DNA from: Caballeronia catudaia | Lineage (GTDB): Bacteria; Pseudomonadota; Gammaproteobacteria; Burkholderiales; Burkholderiaceae | Assembly: GCF_001544755.2 (NCBI RefSeq) | Contig: NZ_FCOF02000030.1 | Location: 1 to 64,000 of the forward strand | Reading direction: 5' to 3' | Length of the DNA: 64,000 nt | Notes under the pieces: model-generated | Databases searched by the model: none | What the model saw: only the letters and a program-made list of their open reading frames with translations | What the model was told of the DNA's origin: nothing | Translations under genes and position numbers: made by a program | Part shown: positions 1 through 64,000 of the stretch, in pieces | Layout: each line of letters begins with the position of its first letter | Position numbering within the stretch: position 1 is the stretch's first letter

Positions 1-24
1 GCGCCAGCATGCGCCAGAGGGCTG

Positions 25-60
25 AAATCGGACATTTCTAATGAGCTCAAATCGGACATT
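25..60. repeat. Two 12-bp direct repeats; possible IS21-type insertion sequence end
   Basis: The 12-mer AAATCGGACATT occurs at 25-36 and again at 49-60, exactly 24 bp apart, in a short AT-richer stretch directly before a gene remnant. Repeats of this kind near the ends are typical of IS21-family elements, but no transposase lies inside the window, so the element would extend to the left. Identification as an IS end is inference. Confidence 0.35.
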
Positions 61-93
61 ATTAAAAAGCCCTGACAAAGGAAAATGCGATAA

Positions 94-700
<607 letters not shown>

Positions 701-776
701 AGCGCCTGAACACGAGACGCCATGCCCGCGACACGTGTGCCGTGCGCCGGTTTTTCTTTTTATCGGATGGCCTTCC

Positions 777-1949
777 ATGCTCTATCTCATCGAAGACGCT
801 ACCCCCGAGCCGGCGCAATTCGGCGCCCTTCCCGCGCTGTTCGCCCGGACTTTGAATGCCGAACTCCGCTGCGCAGGCGTGCATTTCGACGAAGAGCGGT
901 TTCCGGATGCGCATCAGCACGTCACAGCGGATGGACGTTTAGTCGCGAGCGGTCTGATCTGGCGCACCCGCACGGGCCTGCCCGACGCTGCCGAACCATG
1001 CCATGAGATTTTTGCGCTGGCGCGGACGCGCGATATCGTGCTCCTCGTGCAATCGTTCGATGCGTTTCCTACGCAATGCGCCGAAGACGTGGAGATGTTG
1101 CGCGTCGTTCATCAAGCCGATAGCGCACAGCTCGTCGAAGATGGTTCGGGCGTGGTTTTGCAAGCGCATCGGGATCGCTATGGAAGATGGCGATCCACGG
1201 AAGAAGCCGCATCGCGCGCGAGCGGGCCGTCCATGACGATTGCGCTGATAGGCCGTGAGTGCGACCAGCATCAGCAATACCCTGCGACGCTCGCCGCCCT
1301 CGGCGACGCCGCCGATGCTCTCGGCTTCGATCTCGACGTGCGCTTCATCGCGGCGCAGGACATCGACCGCGACAACGCAGAGACTTTGCTCGCCGATGCA
1401 CACGGCATTCTTTTGCCGGGCGGCGCGGACATGGCGCACGTGGCGGGACAGATCGAGGCCGCGCGTTTCGGCTGGCTGGCGTCAATTCCGGTCGTGGGTT
1501 TGTCTCTCGGCATGCAGTCAATGGCGACGGCCATCGCGCGGCTCGCGTTGAAGAGCGATGAGATCGGCATGAAGGAAGCGCAGCCCGATGCGCGCGTCGC
1601 CAGCTTCGAGCCGATTCATGTCGGCGAGGATGGCGTGTTGTTGCATCGATCGGGCTTGCGGCCGATAAGCCTGGTGCCGGGATCGCATATCGCGGCCATG
1701 CTCGGCGCGCAGGCGAGCATTCTCTGCAATCATCGCTACAGGCTCAATCCGGCGCTCGAAGCGCCGCTCGCGACGCTCGGCGTGACCGTCAGCGCGCACG
1801 ACGAGAGCGGCTCGACCGCCGATGCCATCGAGGCCGATAAGCATCCGTTCTTTGCGGGCATGCAGGGGCATCCCGAACTATCGTCGCGTGATGACGCGCC
1901 GCATCCGTTGCTGATTGCGTTTCTGGAAGCGGCGGCGCGCCGTTCATAA
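777..1949 (+). CDS. CTP-synthase C-terminal-like glutamine amidotransferase homologue lacking the catalytic Cys
   Basis: This 390-residue protein begins at the ATG in CCTTCCATGC. Residues 1-145 match nothing I recognise. From about residue 155 (MTIALIGRECDQHQQYP) it resembles the class I glutamine amidotransferase domain of CTP synthase: an oxyanion-loop-like LLPGGADMAHVAGQ, a nucleophile elbow VVGLSLGMQSMATAIAR, and a C-terminal GMQGHPELSSRDDAPHPL. Canonical CTP synthase reads GICLGMQ; here codon 243 is TCT, so Ser replaces the nucleophilic Cys while the HPE pair is kept. The protein may bind glutamine-like ligands without classical glutaminase activity. It stands alone between decayed genes. 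Function unknown. Confidence 0.65.
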   Translation: MLYLIEDATPEPAQFGALPALFARTLNAELRCAGVHFDEERFPDAHQHVTADGRLVASGLIWRTRTGLPDAAEPCHEIFALARTRDIVLLVQSFDAFPTQCAEDVEMLRVVHQADSAQLVEDGSGVVLQAHRDRYGRWRSTEEAASRASGPSMTIALIGRECDQHQQYPATLAALGDAADALGFDLDVRFIAAQDIDRDNAETLLADAHGILLPGGADMAHVAGQIEAARFGWLASIPVVGLSLGMQSMATAIARLALKSDEIGMKEAQPDARVASFEPIHVGEDGVLLHRSGLRPISLVPGSHIAAMLGAQASILCNHRYRLNPALEAPLATLGVTVSAHDESGSTADAIEADKHPFFAGMQGHPELSSRDDAPHPLLIAFLEAAARRS

Positions 1950-1979
1950 GAAAGCGAGCGCTTACGCAAAAGCTCGAAC

Positions 1980-2050
1980 TTAGCTGATCGCCGACGCGAA
2001 CAACGCGGCATCGACGTTCCCGCCCGATGCCACGATCAGCGCACGGGGCG
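1980..2050 (-). pseudogene. C-terminal scrap of a threonine/serine dehydratase-like enzyme
   Basis: The minus strand encodes ALIVASGGNVDAALFASAIS followed by TAA at 1980-1982. This matches the C-terminal strand of fold-type II PLP enzymes of the threonine dehydratase family (V-x-SGGN-D). Nothing recognisable continues upstream (higher coordinates), so only about 22 codons survive. Confidence 0.5.
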
Positions 2051-2454
2051 TTCTTGATTCCCGTGCAGATTTCGGGTTAAAGCACCTTCACGTTCCTCGC
2101 ACAAGACGTGCAACAAGAGCTTTGTGCCGTGACAGACCGCGACGTCAGACTCCATCTCATCGAAGAAGATTGGGACGAGTTTGTCAGGATTGCCGCATCC
2201 AGAATGCCGCGCGGTATGCGCTGGTCGTCCGGGTGCCTGTGCATTTTCTCGGCACCGACTGGAAAGCGTCGGCCGCACTGATCGATCCGAAGTGGATCAC
2301 GGTCGCGCTGCCGGTCGGCATGGCGAACCCGTAATTGGTCATGTGATCGATGCGACGCGACAAACATCGGTGATATTTTCGATCGTCGCGGGGCTGCGCG
2401 CAGCAAGCGCGGCCATGTCGATGCGATTCGGCGTTGAGCCACCGTGCGCGTTGG

Positions 2455-3092
2455 TGGAGGTCGAACTGTCGAACACGGTGAAGTTTCGCAGCGAGAATTT
2501 CGCGGGCGTGACCGTCGGCGCTCTGTACGGCTTCACGAACCAGTCGAGCAGCACCACGGGGCGAAGCTTCAGCTTCGGCGCGACGTATGGCTACGGGCCG
2601 CTCAATCTTGCGGCGGCGTATTCGGAGTATCGCGATCGCGCGTTCAATCTCGCGAACGGGCTGGGACTCACCAGCTTCGAGGGCGTTGCGCTTCCGACCA
2701 GCGGATCGTTCGTCGCACAAAGCGTGAGGAACGCGGGCATTGGCGGAAGTTATCAGATCGGACGCGTGCAGTTGCATGCGCTGCTGACGCAAGTGCGCAT
2801 CGAGGCGCGCGGACGCTCGGAGAACTATCGCACCATCGATGGCGGCGCAAACTTTCAGGTCACGCCCGCATACATGATTGGTGCGGGCGCGTGGACCACG
2901 ACGCTCGATGGACAGCGCTGGACGCAGGTGACGATCGTCAACGTCTATTCGCTTTCGAAGCTCACACAGCTATACGCCGACGTAATGGTCGAGCAGGCTT
3001 CGTCGGGCGCGACAGCGAGCACGCTGGGCATCGATCCGTCGTCGTCGAACCGGCAGACGGTGGTGCTGGCCGGCATCCATCGCCTGTTTTGA
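2455..3092 (+). pseudogene. 5'-truncated outer-membrane porin
   Basis: The frame ending at 3092 reads as the C-terminal half of a Gram-negative general porin. It starts in the middle of the barrel (VEVELSNTVKFRSENFAGV), then shows alternating beta-strand segments with glycine/aromatic pairs (ALYGF, GATYGYGPLNLAAAYSEY, MIGAGAWTTT). It ends in ...LAGIHRLF, with the terminal Phe required for Bam recognition. Burkholderia porins are about 350-380 residues; only about 210 remain and no signal peptide precedes them. The sequence upstream in the same frame (2181-2450) is not porin-like. Confidence 0.75.
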
Positions 3093-3352
3093 ACGGTCGC
3101 GCGTCCGGACGTTGCCCGGGTCACGGGTTCTCATGCGCGCGCTCGAGAGCATCACCGCCTGTTCACGCAGCCGCGGAATGCAAAACGGATGCAGGCGCTC
3201 TGCGTGCAAATGGGCGATTTCGCTTTGAGTCAGTCAACGGACACGTACCGACGCCTTTCCGATGACGGGCAGCAGGTCTTAAGCTCAAGCACCGTGCGGC
3301 GACCGCAGTCACTTAGCTGCCGTCTTGATCCCGGCCTCGTTCACGCGCGCGA

Positions 3353-3517
3353 CTACTCAACGGGGTCAATGGTCGGAACTTCGCGCGGGAGCGCATCGCG
3401 GTCATGTGGGGTCTCATGGAAGGACACCGTGCCGTTGTCCGGCCGCGCGAGCAACGCGTTCGCCGGCAGGATCAAAAATTCGCTACCGCTCCGTGGGCGA
3501 ACACGCGAACGCCATCC
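3353..3517 (-). other. Possible coding fragment, minus strand
   Basis: An open minus-strand stretch ends in TAG at 3353-3355 and reads GVRVFAHGAVANFLILPANA and onward to REVPTIDPVE. The composition looks protein-like, but there is no start codon or family match I can name. It lies in the otherwise gene-free 3093-3620 interval, where I see no other gene. Confidence 0.25.
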
Positions 3518-3548
3518 TTAGCTAGCCCAACAAAATTCTGAAAGCAAT

Positions 3549-3579
3549 AAGGGTTCTGGCTCCTTGCAGGACCCTTTTT
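3549..3579 (+). terminator. Hairpin followed by a T run (rho-independent type)
   Basis: AAGGGTTCTG and CAGGACCCTT pair with a single G-U, enclose a short loop and run into TTTTT. It sits between the porin remnant and the amino-acid transport operon and would shield the operon from upstream transcription. Confidence 0.5.
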
Positions 3580-3620
3580 AGCGTCCAACACTTCGATGTC
3601 AATCCGGCTCGCCAGATAAC

Positions 3621-3638
3621 TGTCCGATATACCGGACA
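3621..3638. promoter_or_regulatory. 18-bp inverted repeat TGTCCG-N6-CGGACA, candidate IclR operator
   Basis: Perfect 6-bp half-sites TGTCCG and CGGACA are separated by ATATAC, 87 bp before the ATG of the ABC operon. Inverted repeats of this size are usual targets of IclR-family regulators, and the last regulator of this operon is an IclR protein (6723-7472). Autoregulation is inferred. Confidence 0.5.
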
Positions 3639-3724
3639 ACCTAGTGCTTCGACGGAAGATGTCGTGAACGCGAGGCCAGGCTGGCAGCGATTTCTCAGAC
3701 CAACCCTTCGATCAGGATCTGAAC

Positions 3725-4576
3725 ATGAAGCTCGCCACAAAGGGCGCCAAGGCCGCCTTGCTGTTTGCCGCAACCGCCGTGAGCGGAGTGCTCGCGCTCT
3801 CCGCCTGCACGAAAGTGGCGACGCCCGAGCAGGGTCCATCGGCAGCGGCGCCTGCATCGACGCTTCAGGCCGTGCTTCAGCGCGGCACGCTGCGCGTCGG
3901 CGACTGCCTCACGTTCGCGCCGTTCGGCTTTTACGACAAGGACGGCAATCCGGACGGCTACGACGTCGACCTCGCCAAGGAACTCGCGAAGCAAATGGGC
4001 GTGAAACTCGAGGTCGTGAACACGACTAGCGCGAACCGCATCCCGAACCTGCAAACCGCCAAGGTCGATGTCGTGTTCTGCAACTTCACGCGCAACCTCG
4101 AACGCGCGAAGGTCGTCGAATTCACGTCGCCGTACGTTGTCGCCAGCGAAGCGATGCTCGTGAAGAAGAGCAGCGGCATCCAGTCGGCGAAGGACATGAG
4201 CGGGCGCACCATCGCCACGGTCAAAGGTTCGACCAACGGCGACGAAGTCCGCTCGATGGGCATCCCCGTCAAGATTCAGGAATATGACAGTTCGCAGGCG
4301 GCCATTCTCGCCGTCAAGCAGGGCCAGGCCGATGCGATGATCGAGGACAACAACTTCCTTGCGTATCAGGCGAAGCTCGATCCGGAACTGGCCGTGACTA
4401 ACGAAGCGCTCGTGCCGCTCGAGTACAACGCGTTCGGCGTGAAGGCGGGCGACCAGGCGTGGCTCAACTATCTGAACCTGTTCCTGTTCAACATCAATGC
4501 ATCGAAGCTGAATGCGCAGTTGTACAAGAAGTGGTTCGGCGTCGATCCGAGATATCCGCTCAACCCGCAGTTCTGA
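3725..4576 (+). CDS. Amino-acid ABC transporter substrate-binding lipoprotein (SBP family 3)
   Basis: 283 residues. The N-terminus has a lipoprotein signal (MKLATKGAKAALLFAATAVS... ending in the lipobox LSAC, Cys near residue 28). The mature part has family-3 solute-binding features: the opening GTLRVGDCLTFAPFGFYDKD, GYDVDLAKELAKQMGV, and the hinge region AKDMSGRTIATVKGSTNGDE. It captures a polar amino acid or related compound in the periplasm for the two permeases and ATPase that follow directly. First gene of a five-gene operon with IclR. The true ligand cannot be read from sequence. Confidence 0.9.
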   Translation: MKLATKGAKAALLFAATAVSGVLALSACTKVATPEQGPSAAAPASTLQAVLQRGTLRVGDCLTFAPFGFYDKDGNPDGYDVDLAKELAKQMGVKLEVVNTTSANRIPNLQTAKVDVVFCNFTRNLERAKVVEFTSPYVVASEAMLVKKSSGIQSAKDMSGRTIATVKGSTNGDEVRSMGIPVKIQEYDSSQAAILAVKQGQADAMIEDNNFLAYQAKLDPELAVTNEALVPLEYNAFGVKAGDQAWLNYLNLFLFNINASKLNAQLYKKWFGVDPRYPLNPQF

Positions 4577-4589
4577 GGCGGAGGCGCAG

Positions 4590-5306
4590 ATGAGCTATCA
4601 ATGGCTGACTCTATGGGGCTACGTCCCCGAGTTTCTGAAGGCCGGCTGGCTGACCTTGCAGGTCACGTTGCTGTCGTTCGTGCTGGCGCTCGCGCTCGGT
4701 CTGATCGCGGCGCTTGCCGGCATGTCCCCGTCGGCCATCGTGCGGTTCATCGCGCGCGCTTACGTCGAAGCCATCCGCAATACGCCGGTGTTGCTGCAGA
4801 TTTTCATTGTGTTCTTCGGCTTGCCGTCGATGGGCATTGCGCTCGATGCATATTGGGCCGGTGTCATCGCGCTGGGCGTGAACGTGGGCGCGTATCTGTC
4901 GGAAGTGTTTCGCGCGGGCATGCAATCGGTGCCGCGCGGACAGATTGAAGCAGCCGGCATTCTTGGGCTGGAACGCGGGCAGATTTTCAAGGAGATCGTG
5001 TTGCCGCAGGCAGCGCGTGCGGTGTATCCGGCCATCGTCAATTATCTGATTCAGTTGTTGCTCGGTACGTCGCTGTTGTCGGCAATAGCGTTGCCCGAAC
5101 TCACCGGCACCGCAACCGTCATCAATTCGCGCACGCTCTTGTATGTCCAGACATTCGCGGTCGTGCTCGTCGCGTATCTGGTGCTGAGCAATGTGCTGTC
5201 GTGGATTGCCAGTCAACTCGGCGCACGCATGTTTCATCCGCCGCTCATCGTGAGGCCGGGTGCGCGTTGGATTGGATTCACGCTTCGTCGTGCGAATCGT
5301 GCCTGA
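4590..5306 (+). CDS. Polar amino-acid ABC transporter permease 1
   Basis: 238 residues starting MSYQWLTLWGYVPEFLKAG, 13 bp after the binding-protein stop with GGCGGAGG as ribosome-binding site; the open frame upstream of this ATG is only the 3' end of the previous gene. Several hydrophobic spans, and the HisM/GlnP-type coupling loop with RAGMQSVPRGQIEAAGILGLERGQIFKEIVLPQA, which docks on the ATPase. Forms the inner-membrane channel with the next gene product. Confidence 0.9.
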   Translation: MSYQWLTLWGYVPEFLKAGWLTLQVTLLSFVLALALGLIAALAGMSPSAIVRFIARAYVEAIRNTPVLLQIFIVFFGLPSMGIALDAYWAGVIALGVNVGAYLSEVFRAGMQSVPRGQIEAAGILGLERGQIFKEIVLPQAARAVYPAIVNYLIQLLLGTSLLSAIALPELTGTATVINSRTLLYVQTFAVVLVAYLVLSNVLSWIASQLGARMFHPPLIVRPGARWIGFTLRRANRA

Positions 5307-5317
5307 GGGATTGAGTC

Positions 5318-5962
5318 ATGTCACTCGAACTGCTGAAAAACAGTCTGTCGATTTTGCTGCAAGGTCTCGTGACCACACTGCTCTTGTCTGTCGCGGCGAT
5401 CGTCGGAAGCACGCTCATCGGCCTGCTGGCCGCCGTGTTGCGGTCGTTCGGGCCGTGGGGCACGGACCGAATCGCGAAGCTCTATACGGAGTTGTTTCGC
5501 GGTACGCCCGTACTCATCACGCTGATGTTCATCTACTTCGGCGTCTCGTACTTCGGTTATGCAATCGATGTCTTTGCAGCGGGCGTGATCGGCTTGAGCG
5601 TGTATCAGGGCGCGTATATCGCGGAAGTTTTTCGCGCGGGCATCGAGTCAGTGCCGAAGGGACAGTGGGAAGTCTCGCAGATTCTCGGCCTGTCGCGCAC
5701 ACAGACCTTCGCTTCGGTCGTGTTACCGCAGACCGGACGCATCGTGTTGCCGCCGCTCGTCGGGCAGTATCTGTCCCTCATCAAGGATACGTCGATCGTC
5801 AGCATGATCGGCATGTCCGAACTGATGCACGGCGGCCAGGCGATCGTGGATCGCGTCGGCAAGCCGGTCGAGATTTACGGACTCGTCGCGCTGATCTATT
5901 TCGTCGTGTGCTTCCCGCTTTCGCAATGGGTGCGCCATCATGACCGCCGGAGACTTACGTGA
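5318..5962 (+). CDS. Polar amino-acid ABC transporter permease 2
   Basis: 214 residues. Membrane protein of the HisQ/GlnP type with the EAA loop [20 protein letters not shown]. It follows permease 1 by 11 bp, and its TGA overlaps the GTG start of the ATPase gene (GTGA), implying translational coupling. Probably a heterodimer partner of the 4590-5306 product. Confidence 0.9.
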
Positions 5963-6711
5963 ACGATTCCATTCAGAACAAGCCCGTCATTTCGCTGTCG
6001 GGCGTGAGCAAGTCATTCGGCTCGACGCGCGTTCTCAACGAGATCAATCTCGACGTGCGCGCAGGCGAAGTACTCGTGCTGATCGGCGCATCCGGTTCGG
6101 GCAAGAGCACAGTGCTGCGCATTATGGCCGGACTGGAGACGACGGACTCCGGCCAAGTGTGGGTCAACGAAGTGCCCCTTCACGATCCGAAGCGCGCGCG
6201 CGAAATTCGCGGCCACGTCGGCATGGTGTTTCAGCAGTTCAACTTGTTCCCGCATAAGACCGCGCTCGGCAACGTCACCCTCGCGCTGATCAAGGCGCGC
6301 GGCATGCCGCCCGCCGATGCCCGCAAACGCGCAATGGAAACGCTCGACCGCGTGGGCCTCGCGGACCGTGCATCGCATTATCCGAGCCAGTTATCGGGCG
6401 GACAGCAGCAGCGCGTCGCCATTGCGCGGGCGCTGGCGGTCGAACCCGGCATCATGTTCTTCGATGAAGCGACATCCGCACTCGATCCCGAACTCGTCGG
6501 CGAGGTGACGGAAGTGATGCGCGGCCTCGCGCGCGACGGCATGACGATGGTCGTTGTCACTCACGAAATGGGCTTTGCGCGCAAGACGGCGGATCGCGTC
6601 GTGTTCATGGACAAGGGCGTGATTGCAGAGCAAGGCGACCCGGAGCAAATGTTCGTCAACCCGTCGAACGAACGCACGCGGCAGTTTCTCAGCCGTGTGC
6701 TCGACCATTGA
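5959..6711 (+). CDS. Polar amino-acid ABC transporter ATP-binding protein
   Basis: 250 residues from a GTG start overlapping the preceding stop. Walker A GASGSGKS near residue 39, Q-loop [16 protein letters not shown], signature [15 protein letters not shown], Walker [20 protein letters not shown] and switch His in [12 protein letters not shown] are all intact. This is the GlnQ/HisP-type energising subunit for the two permeases just upstream. Confidence 0.93.
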
Positions 6712-6722
6712 AGGGCGAACGA

Positions 6723-7472
6723 ATGGCAGCAACGGAATCGTCGCGCGCGCGAGGCGTGGAACGTGTCATCGAAATCTTCAGGAAGCTGCATCACGCGCAG
6801 CGGCCTATGACGATGCGCGAACTGATTGAAGCGACCGGCGCACCGCGTTCGAGCATCTACGAACTCGTCGCCATTCTCACTGAAGTGGGCTGGCTCGAAA
6901 CATCGGCGGATGGCAGTGTGTTCTTCGGACGCGAGATGCATTACTACGGCTCGGACTACGCGACGCACAACGACCTCATCAGCCGCGCGCATCAGTCTAT
7001 TCTGGCGCTTGTGCGCAAGTACGACGAGACCACGCAGTTGTGCATGCTCGAAGGGAACAAGTACTCGGTCGTGTTATCGGAGAACAGTGCGCGGCCGTTC
7101 AACATCAGCTCGGATATCGGCGTGCGCGTGCCGATTCCGTGGACCGCGACCGGACGCCTGCTGCTCGGTCACATGAACGCCGACGCCATCCGCACCCTGA
7201 TTCCTGCAGATGACTTCGTGCTCGACAACGGCGTGCGCATCGATTTCGATGAATTCATGCGCGACGTGCGAAACGCGAAAGCGCTTGGCTATTGCTGCAC
7301 GGAAGGCCTATCCAACGCGTTCCGGCTCTGCATGGCCGCGCCCGTTCGCGACCGCGCGGGCATGCCGATCGCCGCGCTGTGCTTCATGACGGGCCGCGAC
7401 ACGGACCCCGAACGCCGTCAGTCGATGCTGAACGATCTACTTCAGTCGGCGCAAGCGCTTTCGCATCGCTGA
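6723..7472 (+). CDS. IclR-family transcriptional regulator
   Basis: About 249 residues. I chose the ATG at 6723 (MAATESSRARGVERVIEIF), preceded by GAAGGGCGAAC; an in-frame TTG at 6708 is also possible. The N-terminal winged helix is visible in MTMRELIEATGAPRSSIYELVAILTEVGWLE (residues ~27-57), and the C-terminal half has the IclR effector-domain pattern (VPIPWTATGRLLLGHM...GYCCTEGL...AAPVRDRAGMPIAALCF). Last gene of the ABC operon, so it probably controls the operon through the palindrome at 3621-3638. Confidence 0.9.
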   Translation: MAATESSRARGVERVIEIFRKLHHAQRPMTMRELIEATGAPRSSIYELVAILTEVGWLETSADGSVFFGREMHYYGSDYATHNDLISRAHQSILALVRKYDETTQLCMLEGNKYSVVLSENSARPFNISSDIGVRVPIPWTATGRLLLGHMNADAIRTLIPADDFVLDNGVRIDFDEFMRDVRNAKALGYCCTEGLSNAFRLCMAAPVRDRAGMPIAALCFMTGRDTDPERRQSMLNDLLQSAQALSHR

Positions 7473-7473
7473 C

Positions 7474-7689
7474 ATGGATACACGGCTTCAGCGTATCGAC
7501 GAGTTGGAACAGGAAAACGCCGCGCTCAGGGAAGTGAACGATATTCTGCGCAAAGCAGTGGCGTATTACGCACGCTCCCTTAGCGGATCAGCGAACGAAC
7601 GCGCCCCCGCCGCACGGCCACCTTGCGCGAAGGTTCCGCATGAAGCGGCAGCATCGCATCAGGATGATGCCCCCGACTCTTACACGTAA
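7474..7689 (+). CDS. Short coiled-coil protein resembling the end of an IS3-family OrfA
   Basis: 71 residues beginning one base after the iclR stop (TGACATGG). The segment RIDELEQENAALREVNDILRKAVAYYARSL has leucine-zipper spacing and matches the C-terminal zipper of IS3 OrfA proteins (ELE-EN-ELR--N-ILRKA-A-FA). The remaining ~40 residues are low complexity, and no helix-turn-helix or OrfB is present. It could be an IS3 remnant translationally coupled to iclR, or a small regulator partner. Confidence 0.45.
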   Translation: MDTRLQRIDELEQENAALREVNDILRKAVAYYARSLSGSANERAPAARPPCAKVPHEAAASHQDDAPDSYT

Positions 7690-7788
7690 GGCAGCTTCGA
7701 GCGAAGAAAGTAGTCCCTGTGAGAAGGCTGAGGTGCGCGCGAGCGGTATGATGCGATTGGTTATCGCGCAACGGCATGGAGAGAGGGT

Positions 7789-8094
7789 ATGGAGAACGGC
7801 AGACCGCCGCCACGGCGCGTCACTGACGGAACCGGAATCAAGGTCGGCGAACCGGGATGGTTCGGCCGAATACTGGCCATCGTCTTAGGAGTCGTTGTGC
7901 TCGCGGGGGCGGCAATGCTGTCGGTGGTACTGCTTGTGGTCCTGTTCGGATTGGGAACGGTCGCCATCGGGTATGTCTGGTGGAAGACGCGCGGGCTGCG
8001 TCGGCAGGCCCGCGCGTTCGGCGACGAGGCCCGGACCGTCGACGTCGAGGCCGTGCAGCCGCGCTCCCCCGACGATAATTCCCCGAGAAATTGA
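7789..8094 (+). CDS. Small membrane protein of unknown function
   Basis: 101 residues. A polar N-terminus (about 28 residues) precedes one long hydrophobic stretch (residues ~29-65, ILAIVLGVVVLAGAAML... GLGTVAIGYVW) that could form one or two membrane helices, then a basic-to-acidic tail. A ribosome-binding-like GGAGAGAGGGT precedes the ATG. No family recognised. Confidence 0.55.
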   Translation: MENGRPPPRRVTDGTGIKVGEPGWFGRILAIVLGVVVLAGAAMLSVVLLVVLFGLGTVAIGYVWWKTRGLRRQARAFGDEARTVDVEAVQPRSPDDNSPRN

Positions 8095-8116
8095 CGATCG
8101 ACGAGCGCCGGCCTAG

Positions 8117-8281
8117 TCAGTTTTCGACGACGAAAGCGGCGGCGTCCGCGGAGGTGGAGATCTGAATTGCGCTGTCGGGCTCGATGCGCGATGCGGCACC
8201 CGCGACGTCGCGGCGCGTCATCACGTTGAAGTCGAGTATCGGCCCATCGCGATCAGGCGGCCTTCGAGCGAACGCTCGCCC
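8117..8281 (-). pseudogene. HutD/Ves-family fragment
   Basis: The minus strand encodes GPILDFNVMTRRDVAGAASRI followed by a short tail and stop. DFN-MTR-D is the hallmark of the HutD/Ves cupin family (E. coli Ves has DFNIMTRLD). Neither the N-terminal cupin half nor the full C-terminus is present, so this is a relic of about 50 codons next to the catabolic island. Confidence 0.5.
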
Positions 8282-8340
8282 AAGCCGCGCGAAAAACCAG
8301 CATCGTCGTGTCAAACGTGCCGAGGGTTTGAAACAAGGAG

Positions 8341-8835
8341 CTACGCACGATTCGTCATCAACAGTAGCGTTTCACCATCCTGCACGACTTTGCCAAGCTG
8401 ATTCAGCACGCTCAGCTTCAGCGTCGCGATCCCCCGGTCGATGCGTTTTGTCACGCGTTTGCCGACGACCTCGATATCGACCTGAATTCGGTCGCCAATA
8501 AGAAGCGGCGCGCGAAACGACCAGTTCCAGCTCAATGTCGCAAGTGCGCTCATGCGGACCGGCGAGCGCGTCTTCAGGCCATCGGTGAGTGCCAGGCCGA
8601 GCAGTCCGTGCGCGATCCGGCCGGAGAATCCCGCCTGCTGCGCGGCGACGTCGTCCAGATGGATGTCGTACATGTCGCCCGAGACGCCGGCGAAATTAAC
8701 GATGTGCGTTTCTGTCACCGTCATGCCGGACGTGACGAAATGATCTCCTATCTCGATGTCATTCAGGTCATACATCCCCGGTGCGAGCAAACGCCCCCGC
8801 TGTACGGAGTCTCTTTCGTTCCGGGATTGTGTCAT
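8341..8835 (-). CDS. MaoC-like hot-dog-fold (R)-specific enoyl-CoA hydratase
   Basis: 164 residues from ATG 8835 with AAGGATAGAG as ribosome-binding site; the longer open frame to 8946 has no such site. MaoC features: EIGDHFVTSGMTVTETHIVNFAGVSGD, the hydratase signature D-x-x-x-x-H in MYDIHLDDVAAQQAGFSGRIAHG (Asp/His dyad), and GLKTRSPVRMSALATL. It should hydrate a 2-enoyl-CoA. It is the distal gene of the TetR-linked minus operon and a paralogue of the 23492-23950 product. Confidence 0.88.
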   Translation of the reverse strand: MTQSRNERDSVQRGRLLAPGMYDLNDIEIGDHFVTSGMTVTETHIVNFAGVSGDMYDIHLDDVAAQQAGFSGRIAHGLLGLALTDGLKTRSPVRMSALATLSWNWSFRAPLLIGDRIQVDIEVVGKRVTKRIDRGIATLKLSVLNQLGKVVQDGETLLLMTNRA

Positions 8836-8946
8836 GTCTCTATCCTTATGCGGTCTGGTGTCGGTGTACGCGCTGAGGCGGCAAAAGCTGGTTGACAGCG
8901 GGTGAATCAAAACAGGCGCTGCAGCCGGTTCTCCACGAATTTCCAT

Positions 8947-9018
8947 TCACGCAATCTCGCACGCATCGTCGAGCAGGGAAATCTTGATGCCATCGATCTT
9001 GCGCGCGTTGAGAGCCGT
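8947..9018 (-). pseudogene. DUF993-type aldolase remnant
   Basis: Between the CoA-transferase and MaoC genes the minus strand reads ARKIDGIKISLLDDACEIA and then TGA. The intact DUF993 protein encoded at 20713-21876 contains KVDGIKVSLLDKQREID, so 11 of 16 positions agree. This indicates that the operon once carried a DUF993 gene that has been deleted except for this scrap. The match is short, hence the moderate confidence. Confidence 0.45.
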
Positions 9019-9055
9019 GTCGATCCGTCGATCTGAAGCGCTTGCAACTCGCGCT

Positions 9056-10660
9056 TCACCGCTGGCCCTCCGCAAACTCTGCAAGACGCGGATGGCATGG
9101 CCAGCCCTGCGACGCCATATCGGCATCGAGACCCATCGGCTCCTGACGGAACAGGCGCTCGTCCATCAGCTTGAGATCCGGCGAGATGACGGGACGGAAC
9201 GCCATATGCGCGAGCACGTCGCGTTCGAGATCGATGCCGGGCGCGATCTCGATGAGTTCCAGCGCGCCGTCGATGGCGCGAAACACCGCGCGCTCGGTGA
9301 CGAAGAGCGTCGTCTGCTTGCGCTCCTGCGCGAACGGTCCGCTATACGACACCTGCTGCAGTTTCGACACGAACTTGCGATGCGCGCCTTCCTTGAGTAT
9401 CTGCAGCTTGCCGCCTTCGCACGACACTCGCAGATCGCCCGCCGTGAACGTGCCGCCGAAGACCATCTTGCGCGCGTTCTGGCTTATGTTGATGAAGCCG
9501 CCCACGCCGATCAGCTTGTTCGCGAAGCGGCTGATATTGACGCTGCCCTGCGCGTCTATTTCGACAGCCGAAAGAAACGCGATATCGATGCCGCCGCCAT
9601 CGTAGAAATCGAACTGATACGGCATGTCCACGATTGCGCTGTAGTTACGCGCGGCGCCGGCATCGAGCCCCGCCGCGGGCGCGCCGCCGATCAGCCCTTG
9701 CTCGTTGGTCAGCACGATGTGATGCAGCACGTCTTCTTCCGCCGCGACCAACCCGATCCCCGTGCACACGCCCGAGCCGACGTTGCACACCGCGCCCAGG
9801 CTCAGTTCCATCGCGAGACGCCGCGCGATGATCTTGCGTTCGTCGAGCGGCAGGCGCGGGAAGCCACCGAGCGGAATGCGCATCTCGCCGGTGAACGACG
9901 GATCGTAGGCCGTCTGATACGTCACTGGCTGATCGGCAACGACCACGACCGCATCGACGAGCATGCCGGGAATCTTCACCGTCTTCGCGGGCAAGGTGCC
10001 GCGCTTCGCAAGCCGCTTGACCTGCACGATCACGAGGCCGCCGTTGCGCCTGGTCGCCTGCGCCATCGAGAGCATGTCGCCGAACACGGCCTCGTGCTCC
10101 ATCGACACGTTGCCGTCCTCGTCCGACGTCGTGCCGCGCAGGAACGCGACATCGACTTCGAACGGCTTGTAGAACAGCCACTCGCGGCCTTCCAGTTCGA
10201 TCAGGCTCACGAGCTTGTCGTCGCTCGGCGCGCCCTGCAGGCCGCCGTCGTTGCGCGGGTCCACGAAAGTATGCAGTCCGACATGACTGATGAGCCCCGG
10301 CCGGCCCGCCGCCATCTCGCGCGTGAGCTGCGAGAGCGCGCCCTGCGGCAGGGTCCACGCTTCGACCTCTTTGTTCAGCGCCATTTGCGCGAGCGCCGGC
10401 GAATCGACCAGCGTGCCGCACACGACGCGTTTGAGCAAGCCCGCATGCGCGAGACGGGACGCGCCGCGCTCACCGCGGTCGCCGAGGCCGACCGGATGCA
10501 CCGACGTGATCCGGCGCGGCACGCCTCGCGCGAGGAAGCGCCGTTCGAGCGCCTCGATCAGCGCTTCCGGCACGGCGTGCCCGCTTCCCGATCCGCCGAT
10601 CATCAACGTATCGCCATCCTTCAGCAACGATGCAGCCTGGTCGGCGGTCAAAATCTGCAT
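9056..10660 (-). CDS. Type I acyl-CoA:acetate/3-ketoacid CoA-transferase (fused alpha-beta)
   Basis: 534 residues, the usual length of propionate-CoA-transferase-like fusions. The glycine-rich N-terminal MIGGSGSGHAVPEALIEALERRF starts the alpha half. The catalytic glutamate lies in the beta half at VLTNEQGLIGGAPAAGLDAG, followed by FYDGGGIDIAFLSAVEID and RKMVFGGTFTAG. It should move CoA from a donor such as acetyl- or succinyl-CoA to a carboxylic acid, activating it for beta-oxidation. Two paralogues (23952 and 26662) lie in the neighbouring plus-strand operon. Acid substrate unknown. Confidence 0.88.
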   Translation of the reverse strand: MQILTADQAASLLKDGDTLMIGGSGSGHAVPEALIEALERRFLARGVPRRITSVHPVGLGDRGERGASRLAHAGLLKRVVCGTLVDSPALAQMALNKEVEAWTLPQGALSQLTREMAAGRPGLISHVGLHTFVDPRNDGGLQGAPSDDKLVSLIELEGREWLFYKPFEVDVAFLRGTTSDEDGNVSMEHEAVFGDMLSMAQATRRNGGLVIVQVKRLAKRGTLPAKTVKIPGMLVDAVVVVADQPVTYQTAYDPSFTGEMRIPLGGFPRLPLDERKIIARRLAMELSLGAVCNVGSGVCTGIGLVAAEEDVLHHIVLTNEQGLIGGAPAAGLDAGAARNYSAIVDMPYQFDFYDGGGIDIAFLSAVEIDAQGSVNISRFANKLIGVGGFINISQNARKMVFGGTFTAGDLRVSCEGGKLQILKEGAHRKFVSKLQQVSYSGPFAQERKQTTLFVTERAVFRAIDGALELIEIAPGIDLERDVLAHMAFRPVISPDLKLMDERLFRQEPMGLDADMASQGWPCHPRLAEFAEGQR

Positions 10661-10733
10661 GTTCTCTACTCCGTTTCAGTCTGTTTATGCATGCGCGATG
10701 CGCCTCTTCGACGCATCCCGATCTTTCAGGCTC

Positions 10734-12077
10734 TCAAACTGCCGAGCGCGATTCCTGGAACACGGGATGATCGTCCCGATGTCGCGAGAGGTGTTTCCCG
10801 AGCAGCGCGGCGATCAGCGTGAGCAGGCAGAAGACGGCGAGGAACACCATCACGTAGGTCGGCTTGCCGTTCGCATAGGCGACGAGCGCGGTCGCGATGA
10901 ACGGCGTCGGCCCGCCGATGAGCGCGCCGGAGAATTCCCGGCACATCGCGATGCCGGAGAATCGATAATGCGTCGGAAACAGATTCGACAGGAACGCGCC
11001 CTGAGCGCCGCACGTGCAACCCCAGCTGATGCCGTAGACCGCGCTCATCGCGATCGTGGCGAGCACGACGTCTTTCGAATCGATCGCATAAAACAGCGGC
11101 CACACGAGCGCGAGCGCGATAATCGCGCCGGCCGCGAACACGTTGCCGCTGCCGTACTTGTCCGCGAGCATGCCGCCGACGGGCGCGCAGAACAGCGAGA
11201 AGCCCAGCGCGATGATCAGCACGACGAGGCTGTCCGACTTGGCCATGCCGACAGTGTTCGTCATGTAGCTCAGCGCGAATGTGTTGAGCACGTAGCTGAG
11301 CGCCTGATGGCCGCCCATCGCGAAGAAACCGCACACCAGCTCGCGACGGCTGTTGCGGAACAGGTCCGCGACCGGCACCTTCTCCGCTCTGGCCTTTGCG
11401 CTCGCCTTCTCCATCGCGGCGACGTATTCGGGCGTCTCGTCGAGCTTCGAGCGGATGTAGACCGCGACGCCAAAGAGCGCGAGCGACAGAAGGAACGGCA
11501 CCCGCCACGCCCACGTGAACAGGATGTCCTCCGGCACGTACGAGATCATCAGGAAGGTGGCGATCGCGATCATCACGCCGAAGTTGGTGGCCGCGTTCGG
11601 AATCGACGTGAAGAACGCGCGGCGGCTGGGCGGCGTGTATTCGGCGATCAGCGTGATCGCGCCGGCGAGTTCCGCGCCAGCGCCGAAGCCCTGCGCCATG
11701 CGCAGCAGCACCAGCAGAATCGGCGCGATCACGCCCGCCTGCTGCCAGGTCGGCAATATCCCTAGCCCGACCGTGGCCGCGCCCATGATCGTCACGCAGA
11801 ACACGAGCGCGGGCTTGCGGCCGTATTTGTCGCCGATATGCGAAATGACGATGCCGCCGAGCGGCCGGATGATGAACCCGACCGCGAAGGTCGCGAACGC
11901 GGCGAGCGTGCCGGCCAGCGAAGACAGTTGCGGAAAGAACAGCTTGTTGATGATGAGGCCCGATGCCGCTGCATAGAGCCCATAGTCGTACCACTCGATG
12001 ATCGTGCCGAGTGTCGACGCGAACACGGCGCGCCGGATGTTCCTGCGGTCTGCTTTCTGCGCATGTGCTGCTTGCAT
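10734..12077 (-). CDS. MFS transporter, metabolite:H+ symporter (MHS) type
   Basis: 447 residues from ATG with AGGAGA upstream. About 12 hydrophobic spans. MHS-type N-terminal FASTLGTIIEWYDYGLYAAAS and the loop 2-3 signature ISHIGDKYGRKPALV are clear; EYTPPSRRAFFTSIPNA and LADKYGSGN are also typical. Relatives import small organic acids, dicarboxylates or shikimate. It sits between the enoyl-CoA hydratase and CoA-transferase genes, so it probably imports the acid that the CoA-transferase activates. Confidence 0.88.
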   Translation of the reverse strand: MQAAHAQKADRRNIRRAVFASTLGTIIEWYDYGLYAAASGLIINKLFFPQLSSLAGTLAAFATFAVGFIIRPLGGIVISHIGDKYGRKPALVFCVTIMGAATVGLGILPTWQQAGVIAPILLVLLRMAQGFGAGAELAGAITLIAEYTPPSRRAFFTSIPNAATNFGVMIAIATFLMISYVPEDILFTWAWRVPFLLSLALFGVAVYIRSKLDETPEYVAAMEKASAKARAEKVPVADLFRNSRRELVCGFFAMGGHQALSYVLNTFALSYMTNTVGMAKSDSLVVLIIALGFSLFCAPVGGMLADKYGSGNVFAAGAIIALALVWPLFYAIDSKDVVLATIAMSAVYGISWGCTCGAQGAFLSNLFPTHYRFSGIAMCREFSGALIGGPTPFIATALVAYANGKPTYVMVFLAVFCLLTLIAALLGKHLSRHRDDHPVFQESRSAV

Positions 12078-12154
12078 GGCGCTGTCTCCTGCTTCTCTCT
12101 GGTTTTGTGCGACGCCGCGCTGTCACGGCGTTCGTCGACGGATCGCGTTGCGGA

Positions 12155-12913
12155 TCAGGATCGGCCCGAACGGCGGCCAAATGCGTTGGCGCCCTCCTCG
12201 TAATTGCCCGAGGCGAAGCAGAGCGACGTCAGCTCGTTCTCGTAGCGAATGCCCTGTTCGACGCTCATCGACAGCGATGCGCGCACGGCCGCCTTCACCG
12301 ACTGCGTCGCGATCGGGCTGAACTCGGCCATCTTGCGGCACAGCGCCATCGCGGTATCGACGACGGCCGCATCCTCGACCACCATCTCGACGAGACCGAT
12401 GCTGCGCGCCTCGTTCGCATCGATGGTGTCGCCGGTCAGGAGAAGGCGCATGGCCTGCCCGTAGCCGACGAGTCGCGGCAGCATCTGCGACGCGCCGCCG
12501 CCGCCCACCCAGCCACGCACGACTTCGGGCGCGCCGAACTTAGCGCTCTGGCCGGCGACGCGGACATCGGCGCCGAGCATCATCTCGAATCCGCCGCCGA
12601 GCACCCAGCCCTTCAGCGCGGCGACGACCGGCTTGGTGAAGTCGCGGATGACCATCGCGTAATCGGTGCGGGCGCGAAATTCCCACGCCGTGCGATACGT
12701 CTTGAGCGAATGCAGATCGCTGCCCGCGCTGAATGCGCGCTCGCCTTCGCCGCGCAGCAGCACCACGCGGATCGCGTCGTCGCGCTCGATGTCCTGCCGG
12801 ATGGCGACCAGCGTCTGCGTCATTTCGGGCGTGATCGAGTTCATCTTCTCCGGTCGATTGATGACGATCTCGGCCACCGCGTCGTGCCGGCGCACCACGA
12901 TTCGATCCTGCAT
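12155..12913 (-). CDS. Enoyl-CoA hydratase/isomerase (crotonase family)
   Basis: 252 residues, ATG preceded by AAGGAGGCAGG. Crotonase oxyanion-hole segments GEGERAFSAGSDLHSL and LKGWVLGGGFEMMLGADVRV are present, with glutamates at both classical catalytic positions (GGGFEMM and FGAPEVVRG). First gene of the minus operon that runs through the MHS transporter, CoA-transferase and MaoC genes, and divergent from the TetR gene. Confidence 0.9.
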   Translation of the reverse strand: MQDRIVVRRHDAVAEIVINRPEKMNSITPEMTQTLVAIRQDIERDDAIRVVLLRGEGERAFSAGSDLHSLKTYRTAWEFRARTDYAMVIRDFTKPVVAALKGWVLGGGFEMMLGADVRVAGQSAKFGAPEVVRGWVGGGGASQMLPRLVGYGQAMRLLLTGDTIDANEARSIGLVEMVVEDAAVVDTAMALCRKMAEFSPIATQSVKAAVRASLSMSVEQGIRYENELTSLCFASGNYEEGANAFGRRSGRS

Positions 12914-12964
12914 CCTGCCTCCTTTTCCGACTGTCGTAGCAGTCTTGTCCCATTCGAGTTTTCC

Positions 12965-12987
12965 CTTATACTTATTTGCTAGTAAGT
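12965..12987. promoter_or_regulatory. Divergent promoter region with 18-bp inverted repeat, candidate TetR operator
   Basis: ACTTATTTGCTAGTAAGT at 12970-12987 has ACTTA/TAAGT arms (7 of 9 base pairs symmetrical). On the minus strand it immediately precedes the -10-like TATAAG (12970-12965), so a bound repressor would block the hydratase operon. The TetR gene is transcribed the other way from about 13205. Assignment to that TetR is inferred. Confidence 0.5.
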
Positions 12988-13204
12988 ACAGTGAGCCGAC
13001 ATTAACATCATTGCCGAACGGTAGGCAACGGAATTTTCGAGGAGAAGGAGAATGGCGCGCGCGCAGTCGTTTGCGGAGCGGCCGAAGGGGCGATCGATAA
13101 ATGGGGGGCGTGTAAAATCAGCCGCGCATTGCGCATCATCCAGGTCCGATGCTTCGCCCCGCATGAGGCCAAGTCCATACTCCGATCCTCGCCGAGGTGA
13201 ACCG

Positions 13205-13843
13205 TTGAGTCAGAACGACAAATCGAAGTCCGCATCGAGAAAGTCCCCGATGTACGACAGCATCAAGGACCTGGCGAAGAAGCTCCTGATCGCGCACGGC
13301 TATCACAAGACGACGTTCGGCGTGATCGCCAAGGAGCTCGGCATCACCACGACCAACATCCACTATCACTTCGGCAACAAGAACAGTCTTGTCGAGGAAG
13401 TGGTGAAGGAATACGTGGCGGGCGCCATCGAAGGACAGAAGAAGATCTGGCTCGACGAAAGCCTGTCGCTGCAAGAAAAAGTGCAGGCCGAAGTCGCCTA
13501 TAACCGCAACCTGTTCCGCAAATACAACCCCGGCGGCAGAACGCGCAAGCCGTGGAGCCTGATCGGACGTCTGCGTCTGGAAAGCGATGTCCTGACCGAC
13601 GAGGCGCGCGCGGCGCTCGCGGGCTTCACGGCCGAAATCCACAGGGCCGTCGAAAGCGCCGTCGAGCATGCGAGCCGCACCGGCGAGCTGAAGCGCGACA
13701 CACCGAAGGAAGACCTGATCTTTCTGCTGACGCATCTGGTCGACAGTCTGTCGGTGTTCGCGCAGGACGCGGGCGGCTTCGAGCGCGTCGAACAGTTCAT
13801 GAAGTCTTTCTCCGTCGTGGTGCTCGCGAAGTACACCAAGTGA
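13205..13843 (+). CDS. TetR/AcrR-family transcriptional regulator
   Basis: About 212 residues. I chose the TTG at 13205 because GAGGTGA lies just upstream; the open frame extends back to 13052 but without a comparable site. Helix-turn-helix: IKDLAKKLLIAHGYHKTTFGVIAKELGITTTNIHYHFGNKNSLVEEVV (residues ~18-65), typical of TetR. The C-terminal ligand domain is variable. Divergent from the hydratase/MHS/CoA-transferase/MaoC operon, which it probably represses until an acyl-CoA or acid inducer binds. Confidence 0.88.
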   Translation: MSQNDKSKSASRKSPMYDSIKDLAKKLLIAHGYHKTTFGVIAKELGITTTNIHYHFGNKNSLVEEVVKEYVAGAIEGQKKIWLDESLSLQEKVQAEVAYNRNLFRKYNPGGRTRKPWSLIGRLRLESDVLTDEARAALAGFTAEIHRAVESAVEHASRTGELKRDTPKEDLIFLLTHLVDSLSVFAQDAGGFERVEQFMKSFSVVVLAKYTK

Positions 13844-13871
13844 TTTTTCTCCGCCGAAGCGCATCGGCGGC

Positions 13872-13900
13872 TGGACAATTAGATCGATCTACCTTATTGT
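13872..13900 (+). promoter_or_regulatory. Sigma70-type promoter with palindromic operator TAGATCGATCTA in the spacer
   Basis: TGGACA (13872-13877) and TATTGT (13895-13900) are separated by exactly 17 bp. The perfect 12-bp palindrome at 13880-13891 lies entirely in that spacer, the arrangement of a repressor-controlled promoter. The same 12-mer recurs at 16975 and 31911. Start of the oxidoreductase/AroE-like/LacI operon. Confidence 0.7.
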
Positions 13901-13919
13901 CCTCCAACGGAGACGACAA

Positions 13920-14966
13920 ATGAACGAGACCGGCTTCAATATCGCCGTCGTGGGCGCGGGCATGGCATCCGCGCCGCATCTGGCGAGCCTTCTGGCATTG
14001 CAGGATCGCGCGACCGTACGCCATGTCGTCGCGCGTTCGGAGGAGCGCGCAGGCGCGTTCGCGCGTCGGTTGCCGCACGCGCGCGTGACGCTCGATCTCG
14101 ACACCGCCCTCGCCGACGAACACGTCGATGGCGTACTGCTGCTGACCCCGCCGAACACGCATCTCGAGCTCGGTGCCAGGATTGCGGCGGCTGGCAAGCA
14201 TCTGCTGGTCGAGAAACCGATCGATGTCACCACGTCCCGCGCGCGTGAGCTGGTCGCGCTATGCGATGCACGCGGCATCGTCGCGGCGGCGGTACTGCAA
14301 CATCGCACGCGCGACGCATCGCGCAAGCTGCGTGAACTGCTCGACGCACGCGCGCTCGGCGAGATTCACAGCGCGAGCATCGCCGTGCCGTGGTGGCGTC
14401 CGCAGTCGTATTACGACGAACCGGGACGCGGCACGCTGGCCCGCGACGGCGGCGGCGTGCTGATGACGCAAGCCATTCACACGCTCGATCTTTTCCTGTG
14501 GCTGGTCGGCCTTCCGGACGACGTCTTCTGCTACGCGATCACCAGCCGTGCGCACCGCATGGAATGCGAAGACACCGTGGCGGGCGTCATGAAGTATCGA
14601 AACGGCTGCGTCGCGTCGCTGCACGCGAGCACGGCGATCTTTCCCGGCTTCCCCGAACGCATCGAAATCAGCGGCAGTAAAGGAAGCGCCACGCTCGGCG
14701 GCGGCAGGCTCATCGTGCAGTACATGGACGGCGCCGTGCTCGAAGAAGGCGAAACGGCTTCCCTCGGTTCCGGCGCGAACCCGATGGCCTTCTCGCATCA
14801 CGCGCATCAGGCCGTCATCGACAATTTCATCGAAGCCGCCACGCACGGAGCCGAGCCGGTCGCCTCGCTACGGAGCGCGCTCGACGTCCATCTGCTGATC
14901 GATGCGCTGATCGCGTCGTCGGCGAATTATCGACCCATGCCCGTCAACCCAGGCTCGTCATCATGA
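13920..14966 (+). CDS. Gfo/Idh/MocA-family NAD(P)-dependent oxidoreductase
   Basis: 348 residues. Rossmann start NIAVVGAGMASAPHLASLLAL, then the hallmark LLVEKPIDVT (residues ~98-107) and C-terminal substrate-domain segments GGVLMTQAIHTLDLFLWLVG and ISGSKGSATL. Relatives oxidise sugar, cyclitol or hydroxy-acid hydroxyls. First gene of the operon after an operator-controlled promoter; its stop overlaps the next start (ATGA). It may oxidise a ring or side-chain hydroxyl of the island's substrate. Confidence 0.9.
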   Translation: MNETGFNIAVVGAGMASAPHLASLLALQDRATVRHVVARSEERAGAFARRLPHARVTLDLDTALADEHVDGVLLLTPPNTHLELGARIAAAGKHLLVEKPIDVTTSRARELVALCDARGIVAAAVLQHRTRDASRKLRELLDARALGEIHSASIAVPWWRPQSYYDEPGRGTLARDGGGVLMTQAIHTLDLFLWLVGLPDDVFCYAITSRAHRMECEDTVAGVMKYRNGCVASLHASTAIFPGFPERIEISGSKGSATLGGGRLIVQYMDGAVLEEGETASLGSGANPMAFSHHAHQAVIDNFIEAATHGAEPVASLRSALDVHLLIDALIASSANYRPMPVNPGSSS

Positions 14967-15787
14967 CTTCCGCACTGAATGCCGCCGTCGCCGGAGACAC
15001 GCGCCTTTTCGCCATCGTCGGCGATCCGATCGCGCAGGCGCGCTCGCCGCTCGTCTTCAACGAGATTTTCCAGCGCATGGGCGTGAATGCCGTGCTCGTG
15101 CCGATGCAGATTCCGTCCGCGTCGCTTAGCGCCGCCATCGCCGGACTGAAGACGATCGGCAATCTCGATGGCATCGTCGTCACGGTGCCGCACAAGATCT
15201 CGATGACCGGCCTCGTCGACCGGTTGCTGCCGATCGCGCAGAAAGTGGGTGCGATCAACTGCATGCGCCGCACGGAAACGGGCGAATGGGCCGGCGAGAT
15301 GTACGACGGCGAAGGCTTCACGCGCGGGCTGCGCAAAGAGGGCCACGAGCCGCGCGGCATGTCGGTGTTTCAGGCGGGCGCGGGCGGAGCCGGCAAGGCG
15401 CTGGCGCATGCGCTCGCGAGCGCGGGCGTGAAGTCGCTGCAATTGACCGACGTGGATCGCGCAAAGCAGGACGCGCTGATCGCGGATCTGGCGCAGGCCT
15501 ATCCGACGCTGAACGTCTCGGCCGGAAGCGCCGCACCCGAAGATGTCGATATGGTCGTCAACGCGACGCCCTGCGGCATGGCGGCGGGCGATCCGCTGCC
15601 GTTCGATCTCGCCCGGCTCGACCGCCGCGCACTGGTGGCCGACATCATCATGAAGCCGGAGCGGACTCGACTGCTGCATCAGGCCGAAGAACGCGGCCAT
15701 CGCGTTCATCTCGGCCGGCATCTTCTGGAGAATCAGGCGGAAATCGTCGCCGAGTTTTTCGGCCTGAAGCACGCTGAGCACGCTTGA
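14963..15787 (+). CDS. Shikimate/quinate dehydrogenase-like oxidoreductase (AroE family paralogue)
   Basis: 274 residues. AroE-like blocks: IVGDPIAQARSPLVFNEIF, TVPHK (catalytic Lys), VGAINCM, AGAGGAGKALAHALA (cofactor loop) and VNATPCGM. It departs from housekeeping AroE in the substrate pocket: ARSPLVFN instead of S-S-SP--H-N, and MYDGEGF instead of NTDG-GF. A catabolic or alternative-substrate dehydrogenase is therefore more likely than a biosynthetic one. Overlaps the upstream gene by 4 bp. Confidence 0.85.
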   Translation: MTSALNAAVAGDTRLFAIVGDPIAQARSPLVFNEIFQRMGVNAVLVPMQIPSASLSAAIAGLKTIGNLDGIVVTVPHKISMTGLVDRLLPIAQKVGAINCMRRTETGEWAGEMYDGEGFTRGLRKEGHEPRGMSVFQAGAGGAGKALAHALASAGVKSLQLTDVDRAKQDALIADLAQAYPTLNVSAGSAAPEDVDMVVNATPCGMAAGDPLPFDLARLDRRALVADIIMKPERTRLLHQAEERGHRVHLGRHLLENQAEIVAEFFGLKHAEHA

Positions 15788-15861
15788 GCATGCCCGAGCG
15801 GAAACGGGACCTTGCGGCCGATTCGGATACACTCCGGGCATACGACTCATCGACCGTTCCA

Positions 15862-16890
15862 ATGTCCCGAGGCAAACCAGGTTCTCCCGTCACGCTGCTG
15901 GATATCGCCAACGATCTCGGCCTGTCCAGAGCAACGGTCTCGCTCGTGCTGCGCAACAGCCCGCGCATTTCCGAAGCCACGCGCGAGCGCGTGCTGGAAG
16001 CGTTCAAGCGCAAGGGCTACGTCTACAACCGCCATGCGGCGGGCATGCGCAGCAATCGGACGAACACCGTCGGCGTCGTCGTCAACGATCTCGCCAATCC
16101 CTACTTCACGATGCTGGTCCGCTCCATCGAGGCCAGTCTGAGCACGCAGGGATTCATGACGCTGCTCGGCAATACCGACGAATCGCTCGAACGGCAAAGC
16201 CGCTTTCTCGAGACCGTGCGGCAGCACAACATCGACGGCCTCATCGTCTGTCCGACCGAATCGACCACGGCCGCCCAGATGCGCCAGGTGCTGGCGTGGG
16301 GCATTCCATGCGTATTCGCTTCACGCTACGTCGCCGGGCTTCAGGCCGATTATGTCGGCGCGGACAATCGCCGTGGCATGGCGCTCGCAACCGCGCATCT
16401 GATTTCCCTCGGGCATAAACGCATCGCGATGATCGGCGGCGTCATGCGCGCCTCCACCGGCAGCGACCGCGCCGAGGGCTATCGCGACGCGCTGCGCGAC
16501 GCAAAAATGAAGCTCGACGAACGGCTGCTCGTCCCGTCGCCGCTGACGCGTCACGACGGCAAGCGCATCATCACCGAGCTGCTCGCGCTTAAAAATCCGC
16601 CGACAGCGGTGGTGTGCGGCAACGACATCGTCGCGTTCGGCGTGATGCTCGGCCTGCGCGCACACGGCATCGAACCCGGCGCCGACTTCGGCGTCGTGGG
16701 CTTCGACGACGTGCCCGAGGCCGAGCTCTGGGAGCCGCCGCTGACCACGGTCCAGGTCTTGCAGGACGACATCGGTCGCGCCGCCGCCGATCTGCTGCTC
16801 AAGCGCATGACGGAGCCGTCGCGCACGCCTACGCGCATCGTCTCCGAGCCGGTTCTCGTCATCCGCGGAACCTGCGGCGCGCGCAAATAA
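15862..16890 (+). CDS. LacI-family transcriptional regulator
   Basis: 342 residues from ATG 15862; upstream in-frame starts (TTG 15784, ATG 15790) would add up to 26 residues before the DNA-binding domain. LacI headpiece VTLLDIANDLGLSRATVSLVLRNSPRISEATRERVLEA is followed by the hinge and periplasmic-binding-like core (VGVVVNDLANPYFTMLVRSIE, GFDDVPEAELWEPPLTTV). The headpiece recognises even palindromes with a central CG, and TAGATCGATCTA fits that. Last gene of its operon; probable controller of the three operators at 13880, 16975 and 31911. Confidence 0.9.
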   Translation: MSRGKPGSPVTLLDIANDLGLSRATVSLVLRNSPRISEATRERVLEAFKRKGYVYNRHAAGMRSNRTNTVGVVVNDLANPYFTMLVRSIEASLSTQGFMTLLGNTDESLERQSRFLETVRQHNIDGLIVCPTESTTAAQMRQVLAWGIPCVFASRYVAGLQADYVGADNRRGMALATAHLISLGHKRIAMIGGVMRASTGSDRAEGYRDALRDAKMKLDERLLVPSPLTRHDGKRIITELLALKNPPTAVVCGNDIVAFGVMLGLRAHGIEPGADFGVVGFDDVPEAELWEPPLTTVQVLQDDIGRAAADLLLKRMTEPSRTPTRIVSEPVLVIRGTCGARK

Positions 16891-16900
16891 GCGTTCGCGT

Positions 16901-16924
16901 CCCGAACGCGCGCCGTTCGGGTTT
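16901..16924 (+). terminator. Rho-independent-like terminator after the LacI gene
   Basis: CCCGAACG and CGTTCGGG form a perfect 8-bp stem around a 5-nt loop, followed by TTT. It begins 11 bp past the LacI stop and separates this operon from the TRAP operon. Confidence 0.6.
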
Positions 16925-16974
16925 CCCTTAGAAAAATCCGCTTGCACCGTATCCGCACAACTTTTACTCTGTAG

Positions 16975-16986
16975 TAGATCGATCTA
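16975..16986. promoter_or_regulatory. Operator palindrome TAGATCGATCTA upstream of the TRAP operon
   Basis: Perfect 12-bp palindrome 90 bp upstream of the binding-protein ATG. Promoter boxes are less clear here than at the other two copies; a weak TTGCAC/TACTCT pair 17 bp apart lies just before it. Second of three identical copies. Confidence 0.6.
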
Positions 16987-17075
16987 ACACATTTTCGCAG
17001 TGGCACGCGGCCGTGCCGTCGGCGCCGCCTTCGTCGCAGTTCAATATGGGCATCAGAACCGTAGGAATCCGATAT

Positions 17076-18062
17076 ATGCGTGACTACCTTCTCTCTCGCC
17101 GCAAACTGTTGATGCTCACGGCGGCGTCCGCGGCCGCGGGCTGCCTGCCGCGCTTCGCCAGTGCGGACACCCAGACGATCCGTATCGGCGATGTCGTCGA
17201 CCGCCACAATCCGGAAGTCATCACCGAGAACCTGATGGCCAAGCGTCTGAAGGAAACGACCGGCTTCGACGCGCGCGTGTTTCCGGACGGCGTGCTCGGT
17301 TCGCACACGCGCATGAACGAGCAGTTGCGCAACGGCACGCTCGAAGTCACGGTCACGAACGTGGCCGATCTCGAAGGCTACGACAAGCGTCTCGGCCTGT
17401 TCGCGATGCCGTTCGCGTTCACCGACCGCAAATCGCTCTTCGCGGCGCAGGACGGCGCGCTCGGCAAGGCCTACGCGGGCATCCTCGACAATCTCGGCTT
17501 CGTGCTGCTCGGCTGGTTCGACTCGGGCCTGCGCAGCGTCTACAACCGCGCGCGCCCGATCAACGAACCCGGCGATCTGAAAGGCCTCAAGATCCGCACG
17601 CAGGGCAACCAGATCATGATCGCGACGTTCAACCAACTCGGCGCGCAGGCCACGCCGCTCGACACGACGCAGATCTATTCCGCGCTGCAGCAGGGCGTCG
17701 TCGATGGCGCCGAGAACTCCGTCACCTTTTTCGTGCAGCAGCATCACAGCGAAGTGGCGAAGTACTACTCGTATACAAACCACTTCTTTTCGATCGATCC
17801 GATGCTCGCCAGCAAGAAGTGGTTCGATTCGCTCGACCCGAAGAAGCAGGACGCCGTGAAGGAAGCCGCCGCGCAGGCGCAGCAGCACGAGCGCGATTTG
17901 TGGCTGGCTTCGGACGCGAAATATCTCGCCGAAGCCAAGAAGAACGGCGCCGCGTTCAACGACGCGAATCTTCCCGCGTTCCAGGCGGCGGTCAAGCCGA
18001 TCTACACGAAGTACCGCGCGAACTTCGCCGAACTGGGCAGCTACCTGCCCGCCCTCGGATAA
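17076..18062 (+). CDS. TRAP transporter substrate-binding protein (DctP family)
   Basis: 328 residues from ATG 17076 (TAGGAA upstream). The N-terminus LLSRRKLLMLTAASAAAGCLPRFASA has an SRRKLL twin-arginine-like motif, so export may be by Tat. The DctP core includes KIRTQGNQIMIATFNQLGAQATPLD, whose Arg normally salt-bridges the ligand carboxylate, and YSALQQGVVDGAENS. It delivers a carboxylate-bearing substrate to the DctQM genes that follow. First gene of the large operon. Confidence 0.9.
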   Translation: MRDYLLSRRKLLMLTAASAAAGCLPRFASADTQTIRIGDVVDRHNPEVITENLMAKRLKETTGFDARVFPDGVLGSHTRMNEQLRNGTLEVTVTNVADLEGYDKRLGLFAMPFAFTDRKSLFAAQDGALGKAYAGILDNLGFVLLGWFDSGLRSVYNRARPINEPGDLKGLKIRTQGNQIMIATFNQLGAQATPLDTTQIYSALQQGVVDGAENSVTFFVQQHHSEVAKYYSYTNHFFSIDPMLASKKWFDSLDPKKQDAVKEAAAQAQQHERDLWLASDAKYLAEAKKNGAAFNDANLPAFQAAVKPIYTKYRANFAELGSYLPALG

Positions 18063-18084
18063 CTCCAGCGAGAGGTTCCCCGAC

Positions 18085-18651
18085 ATGAAACCCGATTCGC
18101 GTGCGCGCGTTTCCCGGGACGGCATCAACAACACTGCGGCGTTGCGCGTGCTCGCGAGCGTCGAAGACTTGCTGATAGCGGTCCTGGTTTTCGCGATCTT
18201 CTGCGTCGTGCTGGCGGGCATCCTGTCCCGCTTCGTCTTCCACGTCTCGCTGTCGTGGAACATCGAGGTCAGCGTCACGCTGATGATCTGGATGACCTTC
18301 ATCGGCATCGCGGTCGGCGTGCGCGACAAGGTGCATGTCGCCTTCGAACTCTTCGAAGACAAGCTGAGCGGACGCTGGCTCATGCTCGCGTCCTTCGTCC
18401 AGATGCTGCTGATGGGCTTTCTGCTGGTCGCGCTCGCGTGGGGCGGCTGGCAGTTCATGCAGCTCGGGCTCAATCAGTTGACGCCGAGCGGCATCCCGCA
18501 GTGGATCTCGTTCGCCGCGATTCCGGCCGGCAGCGCGCTGGGCCTGCTGCATCTGCTGGCGCACGCATGGGACCTGGCCATCGATGTCGATCTGGACTCC
18601 GGAACGCAACGGGGCCACGGCCACGGCCATACCGAGACGAGGGCGCAATGA
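18085..18651 (+). CDS. TRAP transporter small permease (DctQ)
   Basis: 188 residues with four hydrophobic spans. The DctQ pattern LSWNIEVSVTLMIWMTFIGIAVGVRDKVHVAFELF is present. The C-terminal tail is rich in His/Gly (RGHGHGHTETRAQ). Its stop overlaps the DctM start (ATGA). Confidence 0.9.
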   Translation: MKPDSRARVSRDGINNTAALRVLASVEDLLIAVLVFAIFCVVLAGILSRFVFHVSLSWNIEVSVTLMIWMTFIGIAVGVRDKVHVAFELFEDKLSGRWLMLASFVQMLLMGFLLVALAWGGWQFMQLGLNQLTPSGIPQWISFAAIPAGSALGLLHLLAHAWDLAIDVDLDSGTQRGHGHGHTETRAQ

Positions 18652-19913
18652 TTCTGACCATCGGACTTCTCGCGCTGTTCGTCGTGGCGGGCGCGCCGAT
18701 CATCGCGTCGCTGGGCGCGGTGGGCACCATCGACGGCCTGATGCAAGGCCTGCCGCTGACCAACATTGCGCAGGCGATGTATCACGGCGTCGACTCGTTC
18801 ACGCTGCTCGCCGTGCCGCTGTTCATCCTAGCCGGCGAAATTCTCTTTCACTCGGGCTCGGCGGGCCGCCTCGTCAACTTCATGAACCTGCTTGTGGGAC
18901 GCGTGCCAGGCGGGCTGGGCGTCTCCGCCGTCGCCTCGACGATGGTGTTCTCGGGCCTGAGCGGCTCGGTCAACGCCGATGCCGCCGCGATCAGCTCCGC
19001 CATGCTGCCGTCGATGGAAAAGGCCGGCTACCGCAAGGAATGGTCGTCCGCGATCATCGCGGCGGCGGCCGGGACCGGCATTCTGATTCCGCCGTCGATC
19101 ACCATCATCGTGCTGGCGACCGTCTCGAACATGTCAGTGACGAAGCTGTTTCTCGCGGCGACGCTGCCCGCGATTCTCGTCGGCGTCACGAAGATGTTCA
19201 TCATCATGTACCGCGCGCGCTCGGAGCCGCCGGTGGCGCCGGTGCACTTCAGCGTGCCGGAGCTCGGCCGCGCCTTCTTGCTGGCGATTCCCGCGCTGGG
19301 CGCGCCGATCATCATCCTCGGCGGCATCTTCATGGGCTTCTTCACCGCGACCGAATCGGCGGCGGCGGCGGTGGCCTACGTGACGATCATCACGCTTCTC
19401 CAGCGCTCGATTCCGTCTCGCGCGTGGCTCGGCATTCTGATCAAGGCCGGCCGCACGAGCGCGATCGTGCTGTCGCTTGTCGGCGTCGCGCAGATCCTCG
19501 GCTATATGCTCGCGTACAACTCGGTGGGCGAACAGGTGGCCGAGTTCGCGTCGCAACTGACCGGCAACAAGATCGTCTTCACGGTGTTCATCGTGGTGGT
19601 GTTCTGGCTGCTGGGCGCGCTGCTCGACGGCATTCCCGCGCTCATCCTGCTGATTCCGCTGTTTCTGCCGATCGCGCAGGAAGCCGGCTTCAGCGACATC
19701 CATTTCGCGATTCTCGCCATCGCCATCGTCGGCATCTCGCTCGTCACGCCGCCGATCGGCACGGCCTGTTTCATCGTCACCGGCGTCGCCAACATCAAGA
19801 TGGTGAATCTGGTGCGGCCCATGCTGCCATTCATGGCGGTCATGTTCGTGACCATCCTGCTGCTGGCTTTCGTGCCGGCGTTCTCCGAATGGCTACCTCA
19901 TCTCCTGTACTGA
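18648..19913 (+). CDS. TRAP transporter large permease (DctM)
   Basis: 421 residues from ATG 18648; the open frame upstream is a shadow of the DctQ gene. Typical DctM blocks: VPLFILAGEILFHSGSAGRL, GSVNADAAAISSAMLPSMEKAGY, TGILIPPSITIIVLA, FMGFFTATESAAAAVAY and VTPPIGTACFIVTGVAN. It is the Na+-driven channel subunit that works with DctP and DctQ. Confidence 0.92.
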   Translation: MILTIGLLALFVVAGAPIIASLGAVGTIDGLMQGLPLTNIAQAMYHGVDSFTLLAVPLFILAGEILFHSGSAGRLVNFMNLLVGRVPGGLGVSAVASTMVFSGLSGSVNADAAAISSAMLPSMEKAGYRKEWSSAIIAAAAGTGILIPPSITIIVLATVSNMSVTKLFLAATLPAILVGVTKMFIIMYRARSEPPVAPVHFSVPELGRAFLLAIPALGAPIIILGGIFMGFFTATESAAAAVAYVTIITLLQRSIPSRAWLGILIKAGRTSAIVLSLVGVAQILGYMLAYNSVGEQVAEFASQLTGNKIVFTVFIVVVFWLLGALLDGIPALILLIPLFLPIAQEAGFSDIHFAILAIAIVGISLVTPPIGTACFIVTGVANIKMVNLVRPMLPFMAVMFVTILLLAFVPAFSEWLPHLLY

Positions 19914-20692
19914 CGCCGCGCGGCGAACGTCCGCTCGCGCTCGTCACGGGCGCGCGCCGCGGCATCGGCGCAAGCATCGCGATCGAACTGGCGCAACGCG
20001 GCTTCGACCTCGCGTTGCTCGATATCGACGACGACGGTGCGCACGAAACCATGGCCGCCGCCGAATCGCACGGCGTGCGCGCGCGCTTCTACCGGCACGA
20101 TCTCGCCGATAGCGCCGCGCATCGGGCGCTGGTCGAACGCATCGTTGCGGACTGCGGGCCGGTCGCGTGTCTCGTCAACAACGCGGGCGTGTCCGCGGAG
20201 CAGCGTGGCGACCTGCTGGAGCTCAACGAGCAGTCCTACGACCGCGTCGTCGACATCAACATGCGCGGCACGTTCTTTCTTACGCAGGCCGTGGCGCGCC
20301 ACATGGCCGCTCACGCAGGCGCTCAGGATGGATATGCGCGCAGCATCGTCACGGTGTCGTCGGTCAGCGCCGAACTGGCGTCGACGGAGCGCGGCGAATA
20401 TTGCATGTCCAAGGCCGGACTCGGCATGCTCACCAGGCTCTTCGCGCTGCGTCTCGCGCCGCTTGGGATCGGCGTGTTCGAAGTGCGGCCCGGCATCATC
20501 CGCACGCCGATGACCGAAGGCGTCGCTGCGCGCTACGACGAACGCATCGCCGACGGCATCGTGCCGATGCGGCGCTGGGGCGTGCCGCAGGACGTCGCCT
20601 CGGCCGTCGCGGCGCTTGCCTCGGGGCAAATGGCGTTCGCCACCGGCAGCGTGCTCAACATCGACGGCGCGCTCTCCGTTCCGCGTCTCTAA
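19889..20692 (+). CDS. Short-chain dehydrogenase/reductase (FabG-like)
   Basis: 267 residues. ATG 19889 lies inside the DctM end (25-bp overlap). Cofactor motif TGARRGIGASIA, NNAG, and the active site SSVS...EYCMSKAG (Tyr-x-x-x-Lys). Very like the minus-strand SDR at 29897-30670, which shares ERGEYCMSK. Probably interconverts a 3-hydroxyacyl and 3-oxoacyl intermediate or a ring hydroxyl. Confidence 0.9.
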   Translation: MATSSPVLTPRGERPLALVTGARRGIGASIAIELAQRGFDLALLDIDDDGAHETMAAAESHGVRARFYRHDLADSAAHRALVERIVADCGPVACLVNNAGVSAEQRGDLLELNEQSYDRVVDINMRGTFFLTQAVARHMAAHAGAQDGYARSIVTVSSVSAELASTERGEYCMSKAGLGMLTRLFALRLAPLGIGVFEVRPGIIRTPMTEGVAARYDERIADGIVPMRRWGVPQDVASAVAALASGQMAFATGSVLNIDGALSVPRL

Positions 20693-20712
20693 CCCAATCC
20701 ATTCATCGCGAC

Positions 20713-21876
20713 ATGCACACCCTACAACTGCCGACGCCAGCCGGCGCGCTGGAAAGCTACACGCTCACGGGCACGCCGCTTCAGGACGTCCGCCCCGCCG
20801 CGCCCTTCGATCGCATCGCGCTGTCGGCCGCGCACGTCGTCGCCGATCCCTTCGCGGACGTCGATCCGTCCGGCGGCGGCAAGATCGATTGGGACAGGAC
20901 GCTCGACTATCGCCGCTATCTGGCCGGCCTCGGCCTGGGCATCGCGGAAGCGATGGACACCGCGCAGCGCGGCATGGGCCTCTCCTGGCAGGAGTCGCTG
21001 CAACTGATCCGCCGCACACGCGCGGAGCTGTCCGACAGCCGCGTGCCCATCTTCAACGGCTGCGGAACGGACCATCTCGATCCCGCATCGGTCGATTCGC
21101 TCGACGCCGTCGTGGATGCCTATCTGCAACAGGTCGATGCGATCCAGACCGCGGGCGGCCGTCTGATCCTGATGGCGAGCCGGGCGCTCGCGCGCGTGGC
21201 CCGTTCGCCCGAGGATTACGTGTCGGTGTATCGCCGCGTGCTCGCGCAAGTGGATCAGCCGGTCATCCTGCACTGGCTCGGCGACATGTTCGATCCCGCG
21301 CTCGCCCGCTACTGGGGCGCCGGCGATCTGACCGTCGCGCGCGACGTCGCCCTGCAAGTCATCACGGAGTCGGCGGCCAAGGTGGACGGCATCAAGGTGT
21401 CGCTGCTCGACAAGCAACGCGAGATCGACATGCGCCGCCTCCTGCCCGCCGGCGTGAAGATGTACACCGGCGACGACTTCAACTATCCCGAGCTGATCGC
21501 CGGCGACGAGCACGGTTTTTCGCACGCACTGCTCGGCATCTTCGACGGTATCGCGCCCGCCGCTTCCGCCGCCCTGAGCGAACTGGCGGCTGGACGGCGC
21601 GAGCGCTTTCTCGAGATTCTCGCGCCCACGGTGCCGCTGTCGCGCCACATCTTCCGCGCGCCGACGCGCTTCTACAAGACCGGCATCGTGTTCCTCGCCT
21701 TCCTGAACGGCCATCAATCGCACATGACGATGCTGGCCGGACATCAGGCGATGCGTCCGCTGCCGTATTTCGTCGATCTTTTCAGGCTCGCCGATGCGGC
21801 GGGTCTGTTGCGGCAGCCCGAACTCGCGGTCGCGCGCATGAAGACCTTCCTCACGATGTACGGCGTAGAGAACTGA
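20713..21876 (+). CDS. DUF993 family protein (dihydrodipicolinate-synthase-like TIM barrel)
   Basis: 387 residues. Resembles the DUF993 family, annotated as dihydrodipicolinate-synthase-like: PIFNGCGTDHLDP, GRLILMASRALARVA, VILHWLGDMFDPALARYWG, KVDGIKVSLLDKQREIDMRRL (the Lys before VSLLD is a candidate Schiff-base residue) and KMYTGDDFNYPELI. The reaction of this family is not established to my knowledge. In this operon, between an SDR and enoyl-CoA hydratase, it may act as an aldolase or lyase. A decayed relative lies at 8947-9018. Confidence 0.75.
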   Translation: MHTLQLPTPAGALESYTLTGTPLQDVRPAAPFDRIALSAAHVVADPFADVDPSGGGKIDWDRTLDYRRYLAGLGLGIAEAMDTAQRGMGLSWQESLQLIRRTRAELSDSRVPIFNGCGTDHLDPASVDSLDAVVDAYLQQVDAIQTAGGRLILMASRALARVARSPEDYVSVYRRVLAQVDQPVILHWLGDMFDPALARYWGAGDLTVARDVALQVITESAAKVDGIKVSLLDKQREIDMRRLLPAGVKMYTGDDFNYPELIAGDEHGFSHALLGIFDGIAPAASAALSELAAGRRERFLEILAPTVPLSRHIFRAPTRFYKTGIVFLAFLNGHQSHMTMLAGHQAMRPLPYFVDLFRLADAAGLLRQPELAVARMKTFLTMYGVEN

Positions 21877-21886
21877 GGAGCCATCG

Positions 21887-22645
21887 ATGGGACAGATCCT
21901 TTCGCGCCGCGACGGCGCGGTGCTCACACTCGAACTCAGCAATCCGGGCAAGGCCAACGCGCTCGATTTCGCGATGCTCGCCGCGCTCGACGAACAGATC
22001 GCGTATATCGGCGAAGACGACGGCATCCGCGCGGTCGTGCTGCGCGGTACGGCGGGCGGCGTGTTCTCGTCCGGCGCCGACATCCGCGAATGGTCGGCGC
22101 TCGATCCGCAAGCCTTCGCGACGCAATGGATCGGTGAAGGCAATGCGGTGTTCCGGCGCTTCGAGCGGTCGCGCTGCCCGACCGTCGCCGTCATCGAAGG
22201 GCTGTGTTTCGGCGGCGGGCTGGAGCTCGCGCTGTGCTGCGATCTGCGGCTCGCGAGCAACGACGCCCGGCTGCGCTTTCCGGAAGTCGCCATCGGCGCG
22301 ATCCCCGGCTGGGAAGGCGGCGACCGCCTGCAGCGCATCGCGGGCCGCGGACGTGCGCTCGAAGCGGTGCTGCTGTCGCGCGAAATCGATCCGGTGACCG
22401 CGTTGCAGTGGGGCATCGTCAATACCGTCTGCACGCCGCAGGACATCGAAGCGCGATTGCAGGAATGGACCGCGCGCCTGTGCGAAGTATCGCCGCGCGC
22501 TGCCGCGCTCGCCAAAGCCCTGATCGTCGATGAGCACAAGGACTCGCACGCGGCCTATCCCGCGGCCGCGCTCACGATCCGCACCAGTCCCGACGCGGAG
22601 CTCGGCATCCGCGCCTTTTTCGCGAAAACGGCCGCCGTCTTCTGA
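21887..22645 (+). CDS. Enoyl-CoA hydratase/isomerase (crotonase family)
   Basis: 252 residues, 10 bp after the DUF993 gene with GAGGAGCC upstream. Crotonase motifs GGVFSSGADIREW and EGLCFGGGLELALCCDLRLAS. Glutamates are at both classical positions (GGGLEL and RFPEVAIGAIPG). Second of three crotonases in the island; less like the 28250 product than expected for a recent duplicate. Confidence 0.9.
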   Translation: MGQILSRRDGAVLTLELSNPGKANALDFAMLAALDEQIAYIGEDDGIRAVVLRGTAGGVFSSGADIREWSALDPQAFATQWIGEGNAVFRRFERSRCPTVAVIEGLCFGGGLELALCCDLRLASNDARLRFPEVAIGAIPGWEGGDRLQRIAGRGRALEAVLLSREIDPVTALQWGIVNTVCTPQDIEARLQEWTARLCEVSPRAAALAKALIVDEHKDSHAAYPAAALTIRTSPDAELGIRAFFAKTAAVF

Positions 22646-22657
22646 CGCCACTCCGCC

Positions 22658-23476
22658 ATGAACATACTTTTCCAACGCACCCATCAACGCGCTTTCGGCA
22701 CCTGGCCGCTGAATGGCCAGCAACTGAAGGACGCGCTGCGCGACGCGGTCGAGACCGGCTATCGCGCGATCGACACCGCGCAGCTCTACGACAACGAAAT
22801 CGGCGTCGGCTCGGCGCTGCGCGCGATCGGCGTTCCGCGCGACGAGATGTGCATCATCACCAAGATCGCGCCCGCCAACGATTCCGACGAACGTTTCATG
22901 CCGTCGCTGCGCGAAAGCCTCGACAAGCTGAAGATCGAGCAGGCCGACGTGCTGCTGCTGCACTGGCCGCCCGCCGACGGCGATGTCGCGCCTTCCGTGC
23001 GCCGCCTCGAAGAAGCGGCGTGCGCGGGTCTGACACGGCATATCGGCGTCAGCAACTTCAACGCCGCGATGATGCGCGCCGCGAAAGGCGCGACCGCGTT
23101 GCCGCTCGTCACCAATCAGGTCGAGTTCCATCCACTGCTGAATCAGCGCGTGCTGCTCGACACCGCCATCGAAACGGGCATTCCGCTCTCGTCCTATTGC
23201 TCGGTCGCGCGCGGCGAGATCTTCAAATATCCGCTTTTCGACGAGATCGGCCAGCGCTACGGCAAGTCGGCCGCGCAAGTGGCGTTGCGCTGGATGCTTC
23301 AGAAGGGCGTGACGATCAACACGATGTCGACGAAGCGCGAAAACATCGAGGCGAATTTCGACGTGATGGACTTCACGCTGTCCAGCATCGACATGCATCG
23401 CATCGACGCGCTGAACGATACCAATTACCGCATCGTCAATCGCGAACGCGTTCCCACCGCGCCCGTGTTCGACTGA
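22658..23476 (+). CDS. Aldo/keto reductase
   Basis: 272 residues with the AKR tetrad readable: Asp in RAIDTAQ, Tyr in LYDNE, Lys in IITKIAP, His in LLLHWPP. IGVSNFN and the C-terminal KGVTINTMSTKRENIEANFDV are typical of the 2,5-diketogluconate-reductase group. NADPH-dependent reduction of a carbonyl is expected. 13 bp after the crotonase gene, in the same operon. Confidence 0.9.
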   Translation: MNILFQRTHQRAFGTWPLNGQQLKDALRDAVETGYRAIDTAQLYDNEIGVGSALRAIGVPRDEMCIITKIAPANDSDERFMPSLRESLDKLKIEQADVLLLHWPPADGDVAPSVRRLEEAACAGLTRHIGVSNFNAAMMRAAKGATALPLVTNQVEFHPLLNQRVLLDTAIETGIPLSSYCSVARGEIFKYPLFDEIGQRYGKSAAQVALRWMLQKGVTINTMSTKRENIEANFDVMDFTLSSIDMHRIDALNDTNYRIVNRERVPTAPVFD

Positions 23477-23491
23477 CAAGGACACGACAAC

Positions 23492-23950
23492 ATGAGCCAT
23501 CCCCTGCTCTTCGACGAAATCGAGCCCGGTCTCACCTTCGCGACGTCGGGCATCGTCGTCACCGAGAGCCACGTCGTGCAATTCGCGGGCATCTCGGGCG
23601 ATTTCTTCGATGTCCACATGGACGACGAATTCGCGCGCGGCGTCGGCTTTCCCGGCCGCGTCGCGCATGGTCTCCTGTGCCTCGCGATGGTCGACGGCCT
23701 CAAGAACCGCGCGGCGACGCAATTTGCCGCGATCGCGACGCTGGAGTGGACGTATCGCTTTCACAAGCCGGTGCTGATCGGCGACAGGGTTCAGGGCCGC
23801 ATTCGCGTGCTGGACAAGCGCGCGACGCGCCGCTCCGATCGCGGCATCGTGCGTTTGCAGGTCGAAGTACACAACCAGGACGGCGTGCTGATCCAGGAAG
23901 GACTCAACGTGCTGATGGTCCGCGCGGGTGCGCATAACGAGGAAAAGTAA
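23492..23950 (+). CDS. MaoC-like hot-dog-fold enoyl-CoA hydratase
   Basis: 152 residues. FDEIEPGLTFATSGIVVTESHVVQFAGISGDFFDVHMDDEFARGVGFPGRVAHGLL carries the MaoC Asp/His dyad (DVHMDD). Clear paralogue of the 8341-8835 product, in the same position relative to a CoA-transferase gene. It ends one base before the next ATG. Confidence 0.9.
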   Translation: MSHPLLFDEIEPGLTFATSGIVVTESHVVQFAGISGDFFDVHMDDEFARGVGFPGRVAHGLLCLAMVDGLKNRAATQFAAIATLEWTYRFHKPVLIGDRVQGRIRVLDKRATRRSDRGIVRLQVEVHNQDGVLIQEGLNVLMVRAGAHNEEK

Positions 23951-23951
23951 G

Positions 23952-25475
23952 ATGAAGCGTGCAAACCTGACTGATGCGGATTTCATGGCGGCGGCGATCT
24001 TCGATGGCGCGACCGTCGTGCTGAGCGGCTCGGGCGGCGGACTGGTCGAGGCCGATCACATCACCGAGGCCATCGAGCGGCGCTTTCTGGCGACGGGTCA
24101 TCCGCGCGATCTCACGCTGATCCACGCGCTCGGGATCGGCGATGGCGTGAAGAGCGGCATCAGCCGTTTCGCGCACGAAGGCATGGTGAAGCGCGTCATC
24201 GGCGGTCACTGGACCTGGTCCAGGCCGATGCAGAAGCTCGCGCGCGAGGAGCGCATCGAGGCTTACACCCTCCCCGCCGGCGTGATCCAGACGCTGATCC
24301 GCGAAGCCGGCGCGGGCCGTCACGGTCTCGTCACGCACATCGGCCTCGATACCTTCGCCGATCCGCGCCACGGCGGCGGCCGCGTCAACGCCCGTGCGCG
24401 CGAGGATCTCGTCGAAGTCGTCACGCTGGGCGGCAAGGAACTGCTCTGGTACAAGCCCTTCACGATCGACTTCGCGATCGTGCGCGGCACCACGGCGGAT
24501 ATGCAGGGCAACCTGACATCGCGTGAAGAACCCGCCGATATCGACGCGTTCGCCGCCGCGCTCGCCGCGCACAACAGCGGTGGCCGCGTGTTCGCGCAGG
24601 TGCGCGACGTCTCCGCCATGCCGATCACGCCGGCGCGCGCGGTCACCGTGCCGGGCGTGCTCGTCGACGATATTTGCGTGTACGCCGATCAGAAGCAGAC
24701 CACTGCCGCGGGCTACGACCCGGCCATCAGCGGCGAGCAGCCCGCGCCCGACACGCGCACGCCGCCGGCGCTGCCCACGGGCATCCGCTACATCATCGCG
24801 AAGCGCGCCGCGCAGGAGCTTGAGCACGGCGCGTGCGTCAACTTCGGCTATGGCCTGCCCGACGGCATACCCGCCGTCGCACACGAAGAAGGCGTGGACA
24901 TTAGCTGGACCGTGATCGAACAGGGATCGCACAACGGCGAACTGCTCGGCGGCGACCTGTTCGGCGCCACGCGCCACGCGAGCGCGATCCTCAAATCCAA
25001 TGACCAGTTCGATCTGTTCAGCGGCGGCGGCATCGATATCGCCTTCCTCGGCATGGGCGAGCTGGACGCGCAAGGCAACGTCAACGTCTCGTGGCTCGGC
25101 GAGAACATCGTCGGCCCCGGCGGTTTCGTCGATATCACGCAGCGCACGCGCAAGGTCGTCTTCTGCGGCACCTTCGAGGCGAAAGGGCTGGAAGTCGAGC
25201 TGGAAGACGGCGAAGTGCGCATCCGGCGTCACGGCGCGGTGCCGAAGCTGGTTCAGCAGGTGCGCCACATCACGTTCAGCGGCAAGCGCGCCCGCGCGGA
25301 CGGCCAGCGCGTGATCTATGTGACCGAACGCGCCGTCTTCGAACTGACGGCCGACGGCCTGCAACTGATCGAATTGGCGCCGGGCGTGGATCTCGTGCGC
25401 GACGTGCTCGAACGCATGCCCTTCGAAGTCGCGCTGCATCCGTCGCTGCGTGTCGCGGCGACCAGCGCGGGCTAA
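23952..25475 (+). CDS. Type I CoA-transferase (fused), second of three
   Basis: 507 residues from ATG 23952 with AGGAAAAG upstream. N-terminal VVLSGSGGGLVEADHITEAIERRF; catalytic glutamate in VIEQGSHNGELLGG; FSGGGIDIAFLGMGELDAQGNVNVS. Same architecture as the 9056-10660 protein. Expected to activate or recycle an acid of the pathway. The nearby MaoC and acyl-CoA dehydrogenase genes support a CoA-thioester route. Confidence 0.88.
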   Translation: MKRANLTDADFMAAAIFDGATVVLSGSGGGLVEADHITEAIERRFLATGHPRDLTLIHALGIGDGVKSGISRFAHEGMVKRVIGGHWTWSRPMQKLAREERIEAYTLPAGVIQTLIREAGAGRHGLVTHIGLDTFADPRHGGGRVNARAREDLVEVVTLGGKELLWYKPFTIDFAIVRGTTADMQGNLTSREEPADIDAFAAALAAHNSGGRVFAQVRDVSAMPITPARAVTVPGVLVDDICVYADQKQTTAAGYDPAISGEQPAPDTRTPPALPTGIRYIIAKRAAQELEHGACVNFGYGLPDGIPAVAHEEGVDISWTVIEQGSHNGELLGGDLFGATRHASAILKSNDQFDLFSGGGIDIAFLGMGELDAQGNVNVSWLGENIVGPGGFVDITQRTRKVVFCGTFEAKGLEVELEDGEVRIRRHGAVPKLVQQVRHITFSGKRARADGQRVIYVTERAVFELTADGLQLIELAPGVDLVRDVLERMPFEVALHPSLRVAATSAG

Positions 25476-25494
25476 ACGCGAACCGGAGAGATCG

Positions 25495-26655
25495 ATGGAC
25501 TTCACGCTCAGCGACACGCAGAAGATGATGATCGAGACGGCGCGCCGCTTCGTGCGCACCGAATTGCAGCCGCTCGAACAACAAGTGGAAGACGAAGGCG
25601 CACTCGCGCCCGGGATCGCGCGCGGCTTGCGGTCGCGCGCCCGGGCGCTGGGCCTGTATGCGGTGAATATGCCCGCCGAACTCGGCGGCGGCGGATTGAG
25701 CACGGTCGACTCGATGTTGTGCGAGGAGCAGTTCGGCCACAGCTCCGACATTCTGGTGCGGCGCGCCTTCGGCAACGTCTACGACGCGCTCCTGGCGTGC
25801 GAGGGCGAGCAGATCGAACGCTGGCTCAAACCCGCGATTGCCGGCGAGCGTACCTGCGGCCTCGCGATGACCGAGACCGGCGCGGGCTCGGACGCACAGG
25901 GCATCAGGACTACGGCGCGTAAAACCGGGCGTGGCTGGGTGCTGAACGGCAGCAAGCACTTCATCAGCGATGCGCAATGGAGCGACTTCTTCCTCGTCTC
26001 GGCCCGCACCGGCGAGAAGGAAATCTCGCTGTTCGCGGTCGACAAGAATCTGCCCGGCTTCGCGCTCGGCAAGGACCAACAGATGATGGGCCTGCGCGGC
26101 ACGCCCCACCACGAGCTCTTTTTCGACGATGTTGCGCTGGAGCCGATGACCCTGATCGGGCGCCAGGGCGAAGGATTCAGACTGGCGATGAACATGTTGG
26201 GCCGCGTGCGCCTCGCGCTGATCGGCGCGCGCGGCATCGGCAAGGCTGCGCATGTGCTCGAAATGATGATCGGGTACGCGGGCGAGCGGCGTCAGTTCGG
26301 CACGCGCATCGGGGATTTCCAGATGATCCAGCAGCTCATCGCGGACAGCGTGATGGAGATCAACGCGGCGCGGCTGATGCTGCTCAACGCCGCCAGCATG
26401 ATGGACGCGGGCCAGGACGCGCGCGACTGGATTTCGATGGTCAAGGTGCAGGCCTCCGAGACGCTCGGCCGCGTGGTCGACCGCGCGGTGCAGGTGTTCG
26501 GCGGCATGGGCTTTTGCAAGGAACTGGCCATCGAACGCTACTACCGCGATGCCCGCATCTATCGCATCTTCGACGGCACGTCGGAGATTCATCGCGGCAT
26601 CATCGCGCGAAATGCGATGAAGCGCGGCGCGGCCCTGTTCGACCTTCATCGATAA
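25495..26655 (+). CDS. Acyl-CoA dehydrogenase with Asp at the usual catalytic Glu position
   Basis: 386 residues from ATG 25495 (GGAGAG upstream). FAD/acyl-CoA motifs: GLAMTETGAGSDAQGIRTTA, LNGSKHFISDAQWSDFFLV, RRQFGTRIGDFQMIQQLIAD, QVFGGMGFCKELAIERYYRDARIYRIFDGTSEIHRGI. The block that normally reads YEGTSEIHR is FDGTSEIHR, placing Asp where short- and medium-chain enzymes carry the base Glu. Some ACADs use Asp there, so an unusual substrate rather than loss of activity is plausible. Confidence 0.88.
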   Translation: MDFTLSDTQKMMIETARRFVRTELQPLEQQVEDEGALAPGIARGLRSRARALGLYAVNMPAELGGGGLSTVDSMLCEEQFGHSSDILVRRAFGNVYDALLACEGEQIERWLKPAIAGERTCGLAMTETGAGSDAQGIRTTARKTGRGWVLNGSKHFISDAQWSDFFLVSARTGEKEISLFAVDKNLPGFALGKDQQMMGLRGTPHHELFFDDVALEPMTLIGRQGEGFRLAMNMLGRVRLALIGARGIGKAAHVLEMMIGYAGERRQFGTRIGDFQMIQQLIADSVMEINAARLMLLNAASMMDAGQDARDWISMVKVQASETLGRVVDRAVQVFGGMGFCKELAIERYYRDARIYRIFDGTSEIHRGIIARNAMKRGAALFDLHR

Positions 26656-26661
26656 AAGGCC

Positions 26662-28257
26662 ATGAGAAAAGTCATTTCAGCGGATGCGGCGGCCCGGCTG
26701 CTGCGCGACGGCGACATCGTCAGCATCAGTTCCTCCAGCGCGCTCGGCTGCCCCGACAAGATCCTCGAGGCCATCGGCGAGCGCTTCGAGCGCGAGGGAC
26801 AGCCGCGCGATCTCACCACGCTGAACCCGATCGCCGCGGGCGACATGTACGGCGTCAAGGGCATCGATCATCTCGCCCGGCCGGGCCTGCTCGCGCGCAC
26901 GCTGGCGGGCTCGTATCCGAGCGGCCCGTCGTCGCTGCCGATGCCCCACGTTTGGCGCATGATCGTCGACAACGAAATCGAGGCCTATAACATTCCGAGC
27001 GGCATCCTGTTCGACATGCACCGCGACGCGGCCGCGAAGCGTCCCGGCGTGCTGACCAAGGTGGGCATGGGCACGTTCGTCGATCCCGACTTCCAGGGTT
27101 GCGCGATGAACGCCGCCGCCGCCGCGCACCCGGTCGTGCGCAAGGTGTCCTTCGATGGCGCTGACTGGCTCTACTTCCCTGCGATCGCGCCACGCGTGGC
27201 GATCCTCCGCGCGACCACCGCCGACGAAGCGGGCAACCTCGCCTACGAACACGAAGGCGCGCTGCTTGGCGGCATCGATCAGGCACTGGCCGCGCGCAAC
27301 AACGGCGGCATCGTGATCGCGCAGGTCAAGCGCGTGGTGAAAGCCGGCACGCTGCGGCCGCACGACGTTCGCGTGCCGTGCAATCTGGTCGATTACGTCG
27401 TCGTCGATCCGGACCAGTGGCAGACCACGCAGACGCCTTACGATCCGTCCATCAGCGGCGAAATCACGCTGCCGATGGATGCGTTCGCGCCGACGGCGTG
27501 GGGACCGGAGAAGGTCATCGCCCGACGCGCGGCGATGGAACTCGCGCATGGTTGCGCGGCCAATCTAGGCTTCGGCATTTCCGCCAACGTGCCGCGCATC
27601 CTGCTGGAAGAAGGCCTGCACGGCGAAGTGACGTGGGCCATCGAACAGGGCGCGGTCGGCGGCATGCCGCTGCTCGGCTTCGCGTTCGGCTGCGCATCGA
27701 ATGCGGATGCGATCGTCGCGTCGCCGAATCAGTTCACCTATTTTCAGGGCGGCGGCTTCGATGTCGCCCTGCTGTCCTTCCTGCAAGTCGATGCCGACGG
27801 CAGCGTCAACGTCTCGCGGCTCGCATCGAAACCGTATCTGACAGCGGGCTGCGGCGGTTTCGTCGATATCACCGCACACGCGCGCCGTATTGTGTTCTCG
27901 GGCTTTTTCACCGCCGGCGCGCAACTGGAAGTCGGCGGCGGCAGGCTCGGCATCGTGAAGGAAGGACGCACCCGCAAGTTCGTCCGGACGGCCGAGCAGA
28001 TCACGTTCAGCGGCCGCGTCGGGCGCGAGCGCGGCCAGCGCGTGACGTATGTCACCGAGCGCTGTGTCGTCGATCTGCTCGACGACGGCCTGACGGTGCG
28101 CGAGATCGCGCCCGGCGTCGATTTGCAGCGCGATATTCTCGATCAGGCCGAGGTCGCGCTGAAGGTCGCACCCGATCTGCGTCAGATGGATGCGGCGCTT
28201 TTCACCGACGCGCCCTTCGGACTCCGGCTCAAACCCCGCGAAAATCGCCATGACTGA
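26662..28257 (+). CDS. Type I CoA-transferase (fused), third of three
   Basis: 531 residues starting MRKVISADAAARLLRDGDIVSIS, 6 bp after the dehydrogenase gene. Catalytic glutamate in WAIEQGAVGGMPLLG; QGGGFDVALLSFLQVDADGSVNVS. Two fused CoA-transferases in one operon suggests that they act on different acids, or one on the substrate and one on a product. Its stop overlaps the next gene by 8 bp. Confidence 0.88.
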   Translation: MRKVISADAAARLLRDGDIVSISSSSALGCPDKILEAIGERFEREGQPRDLTTLNPIAAGDMYGVKGIDHLARPGLLARTLAGSYPSGPSSLPMPHVWRMIVDNEIEAYNIPSGILFDMHRDAAAKRPGVLTKVGMGTFVDPDFQGCAMNAAAAAHPVVRKVSFDGADWLYFPAIAPRVAILRATTADEAGNLAYEHEGALLGGIDQALAARNNGGIVIAQVKRVVKAGTLRPHDVRVPCNLVDYVVVDPDQWQTTQTPYDPSISGEITLPMDAFAPTAWGPEKVIARRAAMELAHGCAANLGFGISANVPRILLEEGLHGEVTWAIEQGAVGGMPLLGFAFGCASNADAIVASPNQFTYFQGGGFDVALLSFLQVDADGSVNVSRLASKPYLTAGCGGFVDITAHARRIVFSGFFTAGAQLEVGGGRLGIVKEGRTRKFVRTAEQITFSGRVGRERGQRVTYVTERCVVDLLDDGLTVREIAPGVDLQRDILDQAEVALKVAPDLRQMDAALFTDAPFGLRLKPRENRHD

Positions 28258-29029
28258 TCGCTTCGTTTCCATCGTCCGCGATGCTGCCGTCGCGACCGTC
28301 ACGGTGGACCGGCCGGCCAGGCTCAACGCGCTGACGCCCGGCATGCTGGACCAGCTCGAAGACGCGGCCCGCGCACTGGAGGCCGGTAATGAAACGCGCG
28401 TCGTCATCCTGACGGGCGGCGGCACGAAAGCATTCTGCGTCGGCGCCGACATCAACGAATGGGCCGCGCTCAAGCCGCTCGACATGTGGCGCCATTGGGT
28501 GCGCCGGGGTCATCAGGTCTTCGACCAGTGGGCGCGGCTGCGCCAGCCTGTGATCGCGGCGATCAACGGTCATGCCTTCGGAGGCGGTCTGGAACTGGCG
28601 ATCACCGCCGACGTGCGCATCGCGTCCGAAGCGGCCGGTTTCGCGTTGCCGGAAGCGTCGATCGCAACCTGTCCCGGCTGGTCCGGCACGCAGCGGCTCG
28701 TGCGCCTGATCGGCGCAAGCCAGGCGAAGTATCTGGCCTTGAGCGGCGAGCGCGTGACGGCCGCCGATGCACAGGCGTGCGGCCTCGTGCATGAAGTCGT
28801 GCCACACGCGCGCGTGCTGGAACGCGCGCATCGGCTGGCGCTGGCGATGGCGTCGCGCGCGCCGGTATCGCTGCAACTGACCAAGCAGTTGATCAACGCG
28901 GCGAGCGGCGAGGAAACCGGCTCGACACTGGAAGCGATGGCGGGCGCGCTCGCGGCCAGCACCGAGGACGCGGCCGAAGGCATCCGCAGCTTTCAGGACA
29001 AGCGTGCGCCGATCTACGTCGGACGTTGA
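28250..29029 (+). CDS. Enoyl-CoA hydratase/isomerase (crotonase family)
   Basis: 259 residues from ATG 28250, overlapping the CoA-transferase end. GGTKAFCVGADINEWAAL and INGHAFGGGLELAITADVRIAS are the oxyanion-hole segments, and both glutamates are kept (GGGLEL, ALPEASIATCPG). Last gene of the TRAP-led operon; only 13 bp separate it from the end of the convergent minus operon. Confidence 0.9.
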   Translation: MTDRFVSIVRDAAVATVTVDRPARLNALTPGMLDQLEDAARALEAGNETRVVILTGGGTKAFCVGADINEWAALKPLDMWRHWVRRGHQVFDQWARLRQPVIAAINGHAFGGGLELAITADVRIASEAAGFALPEASIATCPGWSGTQRLVRLIGASQAKYLALSGERVTAADAQACGLVHEVVPHARVLERAHRLALAMASRAPVSLQLTKQLINAASGEETGSTLEAMAGALAASTEDAAEGIRSFQDKRAPIYVGR

Positions 29030-29042
29030 GAGGCGGCGTGAA

Positions 29043-29888
29043 TCAGCAGCACTCGAACAGGCGCTCGCGGCAGGTGCGCAAAGTTTCGTCGGCGGGGCGC
29101 GCCCACCAGTCGAGCTTCGAGAAAATCTCCACTTCGACGGGGCCGTCATAGCCGGTGGCCTCCACCGCCGCGCGCAGTCGCTTGAGATCGATGACGCCAT
29201 CGCCCATCATCCCGCGATCCTGCAACGGGTCGCGGGTTTCGACGAGCCAGTCGCACACGTGCAGCGCGAGGATGCGTTCGGCCGCGCGGGTGATGGCCGG
29301 CATCAACGCCGGATCCCACCAGACGTGGTAAGCATCGATGGCCACGCCGAAATGCCCCTCGCGCGACGGGTCGAGCCGGTCGCACCAGTCCAGCGCCTGA
29401 TCGAGCGTGTTGAGCAAGCTGCGATCGGCGGCGTAGAGCGGATGCAGCGGTTCGAGCGCGATGCGCACGCCGGTCTCTTTCATCGTCGGTCGTAAGGCGG
29501 CGAGGCCATCGAGAATCTGCTCGCGGGCATCGTCGATGTCGCGCGAACCGGGCGGCAATCCACCGACGACCGCGACCAGCACCGGCGCACCAAGCACGGC
29601 GGCGGTCTCCAGCGCGCGACGGTTGGAATCGATCGCGGCGCGGCGGCCGGCGGCGTCGTTCGCCGCGAAATAGGCCGTGCGGCAGTATGCGTTGACCTTC
29701 AGGCCCGCCGCGCGGATCGCGCTGGCGGCGGCCTGCGGCTTGTTCTCGTCGATTTCCTGGCGCCACGGCGTGATCCAGCCGAAACCCTGGTCGGCGATGC
29801 GGCCGGCCGTCACCTCGATCGGCTCGCGATAGCCGAGCGTGCCCGTGTTGATGCAGCAGAGATCGCCGCGTCCGTTCAAGTCGCGCAT
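29043..29888 (-). CDS. Sugar phosphate isomerase/epimerase-type TIM barrel
   Basis: 281 residues from ATG 29888 with TTGAGG upstream. Xylose-isomerase-like TIM-barrel blocks: TGTLGYREPIEVTAGRIADQGFGWITPW, GVRIALEPLHPLYAADRSLLNT, FGVAIDAYHVWWDP, LHVCDWLVETRDPLQDRGMMGDGVIDLKRL, with Glu/Asp/His metal ligands. This superfamily includes isomerases, epimerases and 3-dehydroshikimate dehydratases. With the AroE-like enzyme nearby, a dehydratase-like role is possible but unproven. Confidence 0.85.
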   Translation of the reverse strand: MRDLNGRGDLCCINTGTLGYREPIEVTAGRIADQGFGWITPWRQEIDENKPQAAASAIRAAGLKVNAYCRTAYFAANDAAGRRAAIDSNRRALETAAVLGAPVLVAVVGGLPPGSRDIDDAREQILDGLAALRPTMKETGVRIALEPLHPLYAADRSLLNTLDQALDWCDRLDPSREGHFGVAIDAYHVWWDPALMPAITRAAERILALHVCDWLVETRDPLQDRGMMGDGVIDLKRLRAAVEATGYDGPVEVEIFSKLDWWARPADETLRTCRERLFECC

Positions 29889-29896
29889 GGTGTGCC

Positions 29897-30670
29897 TCAA
29901 TAGCGTTGGATCATCAGGCCGCCGTCGACGCGCACTTCCTGCGCCACGGTATAGGGCAAAAGGCCCGCCGCCATCGTGCGGATCACGCGCGCCACGTCTT
30001 CCGGCTGGCCCCAGCGCGGCGTCGCTGTCATGCCTTCGCCGATGAGCTTGTCGTACCTGGCCTTCGACGGCGCCGTCATCTCGGTCAGGATCAGGCCCGG
30101 CTGCACCTCGAACACGCCGATATCGTGAGGAGCCAGGCGCAGCGCGAACAGGCGCGCCGCCATCGACAGCGCGCTCTTCGACATGCAGTATTCGCCGCGC
30201 TCGATGGTGGCGACCACCGCGTTCGACGACGTCACGAAAACGATGCTGCGCGCGCCCTCGCCCGCCGGCTTTTGCGCCACCATCAGCCGGGCCACGGCCT
30301 GCGTCAGAAAGAAGGTGCCGCGTGTGTTGATGTCGAGGCAGCGGTCGTAGCTTTGCGCGCTCACGTCGAGCAGATCGCCGCGACTGAGCACCGAGACGCC
30401 CGCATTGTTGACGAGACAGTCGATGCCGCCAAAGCGTTCGACGATCGCGTTCAGGACACTCGCGTGCTTATCGATATCGCCGATATCGAGATCGAAGGTC
30501 ACGCAGACGCGGCCCAGCGCCTCGACTTCGGCTGTGAGCGTATGAAGCCGCTCTTGATCGTCGAGCGCGATGGCGGCGATGTCGAAGCCTTCGGCGGCAA
30601 GCGCCAGCGCGGCGGAACGCCCGATCCCGCGCGACGCGCCCGTTACCACGGCAATCCTTGTCATGTTCAT
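29897..30670 (-). CDS. Short-chain dehydrogenase/reductase (FabG-like)
   Basis: 257 residues. TGASRGIGRSAALALA, NNAGVSVLSRGDLLDVSAQSYDRCLDIN, and EYCMSKSALSM (Tyr-x-x-x-Lys). Strongly similar to the plus-strand SDR at 19889. Its ATG overlaps the stop of the acyl-CoA dehydrogenase gene (ATGA), so the two are coupled. Confidence 0.9.
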   Translation of the reverse strand: MNMTRIAVVTGASRGIGRSAALALAAEGFDIAAIALDDQERLHTLTAEVEALGRVCVTFDLDIGDIDKHASVLNAIVERFGGIDCLVNNAGVSVLSRGDLLDVSAQSYDRCLDINTRGTFFLTQAVARLMVAQKPAGEGARSIVFVTSSNAVVATIERGEYCMSKSALSMAARLFALRLAPHDIGVFEVQPGLILTEMTAPSKARYDKLIGEGMTATPRWGQPEDVARVIRTMAAGLLPYTVAQEVRVDGGLMIQRY

Positions 30671-31800
30671 GCCTTCAGCAGTTGGCGCGCGATGATGACC
30701 CGCTGGATCTGATTCGTGCCTTCGTAGATCTGCGTGATCTTCGCGTCGCGGTACAGGCGTTCCACTTCATAGCCGCGGATATAGCCGCTGCCGCCGAAGA
30801 TCTGGATCGCGTTGCTGGTGTGCTGGACGGCCGCATCGCCGGCGAAGCACTTGGCCATCGACGCCGCGGCGGTCGCCTCGATGCCCGCGTCCATCTTCGA
30901 CGCGGCGGAGCGCACGAGCAGCCGGGCCGCTTCGGTGTCCTTGGCCATGTCGGCCAGCATGAACTGGACCGCCTGAAACTCGGCGATCGCCTGGCCGAAC
31001 TGCTTGCGCATCCTGGCCTGTTCAACGCTCGCTTCCAGCGCGGCCTGAATGATGCCCACAGCGAGCGCCCCGATGCCGACGCGCCCTTTCTCGAGCACGC
31101 TCATCATCATGTGAAAGCCGCGGCCTTCCGTGCCGAGCAGCGCGTCCGCCGGCAGTTTCACGTCGTCGAAATGCAGCTCGCCGACCTGCGACGCGCGCTG
31201 GCCCAGCTTGTGCTCCTTGGGCCCGCGCGACACGCCCCGCGACGCGCAATCGACGATGAAGATGCTCATTCCGCGCTTGCCCGCGGCGGGATCGGTGCGC
31301 GCCAGCACGAGCGCCACGTCGGCGACCGGTGCATTGTGTATCCATAGCTTGGAGCCGCTGAGCGACCAGCCTTCGCCATCGCGCACGGCGGTCGTCTTCA
31401 CGCCGGATACGTCGCTTCCCGCGCCCGCCTCGGTGATGCAGTACGCGCCCTTCAACTCGGCGCGCACGAGCGGCCCGATCCAGCGGTCGATCTGCGCCGG
31501 CGTGCCGTGCTTGCCCAGCAAGGTGCCGAGCAACTCGACCAGACCGCACTGGTCCGCGACGGACGCATAGCCGCGGCTGATCTCCTCCATCACGATCGAA
31601 TACGCGAGGCAGTCCAGCCCCGCGCCGCCCATGGATTCCGGCACCGTGATGCCAAACAGCCCGGTCTCCCCCATCTGCCGATAGATGTCGGCCGGAAAGC
31701 GCTCGTCGCGGTCTAGCGCCTCGGCCTGCGGCCGGATGACCTCGTTGGAAAAGCGGCGAGCCATGTCGGCCACTTGCTGGTGCTCGGTGGACAGAATCAA
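30667..31800 (-). CDS. Acyl-CoA dehydrogenase (short/branched-chain type)
   Basis: 377 residues from TTG 31800, with GAGGAGACCAG in front. MILSTEHQQVADMARRFSNEVI, YCITEAGAGSDVSGVKTTAV, LSGSKLWIHNAPVADV, RKQFGQAIAEFQAVQFMLADM and YRDAKITQIYEGTNQIQRVIIARQL are standard; the catalytic Glu is present in YEGTNQ. First gene of the minus operon under the third palindromic operator. It should introduce the alpha,beta double bond into an acyl-CoA. Confidence 0.92.
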   Translation of the reverse strand: MILSTEHQQVADMARRFSNEVIRPQAEALDRDERFPADIYRQMGETGLFGITVPESMGGAGLDCLAYSIVMEEISRGYASVADQCGLVELLGTLLGKHGTPAQIDRWIGPLVRAELKGAYCITEAGAGSDVSGVKTTAVRDGEGWSLSGSKLWIHNAPVADVALVLARTDPAAGKRGMSIFIVDCASRGVSRGPKEHKLGQRASQVGELHFDDVKLPADALLGTEGRGFHMMMSVLEKGRVGIGALAVGIIQAALEASVEQARMRKQFGQAIAEFQAVQFMLADMAKDTEAARLLVRSAASKMDAGIEATAAASMAKCFAGDAAVQHTSNAIQIFGGSGYIRGYEVERLYRDAKITQIYEGTNQIQRVIIARQLLKA

Positions 31801-31897
31801 CTGGTCTCCTCCATTGGCGGCGGCGTTTCGAAGCCGCGATACGGTTAGGGCAGCGCCGGCGCATCGGCCCTCGATGGGTCGCCGATCCGGTCACGAA

Positions 31898-31926
31898 ACT
31901 TTAAGCTAGTTAGATCGATCTAGCAA
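31898..31926 (-). promoter_or_regulatory. Promoter with palindromic operator TAGATCGATCTA (third copy)
   Basis: Read on the minus strand: -35-like TTGCTA (31926-31921), a 17-bp spacer, then -10-like TAAAGT (31903-31898). The palindrome at 31911-31922 overlaps the -35 end and spacer. Same geometry as 13872-13900, so one repressor can silence both. Confidence 0.7.
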
Positions 31927-32223
31927 GTGTCAGCCAGCGGCGTTACATCGAGCCGGAATACACCTCAGGTCTTTCGTTGCCGATGTCATCTCGCCGCCCT
32001 GGATCGCAAGCCGCTCGGTCGCTGTCTCGCAAACCGCTCAGCAAAGAGATGCTGTTGCCCCTACCTGCGTCAGCGGCGCAGACTGTCGCTTTGTCGAATC
32101 ACTTGACGTTCGCGGCCCGTCGCGTCGGCGCCGGTTCGGCGGTATCTTTTCAACGAGCTTATCGAACTCGTCTACGCCACATTTTTTGTACAAGATGCGG
32201 GCTATGGGCACACGGATGCCATC

Positions 32224-32457
32224 ATGTATGCGCGCGCTGAAGCGGCTCTGGAGCGCAGCTTGCAGCGCGCCGAAACCGAGCGACTATGGAAACTCGGGGC
32301 GGCTGACCTGCCGTTGTTCGAAGCGGTTCTGCAAGAGGCAGACCGCCAACTAACAAGCGCGCCGCGGTACGTTCATATTGGTGCACGGGAAAGGCTCGAA
32401 CGCTTTGCCAGTAGTGGGCGGGGCTCGCCGCGAATGTCCACCGCGTCGCGCCACTGA
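32224..32457 (+). other. Possible decayed ORF
   Basis: Open for 77 codons (YARAEAALERSLQRAETERL...RYVHIGARERLERF), helical and charged in its first 60 residues, then degenerate. No family recognised. It occupies most of the 31.9-32.5 kb interval between the catabolic island and the XRE-like gene; I see nothing else there. Confidence 0.25.
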
Positions 32458-32546
32458 CGGCATCCTTTCAGCAGTTGCGAACGCGTCATCTCTTAGCACG
32501 CACCACGCGCGACTGGCGATAGTCGTTCGTAGGGAACGCAGTCGGC

Positions 32547-33737
32547 GTGGAGAATATTGCTTTGGGACTTGAGTGCAGCTTGGCCCGGATTGCAGAACTG
32601 CTGCGAGGAGAGCGATTCACGCCCGAGACCGCGTTCCATATGGAAACTACGCTTGGGCTACCGTCCGGCTTTTTCGACCAATCTCATCCACTTCTTTCGT
32701 CGGAGACGATTGCGCGCCTTAAGGCGCCGCTCGAGTCCGCCCATACGGACGAAATCAGCGATGACAGTGAAGTCGACGAAGCACCCCTCTCTCTCAATGC
32801 GCAGAAGCCATCCCTGCGTGCCAGCAGTTTGTCCGAGGACACGACAATGCCGTCTAGGAGTTCGAAAGAAGCGTCGGGCGCGCCCAAGACCCGCGCCCAA
32901 AAGCTTTCAAAGCAGGCAAGCGGTCAAGCTTCCGGAGCAGGAGATTCGCCCAAACCGCGCTCATCGCATCAAGCGGCCGGGCGGAAGCAGGCCCAAGCAA
33001 ACGGCGGTGCGGCAGTAGAGAGCGTCAGGCAGGCCAACCTTCACGTTCTCACCACACGCAACGGTTCAAAGGTCAAGCTCGGCGCAGTCTTGGGTCTAAG
33101 CGGATCGAATATGGCGCACCGACTGCACGGAAAGAAGCGCATGGATGATGCTGAAGCCGAGCGCTTCACCGCGGGGCTTGGTCTGCCTGCGGGCTGGCTA
33201 GACACACCTCGCTCTGAAGCCGACATCCCCGCGTCAGTCGCGCTGCTGCTGGCGCCCGCATCACGCGTGCGCGCGCCTGGTCAAGCACCGGCGCCAACCG
33301 CCGCGGCACCGTATGAGGACACCCAAGTCACCGCCGCTCCGACCGGCGAGATCGACCGCGCCCTGCCCAGCTCTGCGAGCGACCCGAACAGTGAAGTATT
33401 GCCAGCCGATGCGGCGGGCGAGGACGACAGCGCAGCAAGCGCTCACAATGAAAACGTCAGCAGTACATTCGTCACCCGCGACGACGGGTTCGTCGAACGC
33501 GCCGAACCGGGAGCGCCGGCAGCCATCGCTGCACCGGCGGAGTCGCTGCCCGCGTTTTCTATGTCAAAGCCTACAGCCACGCCACCCTCTGCCACTTTGG
33601 GAACCAGCTTAGCCGGTCTTGATGGAATCGCACCTATCGCAGAGGCGCTCTTGAAGACGCTCGCCGGCAAGTCACGCTCCGGTCGCTTGGACGAACTGAA
33701 AGCGTTGGAGCTATTGCAACGAGCCGTCCTGCTATAA
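32547..33737 (+). CDS. Protein with two XRE/Cro-like DNA-binding modules, probably 5'-truncated
   Basis: 396 residues from GTG 32547; a stop lies 8 codons upstream in frame. Residues ~8-44 (LECSLARIAELLRGERF...LGLPSGFFDQ) and ~165-215 (LTTRNGSKVKLGAVLGLSGSNMAHRLHG...GLPAGWLDTPR) both look like the second half of XRE helix-turn-helix domains, which end in GLP-GWLD. The first module lacks its leading helices, suggesting loss of the N-terminus. Between and after them are Ser/Ala/Pro-rich linkers. The C-terminal 50 residues (IAEALLKTLAGKSRSGRLDELKALELLQ) are helical. Possible regulator or nucleoid protein. Confidence 0.5.
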   Translation: MENIALGLECSLARIAELLRGERFTPETAFHMETTLGLPSGFFDQSHPLLSSETIARLKAPLESAHTDEISDDSEVDEAPLSLNAQKPSLRASSLSEDTTMPSRSSKEASGAPKTRAQKLSKQASGQASGAGDSPKPRSSHQAAGRKQAQANGGAAVESVRQANLHVLTTRNGSKVKLGAVLGLSGSNMAHRLHGKKRMDDAEAERFTAGLGLPAGWLDTPRSEADIPASVALLLAPASRVRAPGQAPAPTAAAPYEDTQVTAAPTGEIDRALPSSASDPNSEVLPADAAGEDDSAASAHNENVSSTFVTRDDGFVERAEPGAPAAIAAPAESLPAFSMSKPTATPPSATLGTSLAGLDGIAPIAEALLKTLAGKSRSGRLDELKALELLQRAVLL

Positions 33738-34150
33738 CAGGGACGTCCGGAACTAACTTTGAGTGCGGGGCTCTCGGACAAGGTCGCCAAGACGGTCCCG
33801 TTGTTGAGACGCCGCGATCGGCGAATGAAGCATCGCGGTGGCGTCCGAGGAGCGGAGTCAAGTGTTCGAAACCCGAGTCTCAACGCGTCGACCGCTTCAT
33901 GTTCGGTTCTCTGAGCCACGCGGCATTCGTTTCCCGTCCCGACGTTCACCGATTTCTTTGCGATCTTCTCGACCTCAAGCTCAAGCGCCGACAGCCGGGC
34001 ACGTTGGACGCGAAGCCACGCGTAGGTGATGAGAAGATCATGGAGGCGCGCTCTCCAGTGACGAACGCTTGTCGGCAACGGAGCCGATGTTGCACGTACT
34101 GCCGTCACCACTTCCTTGTATAAGAGCGAGTTTACGATCAGGTTCAAGGG
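33738..34150. other. No convincing gene
   Basis: Only a weak minus-strand ORF (starting at 34147; LHDLLITYAWLRVQRARLSALELEVEKIAKKS in its first third) that runs on antisense to the previous gene. I see no motif and do not call it. Confidence 0.3.
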
Positions 34151-34201
34151 AGGTCCGCTTTTGCACGCCGGGCTCCGATCCGAGATTGCTTCGTTGCAAA
34201 A

Positions 34202-34505
34202 TCACGCGCTGCTCGGGCTGAGCGTTTTCGGATCGGTGCGTTGGCTGTTTGAGGACTTGGCCAGCATCGACCCTCGACACGCATCGTGAGCCGTAGCGAC
34301 ACGCAAAAAGTCTTCTGAGCGCCGCTGTAGAAAGTGTGGCCGTTCCCAGCGGCCGAGCGCTCGTGTCTGACGCGGCACCTCCCTCCACGAGAAGCCTTTG
34401 CCTTTGCATTCGAACAGCACGTCACCGGGTGCGAATGCACCTGACCGCGAACACACCGCGGCCGTGGACGGAGGACGACCGGACAGCAGTACGGCGGATC
34501 GGCAT
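34202..34505 (-). pseudogene. Decayed SET-domain protein (copy 1 of a duplicated triplet)
   Basis: Three minus-strand frames together match the intact SET protein at 38180-38623. RRTAVRSSSVHGRGVFAV matches RRIAVRHSPIHGRGVFAA, GDVLFECKGKG matches GDPILEYKGEI, and RHERSAAGNGHTFYSGAQ matches RYERSAAEDGHTFFFGLD. The downstream NHSC/CRCG part is gone. Frameshifts and truncation make it non-functional. Confidence 0.75.
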
Positions 34506-34584
34506 TTGAAGAGATAACAACAAAATGGTCGCGGTCAATTGTGCAACGTTGGATAATCGGTCAAGCCTGTATTGCAATACGCCT

Positions 34585-34785
34585 ATGCCCCGCTCCGCTG
34601 ATCGCCCTATCAAGCGCAAGCCGCCCCGCGGCACACTGGCTCGCTACCGCGACCGGATCGTCGAGGTGCTCGGCGAAGCTCGCGGCCAACGCGTCATGAT
34701 CCGTTCCGTCCACGTGGACGGAACCGAGCGGCGCACCGCGGTAAAACTCGTGAATCCGTTGCCGTCGGACAGCCAGCTTTTCTGA
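34585..34785 (+). CDS. Small basic protein of unknown function (copy 1)
   Basis: 66 residues from ATG 34585 (MPRSADRPIKRKPPRGTLARY). The core DRIVEVLGEARGQRVMIRS-H-DG-ERRTAVK is nearly identical to the 38697-38918 product, so the family is under selection. It looks like a small beta-rich protein with a basic N-terminus. Divergent from the SET gene and convergent with the HU gene in both copies. Function unknown. Confidence 0.6.
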   Translation: MPRSADRPIKRKPPRGTLARYRDRIVEVLGEARGQRVMIRSVHVDGTERRTAVKLVNPLPSDSQLF

Positions 34786-34786
34786 T

Positions 34787-34814
34787 AAACGGGGCGAAGT
34801 CTCCTCCCCCGTTT
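34787..34814. terminator. Hairpin between convergent genes
   Basis: AAACGGGG and CCCCGTTT form an 8-bp stem around a 12-nt loop, in the 32-bp gap between the small basic protein and the convergent HU gene. It may end both transcripts. Confidence 0.45.
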
Positions 34815-34817
34815 GCC

Positions 34818-35096
34818 TTACGCGCCGTTGAATGCGTCCTTGAACGTTTTGCCGGCCGTGAACTTCACCGTTTTCGCGGCGGCGAGCTGAACCGTCTCGC
34901 CGGTCTGGGGGTTCCGGCCGGTCCGCGCCGCACGCGCGCCGGTGGAGAAACTCCCGAACCCGATCAACTGAACCGGATTCCCCTCGGCCACTTCGCGCGA
35001 GATCGTGCCCACAACGGCGTTGATCGCCTCTTCCACAGCGGCCTTGCTGGTTCCCGCCTGTGCGGCGACCGCGTCGATCAGTTCCTCCTTGTTCAT
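34818..35096 (-). CDS. HU-family nucleoid DNA-binding protein (copy 1)
   Basis: 92 residues from ATG 35096 (AGAGGAAAG upstream; a longer frame to 35126 is less likely). [40 protein letters not shown] (the DNA-binding arm) and [16 protein letters not shown] define HU. About three quarters identical by eye to the HU at 39001-39279. Probably dimeric. Confidence 0.92.
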
Positions 35097-35442
35097 TCGG
35101 CTTTCCTCTTTGAAATCGACTGTCATCTTACCGGACGCCAGCGAGCACCAAGGTCGACGCGTTTAACGATTGATACGTGCGCGCCGTGACGAGCGTCGAG
35201 GCAAAGTGGCTAGAAAGGTGCACGGCTATGGTTGCGCCTGCGCAGATAGGCACATGGTCGTCACCGGACACTGAGGTAAGCGTCGCGCGGCGCCGCGGAG
35301 CGATTACGCTTGGCGGACGCAGAGGTACGAGCCTGCGGTTTGCCGGGTTCTGATAATCATATAGCCGAGCTCCCTCCGTTCGAATCGAACGTGCGGCGTA
35401 CAGTCAGGGTGCGAACACCGACGTGACGCACAGGAGGCCGGC

Positions 35443-36131
35443 ATGAATAAGTTTAGTGGAATCGACTTGCACTCGAACAACAGTGTGGTCGTCGTCAGCG
35501 ATGACGCTGACCGGGTTGTCTACCAGCGACGGTTGCCGAACGATCCGGTGCAGATCCGGGCGGCGCTCGCGCCGCACCGCGAAGATCGGGTGGGAGTGGT
35601 CATCGAAGCAACGTATAACTGGTACTGGCTTGTGGATCAGCTGATGAACGATGGCTACCGGGTGCATCTGGCCAACCCCGCGGCAATCAGGCAGTACGAG
35701 GGACTGAAATACAGTGGTGATTTCACCGATGCTGCCCATCTCGCACAACTGCTGCGTCTGGCACGGTGCCGGGCATTGGTCCGGTTCTCGCAACTACGAT
35801 CATGCTGGAAACCGGGACCATTTCCCGTTTCACCAAGGTTGGCAATTTCAGTTCGTACTGCCGCTGCGTAGACAGCCGGCGTGAAAGCAACAGCAGGAAG
35901 AAAGGCGAAGGCAATACGAAGAACGGCAACAAGTATCTGGCGTGGGCGTTTGTCGAGGCTGCCAACTTCGCGATCCGCTCGTGCCCGGAAGCCAGGCGCT
36001 TTTACGAGCGCAAGAAACGCGCGCGAAACGGGATTGTGGCGATCAAGGCACTCGCACACAAGCTGGCGCGTGTCTGCTATCACATGCTTCGGGAGCACAA
36101 GCCGTTTGAGATAACCCGCTGCTTTGGCTAA
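35443..36131 (+). pseudogene. IS110-family transposase, internally deleted and frameshifted
   Basis: A good ribosome-binding site (AGGAGG) precedes MNKFSGIDLHSNNSVVVVSD, the DEDD-type N-terminus of IS110. It continues to about 35757 (DAAHLAQLLRL), then jumps frame into VPGIGPVLATTIMLETGTISRF, GNKYLAWAFVEAANFAIR and ALAHKLARVCYHMLRE, the C-terminal transposase_20 part. A normal protein has 330-400 residues; about 130 central residues are missing. Inactive copy. Confidence 0.85.
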
Positions 36132-36137
36132 AAGGTG

Positions 36138-36600
36138 GCGCAAAGGGAACGAGCCCAGTACTGCGACTGGTGACAATCCATGGCTTTGATTGGGTCTTCC
36201 CTTTGTTCCACCCGCTGTTTGTAGATGACCGGGTCGCCCAGGCGATGATCCATCCTTGACTGGGGTTGCGCAGGCAACAGCCACGGTTTTGCGAAACCTT
36301 TTGGACCTTGTCTGGCACCAACGTTTCTCTGGGGCGGCAACAACCGCCAGGGCAGACGTGAGTTCCATCACGGCATGCTTGAACCCGATGGGTGTCTGGT
36401 GCGCTCCGGTTCGCAACCAGCTCGAGAAAACGGATGCGATACCGACCTTGCAGGCGGGCCATGGCTGGATGCCGGAAGGAATTTCGCGGGATGACGATGA
36501 AAACGCCATCCCGCGACGGATACATTTGTACCTTGACTTCGGCCGGCTAATGGGTGTCGCGGTAAAGGGAAGGTGGCGAACAAACGGCAGTATAAGTAGG
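36138..36600. other. IS flank, no gene; terminal hairpin at 36586-36615
   Basis: This interval follows the IS110 remnant and contains no convincing ORF. At its end GGCAGTATAAG and CTTATGCTGCC form an 11-bp imperfect hairpin (one mismatch) overlapping the last codons of the IS6 remnant. Confidence 0.35.
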
Positions 36601-36605
36601 ATTGC

Positions 36606-36968
36606 TTATGCTGCCAGTAAGTAAAACTGCTGGGCATGAGTGCATCCGATGCCTCGGTCTTGCATTTGGCCCTTGGTGATCATGTGCATGAGTTCGATGC
36701 CGCTCAACAGGATCCGGGCGCAACGAAAATTCTCGAAGCCGAGCATCGGCCGTGTGCGTCGCTTGATCGCCCGATGATCTTGCTCGACAACATTGTTCAG
36801 ATACTTGTTCTGGCGCATCTTGATCGGTGTTTCCCGCTCCGCGTTGAGGCCATCCAGCGCGGCCAGGTTCGCACTGCTTTTATCGATTGTCACCGTCTCG
36901 GGTTCGCCGTTTTGCTCGATTGACTTTTCGAAGTAGCGCCTCGCCGCGGCCTTGTCAAGACCGCGCTG
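36606..36968 (-). pseudogene. IS6-family transposase, C-terminal part
   Basis: About 120 residues: DKAAARRYFEKSIEQNGEPETVTIDKSSANLAAL, then NNVVEQDHRAIKRRTRPMLGFENFRCARILLSGIELMHMI, matching the C-terminal half of IS6/IS26 DDE transposases (last catalytic Glu in VEQDHR). The N-terminal half is replaced by unrelated sequence beyond 36968. Confidence 0.85.
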
Positions 36969-37138
36969 TACCGAATTCAAGTGATTCACTTGGTACGAAG
37001 GATCCTCTGGTCTCGCAAGTGCTCGGGCAGGCAGAGGCAACGCTACCGGAAACATCGCTGCGCGTGTTTGTGTTTCCCCCCGACAAAAACTCTCCACCGA
37101 CAACTCGGGAGTAAAGCCGGTGGCGCGAACGGCCCCGG

Positions 37139-37372
37139 TCACCGATGCTGCACTTTCCGTGTGGCCATGTAGGCGTCAAACAGGCCCGTATGCAGCCGGC
37201 TGAGTTCTTCGCGTAAGGCCACCAATTCGTGCTGGTCGCCTTCATGTTCGCGACGCAAAATCTCCCCGAGCAAGGCAGTGGTACGCGACGCCGGCAAATC
37301 TCGCTGGACGCGCGCCTCACCCAGCCGGCTCGCGAGCGCTGGCTTGACGACCTGTAGCCAGGCCGGAACCAT
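37139..37372 (-). CDS. Small protein translationally coupled to the upstream gene
   Basis: 77 residues (MVPAWLQVVKPALASRLGEA...EELSRLHTGLFDAYMATR). The ATG lies 9 nt after the TGA of the upstream gene, in the same frame, and that stop forms part of the ribosome-binding site (TGAGGA). It may be a separate coupled protein, or the C-terminus of one gene interrupted by an in-frame TGA. Helical; no family recognised. Confidence 0.45.
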   Translation of the reverse strand: MVPAWLQVVKPALASRLGEARVQRDLPASRTTALLGEILRREHEGDQHELVALREELSRLHTGLFDAYMATRKVQHR

Positions 37373-37381
37373 GCACAGTCC

Positions 37382-38041
37382 TCAAATTTCGCCTGTGCCG
37401 GAAAAGTCAGCATCGAAGCGCCGACGCAGCGCATCCAGCGAAGCGTCCCGAAGCCCGGCAATCAATGCGGCGAACCCTGACGGTGCCAGCCACGCCAATT
37501 CTGCAAACAGCGGCCACGCCGCATCGAGGCCGCCCGCTCGATAGCGCGCTTCGGTCATCCAGGCGAGTGGCGGCGGGATGCGCCACCACGATTCGATCGT
37601 GTTGACGGCGTCAGTGGCCGCCGCCCAGTCCCCTGCCCGAAGCCATAGCGGCGCGGCGTGACTTTCGGTGCGGGTCCCGCAGAACACCAACGGTGCAGCG
37701 CGCTGGGCGAGCGAGCGCCAGCACGGTGTCGACCACGCATGAGCGTCCTGTACCGGCATCACCCGCTGGGCCGCAGGCATCACATCCTCCTCGAGGTGTC
37801 GCCGGACCGCGGCCAGTTCCGCGTGGTCGGTCAGTGGAAGGCTTGACTCGTTTTCGAGTTCGCGAACAAGCACCGTCATCGCAGGCAGCGCGCTGTCTTT
37901 AGGGTATTCGCTGGCGAGCTGGGTCAGCGAGGCTCGCGCGTCCACCGCGTGGCGAAGCTGCAAGTGCTCCACGACGTCATTGCGCAGTACCACGTCGCGG
38001 CTGTCGGCAAATATATCGAGCTGTTGCATGCTTTGCTGCAT
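37382..38041 (-). CDS. Helical-repeat-like protein of unknown function
   Basis: 219 residues. Leading MQQSMQQLDIFADSRDVVLRNDVVEHLQLRHA, then helix-rich segments with paired aromatic/alanine positions (APLWLRAGDWAAATDAVNTIESWWRIPPPLAWMTEARYRAGGLDAAWPLFAELAWLAP) reminiscent of TPR units. Lies in the accessory block between the IS6 remnant and SET gene. No function assigned. Confidence 0.5.
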   Translation of the reverse strand: MQQSMQQLDIFADSRDVVLRNDVVEHLQLRHAVDARASLTQLASEYPKDSALPAMTVLVRELENESSLPLTDHAELAAVRRHLEEDVMPAAQRVMPVQDAHAWSTPCWRSLAQRAAPLVFCGTRTESHAAPLWLRAGDWAAATDAVNTIESWWRIPPPLAWMTEARYRAGGLDAAWPLFAELAWLAPSGFAALIAGLRDASLDALRRRFDADFSGTGEI

Positions 38042-38179
38042 CGTCGTCGCGCTCAGGAATGTCGTCGATGAAGAGCGATCAGGCTAATTCATTTTCAACG
38101 CGTCGAGGAAGCGGTTGCCGGTGCTTCGGCGGCCTTCTCGTGGACCACCGTGTGCCAGGTGCGCCTCACGACAAGTACG

Positions 38180-38623
38180 CTACCGACGCGCATTCAGCAT
38201 CGTGCCTCGACAGCGGCGAGCGCCGCACCGACAAGCGTAAAGGCGCTTGAGCGCGGCCGTTCGGCGCCCTTCGACATCCATCGCGTAGTCGATGAAGATC
38301 TCTGCGCCCTCTTCGATCTTGCGTGTCGCCCGGATGAAGATCCGGTCGCCCTCCTGTTCGGCTTCACAGTTGGGCGCGCAACTGTGATTGATCCAACGCG
38401 CGGAGTTGCCGCCTTGTGCGCCATCGATCATGCGTCCGTCGTCGAGCCCGAAGAAGAAGGTATGCCCGTCTTCGGCGGCCGACCGTTCATACCGGCGCTG
38501 TGCCTCTTTCGCCGAGATGATCTCGCCTTTGTACTCGAGGATCGGATCACCGACGGAGATAGTCGCCGCGGCGAACACACCGCGACCATGAATGGGCGAG
38601 TGGCGGACTGCAATGCGGCGCAT
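38180..38623 (-). CDS. SET-domain protein (putative lysine methyltransferase), copy 2
   Basis: 147 residues with all SET motifs: HGRGVFAAATISVGDPILEYKGEIIS, ARWINHSCAPNCEAE (RWINHSC-PN, SAM and active site), GAEIFIDYAMD and the post-SET-like CRCGARRCRG. Predicted S-adenosylmethionine-dependent protein lysine methylation. In both copies it lies beside an HU gene, making HU-like lysine-rich proteins a natural candidate substrate (inference). Confidence 0.88.
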   Translation of the reverse strand: MRRIAVRHSPIHGRGVFAAATISVGDPILEYKGEIISAKEAQRRYERSAAEDGHTFFFGLDDGRMIDGAQGGNSARWINHSCAPNCEAEQEGDRIFIRATRKIEEGAEIFIDYAMDVEGRRTAALKRLYACRCGARRCRGTMLNARR

Positions 38624-38696
38624 GGTTGAGACTCTGGCGTGAGAAGGAACGAAAAAATCTGCGCTGAGGTGACGACAGGCATAATCGCATCATCGC

Positions 38697-38918
38697 ATGT
38701 CAGCCTGTCCAGAAATGTTCTCTCCGCCTCGTCGCAGGAAACTCAAACGCAAGCCGGCGCGCGGCACCCTGGTGCGCTATGAAGACCGGATCGCGGAAGT
38801 TCTGGGCGAAGCCCGCGGACAACGCGTCATGATTCGCTCCATTCACCCGGACGGACAAGAGCGCCGCACCGCGGTGAAATGGGTGAACCTCATACCGCTC
38901 GAGACTCAGCTTTTCTGA
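38697..38918 (+). CDS. Small basic protein of unknown function (copy 2)
   Basis: 73 residues (MSACPEMFSPPRRRKLKRKPARG...). Shares TLVRYEDRIAEVLGEARGQ and RRTAVKWVN with the 34585 product. Lies between the divergent SET gene and the convergent HU gene, exactly as in copy 1. A later in-frame ATG (MFSPPRRRK) is possible. Confidence 0.6.
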   Translation: MSACPEMFSPPRRRKLKRKPARGTLVRYEDRIAEVLGEARGQRVMIRSIHPDGQERRTAVKWVNLIPLETQLF

Positions 38919-39000
38919 CCAAGCGTGACCGGTCGAACGGGTGATGCGACGGCAAGGCGGCAACCTGCGGCCGTCGCGCGTCATCCGAACGTCGCTGCGT

Positions 39001-39279
39001 TCACGGCTGGTTGACGGCGTCCTTAAAGCTCTTCCCGGCGGTGAACTTCACCGTCTTGGCCGCTGCGATCTCAATCGTCTCACCGGTCTGCGGATTCCGA
39101 CCGGTCCGCGCGGCGCGTTCGCCGGTCCCGAACGATCCAAAGCCGATCAGCTGAACGGTGTCTCCCGCGGCAACCGTTTTCGAGATCGTCTCGAACACAG
39201 CATTGATCGCCTCTTCTGCGGCGGTCTTGCTCGTACCCGACTGGGACGCAACCGCGTCAATCAGTTCCTGCTTGTTCAT
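39001..39279 (-). CDS. HU-family nucleoid DNA-binding protein (copy 2)
   Basis: 92 residues from ATG 39279 (GAGAGGGGATCC upstream). [40 protein letters not shown] and [16 protein letters not shown]. Differs from copy 1 mainly outside the DNA-binding arm. Third member of the duplicated SET/small protein/HU triplet. Confidence 0.92.
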
Positions 39280-39348
39280 TGGATCCCCTCTCAATTGGAA
39301 ACGAATGCGATCTTACCGAACCGCTATGAAAACATGCGACCGCCGCTG

Positions 39349-39624
39349 CTACGAGGCAGCATCGGTCGCATCCAGGTCGAACAGATCCGAGGTCGTGCTG
39401 TGGGCAGCGAGCAACTCAGGCAAGTGACCATTTCGAACCTTGGCCAGCGTGTCCGGCGACAACCAGATTTCTTCCATCGCGTTGATGCCTTCCTCGATCA
39501 TCCGCTGTAGGAAGAACGATTGCTTGCGCCCCGTGGCCTCTGCCAGCACGCGCAACCGCTGCTCGATGACGGGGTCGATGCGCACCGCCACAACCCTTAA
39601 CTTGTTCTCTGCCGATCTTCTCAC
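39349..39624 (-). CDS. Ribbon-helix-helix DNA-binding protein (antitoxin-like), no toxin partner seen
   Basis: 91 residues. KLRVVAVRIDPVIEQRLRVLAEATGRKQSFFLQRMIEEGINAMEE has the CopG/Arc-type beta strand followed by two helices, like RelB/CopG antitoxins. Neither side carries a recognisable toxin gene: downstream is HU, upstream a recombinase remnant. Likely an orphan antitoxin or a small regulator. Confidence 0.7.
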   Translation of the reverse strand: MRRSAENKLRVVAVRIDPVIEQRLRVLAEATGRKQSFFLQRMIEEGINAMEEIWLSPDTLAKVRNGHLPELLAAHSTTSDLFDLDATDAAS

Positions 39625-39673
39625 CTGTTCACTCCTTTTGACCGTCGGCGCGACTGGAGCGCCAAGCGGTCAC

Positions 39674-39700
39674 GGATGGCGCCACCCGCTGGCGCCATCC
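39674..39700. repeat. Perfect 11-bp inverted repeat GGATGGCGCCA-N5-TGGCGCCATCC
   Basis: Lies 50 bp upstream of the ribbon-helix-helix gene start. No T-run follows on either strand, so an operator (possibly for the RHH protein) is more likely than a terminator. Confidence 0.5.
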
Positions 39701-39851
39701 CGGTCATTATCTATGTTCGAGCTTTCGCCCTCGACGTTTTGCCAACGGCTGCCTTTCGCGCGGCTCGCCTGACTGGCGGACTGGATTCTGCCGTGGGCAC
39801 GCGCCGCGGCGGAGGGCGCGACGTTCCGCGCAGCGACTTCACCTGCTCTTG

Positions 39852-40363
39852 AAACTACCGCAAGGAAGCCGAGCGACTCCTGCTCTGGTCCGTCGCATGG
39901 CAAGGGTGACAAGGAGCGGTTGATCCCGGCTACGCGAGAAATGATGACCGAACTTTCGCGGTATCGACAGCACCTCGGCTTGAGCGCGCTGCCCTCCCCC
40001 AACGAGGATACGCCCCTCGTTCTGCCTATCGCCGCCACCGCCGCCAATCACGGCACCGAGACCTGTTCACCTCTGACGCGCGCCGCTTTGCACGCAATCG
40101 TCAAGGATGTCTTTGCGGGTGCGGCGGCGGGCCTTCGCGAACGCGACCCGTCCGCTGCAGCGCGCGCCGACATCCTCGAACAAGCCTCTGCCCACTGGCT
40201 CAGACACAGTGCCGGGTCACACATGGCCGATCATCAAGTCGACTTGCGCCTCGTGCGCGATAACCTCGGACACGCGTCGTTGACAACGACGAGCCTTTAC
40301 TTGCACATCGATGATGACCGACGCCATCAAGAAACCGACGAAAAGCACCGGATAGACTGGTAA
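39852..40363 (+). pseudogene. Tyrosine recombinase/integrase with central deletion
   Basis: An N-terminal SAM-like piece NYRKEAERLLLWSVA (about 39855-39900) runs almost directly, in another frame, into GKGDKERLIPATREMMTEL and the C-terminal catalytic end: HWLRHSAGSHMADHQVDLRLVRDNLGHASLTTTSLYLH. This has the box II H-x-x-R, the second His (GHAS) and the nucleophile Tyr. The first catalytic Arg and roughly 150 residues between are gone, so it cannot recombine DNA. Confidence 0.8.
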
Positions 40364-40419
40364 CCCTCACGATTGCCTCGACTTCATGCACGCTCCACCC
40401 GAACCACGGATCTCGGCAG

Positions 40420-40651
40420 ATAAACGTCGCCTCACGTTCGTCATACTCTGGCGCGGAGAACCCGTGACCTGCGTTGTCTGCCGCGAGCCCTCGAGGCGTG
40501 CTTTTGGCTCGCGCCGAATGCGGACGACGCAAGGACGTTGAAGGTCTTCGTCGACGGGTTCAATCGCATTCGTGCCATCGCCGAGCGAAAGCTCTTGGCG
40601 CGGCCTTCAAAGCAAATTGAGCTATCTGCGACCGACTTCGCGAAAGGCTGA
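40420..40651 (+). other. C-terminal fragment of an unrecognised protein
   Basis: Open frame without a start: ALEACFWLAPNADDARTLKVF then VDGFNRIRAIAERKLLARPS and a short tail to TGA at 40649. Reads like genuine coding sequence. The rest of 40364-40960 shows nothing I can support. Confidence 0.35.
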
Positions 40652-40960
40652 TTGCGTCGCTCCGCGTCCTTCTGCTGGCCTCCGATTGTCGGCGGAGCTT
40701 CCGAACAGGATGAAAAGCACAGACGATGCATTGCGTCGAATGGGACCGCTGCCTCCGGTCGGCTGTGACATGCGCGCGTTGATGCACACACCGCGACTAC
40801 GCACAATGACGGGGCCGTCGGGAGCTACGTTTTGGCAGCCGGCCAGCGCTTATGATGCCGGGACTGTATGGGTGTCGATGATCCCGCGTGGGCGCGCTCA
40901 CCTGCTCCTGCCACCGCGTAATCGCCAAGGCCTGACGCGGCCGCAGATCCGAAAGGCATC

Positions 40961-42307
40961 TCACCCGAGCCGAAGCACCGCGTGGCTAATCACCACGCAC
41001 GCCGTCGCGATGACCGCGAGCCAGCTTAACGCCCGAAGCGACCAGTGCGCCGAAAGATCCCCGACCGCGCCGCGTTTCGAACTCAACAGGACGAGCAGGA
41101 CGAGTACCGGCGTGACGGTCATCCCGTTGACGACCGCGCTCCAGTAGAGCGCTTTGGCCGGCTCGACGTGACTTGCGGCCAGCGCCGTCGCGATCGCCAT
41201 GCCGGCCGCCATGATTGCCGCGAGCAACCCGGCGATCCGCCGGTCGCGCCGCTCGCCGCGCTCCCAGTGAATTGAACTTGCCACGGCCTCCGCCGCCGAA
41301 CCCGCCAGCGGCGGCAGCGCAAGCGAGGCCGAGCCGAACAGCGCCAGAGCCAAAACGTGGCGTGCATAGCCATGAGCAAGCGGCTCCAGCACGCCGGCCA
41401 TCGGCGAGGTCTCGCCCGCAAACGTGCCGGGAAGGAGATGCAGTGTCGCCGCGGCAGCAATCATCACGCAGATCGAGACCGCATTGGAAAGCGCGGTCCT
41501 CAACAGCGTGTTGCGGCGCACGAGGCTCATCTTGCTGTTCAACGCATTCCTGCGCGCCGCGCCCTCTTCCGCGTCTCGAGCTTCCTGCTCTGCCTGCGCG
41601 AACAACAGGTACGGACTGACGGTCGTGCCGAGCACGGCGATCAGCATCGTCATGTAGCCTTCGTCCCAGACCACGCGCGGAACGAACGAGCGGATCGCTA
41701 TCGCCTGCCACGGCACGTCGACGACGAGAATGACGCCGACATATGCGAACATCGCGAGCGTCAGCCACTTGAGCACCCGGGCATAACGCGCATAGGGAAT
41801 GCACCATTGCAGCGCGAGCGACGCGCCGCCCGACGCGAATGTGAGCCACGCGAGCGAACCGCCGCAAAACACGCGCAACGCAATGCCCATCGCGAGTACA
41901 TCGACGGCGATATTGAACGTATTCGCGAGCAGGAACCGCCAGACGGCAAAGTAGAAGAAGAGCGGCGAATAGTGCTCGCGCATGTTCACCGTCAGTCCGC
42001 GGCCGGTAATCGCGGCCACTCGACTCGCGATCAGTTGCAGCGCGACGGTCGACGGATAAGTGAGGACACACACCCACAGCATGTCGAATCCATACCATGC
42101 GCCGGCGAGCGTATAAGTCGCCAGGCCGCTGGGGTCGTTGTCCGACGCGGTCGTAACGAGCCCTGGGCCAAAGTCCGCCGCCCACGAATGCGCGGGCCGG
42201 GCGCTGCCCTGCACCTTGCTATCTGGCTTGTTATGAAGAAAGCGCATCGGGCGATTGAGCGATTGAGCGATTGAGCGATTGAGCGATTGATAGGCCGCTC
42301 TGCGCAC
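40961..42307 (-). CDS. NRAMP-family divalent metal transporter with an 8-bp repeat in its 5' coding end
   Basis: 448 residues from GTG 42307, with AGAGGAA 7 nt upstream. About 11 hydrophobic spans. The TM1 metal motif is ASDNDPSGLATYTLAG rather than the canonical DPGN, and TM6 is VLGTTVSPYLLFAQA rather than the MPH motif. This marks a divergent NRAMP-related clade whose metal preference may not be Mn/Fe. Codons ~7-19 are the five-unit repeat at 42251-42290. ATG 42247 (MRFLHNK) lies just after the repeat but has no ribosome-binding site. Confidence 0.85.
   Translation of the reverse strand: MRRAAYQSLNRSIAQSLNRPMRFLHNKPDSKVQGSARPAHSWAADFGPGLVTTASDNDPSGLATYTLAGAWYGFDMLWVCVLTYPSTVALQLIASRVAAITGRGLTVNMREHYSPLFFYFAVWRFLLANTFNIAVDVLAMGIALRVFCGGSLAWLTFASGGASLALQWCIPYARYARVLKWLTLAMFAYVGVILVVDVPWQAIAIRSFVPRVVWDEGYMTMLIAVLGTTVSPYLLFAQAEQEARDAEEGAARRNALNSKMSLVRRNTLLRTALSNAVSICVMIAAAATLHLLPGTFAGETSPMAGVLEPLAHGYARHVLALALFGSASLALPPLAGSAAEAVASSIHWERGERRDRRIAGLLAAIMAAGMAIATALAASHVEPAKALYWSAVVNGMTVTPVLVLLVLLSSKRGAVGDLSAHWSLRALSWLAVIATACVVISHAVLRLG
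42251..42290. repeat. Five perfect tandem copies of GCGATTGA
   Basis: A 40-bp uninterrupted array of an 8-bp unit. It lies between the GTG start (42307) of the NRAMP-like gene and its first membrane segment, and encodes a SLNRSIAQ-type repeat. Because 8 is not a multiple of 3, gain or loss of one unit by slipped-strand mispairing shifts the frame. Confidence 0.9.
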
Positions 42308-42481
42308 AAAACGTTCCTCTCGCGCACGTTCAGCCGGAATTCCGCATCCCGCGCCTCGGAGCGCCGATAGCCGCGCTTTATATTGCCGTGCTACAACCGT
42401 GCGTGCTTCTCACTCGCGCCCTATGCGGTTCCGTAAATTCCGTGATGGAGAACAACAAACCGAACGCTGAATTCCTTTATG

Positions 42482-42835
42482 TCAACGGGTTCCCCGTATG
42501 ACTGTAGTGAGGTGCCAAACGCTCTCGTAAGCGTGTCCGAGAGGAAACAGCACCAACATCGCACACGCAGTGGGCACGTGCATACGCTCGCACGAAGGCC
42601 GGCCGGCTTCACTCCGCATCTCGATGAGCGAATACATCAATCGCTTCCTGTGTTTGGGCGGTACGGGCGTGTTCTCGAGCAGAATTGATCGAACTCGTTG
42701 CTCACGCTTTATGGCCTCCGATAAGAGACCGTTTGGTTGGAATGGGTCGATAAGGCTTAGCGAGCAGGCCAGGTGTCTCCGCTTTCCGATGCTGCCTATG
42801 CGCTCAACGGCCGCCGTCAGCAGGCCGTCGTTCAT
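42482..42835 (-). other. Weak hypothetical ORF
   Basis: 117 codons (MNDGLLTAAVERIGSIGKRR...). No motif, no clear ribosome-binding site, atypical codon use. The 42308-42850 gap between the NRAMP and flippase genes otherwise shows nothing. Confidence 0.2.
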
Positions 42836-42849
42836 TCGAGATCGTTCGT

Positions 42850-44205
42850 TTAAGGGGCACGGGAGGCCGGGGCGAAGCGCGTCCAATAGATGTAGCACGC
42901 TAGCACGGCGAACGCGCCGACGCCGGTCGCGAGCAGCACGCCCTGCGCGCCGAAGTACCGGATGAGAATGATATTGCCGACTATCTTAATTCCGAAGCCA
43001 ACCAGCGAAATCACGGTGATCGCCCGATAGCGCCTCTCGCTCGCGAACAGCTGCGTAAGCACGCACATGCCAAAGTAGAAAGGCACTTGCAGCAGCCCAT
43101 AGCGGAAGAGCGTCGTGACGGCGACGGTGTCGTCGGCCGTGAAGGCGCCGTTCTGAAAGAGCAGCTTTACGGCGAACGGCGCGAGCAAATACGCAATGAG
43201 GCTGCCGCTCAAGCCAACTGCCGTCATCACGCCGGACCATTTGAGCGCCGTGCTGCGAGCGCGCGCACGATCGCCGCGATGGAGAATCTCCGCGAGAATC
43301 GGCAGGGTTGCGCGGGCGATCGCGAGAGTTCCCATGCTGAGTACGAGCGACAGCAGTCGGTTCGCGTAGCCGAATGTCGCGATGGCGCCGTCGCCCTGTT
43401 GCGCCATAAAGTACTGGTCGACGGGGAGCCATAGACCTGCGACGACCCAGCCGATCGTAAGCGTGCCCATCGATCGGATCGTGTGCGGCCACTGCTTCGC
43501 ACGGGTCGAGACGCGTGGCATCGCGGACATCGAATCGGCACGCCGCGCCAGTACGCGTAGCCACGCGGATTGAACCACGAAGCCGAGCGACGTGCCGACG
43601 ACGAGCGGCCAGATCGACTCGTTATCTCGCGCGGCGAGCACGAACACGAGCAGGCCGATGGCCGGCACGCATTCGAGCAACGTGTTGATGTGTTTGCCGG
43701 AAGCCTGCAGCCGCGCCGATGAGATGGAGATCGTCAAGGTCAGTACGCCGACCGGCATCATGCTGAAGATCATGTTCCGGCAAATCTCGCGCGTCGATTC
43801 GGCGAGGTTGCCCCCCACGGCCTCCGCCATATATGGCCAGGACAGCCAGAGCAGCAGACACGAGATGGTTCCGACGACGAGCCCAGCGCCTTCGAGTTCG
43901 CTGAGAAAGCTGTTTTGCTCGGACTTGTCGTCCTTGAGCGAGACGAGCGCAGGAACAAGCAGCACGCTCAACACGTTCGTGAGCATCGTGGGCAGCCAGG
44001 TGACGAGCGTGAGCGCGAGTTGATAGGCGTCGACGGTGCCGCTGATCCCGTAGCGATACGCGATCGCCATTTCTTTCGATGCGCCTATGCACTTGCCGAG
44101 GATCACGAATGCCAGGAGCACGACCGCGCTTCTTGCGATTCGCTTGTGATCCCCATGCACGTCGCCGAAACGTCGTCTTACCAATTGCACCGCTGCGCTC
44201 AGCAC
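42850..44205 (-). CDS. MurJ/Wzx-like lipid-linked oligosaccharide flippase (MVF family)
   Basis: 451 residues with 12-14 hydrophobic spans. MVF features: RSAVVLLAFVILGKCIGASKEMAIAYRYG near the start, VDAYQLALTLVTWLPTMLTNVLSVLLVPAL, and the central GWVVAGLWLPVDQYFMAQQGDGAIATFGYANRLLSLVL. Relatives flip lipid II or O-antigen/exopolysaccharide units. Housekeeping MurJ is about 510 residues, so this shorter protein is more likely a polysaccharide flippase, in keeping with the glycan genes at 46.6-51 kb. Confidence 0.8.
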   Translation of the reverse strand: MLSAAVQLVRRRFGDVHGDHKRIARSAVVLLAFVILGKCIGASKEMAIAYRYGISGTVDAYQLALTLVTWLPTMLTNVLSVLLVPALVSLKDDKSEQNSFLSELEGAGLVVGTISCLLLWLSWPYMAEAVGGNLAESTREICRNMIFSMMPVGVLTLTISISSARLQASGKHINTLLECVPAIGLLVFVLAARDNESIWPLVVGTSLGFVVQSAWLRVLARRADSMSAMPRVSTRAKQWPHTIRSMGTLTIGWVVAGLWLPVDQYFMAQQGDGAIATFGYANRLLSLVLSMGTLAIARATLPILAEILHRGDRARARSTALKWSGVMTAVGLSGSLIAYLLAPFAVKLLFQNGAFTADDTVAVTTLFRYGLLQVPFYFGMCVLTQLFASERRYRAITVISLVGFGIKIVGNIILIRYFGAQGVLLATGVGAFAVLACYIYWTRFAPASRAP

Positions 44206-44649
44206 TGTACTCCTCCTGCGTGAAAGCCTTTCGCCGCTTGTCTCGACGTCAGGACGAATTTCATTGTGCGCGTGAATGTCGCGCGAGCTGACCGCTCCAG
44301 CCCTAGAGAAGGAAGGGGCGTGCGCGAAAGCGGGCTGCGCGACCGTTTGCTAATGCACCATCCCCAACCAATCGTCGGTGACGAAGGCGTGGCAGGAGTT
44401 CGATGAACGTAGTCGGGTGAAGCCTTGTTGATCTTCGCGGCATTGCAGGACGCACTGGCAACTTTGAGCGACCCGCTCCGCCAGATGAGCAAGGAACAGA
44501 GCCAGTAGCTGATCTTTGCGATGGGCCTGGTCGTGGCAAACGATGGCTTGTTCTCGATGGCGAAGTTGACCACGTTCACTCGCAGACCTAGGCCCGCTCG
44601 ATGCGAATCGCGCCGTGCGCGGAGATGGGCCTCACGGTTCATGCGGGTC
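44206..44649. other. No convincing gene
   Basis: 444 bp upstream of the flippase gene. Long minus-strand ORFs are present but carry no motif or ribosome-binding site. Confidence 0.3.
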
Positions 44650-44940
44650 TCATTGTGCGCGCGCGATAATGGCTTTTGCTTCTTCTCGGCCTTCGGCAGT
44701 TAGCTCGTACTTCTTCACGACGGTCGTTCTCCCGCCTTGCCGCACGGTGACTGTATCGCGCTCAACTAGCCCACGCTCGTGAAACTCGTCAAGGTCGGTC
44801 GCAAGATGCTTCGCGCGTAGCCGCCCCCTCATAGATGGTGTACGGGACGCCCGCCGCCGCATAGATTGACGCTAGTTCTCCGGCTAGGCTATGAATCGGC
44901 ACCCGCCTCGCGTGAATCGTCACGAGAAGCCAATCAAGCC
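44650..44940 (-). pseudogene. Frameshifted small winged-helix-like protein
   Basis: The C-terminal frame reads KHLATDLDEFHERGLVERDTV and KKYELTAEGREEAKAIIARAQ. The N-terminal part (LAGELASIYAAAGVPYTIYEG) is in a different frame, with the shift near 44830. Joined, it parallels the intact 56438-56710 protein (AGELAVEYSASTGMPYTI... HLAKDPAELHERGFVERE...KKYELTAEGRAEA). The family looks like a short PadR/MarR-type wing. Confidence 0.6.
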
Positions 44941-45170
44941 GTTGACGAAGCCCGCCTCCACCCAGTCAAGCACTTAGATTGGCTGGGCTTCCATGTGATG
45001 GAGCGCACGCCACGCAGATCGTAATCAGCCTTCAGGCGTCGCCACGCGTCGGCCTCGTGGCGCATCCCTTTGACGATATGCACGGTGCTTCCGAACGCGT
45101 GGTAATCGATGGTGAAAATATAGTCGCGCGGCACGGCTGCCGCGATCGTAGGAATGTGTCCGTGTTCCAT
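44934..45170 (-). CDS. Small protein related to the 55203-55496 product
   Basis: About 78 residues from ATG 45170: MEHGHIPTIAAAVPRDYIFT, IDYHAFGSTVHIVK, DAWRRLKADYDLRGVRSI. The homologue at 55203 reads MDHASIHTFAAALPCDYIFS and DAWRRL...DLCGVRSI. The frame diverges after RSI, so the C-terminus may be altered. As at 55-56.7 kb, a winged-helix-like gene follows. Function unknown. Confidence 0.5.
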   Translation of the reverse strand: MEHGHIPTIAAAVPRDYIFTIDYHAFGSTVHIVKGMRHEADAWRRLKADYDLRGVRSITWKPSQSKCLTGWRRASSTA

Positions 45171-45525
45171 GGTGCGCACCGGATGTTTGTTTATTTTGAG
45201 TGCGGACTGCGCAGGGTGAACTCGACGGTCCGGACTTTTATGCGTTTCCTTTGGAGGCGATTCTATGCTGCATTCGGAGGTTGCTAACAGTCTGCTCGCG
45301 AATATGTGCGCGAAAGCCAACACTTCACGGCGAAGCTGAATGCGACTCATGCAACGACGCATACGCGCGTGGCAAAAAGATAGGACGACAGCGAGCGCTC
45401 ACGTGCGGGAAACTCTACCGCACCGCGCGATGTCGCCTTCAAAGTTTTGTTGTTCAGAATCCCGAGAGAGCTGGTGCTGGGCGCTCAGCAAGAGTTCGAA
45501 CATCGAACGGTTGTAACTCTCCGAC

Positions 45526-46139
45526 CTAGTGTGCTCTCGCGTGCCACAAGTTGAAGCCGTGCCACGCGAGGTGCGACGCCGACGGCGTGGTGCAAGAAAT
45601 CACTGCTTCGAGCCGCATTGGGTCCGTGCGCCGTACAACCGCAGTAGGCGAACAAGCCTCATAGTGCCCCTTGAAACCTCGCGCTGCCGCGTGCCGAGGC
45701 TTCGGCGCTGGTCGAAGAAACGCTTCGCGCGCAAATCGCGCGCATCCTGCATTTGTCGCCTTCTCGCGGGCGGGCTCCGCGTCACCGCGAGCCTGCATCG
45801 ACCTATAGCGGCGTGCGCTCGCGGCCGGCATGCCGCGCGACAGCGCCTCCAGTCGAGCCGCACGACGGCCGCCTCCGCGTCGCTCCCGAGCAGGGTCTCG
45901 CCGAGCGCGGGTAGTGCGTCGCTAGACGAAATCGCCAAGCCGCCGATACTGGACTGCAGCGCCTCGCGCGTCTTCTCGTTACGGCAAGGAAGCCCACGTC
46001 GTCTAACGGGATGCCATGCCGGCCGCGCGACGCCATTCGACGAGCGCCTCGAGATAGCAGTTGGGCGCCACATAGCTCGACTGCCCAGGATTGCCTAACG
46101 CGGTCCATGGCGCCGCAGGAAAGCCGCATGACACATTGC
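45526..46139 (-). pseudogene. Type I polyketide synthase remnant (ketoreductase domain end)
   Basis: Joining frames on the minus strand gives LGNPGQSSYVAPNCYLEALVEWRRAAGM, the KR-domain active-site region (Tyr and Asn of the Y-x-x-x-N motif). Then come KTREALQSSIGGLAISSSDALPALGETLLGSDAEAAVVRLDW and RGMPAASARRYRSM, as in the linker after a modular PKS KR domain. Several frameshifts and no other PKS domains. A large secondary-metabolite locus was once here. Confidence 0.7.
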
Positions 46140-46337
46140 AGCGTGGATATTCGGTCAGCCGTCTAGCCGGTTTCTGCGCTCGAGTATCGACAGATTTCTT
46201 CGAGCAAAAGCCCGAGCTCTGCGCGCGCTACCTGATGGCGACGATCCGATTTGCCTATAGTTATCTGCGTCGCAGCAAAGCCGCCCCAAGCCTGCTGACG
46301 TAGAGCGTGGATCTGCAAGGAAAGCGTACTCTCCCCA

Positions 46338-46400
46338 CATAAAGGTCTTTATGCGAGGTGGCGAACGAACGATTGCGCGACATACACGTACGCTTTTAAC
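46338..46400 (+). promoter_or_regulatory. Upstream regulatory elements of the membrane glycan gene
   Basis: Two elements lie in the otherwise gene-free 46140-46590 region. One is a 16-bp palindrome CATAAAGGTCTTTATG (46338-46353). The other is CACGTACGCTTTTAAC (46385-46400), which recurs with one mismatch at 50340-50355 in front of the PAP2 gene. In both cases GACATA follows within about 8 bp. Confidence 0.4.
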
Positions 46401-46590
46401 GCAATTGACATACGCGCACGAAAACGCGGGGCATGAGCGACTTTTAACCGGCGATTCAGACGTGACCAGTTCATGTCGGTTCATCGTCCTTGGTGTTTAC
46501 CCGCGTCCGGGCGATCGTCAATTGCTGGAACGGCCAAAAAACACGGCAAATCTCGCCGCAAAGAATTAAAACAAGCAACCGGGGTTCTGG

Positions 46591-48159
46591 ATGACCAGGG
46601 GAAACCGAACGAGCAATGGCGTTTCGCCATCGCATTTTTGGAGTGTCTGGCTGATTGCGACCGTAGTCGCATCGGTGCCATTCCTCACCACGGCGATCCC
46701 GCCGCTCGGGCAACACTTTTACAACATCGTTCGGGTCGATATCCTTTCGCATCCTGCATCGTATGCCAGCAATTTTGTGGTTCGGTGGGATGTTCTGCCT
46801 GACCTTGCGATGGACTTGGCCATCCCGTGGCTCACAAAGTTTTTCCCGGTAGAGTGGGCCGCCTGGCTGTTTACCCTTGTTGAGCTCGGGCTGCTGACGT
46901 CGGGCTGCCTAATGTTGAGCCGCGTCGCCAATGGACGTTGGTCATGGTTACCGTTTACCAGTTTCTTGCTACTCTATAACTGGATACTCATTCGCGGCTA
47001 CGACAACTTCCTGTTCGGCCTTGGTTTGTGCTTTTGGGCAATCGCCTTGCATGTGACGTTGCGCGGGGCAACTGCCGCCCGAATCCTTGTCTCGTGCTGC
47101 AGCGCGCTTGTTATCTATTTTTGCCATCTGTTTCCGCTCGCCGTTTTCGCTCTGGTCACAGGCACCTGGGAACTTGGTTGTCTTATTCAAGAGGGGAAGG
47201 TGTCGAGCCGCTCACTCGCTCGCCATGCGGCCGCGAGCCTCGTTCCGTTGCTCCTTCCCATTGCGCTGTTGGCGCACAGCAGCACCGGCGGCCTTCACGG
47301 GTCAACCAACTTCGGTTTCTTCCGCATATTCAGGAAGATCGCTGCTTGCATCGATGTGTTCTGGGTGGGCGATCGCACAGGCGATGTGGCGGTCGTGGCA
47401 GGCTTGAGCGTGTTCGTGATCGTCGGCTTCATCCTCAGGTGGTGGACGTGCAAGCCAGAGTTCCGCATAACCGTGCTCGCACTTCCGGTTGTAGCCCTGC
47501 TTGCGCCATTTGATGCGTTTGCTTCGTACGCCGTGGTCGAACGGTGCGGAATAAGCTTCGCGTTTTTGCTGACTGCGCTGGTTGGCGTACAGGATTCGGT
47601 GGCGCCACGTCTTCAACGGTTCAGCGCCCTCGTGCTGACGATCATCTTCGTTTTACGGATCGCAACCGTGACTGAAGACTGGCGGGCTGCCAAGCCTGTC
47701 ATTCAAGCTTACCGCGATACGTTCGCATCTCTGAAGGCCGGTTCCGTTCTATTCCAGTACAAGCAAGACACAGACTCTCCGTCCCCAAGACAAGACCCCC
47801 GCCGCTGGAACCCATATCTGGACAAGGTCGTGGCGCTCGCCACGCTGGACGGTGTGCTCGTCCCCGATCTATATCTCAAAGTTGGCCAGCAACCGGTGCT
47901 CTACCGCAGTAAGAATCTAGCATTTCGGGCGTTCCAGGATGAAAGCGCAAACCGGGCGCCAGAAATCAAAGCAGACGGCCCAATGTTGCGCGCGTGGTCG
48001 ACTGAACTGCAGGAACGCTTTCCGGACCTTCGACGGCGATTCACGGCGGTCTATCTTGCGGTGTTCGATCCATACCGGCGCCTTCCCGAGGCCCTTGACG
48101 GTTGGCGACTCGTCGCGACTTTACCCGAACATCGGCTCTATGAGCTGCGTTCTCGTTGA
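46591..48159 (+). CDS. Polytopic membrane protein with C-terminal soluble domain, GT-C-like layout
   Basis: 522 residues. About ten hydrophobic spans up to residue ~360, including FYNIVRVDILSHPASYASNF between spans 1 and 2, then a ~150-residue soluble tail with YKQDTDSPSPRQDPRRWNPYLDKV. This layout resembles GT-C membrane glycosyltransferases or their partners, but I see no decisive motif. It precedes a UbiA-type prenyltransferase fusion and a PAP2 phosphatase, so a role in lipid-linked sugar transfer is likely (inference). Confidence 0.6.
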   Translation: MTRGNRTSNGVSPSHFWSVWLIATVVASVPFLTTAIPPLGQHFYNIVRVDILSHPASYASNFVVRWDVLPDLAMDLAIPWLTKFFPVEWAAWLFTLVELGLLTSGCLMLSRVANGRWSWLPFTSFLLLYNWILIRGYDNFLFGLGLCFWAIALHVTLRGATAARILVSCCSALVIYFCHLFPLAVFALVTGTWELGCLIQEGKVSSRSLARHAAASLVPLLLPIALLAHSSTGGLHGSTNFGFFRIFRKIAACIDVFWVGDRTGDVAVVAGLSVFVIVGFILRWWTCKPEFRITVLALPVVALLAPFDAFASYAVVERCGISFAFLLTALVGVQDSVAPRLQRFSALVLTIIFVLRIATVTEDWRAAKPVIQAYRDTFASLKAGSVLFQYKQDTDSPSPRQDPRRWNPYLDKVVALATLDGVLVPDLYLKVGQQPVLYRSKNLAFRAFQDESANRAPEIKADGPMLRAWSTELQERFPDLRRRFTAVYLAVFDPYRRLPEALDGWRLVATLPEHRLYELRSR

Positions 48160-48370
48160 CCTCGATTACGGACGATAGCCTAGCGCGACGCATAAGAAGT
48201 TGTGCTGTCCCACCGCGCCGCGCTCCATATCGAGCGCGGTAGCGCCGGGTTAGCAACCTTGCCGATGTGCATGGAAGCCGCGGAGCGCAGCCAAGATTTC
48301 GATGTACAACAACAACCTTGCTCCAAAAGCGCGTGTCGCCTTTATAAAAAAATGGAAGGGTGGTGCTGAA

Positions 48371-49792
48371 ATGACGGACGTAAGCGTTCCTCTGTGCGTC
48401 GATCTCGACGGAACCTTGACCTCGACTGACTTGCTTGCCGAGACGTTCCTCGTGCTCGTCAAGAAAAACCCGATCTACTTGTTCTTGTGCCTCGTCTGGT
48501 TGTTGAACGGCAAGGCCCGCTTGAAAGCCGAAATCGCGAAGCGTGTCTCCATTGACGTCTCGGTGCTTCCCTACAACATGGATTTCGTCGGCTTTCTGCG
48601 CGAGCAACGCGAAAATGGGCGAGATCTTTATCTCTGTTCGGCGTCAAATCAGCAGCTCGTCGACCAAATCGCCAAACATTTCGGGTTCTTCAGAGGCGTG
48701 CTTGCCAGTGATGAAGTCCGCAACCTGAAGGGCAGTCAGAAGGCCAGTGCGCTGACAGAACGATTCGGCGCTCAAGGATTTGACTATTGCGGCAACGGGC
48801 TCGCGGACGTACCCGTTTGGAAGCAGGCGCGTCAGGCGATCGTCGTAGGCAATCGTCGCATCGCAGCGGCGGCGAAGAAGGTCAACCAGACCATCGTTGT
48901 TTTCGAACAGAGGCGCTCACTTTTGCGCCTCGTCGTCAAGGAGATGCGCGTCTATCAGTGGGTGAAGAATCTGCTGATCTTCGTGCCGCTTCTCACATCG
49001 CACCGCTTCACTGATGCGCCGACGATCCTCGCTGAGGTGACAGCATTTTTTTCTTTCAGCTTTTGTGCGTCGGCCTGCTATCTGCTGAACGATATGCTCG
49101 ACCTGGATTCGGATCGACGCCATCTCAGGAAAAGGAGTCGGCCCTTCGCGTCGGGGCAATTGTCGCTCGCGCTTGGAATGGTGCTCACCGTGACGCTCCT
49201 GATCGCGGCCGCTACTCTGGCATCCCGAATAGAGCAGCTATTTCAAGTGGTAATGGTCGCCTATTTCGTCGCCACGCTGCTGTACTCTTTCAAGCTCAAG
49301 CGCTTCGCGCTCGTGGATGTCTTTGCGCTTGCCGCGCTCTATACGAGCCGCATCATCGCGGGCGGTGCGGCCGGCGATATTCGCTTGTCCGACTGGCTCA
49401 TCATGTTCTCCGTGATGATGTTCCTGAGCCTTGCCATGGTCAAGCGCTACACCGAACTCGATGGCCTGCTTCGAGCGGGTCAGGTGTCCGCCTCGGGACG
49501 AGGCTACGTCACGCAAGATTTGGGTATTTTGCGTTCGTTCGGCACGGCCTCCGGATATGTTGCGGTACTGGTCCTTGTGCTTTACCTGAATTCGTCGCAG
49601 GTGCACGTTCTCTATCGCCATCCACACGCGTTGTGGATGCTCTTTGGCTTGTTGTTGTACTGGATAAGCCAAACGTGGATGCTTGCGTTCCGCAGTCAGA
49701 TGCACGATGACCCAATTGTCTATGCAGTCAAGGACCCCTTTAGTCTGCTCGTCATTTTCCTGTGTGTGGCCACAGTTGTGGTCGCTGTATAA
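48371..49792 (+). CDS. HAD phosphatase-UbiA prenyltransferase fusion (polyprenyl-phosphate phosphoribosyltransferase-like)
   Basis: 473 residues from ATG 48371 (AAGGGTGG upstream; the frame extends back to 48302). Residues 1-185 are a HAD domain: CVDLDGTLTSTD (nucleophile Asp), LCSASNQQLVDQIA, YCGNGLADVPVW. Residues ~200-473 are UbiA-like: MRVYQWVKNLLIFVPLL, NDMLDLDSDRRH (first Asp-rich motif) and YSFKLKRFALVDVFALAALYTSRI. The LRVYQWVKN start is typical of decaprenyl-phosphate phosphoribose synthases, the entry to polyprenyl-phosphate pentose donors. The HAD domain could remove the 5-phosphate. Confidence 0.85.
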   Translation: MTDVSVPLCVDLDGTLTSTDLLAETFLVLVKKNPIYLFLCLVWLLNGKARLKAEIAKRVSIDVSVLPYNMDFVGFLREQRENGRDLYLCSASNQQLVDQIAKHFGFFRGVLASDEVRNLKGSQKASALTERFGAQGFDYCGNGLADVPVWKQARQAIVVGNRRIAAAAKKVNQTIVVFEQRRSLLRLVVKEMRVYQWVKNLLIFVPLLTSHRFTDAPTILAEVTAFFSFSFCASACYLLNDMLDLDSDRRHLRKRSRPFASGQLSLALGMVLTVTLLIAAATLASRIEQLFQVVMVAYFVATLLYSFKLKRFALVDVFALAALYTSRIIAGGAAGDIRLSDWLIMFSVMMFLSLAMVKRYTELDGLLRAGQVSASGRGYVTQDLGILRSFGTASGYVAVLVLVLYLNSSQVHVLYRHPHALWMLFGLLLYWISQTWMLAFRSQMHDDPIVYAVKDPFSLLVIFLCVATVVVAV

Positions 49793-49810
49793 CCAATTTT
49801 CCTGCTTACC

Positions 49811-50176
49811 ATGTCGTACATCACGCTTCTGTTGAGCGGCTCCTGCAGCGCGCTCGCAAGTATCCTTCTCCGTCTTGCCGGCAAGCTGCCGGAGACTAGT
49901 TGGCGCGCTCCTGCTCGGCTTTGCGACGCGTCCGCTTTTTTGCCGTTTCGGGGCCATCTGCGCCTATGGGGCAGGTTTCGTCCTGTATGCCATTGCCTTG
50001 AAGCGCGTCGAGCTTAGCATTGCCTATCCGCTGATGGTTACAGTCACGATCCTGGGAAATAACACTGTTCGGCGTGGCCGTGCAGGAGGGGACTTCACTG
50101 CGTACTTTCGCTGGAGTGGCACTCCTCGTCGTGAGTGTTTTCCTGCTCTTCGCACCTCAGTCAACGACGGCTTGAG
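49811..50176 (+). pseudogene. SMR-like small membrane transporter, frameshifted
   Basis: MSYITLLLSGSCSALASILLRLAGKLPE (first frame) continues in the second as LVGALLLGFATRPLFCRFGAICAYGAGFVLYAIALKRVELSIAYPLMVTVTILG. It then returns to another frame as LFGVAVQEGTSLRTFAGVALLVVSVFLLFAPQ. Together these make a four-helix EmrE/Arn-type protein of about 115 residues broken by two frameshifts. Such flippase-like proteins commonly accompany UbiA-type enzymes in polyprenyl-pentose modules. Confidence 0.75.
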
Positions 50177-50339
50177 CGTTGGGTCGCGTGCTGGCGCGAG
50201 CACAGAATCGTGAGCCGAACAAATTTAAGGATGACGATCTTCTCGCCCAATTCGGCCACGCGCCGGTACATGCAACAGTACCGCGGAGCGATAGATCCGA
50301 CTCTATGCGGGGTATTGAACGTACGAATACACCCCGATG

Positions 50340-50355
50340 CACGTACGCTCTTAAC
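50340..50355 (+). promoter_or_regulatory. CACGTACGCTCTTAAC, shared upstream motif (second copy)
   Basis: Matches 46385-46400 in 15 of 16 positions and lies 34 bp before the PAP2 start codon. The paired placement suggests co-regulation of the glycan genes. Confidence 0.4.
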
Positions 50356-50388
50356 AATAACGACATATATTTCACGGAGAACCGAAGA

Positions 50389-51093
50389 ATGAGCGCTTTT
50401 GATACGGCAATTCAAACCTGGGTGGTCCATATCGGCGCGTCTTCCTTCCTGTTCACTCATACCGTTCAGGCGATCGCCCAGTTCTACTTCACCAAAGGTC
50501 TCGTTCCGCTGGCGATTCTCTGCGCCATGTGGTGCCAGAAGGGAGATGATCAGCAATGGCGCCGTGAGATCGTTGTCGCGACGCTATGTGCCGCGCTCGC
50601 GGCATTTCTGCTCGGCCGCCTGTTCGCGCTGACGTTGCCGTTCCGCCTTCGTCCGCTTTACGATCCCGCCCTTCACTTGTCGTTTCCCTTGACGAACCAG
50701 ATCGGCGACGGCATGCGCCTGTGGAGTTCGTTCCCCAGCGATCACGCCGCGCTCTGGATGGCGGTTGCCGTCGGCATCTTCCTCGTGTGGCGATGGATCG
50801 GCGTGCTCGCGATCATCCACTGCGCGGTCTTCGTGTGTCTGCCGCGCGTGTACCTCGGACTGCATTATCCGACCGACGTCATCGCAGGCTCGCTCATCGG
50901 CGCGTTCTGCGTGTGGCTGCTGACGCGCGCGCCGATACGCACCCGCATCACGCCGTTCTTCATGCGATTCATGGCGTATCGACCGGGCATGGCTTACATG
51001 CTTGCGTTCCTGTTCTTCTTCGAACTCGCGACGATGTTCGACGAGCCGCGTTACCTCGTCGTGTTGGTCATAAAGCAACTACACCGAGGCTGA
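50389..51093 (+). CDS. PAP2-family phosphatase (undecaprenyl-diphosphatase type)
   Basis: 234 residues from ATG 50389 with ACGGAGAAC upstream; the longer frame to 50179 has no support. Membrane protein with the three PAP2 signatures: ALTLPFRLRPLYD (R-P), FPSDHAA (P-S-x-H) and RVYLGLHYPTDVIAG (R-x5-H-x3-D). It probably dephosphorylates a polyprenyl (di)phosphate carrier on the periplasmic face, recycling the lipid used by the UbiA-type enzyme. Confidence 0.88.
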   Translation: MSAFDTAIQTWVVHIGASSFLFTHTVQAIAQFYFTKGLVPLAILCAMWCQKGDDQQWRREIVVATLCAALAAFLLGRLFALTLPFRLRPLYDPALHLSFPLTNQIGDGMRLWSSFPSDHAALWMAVAVGIFLVWRWIGVLAIIHCAVFVCLPRVYLGLHYPTDVIAGSLIGAFCVWLLTRAPIRTRITPFFMRFMAYRPGMAYMLAFLFFFELATMFDEPRYLVVLVIKQLHRG

Positions 51094-51099
51094 CGCGCT

Positions 51100-51240
51100 T
51101 GGCGGCAACTGATGCGACCAGTGCGGCGCGCAGCCGGACGGTGCGTGCGGCGGATGTCCGACGCGCGAAGCTGATCTTGATGCTTCAGGATGGCGAATCA
51201 CGCGGCAGCATCATGCGCACACTGGGTTGCGACTCGCGCC
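51100..51240 (+). pseudogene. IS630-type transposase N-terminal remnant
   Basis: ATDATSAARSRTVRAADVRRAKLILMLQDGESRGSIMRTLGCDSR is the helix-turn-helix start of an IS630-like transposase; sequence identity ends abruptly near 51240. Confidence 0.5.
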
Positions 51241-51253
51241 GTTCAAACGTAGA

Positions 51254-51640
51254 TCAGTCAGTAAGGTCAGGAATGACTTTATTTCGGCCGGCGGCTTTGG
51301 CGTGATACAGCGCCTCGTCGGTCCCCCGTAGAGCGCAGTCAGCTCCGCATTCTGCTCGGGTCGCCAAGTCGCTATCCCAATGCCGGCCGTCACCCGCCAA
51401 ATTCGCCGCCGCATGCTCAGTTGCGAGCTCGGAACCTCTCTCCGCCATAGCGCGCGGTAGTGTCGGCCGGGCGGTTGGATGCTTTCTCCAATACAACGCG
51501 CGACGGCGGCAAGGGCATCGTGACCCGCCTGATGGCCGTACGCGCTAAACGCCTTCAACCGTCCGTCGTTCCGATGTCGACAAAAAGCAGTGAAAAGAGG
51601 CTGCGAGTGCGACGGGCGTGACGCCACTCCCGATCCCATC
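51254..51640 (-). pseudogene. Diguanylate-cyclase (GGDEF) domain remnant
   Basis: Minus-strand pieces in two or three frames: YGHQAGHDALAAVARCIGES, GIGIATWRPEQNAELTALYGG and DEALYHAKAAGRNKVIPDLTD, the typical second half of a GGDEF domain (ending ALY-AK--GRN-V). The GG(D/E)EF loop itself is destroyed. No c-di-GMP synthesis expected. Confidence 0.75.
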
Positions 51641-51729
51641 GGTCGACAGTGCATATGCCGAATGTGTCGAAACCCATGCACTGGAGTGTTCCCACATTTT
51701 GTCACATCGAGCGCAGCTTGCGTTGTGCT

Positions 51730-52140
51730 TCAAACCGACGACGCATTTGGACGCCGATCCATTTCCCCATTTCCGTCTTTTACGTCCAGTCCGGAGTCTC
51801 GGGCCTTCACCGTATAGACATATCCTCGATTAGTGCGCGTGCGGGAGAGAATTCCCCGGTCAACTAACTCTGTAAGATCTGCCCGCAGCAGTCGAGCGCT
51901 GACAGCGCCGCAGCCTTCCTTCTTGCCTGCCTGGCCGATTGCGACTAGATATTCGGTCGAAAAGGCAATATTGGCCGTGCTCAAGAAATCGCCGTAGCGC
52001 CGAGTCTGAGCCGCCTCGATGAGCCATTCCAACCGCTCTCGGAGAGGCATTGTCTCCCGTTTCAGCATTTTCATTTGGCTCTCGCTTGGTTCAGCACTCT
52101 TAGCAAGATCATTGAAGTTTCCTAGGCAAAACACAATCAT
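51730..52140 (-). CDS. Hypothetical protein with possible winged-helix region
   Basis: 136 residues at most; internal ATGs at 52074, 52068 and 52050 are equally good starts. LRERLEWLIEAAQTRRYGDFLSTANIAFSTEYLVAIGQ and CGAVSARLLRADLTELVDRGILSRTRTNRGYVYTVKARDSG look like a helical core followed by a wing (ILSRT--NRGYVYTV). Possibly a small regulator. No neighbours suggest a role. Confidence 0.5.
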   Translation of the reverse strand: MIVFCLGNFNDLAKSAEPSESQMKMLKRETMPLRERLEWLIEAAQTRRYGDFLSTANIAFSTEYLVAIGQAGKKEGCGAVSARLLRADLTELVDRGILSRTRTNRGYVYTVKARDSGLDVKDGNGEMDRRPNASSV

Positions 52141-52409
52141 CGTCGCAGCCGATTGCGCATTGCGTGCTCACTTTGATAAGCATCACGAGCACGCAGATCT
52201 ATTCCTCTCAAGTAGCGCGCTACTAGCTTTTTGTCCCTTTTGTCCCGCAAGCAGCACAGCGAACCCCTGTCAATCGGGACGGATTTGCAGTTCATCCGTA
52301 TTTACGAATTCCCTGAGGGCGGCGTAGCAGTAACTCTCGCAGGCGCACGAAAACAAAGCAAGGCAAAGACAAGGAATTCGATGCGCTCGAAAGCGCGCGC
52401 GCCACGGCC

Positions 52410-52540
52410 GCGAAATTCAGTACGTTAGACAACTGACGGAACCCGGGCAACTGAACGACGATTCCCTCGCATACAACAAACACGAACAAGCGAGGGGACC
52501 ACGATGGATCGCGCGAACATTTCCACAATCGCGGCATCAG
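52410..52540 (+). repeat. Leader repeat, copy upstream of and into the PQQ dehydrogenase gene
   Basis: Starting GCGAAATTCAGTACGTTAG, this segment aligns with 55111-55240 through the untranslated leader (CAACTGACGGAA, CGACGATT, ACAACAAACACGAACAAG, AGGGGACCACG) and into the first ~12 codons (MDRANISTIAAS versus MDHASIHTFAAA). The 5' end of the dehydrogenase gene is thus related to that of a different gene family. Confidence 0.7.
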
Positions 52541-54948
52541 GATCACTCGCGACAACCCGGGAAGGCGTCTCGCCATGGCCATTGCGTCTGCTGGCGATAT
52601 CGTTGGTTTCGCTCGGATTTTTGCTTCTCATGGGCGGTGGCTGGCTGATCCTGCTCGGAGGTTCCGCGTATTACGTGATCGCAGGCGCAGGGATCGCCGC
52701 ATCCGGCGTCCAGCTGTTTCGCTTTCGCAGGTCTGGGGCGTGGTTGTACGCCATGGTATTTCTCGGCACAGTAATCTGGAGTGCATGGGAAACCGGCCTG
52801 AATTACTGGGGTTGGGTGCCGCGCCTTGGATTGATCACCGTCATCGCATTTTTCGTCTCGCTGTTATTGCCGATGCTGGACGTATCGAAGAAGGTGTCGC
52901 GCTCTCTGGCGGGGACCATGTCGGTGATCTTCGTCGTGGCCTTTGCGCTCGCCTTTGTGCCCTACAACGTCACACCCGCAGTCGGGCCCCTACCGGACAA
53001 GCCTCTCGTCACGGGAGCGAGGTCACATGTCACCCGGCAACCCGACAGCGACTGGTCAGTCTACGGCCGCGACAATGACGCGACGCGATACTCGCCTCTG
53101 AAGCAGATCACACCGGAAAATGTGAGCCAACTGCAACAGGTGTGGATGTACCGCACGGGAGATCTGCCTCCGGCGGGCCGGCAGAACAAATGGGCGGCAG
53201 AGACGACCCCGCTCAAGATTGGCAACGCGGTCTACCTGTGCTCGGCGACGAACGATCTGATGAGGCTCGACGCGGCGACCGGAGATGAAGTATGGCGCTA
53301 CAAATCAGGCGTGAAGTACGAAAGCGTACCGTACACCGCGGCGTGCCGGGGAGTGGTGTACTACGAATCGAAGGTCCTTTCCGCGCAGCATCCGTGCAGG
53401 AGACGGATCATTGAAGCCACGCTGGACGAGCGCCTGATCGCGGTCGATGCTGATACGGGCAAGGCGTGTGAAACGTTCGGTAAGCATGGTCAGGTGGATC
53501 TCATGGTCGGAATGGGTCCGTCCGTGCCTGGCTTCGTTGCTGAACCCGCACCGCCAACCGTGGTCAACGGCATCATCGTCACGAATCAGGAGGTGCTGGA
53601 CGGCCAGCGTCGCTCGGCGCCCTCCGGCGTGATTCGGGGTTACAGCGCCGACACCGGCAAGTTTGTCTGGGCGTGGGACGTCAAGCGTCCGAACGACCAC
53701 GGCGAACCCCCACCGGGTCAGTGGTACAGCCGCGGCACGCCAAATTCATGGACCATGATGGTCGGCGACGACAAGCTGGGCCTCGTCTATGTACCGACGG
53801 GGAACTCCGCGGTCGACTACTACAGTGCGCTGCGCTCGCCCGAGGAAAACGAGGTTTCTTCCGCGATCGTCGCGCTGGACGCGCGTACCGGCGAGATGCG
53901 CTGGGTATTTCAGACCGTGCACAAGGATGTCTGGGACTACGACATCGGGTCACAGCCCACGCTGATCGATTTCCCGGATAAGAACGGTGCCCCGATCCCC
54001 GCGATGATCGTGCCCACCAAGCGCGGCCAGACCTTTGTGCTGGACCGACGCAACGGAGCGCCATTGACGCCGGTCGAGGAGCGTCCGGCCCCGTCCAGCG
54101 TCATAGCGGAAGATCCTCGGACACCGACCCAGCCGTGGTCGGTTGGCATGCCTCGGCTCGGATTTGGCAATCTGAGCGAAGAAAAGATGTGGGGACTCAC
54201 GCCTCTCGATCAGCTCTACTGTCGAATCAAGTTCCGACGCGCACGTTATGAAGGTGAATTCACTGCGCCGAGCCTCACCCGGCCCTGGATTCAATACCCC
54301 GGAAACAACGGTGGAAGCGAATGGGGCAGCGTGGCGTACGATCCGACAAACGGCGTGCTGGTCGCCAACTGGAACAACACCCCTATGTACAACCAGTTGC
54401 TCACTCGATCCGAGGCAGACGCGCGTCGCCTGAAGTCGATCGACGACGGGGCCTTCGATCCGGACGGAGGGGGTTCAGGGGCGCAAGCCGAAACGCCTTA
54501 TGGCGTTTCAGTGCATCCCTTCGTCATGAGGTACACCAACTTGCTGTGCAGTGAGCCGCCGTACGGCATGATCACCGCGATCGACATGCATACCCGTGAG
54601 GTGTTATGGCAGCGACCTCTCGGCACGGCGCGCGCGAATGGACCATTCGGCCTGCCGACCGGCATGCCGATCGGTATCGGGACACCCAATAACGGCGGTC
54701 CGATCATCACTGCCGGAGGCCTCGTTTTCATCGCGGCTGCGACAGACAATCTTATCCGGGCGATCGACATAAGCTCCGGGAAGGTGGTCTGGAGCGATGT
54801 TCTGCCGGCGGGTGGCCAGGCGACTCCCATGACGTATGAAGTGAATGGACGCCAGTTCATTGTGATCGTCGCTGCGGGCCATCATTTCATGGAGACGCAG
54901 CCTGGCGACTATGTGATTGCCTACGCCTTACCCAAGCGCGGCGCCTAA
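52504..54948 (+). CDS. Membrane-bound PQQ-dependent dehydrogenase, glucose/quinate/shikimate family
   Basis: 814 residues (E. coli Gcd has 796). After a polar N-terminus unlike other family members, five hydrophobic spans occupy residues ~25-155. The periplasmic beta-propeller follows, with tryptophan-docking repeats (RLDAATGDEVWRYKSG, ALDARTGEMRWVFQ, AIDISSGKVVWSD) and the catalytic region HKDVWDYDIGSQPTL (Asp) with PTKRGQTFVLDRRNG (Lys). It oxidises a sugar or cyclic polyol in the periplasm, feeding electrons to ubiquinone. No pqq genes lie in the window. Gcd versus quinate dehydrogenase cannot be settled by eye. Confidence 0.9.
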   Translation: MDRANISTIAASGSLATTREGVSPWPLRLLAISLVSLGFLLLMGGGWLILLGGSAYYVIAGAGIAASGVQLFRFRRSGAWLYAMVFLGTVIWSAWETGLNYWGWVPRLGLITVIAFFVSLLLPMLDVSKKVSRSLAGTMSVIFVVAFALAFVPYNVTPAVGPLPDKPLVTGARSHVTRQPDSDWSVYGRDNDATRYSPLKQITPENVSQLQQVWMYRTGDLPPAGRQNKWAAETTPLKIGNAVYLCSATNDLMRLDAATGDEVWRYKSGVKYESVPYTAACRGVVYYESKVLSAQHPCRRRIIEATLDERLIAVDADTGKACETFGKHGQVDLMVGMGPSVPGFVAEPAPPTVVNGIIVTNQEVLDGQRRSAPSGVIRGYSADTGKFVWAWDVKRPNDHGEPPPGQWYSRGTPNSWTMMVGDDKLGLVYVPTGNSAVDYYSALRSPEENEVSSAIVALDARTGEMRWVFQTVHKDVWDYDIGSQPTLIDFPDKNGAPIPAMIVPTKRGQTFVLDRRNGAPLTPVEERPAPSSVIAEDPRTPTQPWSVGMPRLGFGNLSEEKMWGLTPLDQLYCRIKFRRARYEGEFTAPSLTRPWIQYPGNNGGSEWGSVAYDPTNGVLVANWNNTPMYNQLLTRSEADARRLKSIDDGAFDPDGGGSGAQAETPYGVSVHPFVMRYTNLLCSEPPYGMITAIDMHTREVLWQRPLGTARANGPFGLPTGMPIGIGTPNNGGPIITAGGLVFIAAATDNLIRAIDISSGKVVWSDVLPAGGQATPMTYEVNGRQFIVIVAAGHHFMETQPGDYVIAYALPKRGA

Positions 54949-55110
54949 TGCCGTGTCGGCGCTCACGAACGCGTTGCGGCCCGCGGCGCCCGCGCCCGCT
55001 TGGACCGCTCGCACTCGTGTTAGCGGCGATTTAGAACTAACCGCCCGCAAAGCTATCGCCTTCGTCCATGACGTTGGCGAGGGCCGCGGAGACAGGGGCA
55101 CGCCCTGGCA

Positions 55111-55240
55111 GCGAAACTTGGTATGTTAGGTAACTGACGGAATCTGAGCACTCGGCCGACGATTATCGTGACCACAACAACACAAATTGGCAGGGGACAA
55201 CGATGGATCATGCAAGTATTCATACATTCGCGGCCGCCCT
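55111..55240 (+). repeat. Leader repeat, second copy
   Basis: Begins GCGAAACTTGGTATGTTAGG and runs through TAACTGACGGAATC and CAGGGGACAACG to the ATG of the next gene. Diverged homologue of 52410-52540. The 54949-55110 stretch before it shows no gene I can support. Confidence 0.7.
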
Positions 55241-55496
55241 GCCGTGCGACTACATTTTTTCGATCGACTACTACTCAGCCGGATCCGCCGCACACATCAT
55301 CAAAGACGCAGTCTCCGTAATCGACGCATGGCGACGTCTGACTGCTTCCCACGATCTTTGTGGCGTGCGATCTATCGCCGTAGAAGCGCAACCGCGCGAA
55401 ATTGCCGCGCTATTCTCGACTGCTTCGCTGGATGAAGTGACGTTGGAAAAGGGTGATTCAGATTGCTGCGCCACTGGCTGCTCAAAGCAGGCATGA
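55203..55496 (+). CDS. Small protein of unknown function (homologue of the 44934-45170 product)
   Basis: 97 residues: MDHASIHTFAAALPCDYIFS, IDYYSAGSAAHIIKDAVSVIDAWRRLTASHDLCGVRSIAVEAQ. GGCAGGGGAC upstream of the ATG. The C-terminus has CC and C residues (DCCATGC). A short alternating hydrophobic/polar protein, probably cytoplasmic. Its leader is shared with the PQQ dehydrogenase gene. Confidence 0.65.
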   Translation: MDHASIHTFAAALPCDYIFSIDYYSAGSAAHIIKDAVSVIDAWRRLTASHDLCGVRSIAVEAQPREIAALFSTASLDEVTLEKGDSDCCATGCSKQA

Positions 55497-55716
55497 TAAA
55501 GACGTCTCAATTTGCTTGTCGTATTTTTGGCGCCTCGACAGGCGCCGCTGCCGCAGTTCTTGACGGAATACTCATCGATACTCGATGGGTTGTGCGCGGC
55601 AGGCCTCACTTCCGTTTTGACGTCAAGCGTCCACAAGATCAAACTGGTTGCGCGCTCTTCTTTGATCCCGGACGCGATGGCAGAAGACAGCCACAAAACA
55701 AGACATGGAGACCAAA

Positions 55717-55926
55717 ATGATCGAAGTCGCCCTGCCAATCCTCCTGATTTTGTTTTATATGTGGCCATCGGTGATCGCCCAGTCGCGCAATCATAAAAGC
55801 TACGACGCGATAGTCGCACTGAACATCCTCCTCGGCTGGACATTCCTCGGCTGGATTGGCGCGCTTGTATGGTCGCTCACTGCAGCAAGAACGACCGCCG
55901 CCGAGCGACGTTTTTTAGCCGAGTGA
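55717..55926 (+). CDS. Superinfection-immunity-like small membrane protein
   Basis: 69 residues from ATG 55717 (GGAG upstream; a longer start at 55705 is possible). Hydrophobic ALPILLILFYMWPSVIAQSRNHKS, then the family signature IVALNILLGWTFLGWIGALVWSL. This matches the Imm-superinfect family, related to phage T4 Imm, which blocks DNA injection by later phages. Alone in a decayed accessory region, so prophage residue or a domesticated defence gene. Confidence 0.75.
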   Translation: MIEVALPILLILFYMWPSVIAQSRNHKSYDAIVALNILLGWTFLGWIGALVWSLTAARTTAAERRFLAE

Positions 55927-56437
55927 GAACAGCATCTGTCCCGCGCTGCCTTGCGACTTTGGGCCGTTTCTCTGTGCGCATCGACGCACTCGAGCCGCGC
56001 GATCGCTCTCGTCCTGTTCGAACGCGGCAGGGCAGACGATCCGCGCATTGGCCAAATCACCCTGACTTGCGCCGCCCAAAAAGCGCGGTTTGACTGCGAC
56101 ATCAACACTCGGCTGGGATCTCAGGTTCTCGTCGCGCTCCGCATGCGCTAATGCGCGCGTCGCACTGGCATTGCATATCGAACGATCGTTCTGCAATCGA
56201 CGACCCGGTGCGTAGCTCATAGGTCGACAAGGAGCCGGAAGTTGTCAGCGCGACTCGGTCGCATCAGGTTACACATCGCTTTGCCTTCGATCCGCCCAAT
56301 GCGCCCTCGTTGGCTCGACCCTGCGCGGCCAGCCAATCGGCGCGCTTGCGCCTGATCGTGACTCGAAGGAAAGTACCTTTTGGCGGATGGCAAGGTCGAG
56401 CGCGTGGCCGTAGAGGCCCGCGATTACGTCGCTTTGC
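55927..56437. other. No convincing gene
   Basis: A short plus-strand frame (ending IGQITLTCAAQKARFDCDIN...VALRMR near 56151) has a coding look but no start or family. Otherwise I see nothing. Confidence 0.3.
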
Positions 56438-56710
56438 GTGACAATCCATGTGGGTTCCTTTCCAATTCATACCGGGGCCGGGGAACTGGCCGTCGAATAT
56501 AGCGCGTCGACGGGAATGCCCTACACCATACACGGCGGACTGGTGCGCTCGCGGCATCTTGCGAAAGACCCTGCCGAGCTTCACGAACGCGGGTTTGTCG
56601 AGCGCGAAATCGTCACTTTGCGGCAAGGACGCGGCATGGCCGTCCTGAAGAAATACGAGCTAACTGCCGAAGGCCGCGCCGAAGCGAATGCCAAGCGCGC
56701 GGTACGATAA
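56438..56710 (+). CDS. Small winged-helix-like protein (PadR/MarR-type wing)
   Basis: 90 residues from GTG 56438. VRSRHLAKDPAELHERGFVEREIVTLRQGRGMAVLKKYELTAEGRAEA reads as recognition helix, wing strand pair and a terminal TAEG motif, as in PadR/MarR proteins, though shorter. Intact relative of the frameshifted 44650-44940 gene. Possible transcriptional regulator. Confidence 0.55.
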   Translation: MTIHVGSFPIHTGAGELAVEYSASTGMPYTIHGGLVRSRHLAKDPAELHERGFVEREIVTLRQGRGMAVLKKYELTAEGRAEANAKRAVR

Positions 56711-56727
56711 GGCTGTTGCTTTGAATG

Positions 56728-57606
56728 TCACGTGCTAAGCGCCGCGATCTGCCTGAGTCGTCGCGCGAGCGCCTTCGAAATGACCGGCGCCCGCTTTCCG
56801 TCAGCGACGTCACCGGCTTCCTGGCTCTCGCGCAAAAACAATACAATCTCTCTCGCCACGATCTCACGCTCGTTATCGGACGTGATCATGTGATACGAGT
56901 CGTCGAGGAAGATAGTGCGCAGGAAGCTCGAGTTGACACGGCTGGCGACGAAACGCGCGTTTAGCGGGCTGGAGGTCTCATCGTCAATCGCGTGAATAAC
57001 CAGGCTGTCGGTCGTGATCGACGGCACCACCCCGCGAACGCACCTGGCCAGGCGGCTTGCCTCGTGCAGCGCGGGCAACGAGATGGTTGACGGTCCGACT
57101 TCGCTGAAGTCGCTCCTTTGCATTGCGCGTGCGACCTTTGCGCGCAGCGCTTCGTTGCGCAGGCCGAAGGGCTGCTCTTCGCGATACCGCCAACGGTGGC
57201 GCAGCGGAGTGTAATAGGCCCAATATAATAAAAATCTGTACCAAGGCATCGCCCAGCCATCGTAATCCAGCGTAAGCGAGAGCAGGATCAGCGCTTGCGC
57301 CGACGGCCGTTCGTGAACGACGGCCAACGACAATGCGGCGCCGATCGACAAGCCACACACGGAGACTCGCGCGTATTGTCGTGCCAGCGCATCGAACTCG
57401 CGGACTGCAGCGGCTATCCAACTCTCCATCCTGGCGTGCGGCGATCCCGCACTATAGCCGTCCAGCAGCGGTGCGACCGAGGTAAAACCTTCGCGATTCA
57501 AGGCGCGGGCGAGGAAGCGCATCTCAAGCGGAGAACTCGACAGGCCGTGTAGCAACAATACCGCGTGATCGCCGCCTGCATACGCTATGGGCTTCAGTTC
57601 GCTCAT
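56728..57606 (-). CDS. Alpha/beta-hydrolase (carboxylesterase/monoacylglycerol lipase type)
   Basis: 292 residues from ATG 57606, overlapping the stop of the upstream DUF4118 gene (ATGA). HAVLLLHGLSSSPLEMRFLA is the oxyanion-hole HG segment, and VCGLSIGAALSL the nucleophile elbow G-L-S-I-G. Catalytic His is in DDSYHMITSDNER, and an acid in VIHAIDDET. Similar to carboxylesterases that act on short-chain or glycerol esters. Co-transcribed with a DUF4118 membrane protein. Confidence 0.85.
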   Translation of the reverse strand: MSELKPIAYAGGDHAVLLLHGLSSSPLEMRFLARALNREGFTSVAPLLDGYSAGSPHARMESWIAAAVREFDALARQYARVSVCGLSIGAALSLAVVHERPSAQALILLSLTLDYDGWAMPWYRFLLYWAYYTPLRHRWRYREEQPFGLRNEALRAKVARAMQRSDFSEVGPSTISLPALHEASRLARCVRGVVPSITTDSLVIHAIDDETSSPLNARFVASRVNSSFLRTIFLDDSYHMITSDNEREIVAREIVLFLRESQEAGDVADGKRAPVISKALARRLRQIAALST

Positions 57607-58367
57607 GACGATTCCTCGAGACGAAACACAAGGAAATCGCCCGCGTGGGTCGTAAAGCGTTCGCAAAGACAGTTCACCGTTTTATGTGCGGTCCCAACGC
57701 CTAGCCGTACGCGGTGACTGCCTGCATGAACCGTCGCCGCCAAATGCTTGACGTCGTCCGCATGAACACTGTTGTAACGGATTCCCTGCGCAATCGCAAC
57801 GTTTGAGGTTTGCGCTGCGTCGATGCTCGCACTGCCCCCCGGGGCATTCCTGTCGACCGCTTTGATCATGACGATATCATTGTGATAGTGGGGAAGATGT
57901 CGCAGCAGTCGATGTGTCTCGTCAGCTGCGCGATTGGCAACCGCCCGCTCGTTATCGGCCCGCAGGAGCATTTCATATCGCGAGCGCGCCACGTCCGCAA
58001 TGAGCTCCGCGCGAAACTGAGCACGGCGCAAACGTTCAATGAGACATATCACCAACACGGTGGCCAGGGGGTAGGAAACAATCAGGGCGACGTCGGATTG
58101 ATCCAGCACATCGAACTGGCCATACGGTGGAACGAACAGATAATCCGCGACCCCCAGTCCAAAAATCATCACCGTGATTGCCGGTCCTAACCCAAAGTAA
58201 TACTCAATGAGCGCCGCCGCTATAAAGAACAGGGTGCCCGGCATGATTGGCCCAAGGAGCGGGTGGGCTAGAAATCGTATGCCGCATGCAATTCCAAGCG
58301 CAATGCCAGCGATAAGCCAGCGCTTCAGTCCGCGCGGCGCCCAGCGAGCAGCGTTTCTCACCTTCAT
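57603..58367 (-). CDS. DUF4118 membrane-domain protein (KdpD-like sensor module without kinase)
   Basis: 254 residues. Four closely spaced hydrophobic spans at residues ~15-110 (LIAGIALGIACGIRFLAHPLLG, TLFFIAAALIEYYFGLGPA, VALIVSYPLATVLVICL) form a DUF4118 domain as in KdpD. A helical linker (RSRYEMLLRADNERAVANRAADE) and a ~80-residue soluble domain without histidine-kinase motifs follow. Possibly a sensor for the coupled hydrolase. Confidence 0.75.
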   Translation of the reverse strand: MKVRNAARWAPRGLKRWLIAGIALGIACGIRFLAHPLLGPIMPGTLFFIAAALIEYYFGLGPAITVMIFGLGVADYLFVPPYGQFDVLDQSDVALIVSYPLATVLVICLIERLRRAQFRAELIADVARSRYEMLLRADNERAVANRAADETHRLLRHLPHYHNDIVMIKAVDRNAPGGSASIDAAQTSNVAIAQGIRYNSVHADDVKHLAATVHAGSHRVRLGVGTAHKTVNCLCERFTTHAGDFLVFRLEESS

Positions 58368-58744
58368 TCTCTGTTCTTCCCAGCCGCACGTAATCTTAAA
58401 AAATGGAGCACAGGATGAAATATACCGTACGCGTTTGCGAAGAAATCAGCCAGTCGGGGTCGCACGCACACATGGGAAGGACTGCCCCGTGGCTCACTTC
58501 GCAGCGAAATCTCGTGACCATCATGTGTTTAATCATAACCGCAATCATAACCGCACGATTAACGACGGCTCTCTTCGTCGGTTCCGGCCGTCCGTCGTCG
58601 AGGCGACGAAATAACCCTTGACGCTGACATCGTCCATCGCATCATCTTAGTAGCAGACCGACGTTGACGGCGACTCGCAGAAAGACACCAAGTGCCCCGC
58701 GGTAAACGACAAAAGGCCACGTGGAAACCGCTCGAGGAATTTCA
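58368..58744. other. No convincing gene
   Basis: Only a short plus-strand ORF (from 58415) with one hydrophobic stretch (LVTIMCLIITAIITARLTTALFV). I do not call it. Confidence 0.3.
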
Positions 58745-59000
58745 TCAACCCCCAATGGCGCCAAACGCTGAAACGCTGGCAACTATGAGGCCAAATATCA
58801 GGAGCGACCATGCGTCGGACGGAATGTGCGCGTCAAACAGCACCCATAGCTCTTTCAATCCGGCCAACGCGATGGCAGGCAAACCCAGCAGAAAAGAGAA
58901 GCGCGCGGCTTCTTCACGTTTGAAATTTAAAACAGTGCCGCGGTCAACGTCGATCCTGAGCGAGACACGCCCGGCACCAACGCACCAATCTTCGCAATGC
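58745..59000 (-). pseudogene. Undecaprenyl-diphosphatase UppP/BacA remnant
   Basis: IAKIGALVPGVSRSGSTLTAALF (with the active-site PGVSRSGST) ends in a stop. The adjacent frame continues NFKREEAARFSFLLGLPAIALAGLKELWVLFDAH to ASVSAFGAIGG. A one-base shift splits the motif region, and both protein ends are missing. Inactive. Confidence 0.75.
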
Positions 59001-59104
59001 CGACGATCAGTCGCCCTCTCGCAGTTGCGCTTCACTTCATTCGCTGTGACCAGCTTATGGCGGGACTTCCACCCGTAGGAGTGCGCCCATGCTGGGCGCA
59101 CACG

Positions 59105-59133
59105 AAAAAAGCCCAGGCGCTCGAGCGCTGGGC
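59105..59133 (-). terminator. Rho-independent terminator (minus strand)
   Basis: GCCCAGCGCTCGAGCGCCTGGGC, a strong GC stem, followed on the minus strand by TTTTTT. Lies downstream of the DUF4148 gene. Confidence 0.75.
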
Positions 59134-59171
59134 AAGCCATCGGCTCAGCCGGTGGCGGAGGTGCGGAAAAC

Positions 59172-59210
59172 CAAACTGGCCGCCTGTCGTGTCCCACAGC
59201 GGCCAGTTTG
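59172..59210. terminator. Perfect 12-bp inverted repeat, likely bidirectional terminator
   Basis: CAAACTGGCCGC and GCGGCCAGTTTG around a 15-nt loop, flanked by T-rich sequence on both strands. It begins 37 bp beyond the DUF4148 stop, giving this gene two terminators in series. Confidence 0.6.
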
Positions 59211-59246
59211 TTTAAACAAGACGAACCTTGTCGGCTTCGAGCCGGT

Positions 59247-59546
59247 TTAATGACCGAAGTAGACCGGTGCGACGCTATTGCCGGTGTGCGCCGGGGCGCC
59301 CGAAGCCGATGACGTGTCGGCCACGCCGCCGTAGCTCGTCTGGCCGTTCTGCGCCGCGACCTTGGCTTCGGCAGCTTGAATCGCTGCCCGATACGTCGTG
59401 CGATCCATGCTCGGGTTGTAGCCGGCCCGCTCGACTTGCACCAGATCTGCCTTGACTTGAGCACGGGTCAGCGACTGGCTCTGAGCGAAGGACGAGACTG
59501 CCGGGATGGCCAATGCAGCGGCGACGATAATGGTTGCGAGTTTCAT
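59247..59546 (-). CDS. DUF4148 small exported protein
   Basis: 99 residues. Signal peptide MKLATIIVAAALAIPAVSSFAQ, then the DUF4148 core SLTRAQVKADLVQVERAGYNPS...YRAAIQAAEAKVAAQNG and a Ser/Gly-rich tail. Such proteins are abundant in Burkholderiaceae; function unknown. Monocistronic, with strong terminators downstream. Confidence 0.9.
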   Translation of the reverse strand: MKLATIIVAAALAIPAVSSFAQSQSLTRAQVKADLVQVERAGYNPSMDRTTYRAAIQAAEAKVAAQNGQTSYGGVADTSSASGAPAHTGNSVAPVYFGH

Positions 59547-60261
59547 GTTGCTTACCTCCAGATTCGCGGTCTCGAACGCTCGGCCCGATCGGGCGGCGGC
59601 GCCCCGGCCCCGACCTGGCGCTTCCCGAAATGCCGCTCACGCGCGTCGGGCGCTCTTCGGCCAGTTCGGGGATTTCTGACACTGCGCTGGCGGTGATAAT
59701 GGCGAACCCTCCGGCGGCATATGCCACATTCTTCCGCCTCGGCGTGGCAAATATCCGCCCTTGCCAAGGATGCGCGGCCGCCAACCGCGTTGCCGTTGCT
59801 CCCCGCCGCGTGCTCCCGGCGTCCCATCGTGAAGCAGGCCTGCGGTGGCCGCCTCAGACATCTGTCTGCCTCACCATTTCCAGCGCATCGTCGGCCTCGG
59901 AGCCAAGGCATCAGGCGGCACATGACTTCGATATCTGGACCTATCAGATCCCTTAGCCTGGCACTACCGGGTAGCTTATTGTTTGACGATGCTTGACTAA
60001 ACCGGCGAGTTTGCAATCGAGCATCCGGCGAAAGCCTGAAACCGGTGCGTGCCGCCGCTGACCTTACTTTTGGTCAGCAGAGCTGTCGCGTACCGTTCCG
60101 GGACTCAAAGCCGCTCTCGGGTCTTGTGTTCCTGGCTAGGTACCTTTTACACGACGTATCAGCACCTGGCGGCCCGTGTGATTCACAGGTTTGTGCAACG
60201 GACGGGACGTCGAAGCGCATTCCGCGTCCCGGGCATTCGAATCCGAACTGAGGAGACGGCA
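59547..60261. other. Intergenic region, no gene supported
   Basis: Leader region of the ABC transporter operon and promoter side of the DUF4148 gene. The plus frame is open back to 60049, but the ribosome-binding site supports GTG 60262. No palindrome or RNA element recognised. Confidence 0.4.
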
Positions 60262-61119
60262 GTGAGAGTGAGAGCCCTACTCAACCACGACAAGACCATC
60301 GAGCCTTCCACGGCGCGGCGCAAGCCGGAGGTCAAACAGCGTCGCGCACGCTCAAGCATGAATTCTTATTGGCTGACCGGCGCCGTGCTGATCATATCGG
60401 TCCTGCTGTGGCAGGCGATATCGATGGCGGGAGTCTTTCCTGCGTTCGCGCTGCCTTCGCCGGTGGCCGTCTGGCAAGCGTTCATCGATATTCTGCGCAA
60501 CGGATATGGCGGCCAGTCGCTGATCAGCGACATTCTGATTAGCTGCTTTCGCATCATCATCGGCTTCGTCGGCGCGGTCGCGATCGGCGTTCCGATCGGC
60601 CTTTTGATGTCCCGCAGCAAAATCATTTTCGACATCATCGACCCGTTGCTGCAGTTCATCCGTCCGGTGCCGCCGCTCGCGTATATCCCGCTTCTGGTGG
60701 TGTGGTTCGGCATCGGGGAATTGCCGAAGGCGATTCTGATTCTCGTCGGCACCATCCCGGTCATCATCATCGGCACCATGTCGGGAGTCAGGAGTACGCC
60801 GCCGCTGCGTATCGCGGTGGCCCGCACCCTGGGTGCCACCAACGCGCAAATATTCCGCAAGATCGTACTGCCTTCAGCGATGCCCGAGATCTTCACCTCG
60901 ATGCGCGTGGGAATCGGCGTGGCGTGGACCTGCCTGGTCGCCGCCGAACTGATCGCCGCCAGCAGCGGGCTGGGCTGGCTCGTACAGTTCGCCGGGCAAG
61001 CGCTGCAGGTTGCCGTTGTCATCGTCGGCATCGTCATTATCGGGGTCATCGGCTACGCCATGGAACTGGTGATTCGCAGGCTCGAGAACTGGATCGTTCC
61101 CTGGCGCGGAAATGACTGA
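60262..61119 (+). CDS. ABC transporter permease, nitrate/sulfonate/taurine type
   Basis: 285 residues from GTG 60262, with GAGGAGA five bases upstream. After a basic N-terminus, about six spans: ISVLLWQAISMAGVFPAFALPSP, GFVGAVAIGVPIGLLMSRSKIIFDIIDPLLQFIRPVPPLAYIPLLVVWFGIGELPKAIL. The coupling loop is VARTLGATNAQIFRKIVLPSAMPEIF. SsuC/TauC-like. First gene of an operon ordered permease, binding protein, ATPase. Confidence 0.9.
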   Translation: MRVRALLNHDKTIEPSTARRKPEVKQRRARSSMNSYWLTGAVLIISVLLWQAISMAGVFPAFALPSPVAVWQAFIDILRNGYGGQSLISDILISCFRIIIGFVGAVAIGVPIGLLMSRSKIIFDIIDPLLQFIRPVPPLAYIPLLVVWFGIGELPKAILILVGTIPVIIIGTMSGVRSTPPLRIAVARTLGATNAQIFRKIVLPSAMPEIFTSMRVGIGVAWTCLVAAELIAASSGLGWLVQFAGQALQVAVVIVGIVIIGVIGYAMELVIRRLENWIVPWRGND

Positions 61120-61144
61120 AACCAACCATCAGAGGAGACCAGAC

Positions 61145-62164
61145 GTGAAGACGAAACACCCTAATCGAGCCGCGACCGCAGCCGTGCTTGCCTGCGGCCT
61201 CCTGATCGCCGGCGCCGCCTGTGCGCAGAGTAAGCCGCAAGTCATCATCGGCTACGAAGACAACGGCGCGGACCCATACATGGTGTCGATGGCGGAGCAC
61301 CTGTTCGAACGTCACATGAATGCGGAGGTCGAGTACAAGCTCTTCAGCTCGGGACCTGCGGCCATGAGCGCGCTGGCCTCGAACAGCCTTTCGTTCATGT
61401 GCGGCCTCGGCGTGCCGCCGCTCGTCACCGCGATCGCGCAGGGCTTGCCGATGACGATCGTGTACAACCAGGAACGGTATACGAACGCGGCCGGCATCGT
61501 GGTCAAGCCCGAAAGCGGCATCCGCGATGTGGCGGGTCTGCAGGGCAAGAAGATCGCGATCGTCGCGGGCTCGCAGGCGTCCTTCGAACTGGCGACGTTT
61601 CTCGCCGAAGCGCACGTGCCGTACACGTCGGTGACCCAGATCAATATGGCGCCGCCGCAGATGCGCACCTCGTGGGTGACGGGCGCGATCGACGCGGCTA
61701 TCGTCTGGGATCCCGTGTTCAGCGCGTTGCGCGCGGCCGGCGGCAAAGCGATCAAGACCGACGGCGATCTGCCGCGCGGCGCGTCCAGCTACAACGTCTG
61801 CATCGCCAACGCCGACTGGGCGAAGGCACACCCGGATCTCGTACGCGGCTTCGTCGGCGCGCTCGACGAGGGCTATCAGATAACGAAGAAGGACCCCGAT
61901 AAGGCGATCGCCGAAATGGCTAAACAGACGGGCGTCACCGTGGATGTCGCGAAAAGCGAACTGGCGGGCTACGAGCTGTTCTCAGGAGCCGATCAGACCT
62001 CACCGAAAGTAATGGGCTCAGGCGCAGGCGTAAAAACGTCGGCGACGTATGAAACGCTGGTAAATACCGCCAGGGTACTCAACTCGATCGGACGCATTCA
62101 GACGGTGCCGTCAAACTTCGAGGCCAACGTCGCTCCGCAATATTCGCAATCGCTGGCTCATTGA
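61145..62164 (+). CDS. ABC transporter substrate-binding protein, NMT1/SsuA-like
   Basis: 339 residues from GTG 61145 (GAGGAGACC upstream). Signal peptide ATAAVLACGLLIAGAACAQS, then SsuA/THI5-like features: GYEDNGADPYMVSMAEHLFE, LASNSLSFMCGLGVPPLVTAIAQGLP, GLQGKKIAIVAGSQASFELATFL, and MRTSWVTGAIDAAIVWDPVFS. Ligand not readable; sulfonates, taurine and thiamine precursors are all possible for the family. Confidence 0.88.
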   Translation: MKTKHPNRAATAAVLACGLLIAGAACAQSKPQVIIGYEDNGADPYMVSMAEHLFERHMNAEVEYKLFSSGPAAMSALASNSLSFMCGLGVPPLVTAIAQGLPMTIVYNQERYTNAAGIVVKPESGIRDVAGLQGKKIAIVAGSQASFELATFLAEAHVPYTSVTQINMAPPQMRTSWVTGAIDAAIVWDPVFSALRAAGGKAIKTDGDLPRGASSYNVCIANADWAKAHPDLVRGFVGALDEGYQITKKDPDKAIAEMAKQTGVTVDVAKSELAGYELFSGADQTSPKVMGSGAGVKTSATYETLVNTARVLNSIGRIQTVPSNFEANVAPQYSQSLAH

Positions 62165-62221
62165 GGCGCTGCATTGAGCCGCTGAGCTGCTGAGAACTTA
62201 CTCGCCAGGCAGGAGACGGAC

Positions 62222-62959
62222 TTGACTATCCTAATCGATTCCCTTTACAAGACTTTCGGCGGAACCTCCGCCCTCGAGAACATCAATCTGCAGTTCCAGG
62301 GCGGCGAGTTCGTCACCGTGCTCGGGGCGTCCGGCTGTGGCAAGACGACCTTGCTGCACCTTCTGGCCGGTCTGACGTCGCCCTCGCGGGGCAATATCTA
62401 CATAGATGGCGAGATCAAGGATCAGCCAGGCGAAGACCGCGTCGTCGTATTCCAGCAGGCCGGATTGTTCCCGTGGCTCACCGTCGAAGAGAATATCGAG
62501 TTCGGTCTTTCCCTTCATTCGGTTTCAAAGGCCGAACGCCGCAGGGCCTCCGCCGACATCCTGCGCACCATCGGTCTCGAAAACTTCGCGCGTCATAAAC
62601 CCTATGAACTATCCGGCGGGATGCAGCAGCGCGTGGCAATTGCGCGTGCGCTCGTCATGAAGCCAAAGGTCTTGCTGATGGACGAGCCCTTCGGCGCGCT
62701 CGATGCGCAAACGCGCAGCGCGATGCAGACATTCCTGACCTCGCTATGGGACCAATTGCATTGCACCATCGTGTTCATCACGCATGACATCGACGAAGCT
62801 ATCTTTCTCGGCACGCGTCTCATCGTGCTATCGTCAAGACCGGGTCGGGTCGCGCTCGACGTGCCGATCGAACTGGAGCGTCCCCGCACGCCGCAGGTCG
62901 CCTTCGACCCTCACTTTCTGGAACTCAAGAAGCAGGCGATGGGCATTCTCGCGCATTGA
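62222..62959 (+). CDS. ABC transporter ATP-binding protein, nitrate/sulfonate/taurine type
   Basis: 245 residues from TTG 62222 (CAGGAGACGGAC in front). Walker A GASGCGKTT, Q-loop FQQAGLFPWLTVEENI, signature [15 protein letters not shown], Walker B VLLMDEPFGALDAQTR and switch THDIDEAIFLGTR. Pairs with the two preceding genes. Confidence 0.93.
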   Translation: MTILIDSLYKTFGGTSALENINLQFQGGEFVTVLGASGCGKTTLLHLLAGLTSPSRGNIYIDGEIKDQPGEDRVVVFQQAGLFPWLTVEENIEFGLSLHSVSKAERRRASADILRTIGLENFARHKPYELSGGMQQRVAIARALVMKPKVLLMDEPFGALDAQTRSAMQTFLTSLWDQLHCTIVFITHDIDEAIFLGTRLIVLSSRPGRVALDVPIELERPRTPQVAFDPHFLELKKQAMGILAH

Positions 62960-63085
62960 ATCTGCAAGCGGCCGGATCATTTAGTCAGCAGATCGGTAAG
63001 ATCGCCGACGTGGCTTAGCAAGTGACGCGGAGACTGTTCTTACGGCCGAATGAACACAGCGGCCGCGAATCAAATGTATTCAGCG

Positions 63086-63987
63086 TCATTGGGCTGCGCT
63101 GCCCGTTGCGGTCTCGAACATGTGTAGTCTTAGCAGAGCCATCGTATCCGCTGTTTGGCTGCTGATCTCCGCACCGACCAGGACGCCACCGTCAACGCGC
63201 CTCCCATTGCGCGCTATGCAGTTGAACACGACGGCGTGAAGCTTACCCCCGGCGCGCAGGCGCAATCCCAATCTGAAGTGCTCGCCAACGTTGACGAGGT
63301 CGTTGGAAGCTCGGAAAGCGATGCCGCCCAGGCTCACGTTCGTGACTGTTACGTCGAAGCCGGCGGCGACACAGTCGTTTCTGATCAAACGCCCTGGCAT
63401 TTCGGTCGAGACTCGCACGTGGTTGCGCACGACGTGAGTCTGCACGGACGCCGGCCAAGCCAGATAGATTACCTTGACCGGCGTCTCACTGCGTCCGAGT
63501 ACGGTGCTGCGAAACTGATAGATCTTTCGCCCTCGAAGGGCGTTACAAGATACTTCAGCTCCGGCTTTGAGGAACTCATCACCGCTAGAAGCGGTCACGA
63601 GCAGCGCGCTGCCGGAAATCGAACCGACGAAGTCAGTCTCAAGAGGCTGAGGCTCACTGCCGACAATCGTCACCTGTATGCTGTCGATCGTCTTCGGAAG
63701 CGTTTCAGTGTTGGCAGCCACTTGATGGGCGAATGCCCCGCCCTTCTCCTCGTCACGTTGGCGGTCGAGACGAGCATTCCTCCCGGACGGGCAGCGCTTC
63801 CGCTGCAAGAATGTGCCTTCTCATTCTCGCTGCGTAGTCCACCCGCTGAAAGAATCTTTTCCCGCTGGCTCTCCGATTGAACAAAGTAGCCGCGTGCCAG
63901 CAGGAGCTTGCCAGTTGCAGAGTAGACGGCGAATGGAAGCGGCGAACCAATTTCCAATTCTCGAGCGGTGATCTTAACGAGTGCCAT
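63086..63987 (-). pseudogene. PilZ-domain (YcgR/flagellar-brake-like) gene with a frameshift
   Basis: The 5' frame starts at ATG 63987: MALVKITARELEIGSPLPFA, the N-terminal YcgR-like segment. Near 63800-63850 the reading must shift by one to continue as ARLDRQRDEEKGGAFAHQVAANTETLPKTIDSIQV and a PilZ domain, RNHVRVSTEMPGRLI (R-x3-R c-di-GMP site, here RNHVR) with VTNVSLGGIAFR (D/N-x-S-x-x-G). A shift in a gene otherwise free of decay could also be a sequencing error. If joined, about 300 residues. Confidence 0.75.
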
Positions 63988-64000
63988 GTCCGTTGGCCCG

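Follow-up and report, generated by a model that had tools for sequence, protein, structure and literature searches.

A perfect 12-bp palindrome, TAGATCGATCTA, lies at three promoters of a catabolic island of Caballeronia catudaia and very probably (probability of about 0.92, judged from sequence) serves as operator for a LacI/GalR-family protein whose gene spans 15862-16890. At all three promoters the site is conserved, and across genomes it follows this lacI gene. The system would be a well-supported new representative of an ordinary, already known type of gene switch, the local LacI/GalR-family repressor; what is less usual is a pattern linking residues to bases outside the TVSR subgroup known from the literature. 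The features on which the analysis rests are the following.

12973-12988: probable TetR palindrome, consensus TACTTACTAGTAAGTA, with 2 mismatches here, beside divergent enoyl-CoA hydratase/MFS/CoA-transferase genes
13205-13843, plus strand: TetR-family regulator of the neighbouring module, not a likely binder of the 12-mer
13872-13900, plus strand: promoter 1, TGGACA-17-TATTGT, from a consensus scan
13880-13891: predicted operator site 1, exact match to TAGATCGATCTA, kept in 9/9 islands
13920-14966, plus strand: GFO/IDH/MocA-type oxidoreductase, first gene of operon 1 (Pfam)
14963-15787, plus strand: shikimate-dehydrogenase (AroE)-like gene, operon 1 (Pfam, NCBIfam)
15862-16890, plus strand: LacI/GalR-family regulator, last gene of operon 1, proposed repressor (PF00356, Peripla_BP domains)
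16901-16921, plus strand: terminator-like hairpin between operons 1 and 2, from a scan
16942-16970, plus strand: putative promoter 2, TTGCAC-17-TACTCT, read by eye, fails the consensus scan
16975-16986: predicted operator site 2, exact match, kept in 9/9 islands
17013-29029, plus strand: operon 2, TRAP-led, 12 genes (Pfam), gene order largely conserved
29043-31800, minus strand: operon 3, acyl-CoA dehydrogenase, SDR and xylose-isomerase-like TIM barrel (Pfam)
31898-31926, minus strand: putative promoter 3, TTGCTA-17-TAAAGT, read by eye, fails the consensus scan
31911-31922: predicted operator site 3, exact match, in 7/9 islands

The window, a stretch of 64,000 nt, was searched for the palindrome, and all three copies listed by the initial annotation proved exact. 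Allowing up to two mismatches returned the same three sites and no others, with a mean of 1.36 matches at this tolerance in the shuffled window. The search was extended to the whole genome (7.73 Mb), as the initial annotation had proposed, and no exact copy was found outside the window; the reversed control gave none at all. Chance recurrence had been called very unlikely, and a first-order Markov model built from 104,373 bases of the same genome agreed, expecting 0.11 exact copies per 7.73 Mb and 0.00026 per 18-kb stretch. The stretch from 12.9 to 32.1 kb contains eight perfect CG-centred 12-bp palindromes, of which three are TAGATCGATCTA and the other five are GC-rich and each different from the rest, leaving TAGATCGATCTA as the only repeated one in the operon region. 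Its form at the three promoters (TAGATC followed by GATCTA) is even with a central CG, as expected of a LacI/GalR operator; the palindrome common to the three sites is 12 bp long, shorter than the 16-22 bp expected. Of the near-matches in the genome (three with one mismatch, 123 with two), the three one-mismatch places (L057-L059) were examined for further regulon members, and comparison with ORFs gave no convincing promoter site among them: two lie within long ORFs, and the third is close to an ORF of 202 aa, at most 27 bases from its 5' end.

Site 1 lies within the 17-bp spacer of promoter 1, which drives operon 1 and is the sole promoter reported by the consensus scan of 13700-17100. At putative promoter 3 (minus strand), site 3 covers the last two bases of the TTGCTA hexamer and extends into the 17-bp spacer that leads to TAAAGT. 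Both placements had been described correctly, as in or at the edge of a 17-bp spacer; site 2 is located directly downstream of the -10 box of putative promoter 2. Across the nine islands compared, the -35 box of promoter 1 is invariant (9/9) and its -10 box differs by one base in one island. The hexamers of putative promoters 2 and 3 recur in most orthologs: putative promoter 2 is recognisable with single-base changes in 7/9 islands, C. fortuita and C. temeraria having it shifted or altered, and putative promoter 3 is identical in 7/7 sequences except for one -10 base in C. zhejiangensis. The GACAAT...ATTGTC repeat flanking site 1 was weighed as a possible longer operator and dropped: it falls on the promoter hexamers, it is not intact in C. 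fortuita, and neither site 2 nor site 3 shows it.

Domain searches confirmed the operon contents given in the initial annotation, including the 12 genes of the TRAP-led operon. These encode the TRAP transporter DctP/DctQ/DctM, an SDR, a DUF993 protein, an enoyl-CoA hydratase, an aldo/keto reductase, MaoC, a CoA-transferase, an acyl-CoA dehydrogenase, a second CoA-transferase and a second enoyl-CoA hydratase. The first start codon of operon 2 is at 17013, alternatively at 17046 or 17076. The 3' part and the T tract of the hairpin between operons 1 and 2 recur in orthologs. Literature searches found nothing on DUF993 and no work joining Caballeronia, LacI, TRAP transporter and regulon; the equivalent search for Burkholderia returned only off-topic work and that for TAGATCGATCTA only an unrelated context.

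The orthologous-island check suggested by the initial annotation was carried out on nine islands of Caballeronia and Paraburkholderia, which are mutually related, so that the counts are not independent; the ortholog table omits the mechanical ORFs g8984, g12011 and g20722m and rows below 60% identity. The palindrome was found upstream of the orthologous operons at site 1 in 9/9, at site 2 in 9/9 and at site 3 in 7/7 islands holding operon 3. Site 3 is present in exactly those 7/9 genomes that have the TIM gene of operon 3; the closest TIM relatives in the other two genomes reach no more than 50-58% identity. The nine genomes contain 26 exact copies of TAGATCGATCTA, all inside the islands, and C. 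cordobensis has four sites in all, its site 2 being doubled with the copies 34 bp apart. In C. pedi the AroE-like gene is absent beside lacI, yet site 1 is retained. Averaged over sequence pairs, identity reaches 1.00 in the core and 0.56-0.87 in the two adjoining 12-bp blocks, which contain promoter hexamers; it falls to 0.26-0.60 in the outer blocks, apart from three upstream of site 2 with 0.63-0.76. The flanks differ between the three sites, and the position of the palindrome is conserved in the nine islands. Single copies of TAGATCGATCTA in four other genomes (G118, G050, G149 and G007) were treated as chance occurrences; no genes of the island were found in the 10-20 kb surrounding those of G118, G050 and G149.

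The protein encoded at 15862-16890 scored 45.4 bits with PF00356 (cut-off 27) and also exceeded the cut-offs of PF00532 and PF13377, and PDB chains of PurR, CcpA and LacI align over most of its length. Its recognition residues are R15, A16 and L20 (TVSL), and its orthologs are 92-99% identical. Met62, a hydrophobic residue, presumably occupies the hinge position of Leu56 in E. coli LacI, with which it was aligned by eye; that position, which lies at the central CG of the operator in this family, is Leu in 82%. The protein falls below the cut-off of the MalI subfamily (NF007449; 204.2 vs 310 bits). Among 299 genomes of the family, those with at least two copies of TAGATCGATCTA are those with a LacI ortholog (6/6), and the ortholog occurs in 0/293 of the others (Fisher p ~1e-12, kinship ignored). 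This co-occurrence is consistent with the initial annotation, which had named the LacI protein as a suitable binder.

The TetR protein had been considered a less likely binder on account of its different inverted repeat. Binding of TAGATCGATCTA by TetR, with control of the three operons, is nonetheless suggested by tetR lying directly upstream of site 1, by TetR operators being likewise palindromic and by its presence in 8/9 islands, as well as by its correlation with the sites among the 299 genomes (both in 5, TetR alone at 85% identity or more in 1, sites alone in 1; 5/6 genomes, Fisher p ~2e-9), which is weaker than that of LacI. However, the sites do not travel with tetR, the two being dissociated in both directions: C. 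cordobensis retains its four sites with no TetR at E 1e-40, whereas TetR without the 12-mer occurs in one further genome (G146) and, as a second copy, on another contig of the C. catudaia genome (C35). Moreover, TACTTACTAGTAAGTA adjoins tetR in 7/7 other tetR islands and in G146; the C. cordobensis stretches searched lack it, as does the DNA beside the C35 copy. On this two-way dissociation and the conserved palindrome of its own, TetR was rejected as the binder of TAGATCGATCTA, which makes its control of the three operons extremely unlikely. The sites could also be bound in trans by the product of a distant regulator gene, with the local LacI protein using another sequence, but this is highly improbable given the 6/6 and 0/293 distribution, the absence of any other repeated perfect CG-centred 12-bp palindrome from the operon region and the same or similar palindromes found near the genes of relatives that share the recognition residues of the LacI protein. 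The notion that the palindrome is a restriction/methylation signal, the end of a mobile element or a chance repeat draws on its two GATC words, the identity of its three copies and an excess of genomic near-matches at up to two mismatches (129 vs 58 for the reversed control). Its probability is close to negligible, since the only three exact copies in the genome all stand at promoters in unlike flanks, against the Markov expectation given above, and are conserved position by position in nine islands.

Binding by the LacI protein is thus preferred over TetR on the 6/6 co-occurrence, the dissociation of TetR, the palindrome of TetR itself and the palindromes at distant LacI relatives. We infer that the effector-free LacI dimer would bind each palindrome and block RNA polymerase, covering the -35/-10 spacer at promoter 1, the -35 edge and spacer at promoter 3 and the stretch after the -10 box at promoter 2. 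As lacI lies within operon 1, the circuit would be autoregulated. A small molecule, probably a polar sugar acid, a cyclitol or another pathway intermediate imported by the TRAP transporter, would release the repressor and switch on uptake and a CoA-dependent breakdown pathway, and the neighbouring TetR would run a separate module through its own palindrome. A regulator and a predicted operator are hereby assigned to a three-operon catabolic island of Caballeronia and Paraburkholderia, and its substrate becomes searchable, as the molecule that induces the island by releasing the repressor should be either the substrate itself or an intermediate close to it.

Distant relatives of the LacI protein were listed (58), and the loci of 29 were examined. 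Those with R15/A16/L20 are 41-44% identical; an identical palindrome occurs in one genome of another class and a similar one in four genomes, so that the same kind of palindrome appears to accompany the same recognition residues. In the former (G841), lacI and the operon that comes next (ABC transporter) have the exact TAGATCGATCTA between them; this sole exact copy in 5.8 Mb forms part of a 16-bp palindrome. In the latter, the family f57, TRRATCGATYYA was found near lacI in 4/4 genomes (G859, G684, G875, G680), where none of the listed motifs appeared until 12-20 kb were taken in. Four of the ten TRRATCGATYYA places near these lacI genes lie just inside the 5' end of an ORF's longest reading. 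The neighbouring genes encode GH92, TonB-receptor and PfkB-kinase proteins, in G680 also GH47 and GH2-mannosidase. A presumed link of these relatives to SuxR of sucrose use was dropped in view of the GH92/GH47/GH2-mannosidase genes. Eleven one-mismatch matches were obtained in f57, four inside the PfkB-kinase gene and three elsewhere in the genomes; the four, of the TTGATCGATCTA type, were rejected as operators because they sit in the 5' end of that gene and are probably a coding coincidence. In the 4 kb examined, the listed motifs were missing for 10/10 T/A/L proteins and 3/9 K/S/L proteins.

According to a published analysis (PMC2978694), Arg at AA-20 is linked with G at NT-6, which leads one to expect another base for Leu at AA-20, here T; the same paper counts 1149 of 2639 domains as non-TVSR. 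We give even odds that the LacI-family recognition code extends, by residue-base rules, to a non-TVSR clade including the protein at 15862-16890. Taken jointly at those odds, Leu or Met at AA-20 would read T at NT-6, Arg or Thr at AA-15 would go with T at NT-2 and Lys with A, and the AA-15/AA-16 pair would set NT-5/NT-4: GG for K,S and R,S, AG for R,A (purines in f57), TA for T,A with M20 and AA for the V,S of MalI. If true, the operators of many uncharacterised regulators would be predictable from sequence, and in the present island a repressor of the sugar type would govern a pathway that mixes sugar-like with beta-oxidation-like steps and involves the uncharacterised DUF993 protein. Matching operator classes, which were named only after the palindromes had been seen, to recognition residues outside TVSR could yield a rule for prediction across many LacI proteins that have yet to be studied.

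The closest general model is the local regulons of LacI/GalR regulators, as described by Ravcheev et al. (2014; PMC4052901), where 1251 of 1303 LacI-family motifs are even, 1173 have a CG centre and operators are usually 16-22 bp long. The system described here shares with them a LacI HTH joined to a periplasmic-binding-like domain, an even CG-centred palindrome close to the start codon and a regulator gene that is part of its own regulon. It differs in its conserved core of 12 bp and in its TRAP and CoA/beta-oxidation-type genes, with no evident single-sugar pathway. E. coli MalI has the same TVSL recognition helix, and the malI-malX region carries GATAAAACGTTTTATC plus a copy of it with one mismatch, CG-centred and having T at NT-6; however, the bases at NT-4 and NT-2 differ, AA-15/16 are V/S instead of R/A and other genes are controlled. 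The f57 and G841 relatives agree in R15/A16/L20 and in having TRRATCGATYYA or the exact TAGATCGATCTA, respectively, near lacI, whereas their low identity and different target genes set them apart, and the f57 sites are looser at NT-5/NT-4, several being imperfect palindromes.

Exact copies of the perfect palindrome TAGATCGATCTA were present in front of three operons, as the initial annotation had described:

13205-13843, plus strand: TetR, neighbouring module
13880-13891: site 1, operon 1, within the 17-bp spacer of promoter 1 (TGGACA/TATTGT)
15862-16890, plus strand: LacI, LacI/GalR-family regulator; operon 1 consists of a GFO/IDH/MocA oxidoreductase, an AroE-like protein and LacI
16901-16921: terminator-like hairpin after operon 1
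16975-16986: site 2, operon 2, downstream of putative promoter 2 (TTGCAC-17-TACTCT, read by eye); genes for DctP, DctQ, DctM, SDR, DUF993, enoyl-CoA hydratase, aldo/keto reductase, MaoC, CoA-transferase, acyl-CoA dehydrogenase, CoA-transferase and enoyl-CoA hydratase
20722-21876: DUF993 protein (PF06187), within operon 2
31911-31922: site 3, operon 3 (minus strand; acyl-CoA dehydrogenase, SDR, TIM barrel), covering the TTGCTA edge as well as the spacer that precedes TAAAGT in putative promoter 3 (read by eye)

The TRAP-led operon 2 indeed comprises 12 genes, and the spacer placement ascribed to two promoters holds for site 1 (inside the spacer) and site 3 (hexamer edge and spacer). Promoter 1 was the only one to pass the consensus promoter scan; promoters 2 and 3 failed it and are regarded as putative. 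Site 1 ends 28 bp ahead of its start codon, and the site positions would suit a repressor excluding RNA polymerase. Relatives of the DUF993 protein (61-62%) adjoin the TetR copies of genome G146 and of contig C35 of the own genome; no mention of DUF993 was found in the literature searched, which lay mostly outside subscription journals.

Allowing up to two mismatches gave no further match in the window. The whole genome (7,726,733 bases, 156 contigs) contained exactly three copies, all at these sites, and none of the reversed 12-mer used as control. A first-order Markov model based on 104,373 bases of this genome gave an expectation of 0.11 copies per genome and 0.00026 in the 18-kb stretch of the three sites, which bears out the claim that chance recurrence is unlikely. 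Three more places genome-wide had one mismatch, none convincing as a promoter site, and matches with up to two mismatches numbered 129 for the 12-mer versus 58 for the reversed control.

The 12-mer occurred in 10 of 299 family genomes, six with 2-4 clustered copies (G000, the own genome, and G100, G124, G215, G232, G256) and four with one (G007, G050, G118, G149). Searching genome contigs with aligned LacI orthologs yielded nine loci. Eight carry LacI orthologs of 93-99% identity, five from multi-copy genomes already counted (C. cordobensis, ptereochthonis, fortuita, temeraria, zhejiangensis) and three additional (P. susongensis, P. kirstenboschensis, C. pedi; 3, 3 and 2 copies genome-wide, every one in the island); at the ninth, from Pelosinus with a 24% LacI match, the site was absent. 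Conservation at orthologous islands was confirmed, sites 1 and 2 being exact in 9/9 islands (window included). Site 3 was found in seven of the nine, the same seven that have the operon 3 TIM gene at at least 91% identity; the two genomes without it (G100, G301) have TIM relatives of merely 50-58%. In C. zhejiangensis (L070, G215:C9:107610-108464) all that is left of operon 3 is a TIM-barrel gene that contains one internal TGA and is directly preceded by a still exact operator; acyl-CoA dehydrogenase and SDR orthologs were not found in the fetched stretches. C. pedi lacks the AroE-like gene between oxidoreductase and lacI and keeps site 1, and C. cordobensis has an extra copy 34 bp from site 2. 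Ungapped alignments anchored on the core gave a mean pairwise identity of 1.00 for the core of every site. For the surrounding 12-bp blocks it was 0.56-0.87 in the two that flank the core and 0.26-0.60 at greater distance, with three blocks on the upstream side of site 2 as the exception at 0.63-0.76.

LacI had been preferred over TetR as the binder, and a LacI ortholog (E up to 1e-100) occurred in exactly the six of the 299 genomes with at least two sites. TetR, too, correlates with the sites (Fisher p ~2e-9 vs ~1e-12 for LacI, neither kinship-corrected): TetR orthologs (E up to 1e-40) occurred in seven of the 299 genomes, namely five of the six multi-site genomes, G146 and G055 (a 52% relative). 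Such a correlation is expected of a neighbouring gene. However, TetR is missing from C. cordobensis (G256), which carries four sites, G146 has TetR and no 12-mer in its whole genome, and the second TetR copy of the own genome, on contig C35, lies without a 12-mer; the assignment to LacI is favoured.

TetR probably has a palindrome of its own, TACTTACTAGTAAGTA, which is exact in the interval separating the TetR gene from the divergent enoyl-CoA hydratase gene in 7/7 of the other islands that have TetR, and also in G146. At 12973-12988 the window carries it with two mismatches, and it was absent beside the C35 TetR copy and from the fetched C. cordobensis stretches. Most likely, TetR is part of an adjacent module (enoyl-CoA hydratase, MFS, CoA-transferase) that has a separate site. 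The C35 stretch (L056, 48001-64000), in which neither a lacI ortholog nor the 12-mer occurs, is a paralogous island; it carries the TetR copy (85-86%) together with relatives of the DUF993 protein (61%) and the TIM-barrel protein (51%).

The recognition residues of the window LacI are R15, A16 and L20 (TVSL), and the half site reads C1 T2 A3 G4 A5 T6 from the centre. E. coli MalI is likewise TVSL, and two palindromes lie in the malI-malX region, GATAAAACGTTTTATC and a copy differing from it at one position; both have T at NT-6 (sixth base from the centre), as in the window site. These palindromes are presumably the 16-bp MalI sites. PMC5543585 describes binding of MalI to a 16-bp site at each of the two promoters. 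Camas et al. (PMC2978694) tie AA-15/AA-16 to NT-5/NT-4 and AA-20 to NT-6, link Arg-20 with G at NT-6, and confine this code to TVSR proteins.

Among 31 LacI relatives (~4 kb each; 29 of the 58 in one set and 3 of 3 in another, with one in common), grouped by AA-15/16/20, TGGAACGTTCCA was found in 6/9 of class K/S/L, TGGATCGATCCA in 3/3 of R/S/L and TTAATCGATTAA in 4/4 of T/A/M, while 10/10 of T/A/L lacked any listed motif. In all T/A/M relatives (L091, L094, L102, L103), the LacI gene is preceded at 135-145 bp by a GATTAATCGATTAACC palindrome that has one outer mismatch. The distant R/A/L family f57 had a listed motif within 4 kb in 0/4 loci; at 12-20 kb, TRRATCGATYYA appeared in 4/4, at 10 places, of which four fall just within the 5' end of an ORF in its longest reading. 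Copies within ~10 kb of lacI versus genome-wide were 2/3 (G859), 1/8 (G684, whose lacI contig is just 12.4 kb), 3/6 (G875) and 4/5 (G680) for TRRATCGATYYA, and 1/2 (G676), 1/1 (G881) and 1/1 (G920) in R/S/L genomes; in three genomes of other classes (G431, G880, G934), 0/8 copies lay on lacI contigs. In f57, a family of the same class, the TRRATCGATYYA sites around lacI (L108-L111) likely mark a mannoside/N-glycan regulon; GH92, GH47, GH2-mannosidase, TonB-receptor and PfkB-kinase genes lie near lacI in G680 (L111), and those tested in L108-L110 fit this in part. In G841, a genome of another class, LacI (41% identity, TASL with R15/A16/L20) is accompanied by the sole exact TAGATCGATCTA of its genome, between lacI and ABC-transporter genes and within a 16-bp palindrome. 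These palindromes strongly support LacI as the binder; a general residue-to-base code is only suggested, since the classes were defined after the palindromes were seen and there is some kinship among the genomes.

The TAGATCGATCTA sites are confirmed, and they are well explained as operators of a local regulon in which a LacI-family protein very probably governs the three operons, probably with autoregulation. The sites recur, are conserved and co-occur with lacI; they are dissociated from TetR, and relatives with the same recognition residues have matching sites nearby. LacI would bind and repress at these sites, and a presumed inducer would act on it. Neither the island nor its regulator was found described in the literature searched (mostly outside subscription journals), and the 12-mer string appeared solely in one unrelated paper. 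The domains of the regulator place it in the LacI family, and it scores below the cut-off for the MalI subfamily. At 12 bp the palindrome differs from the 16-22 bp of LacI-family sites (Ravcheev et al., PMC4052901), and it agrees with them in even symmetry and CG centre, the two features originally held to suit LacI.
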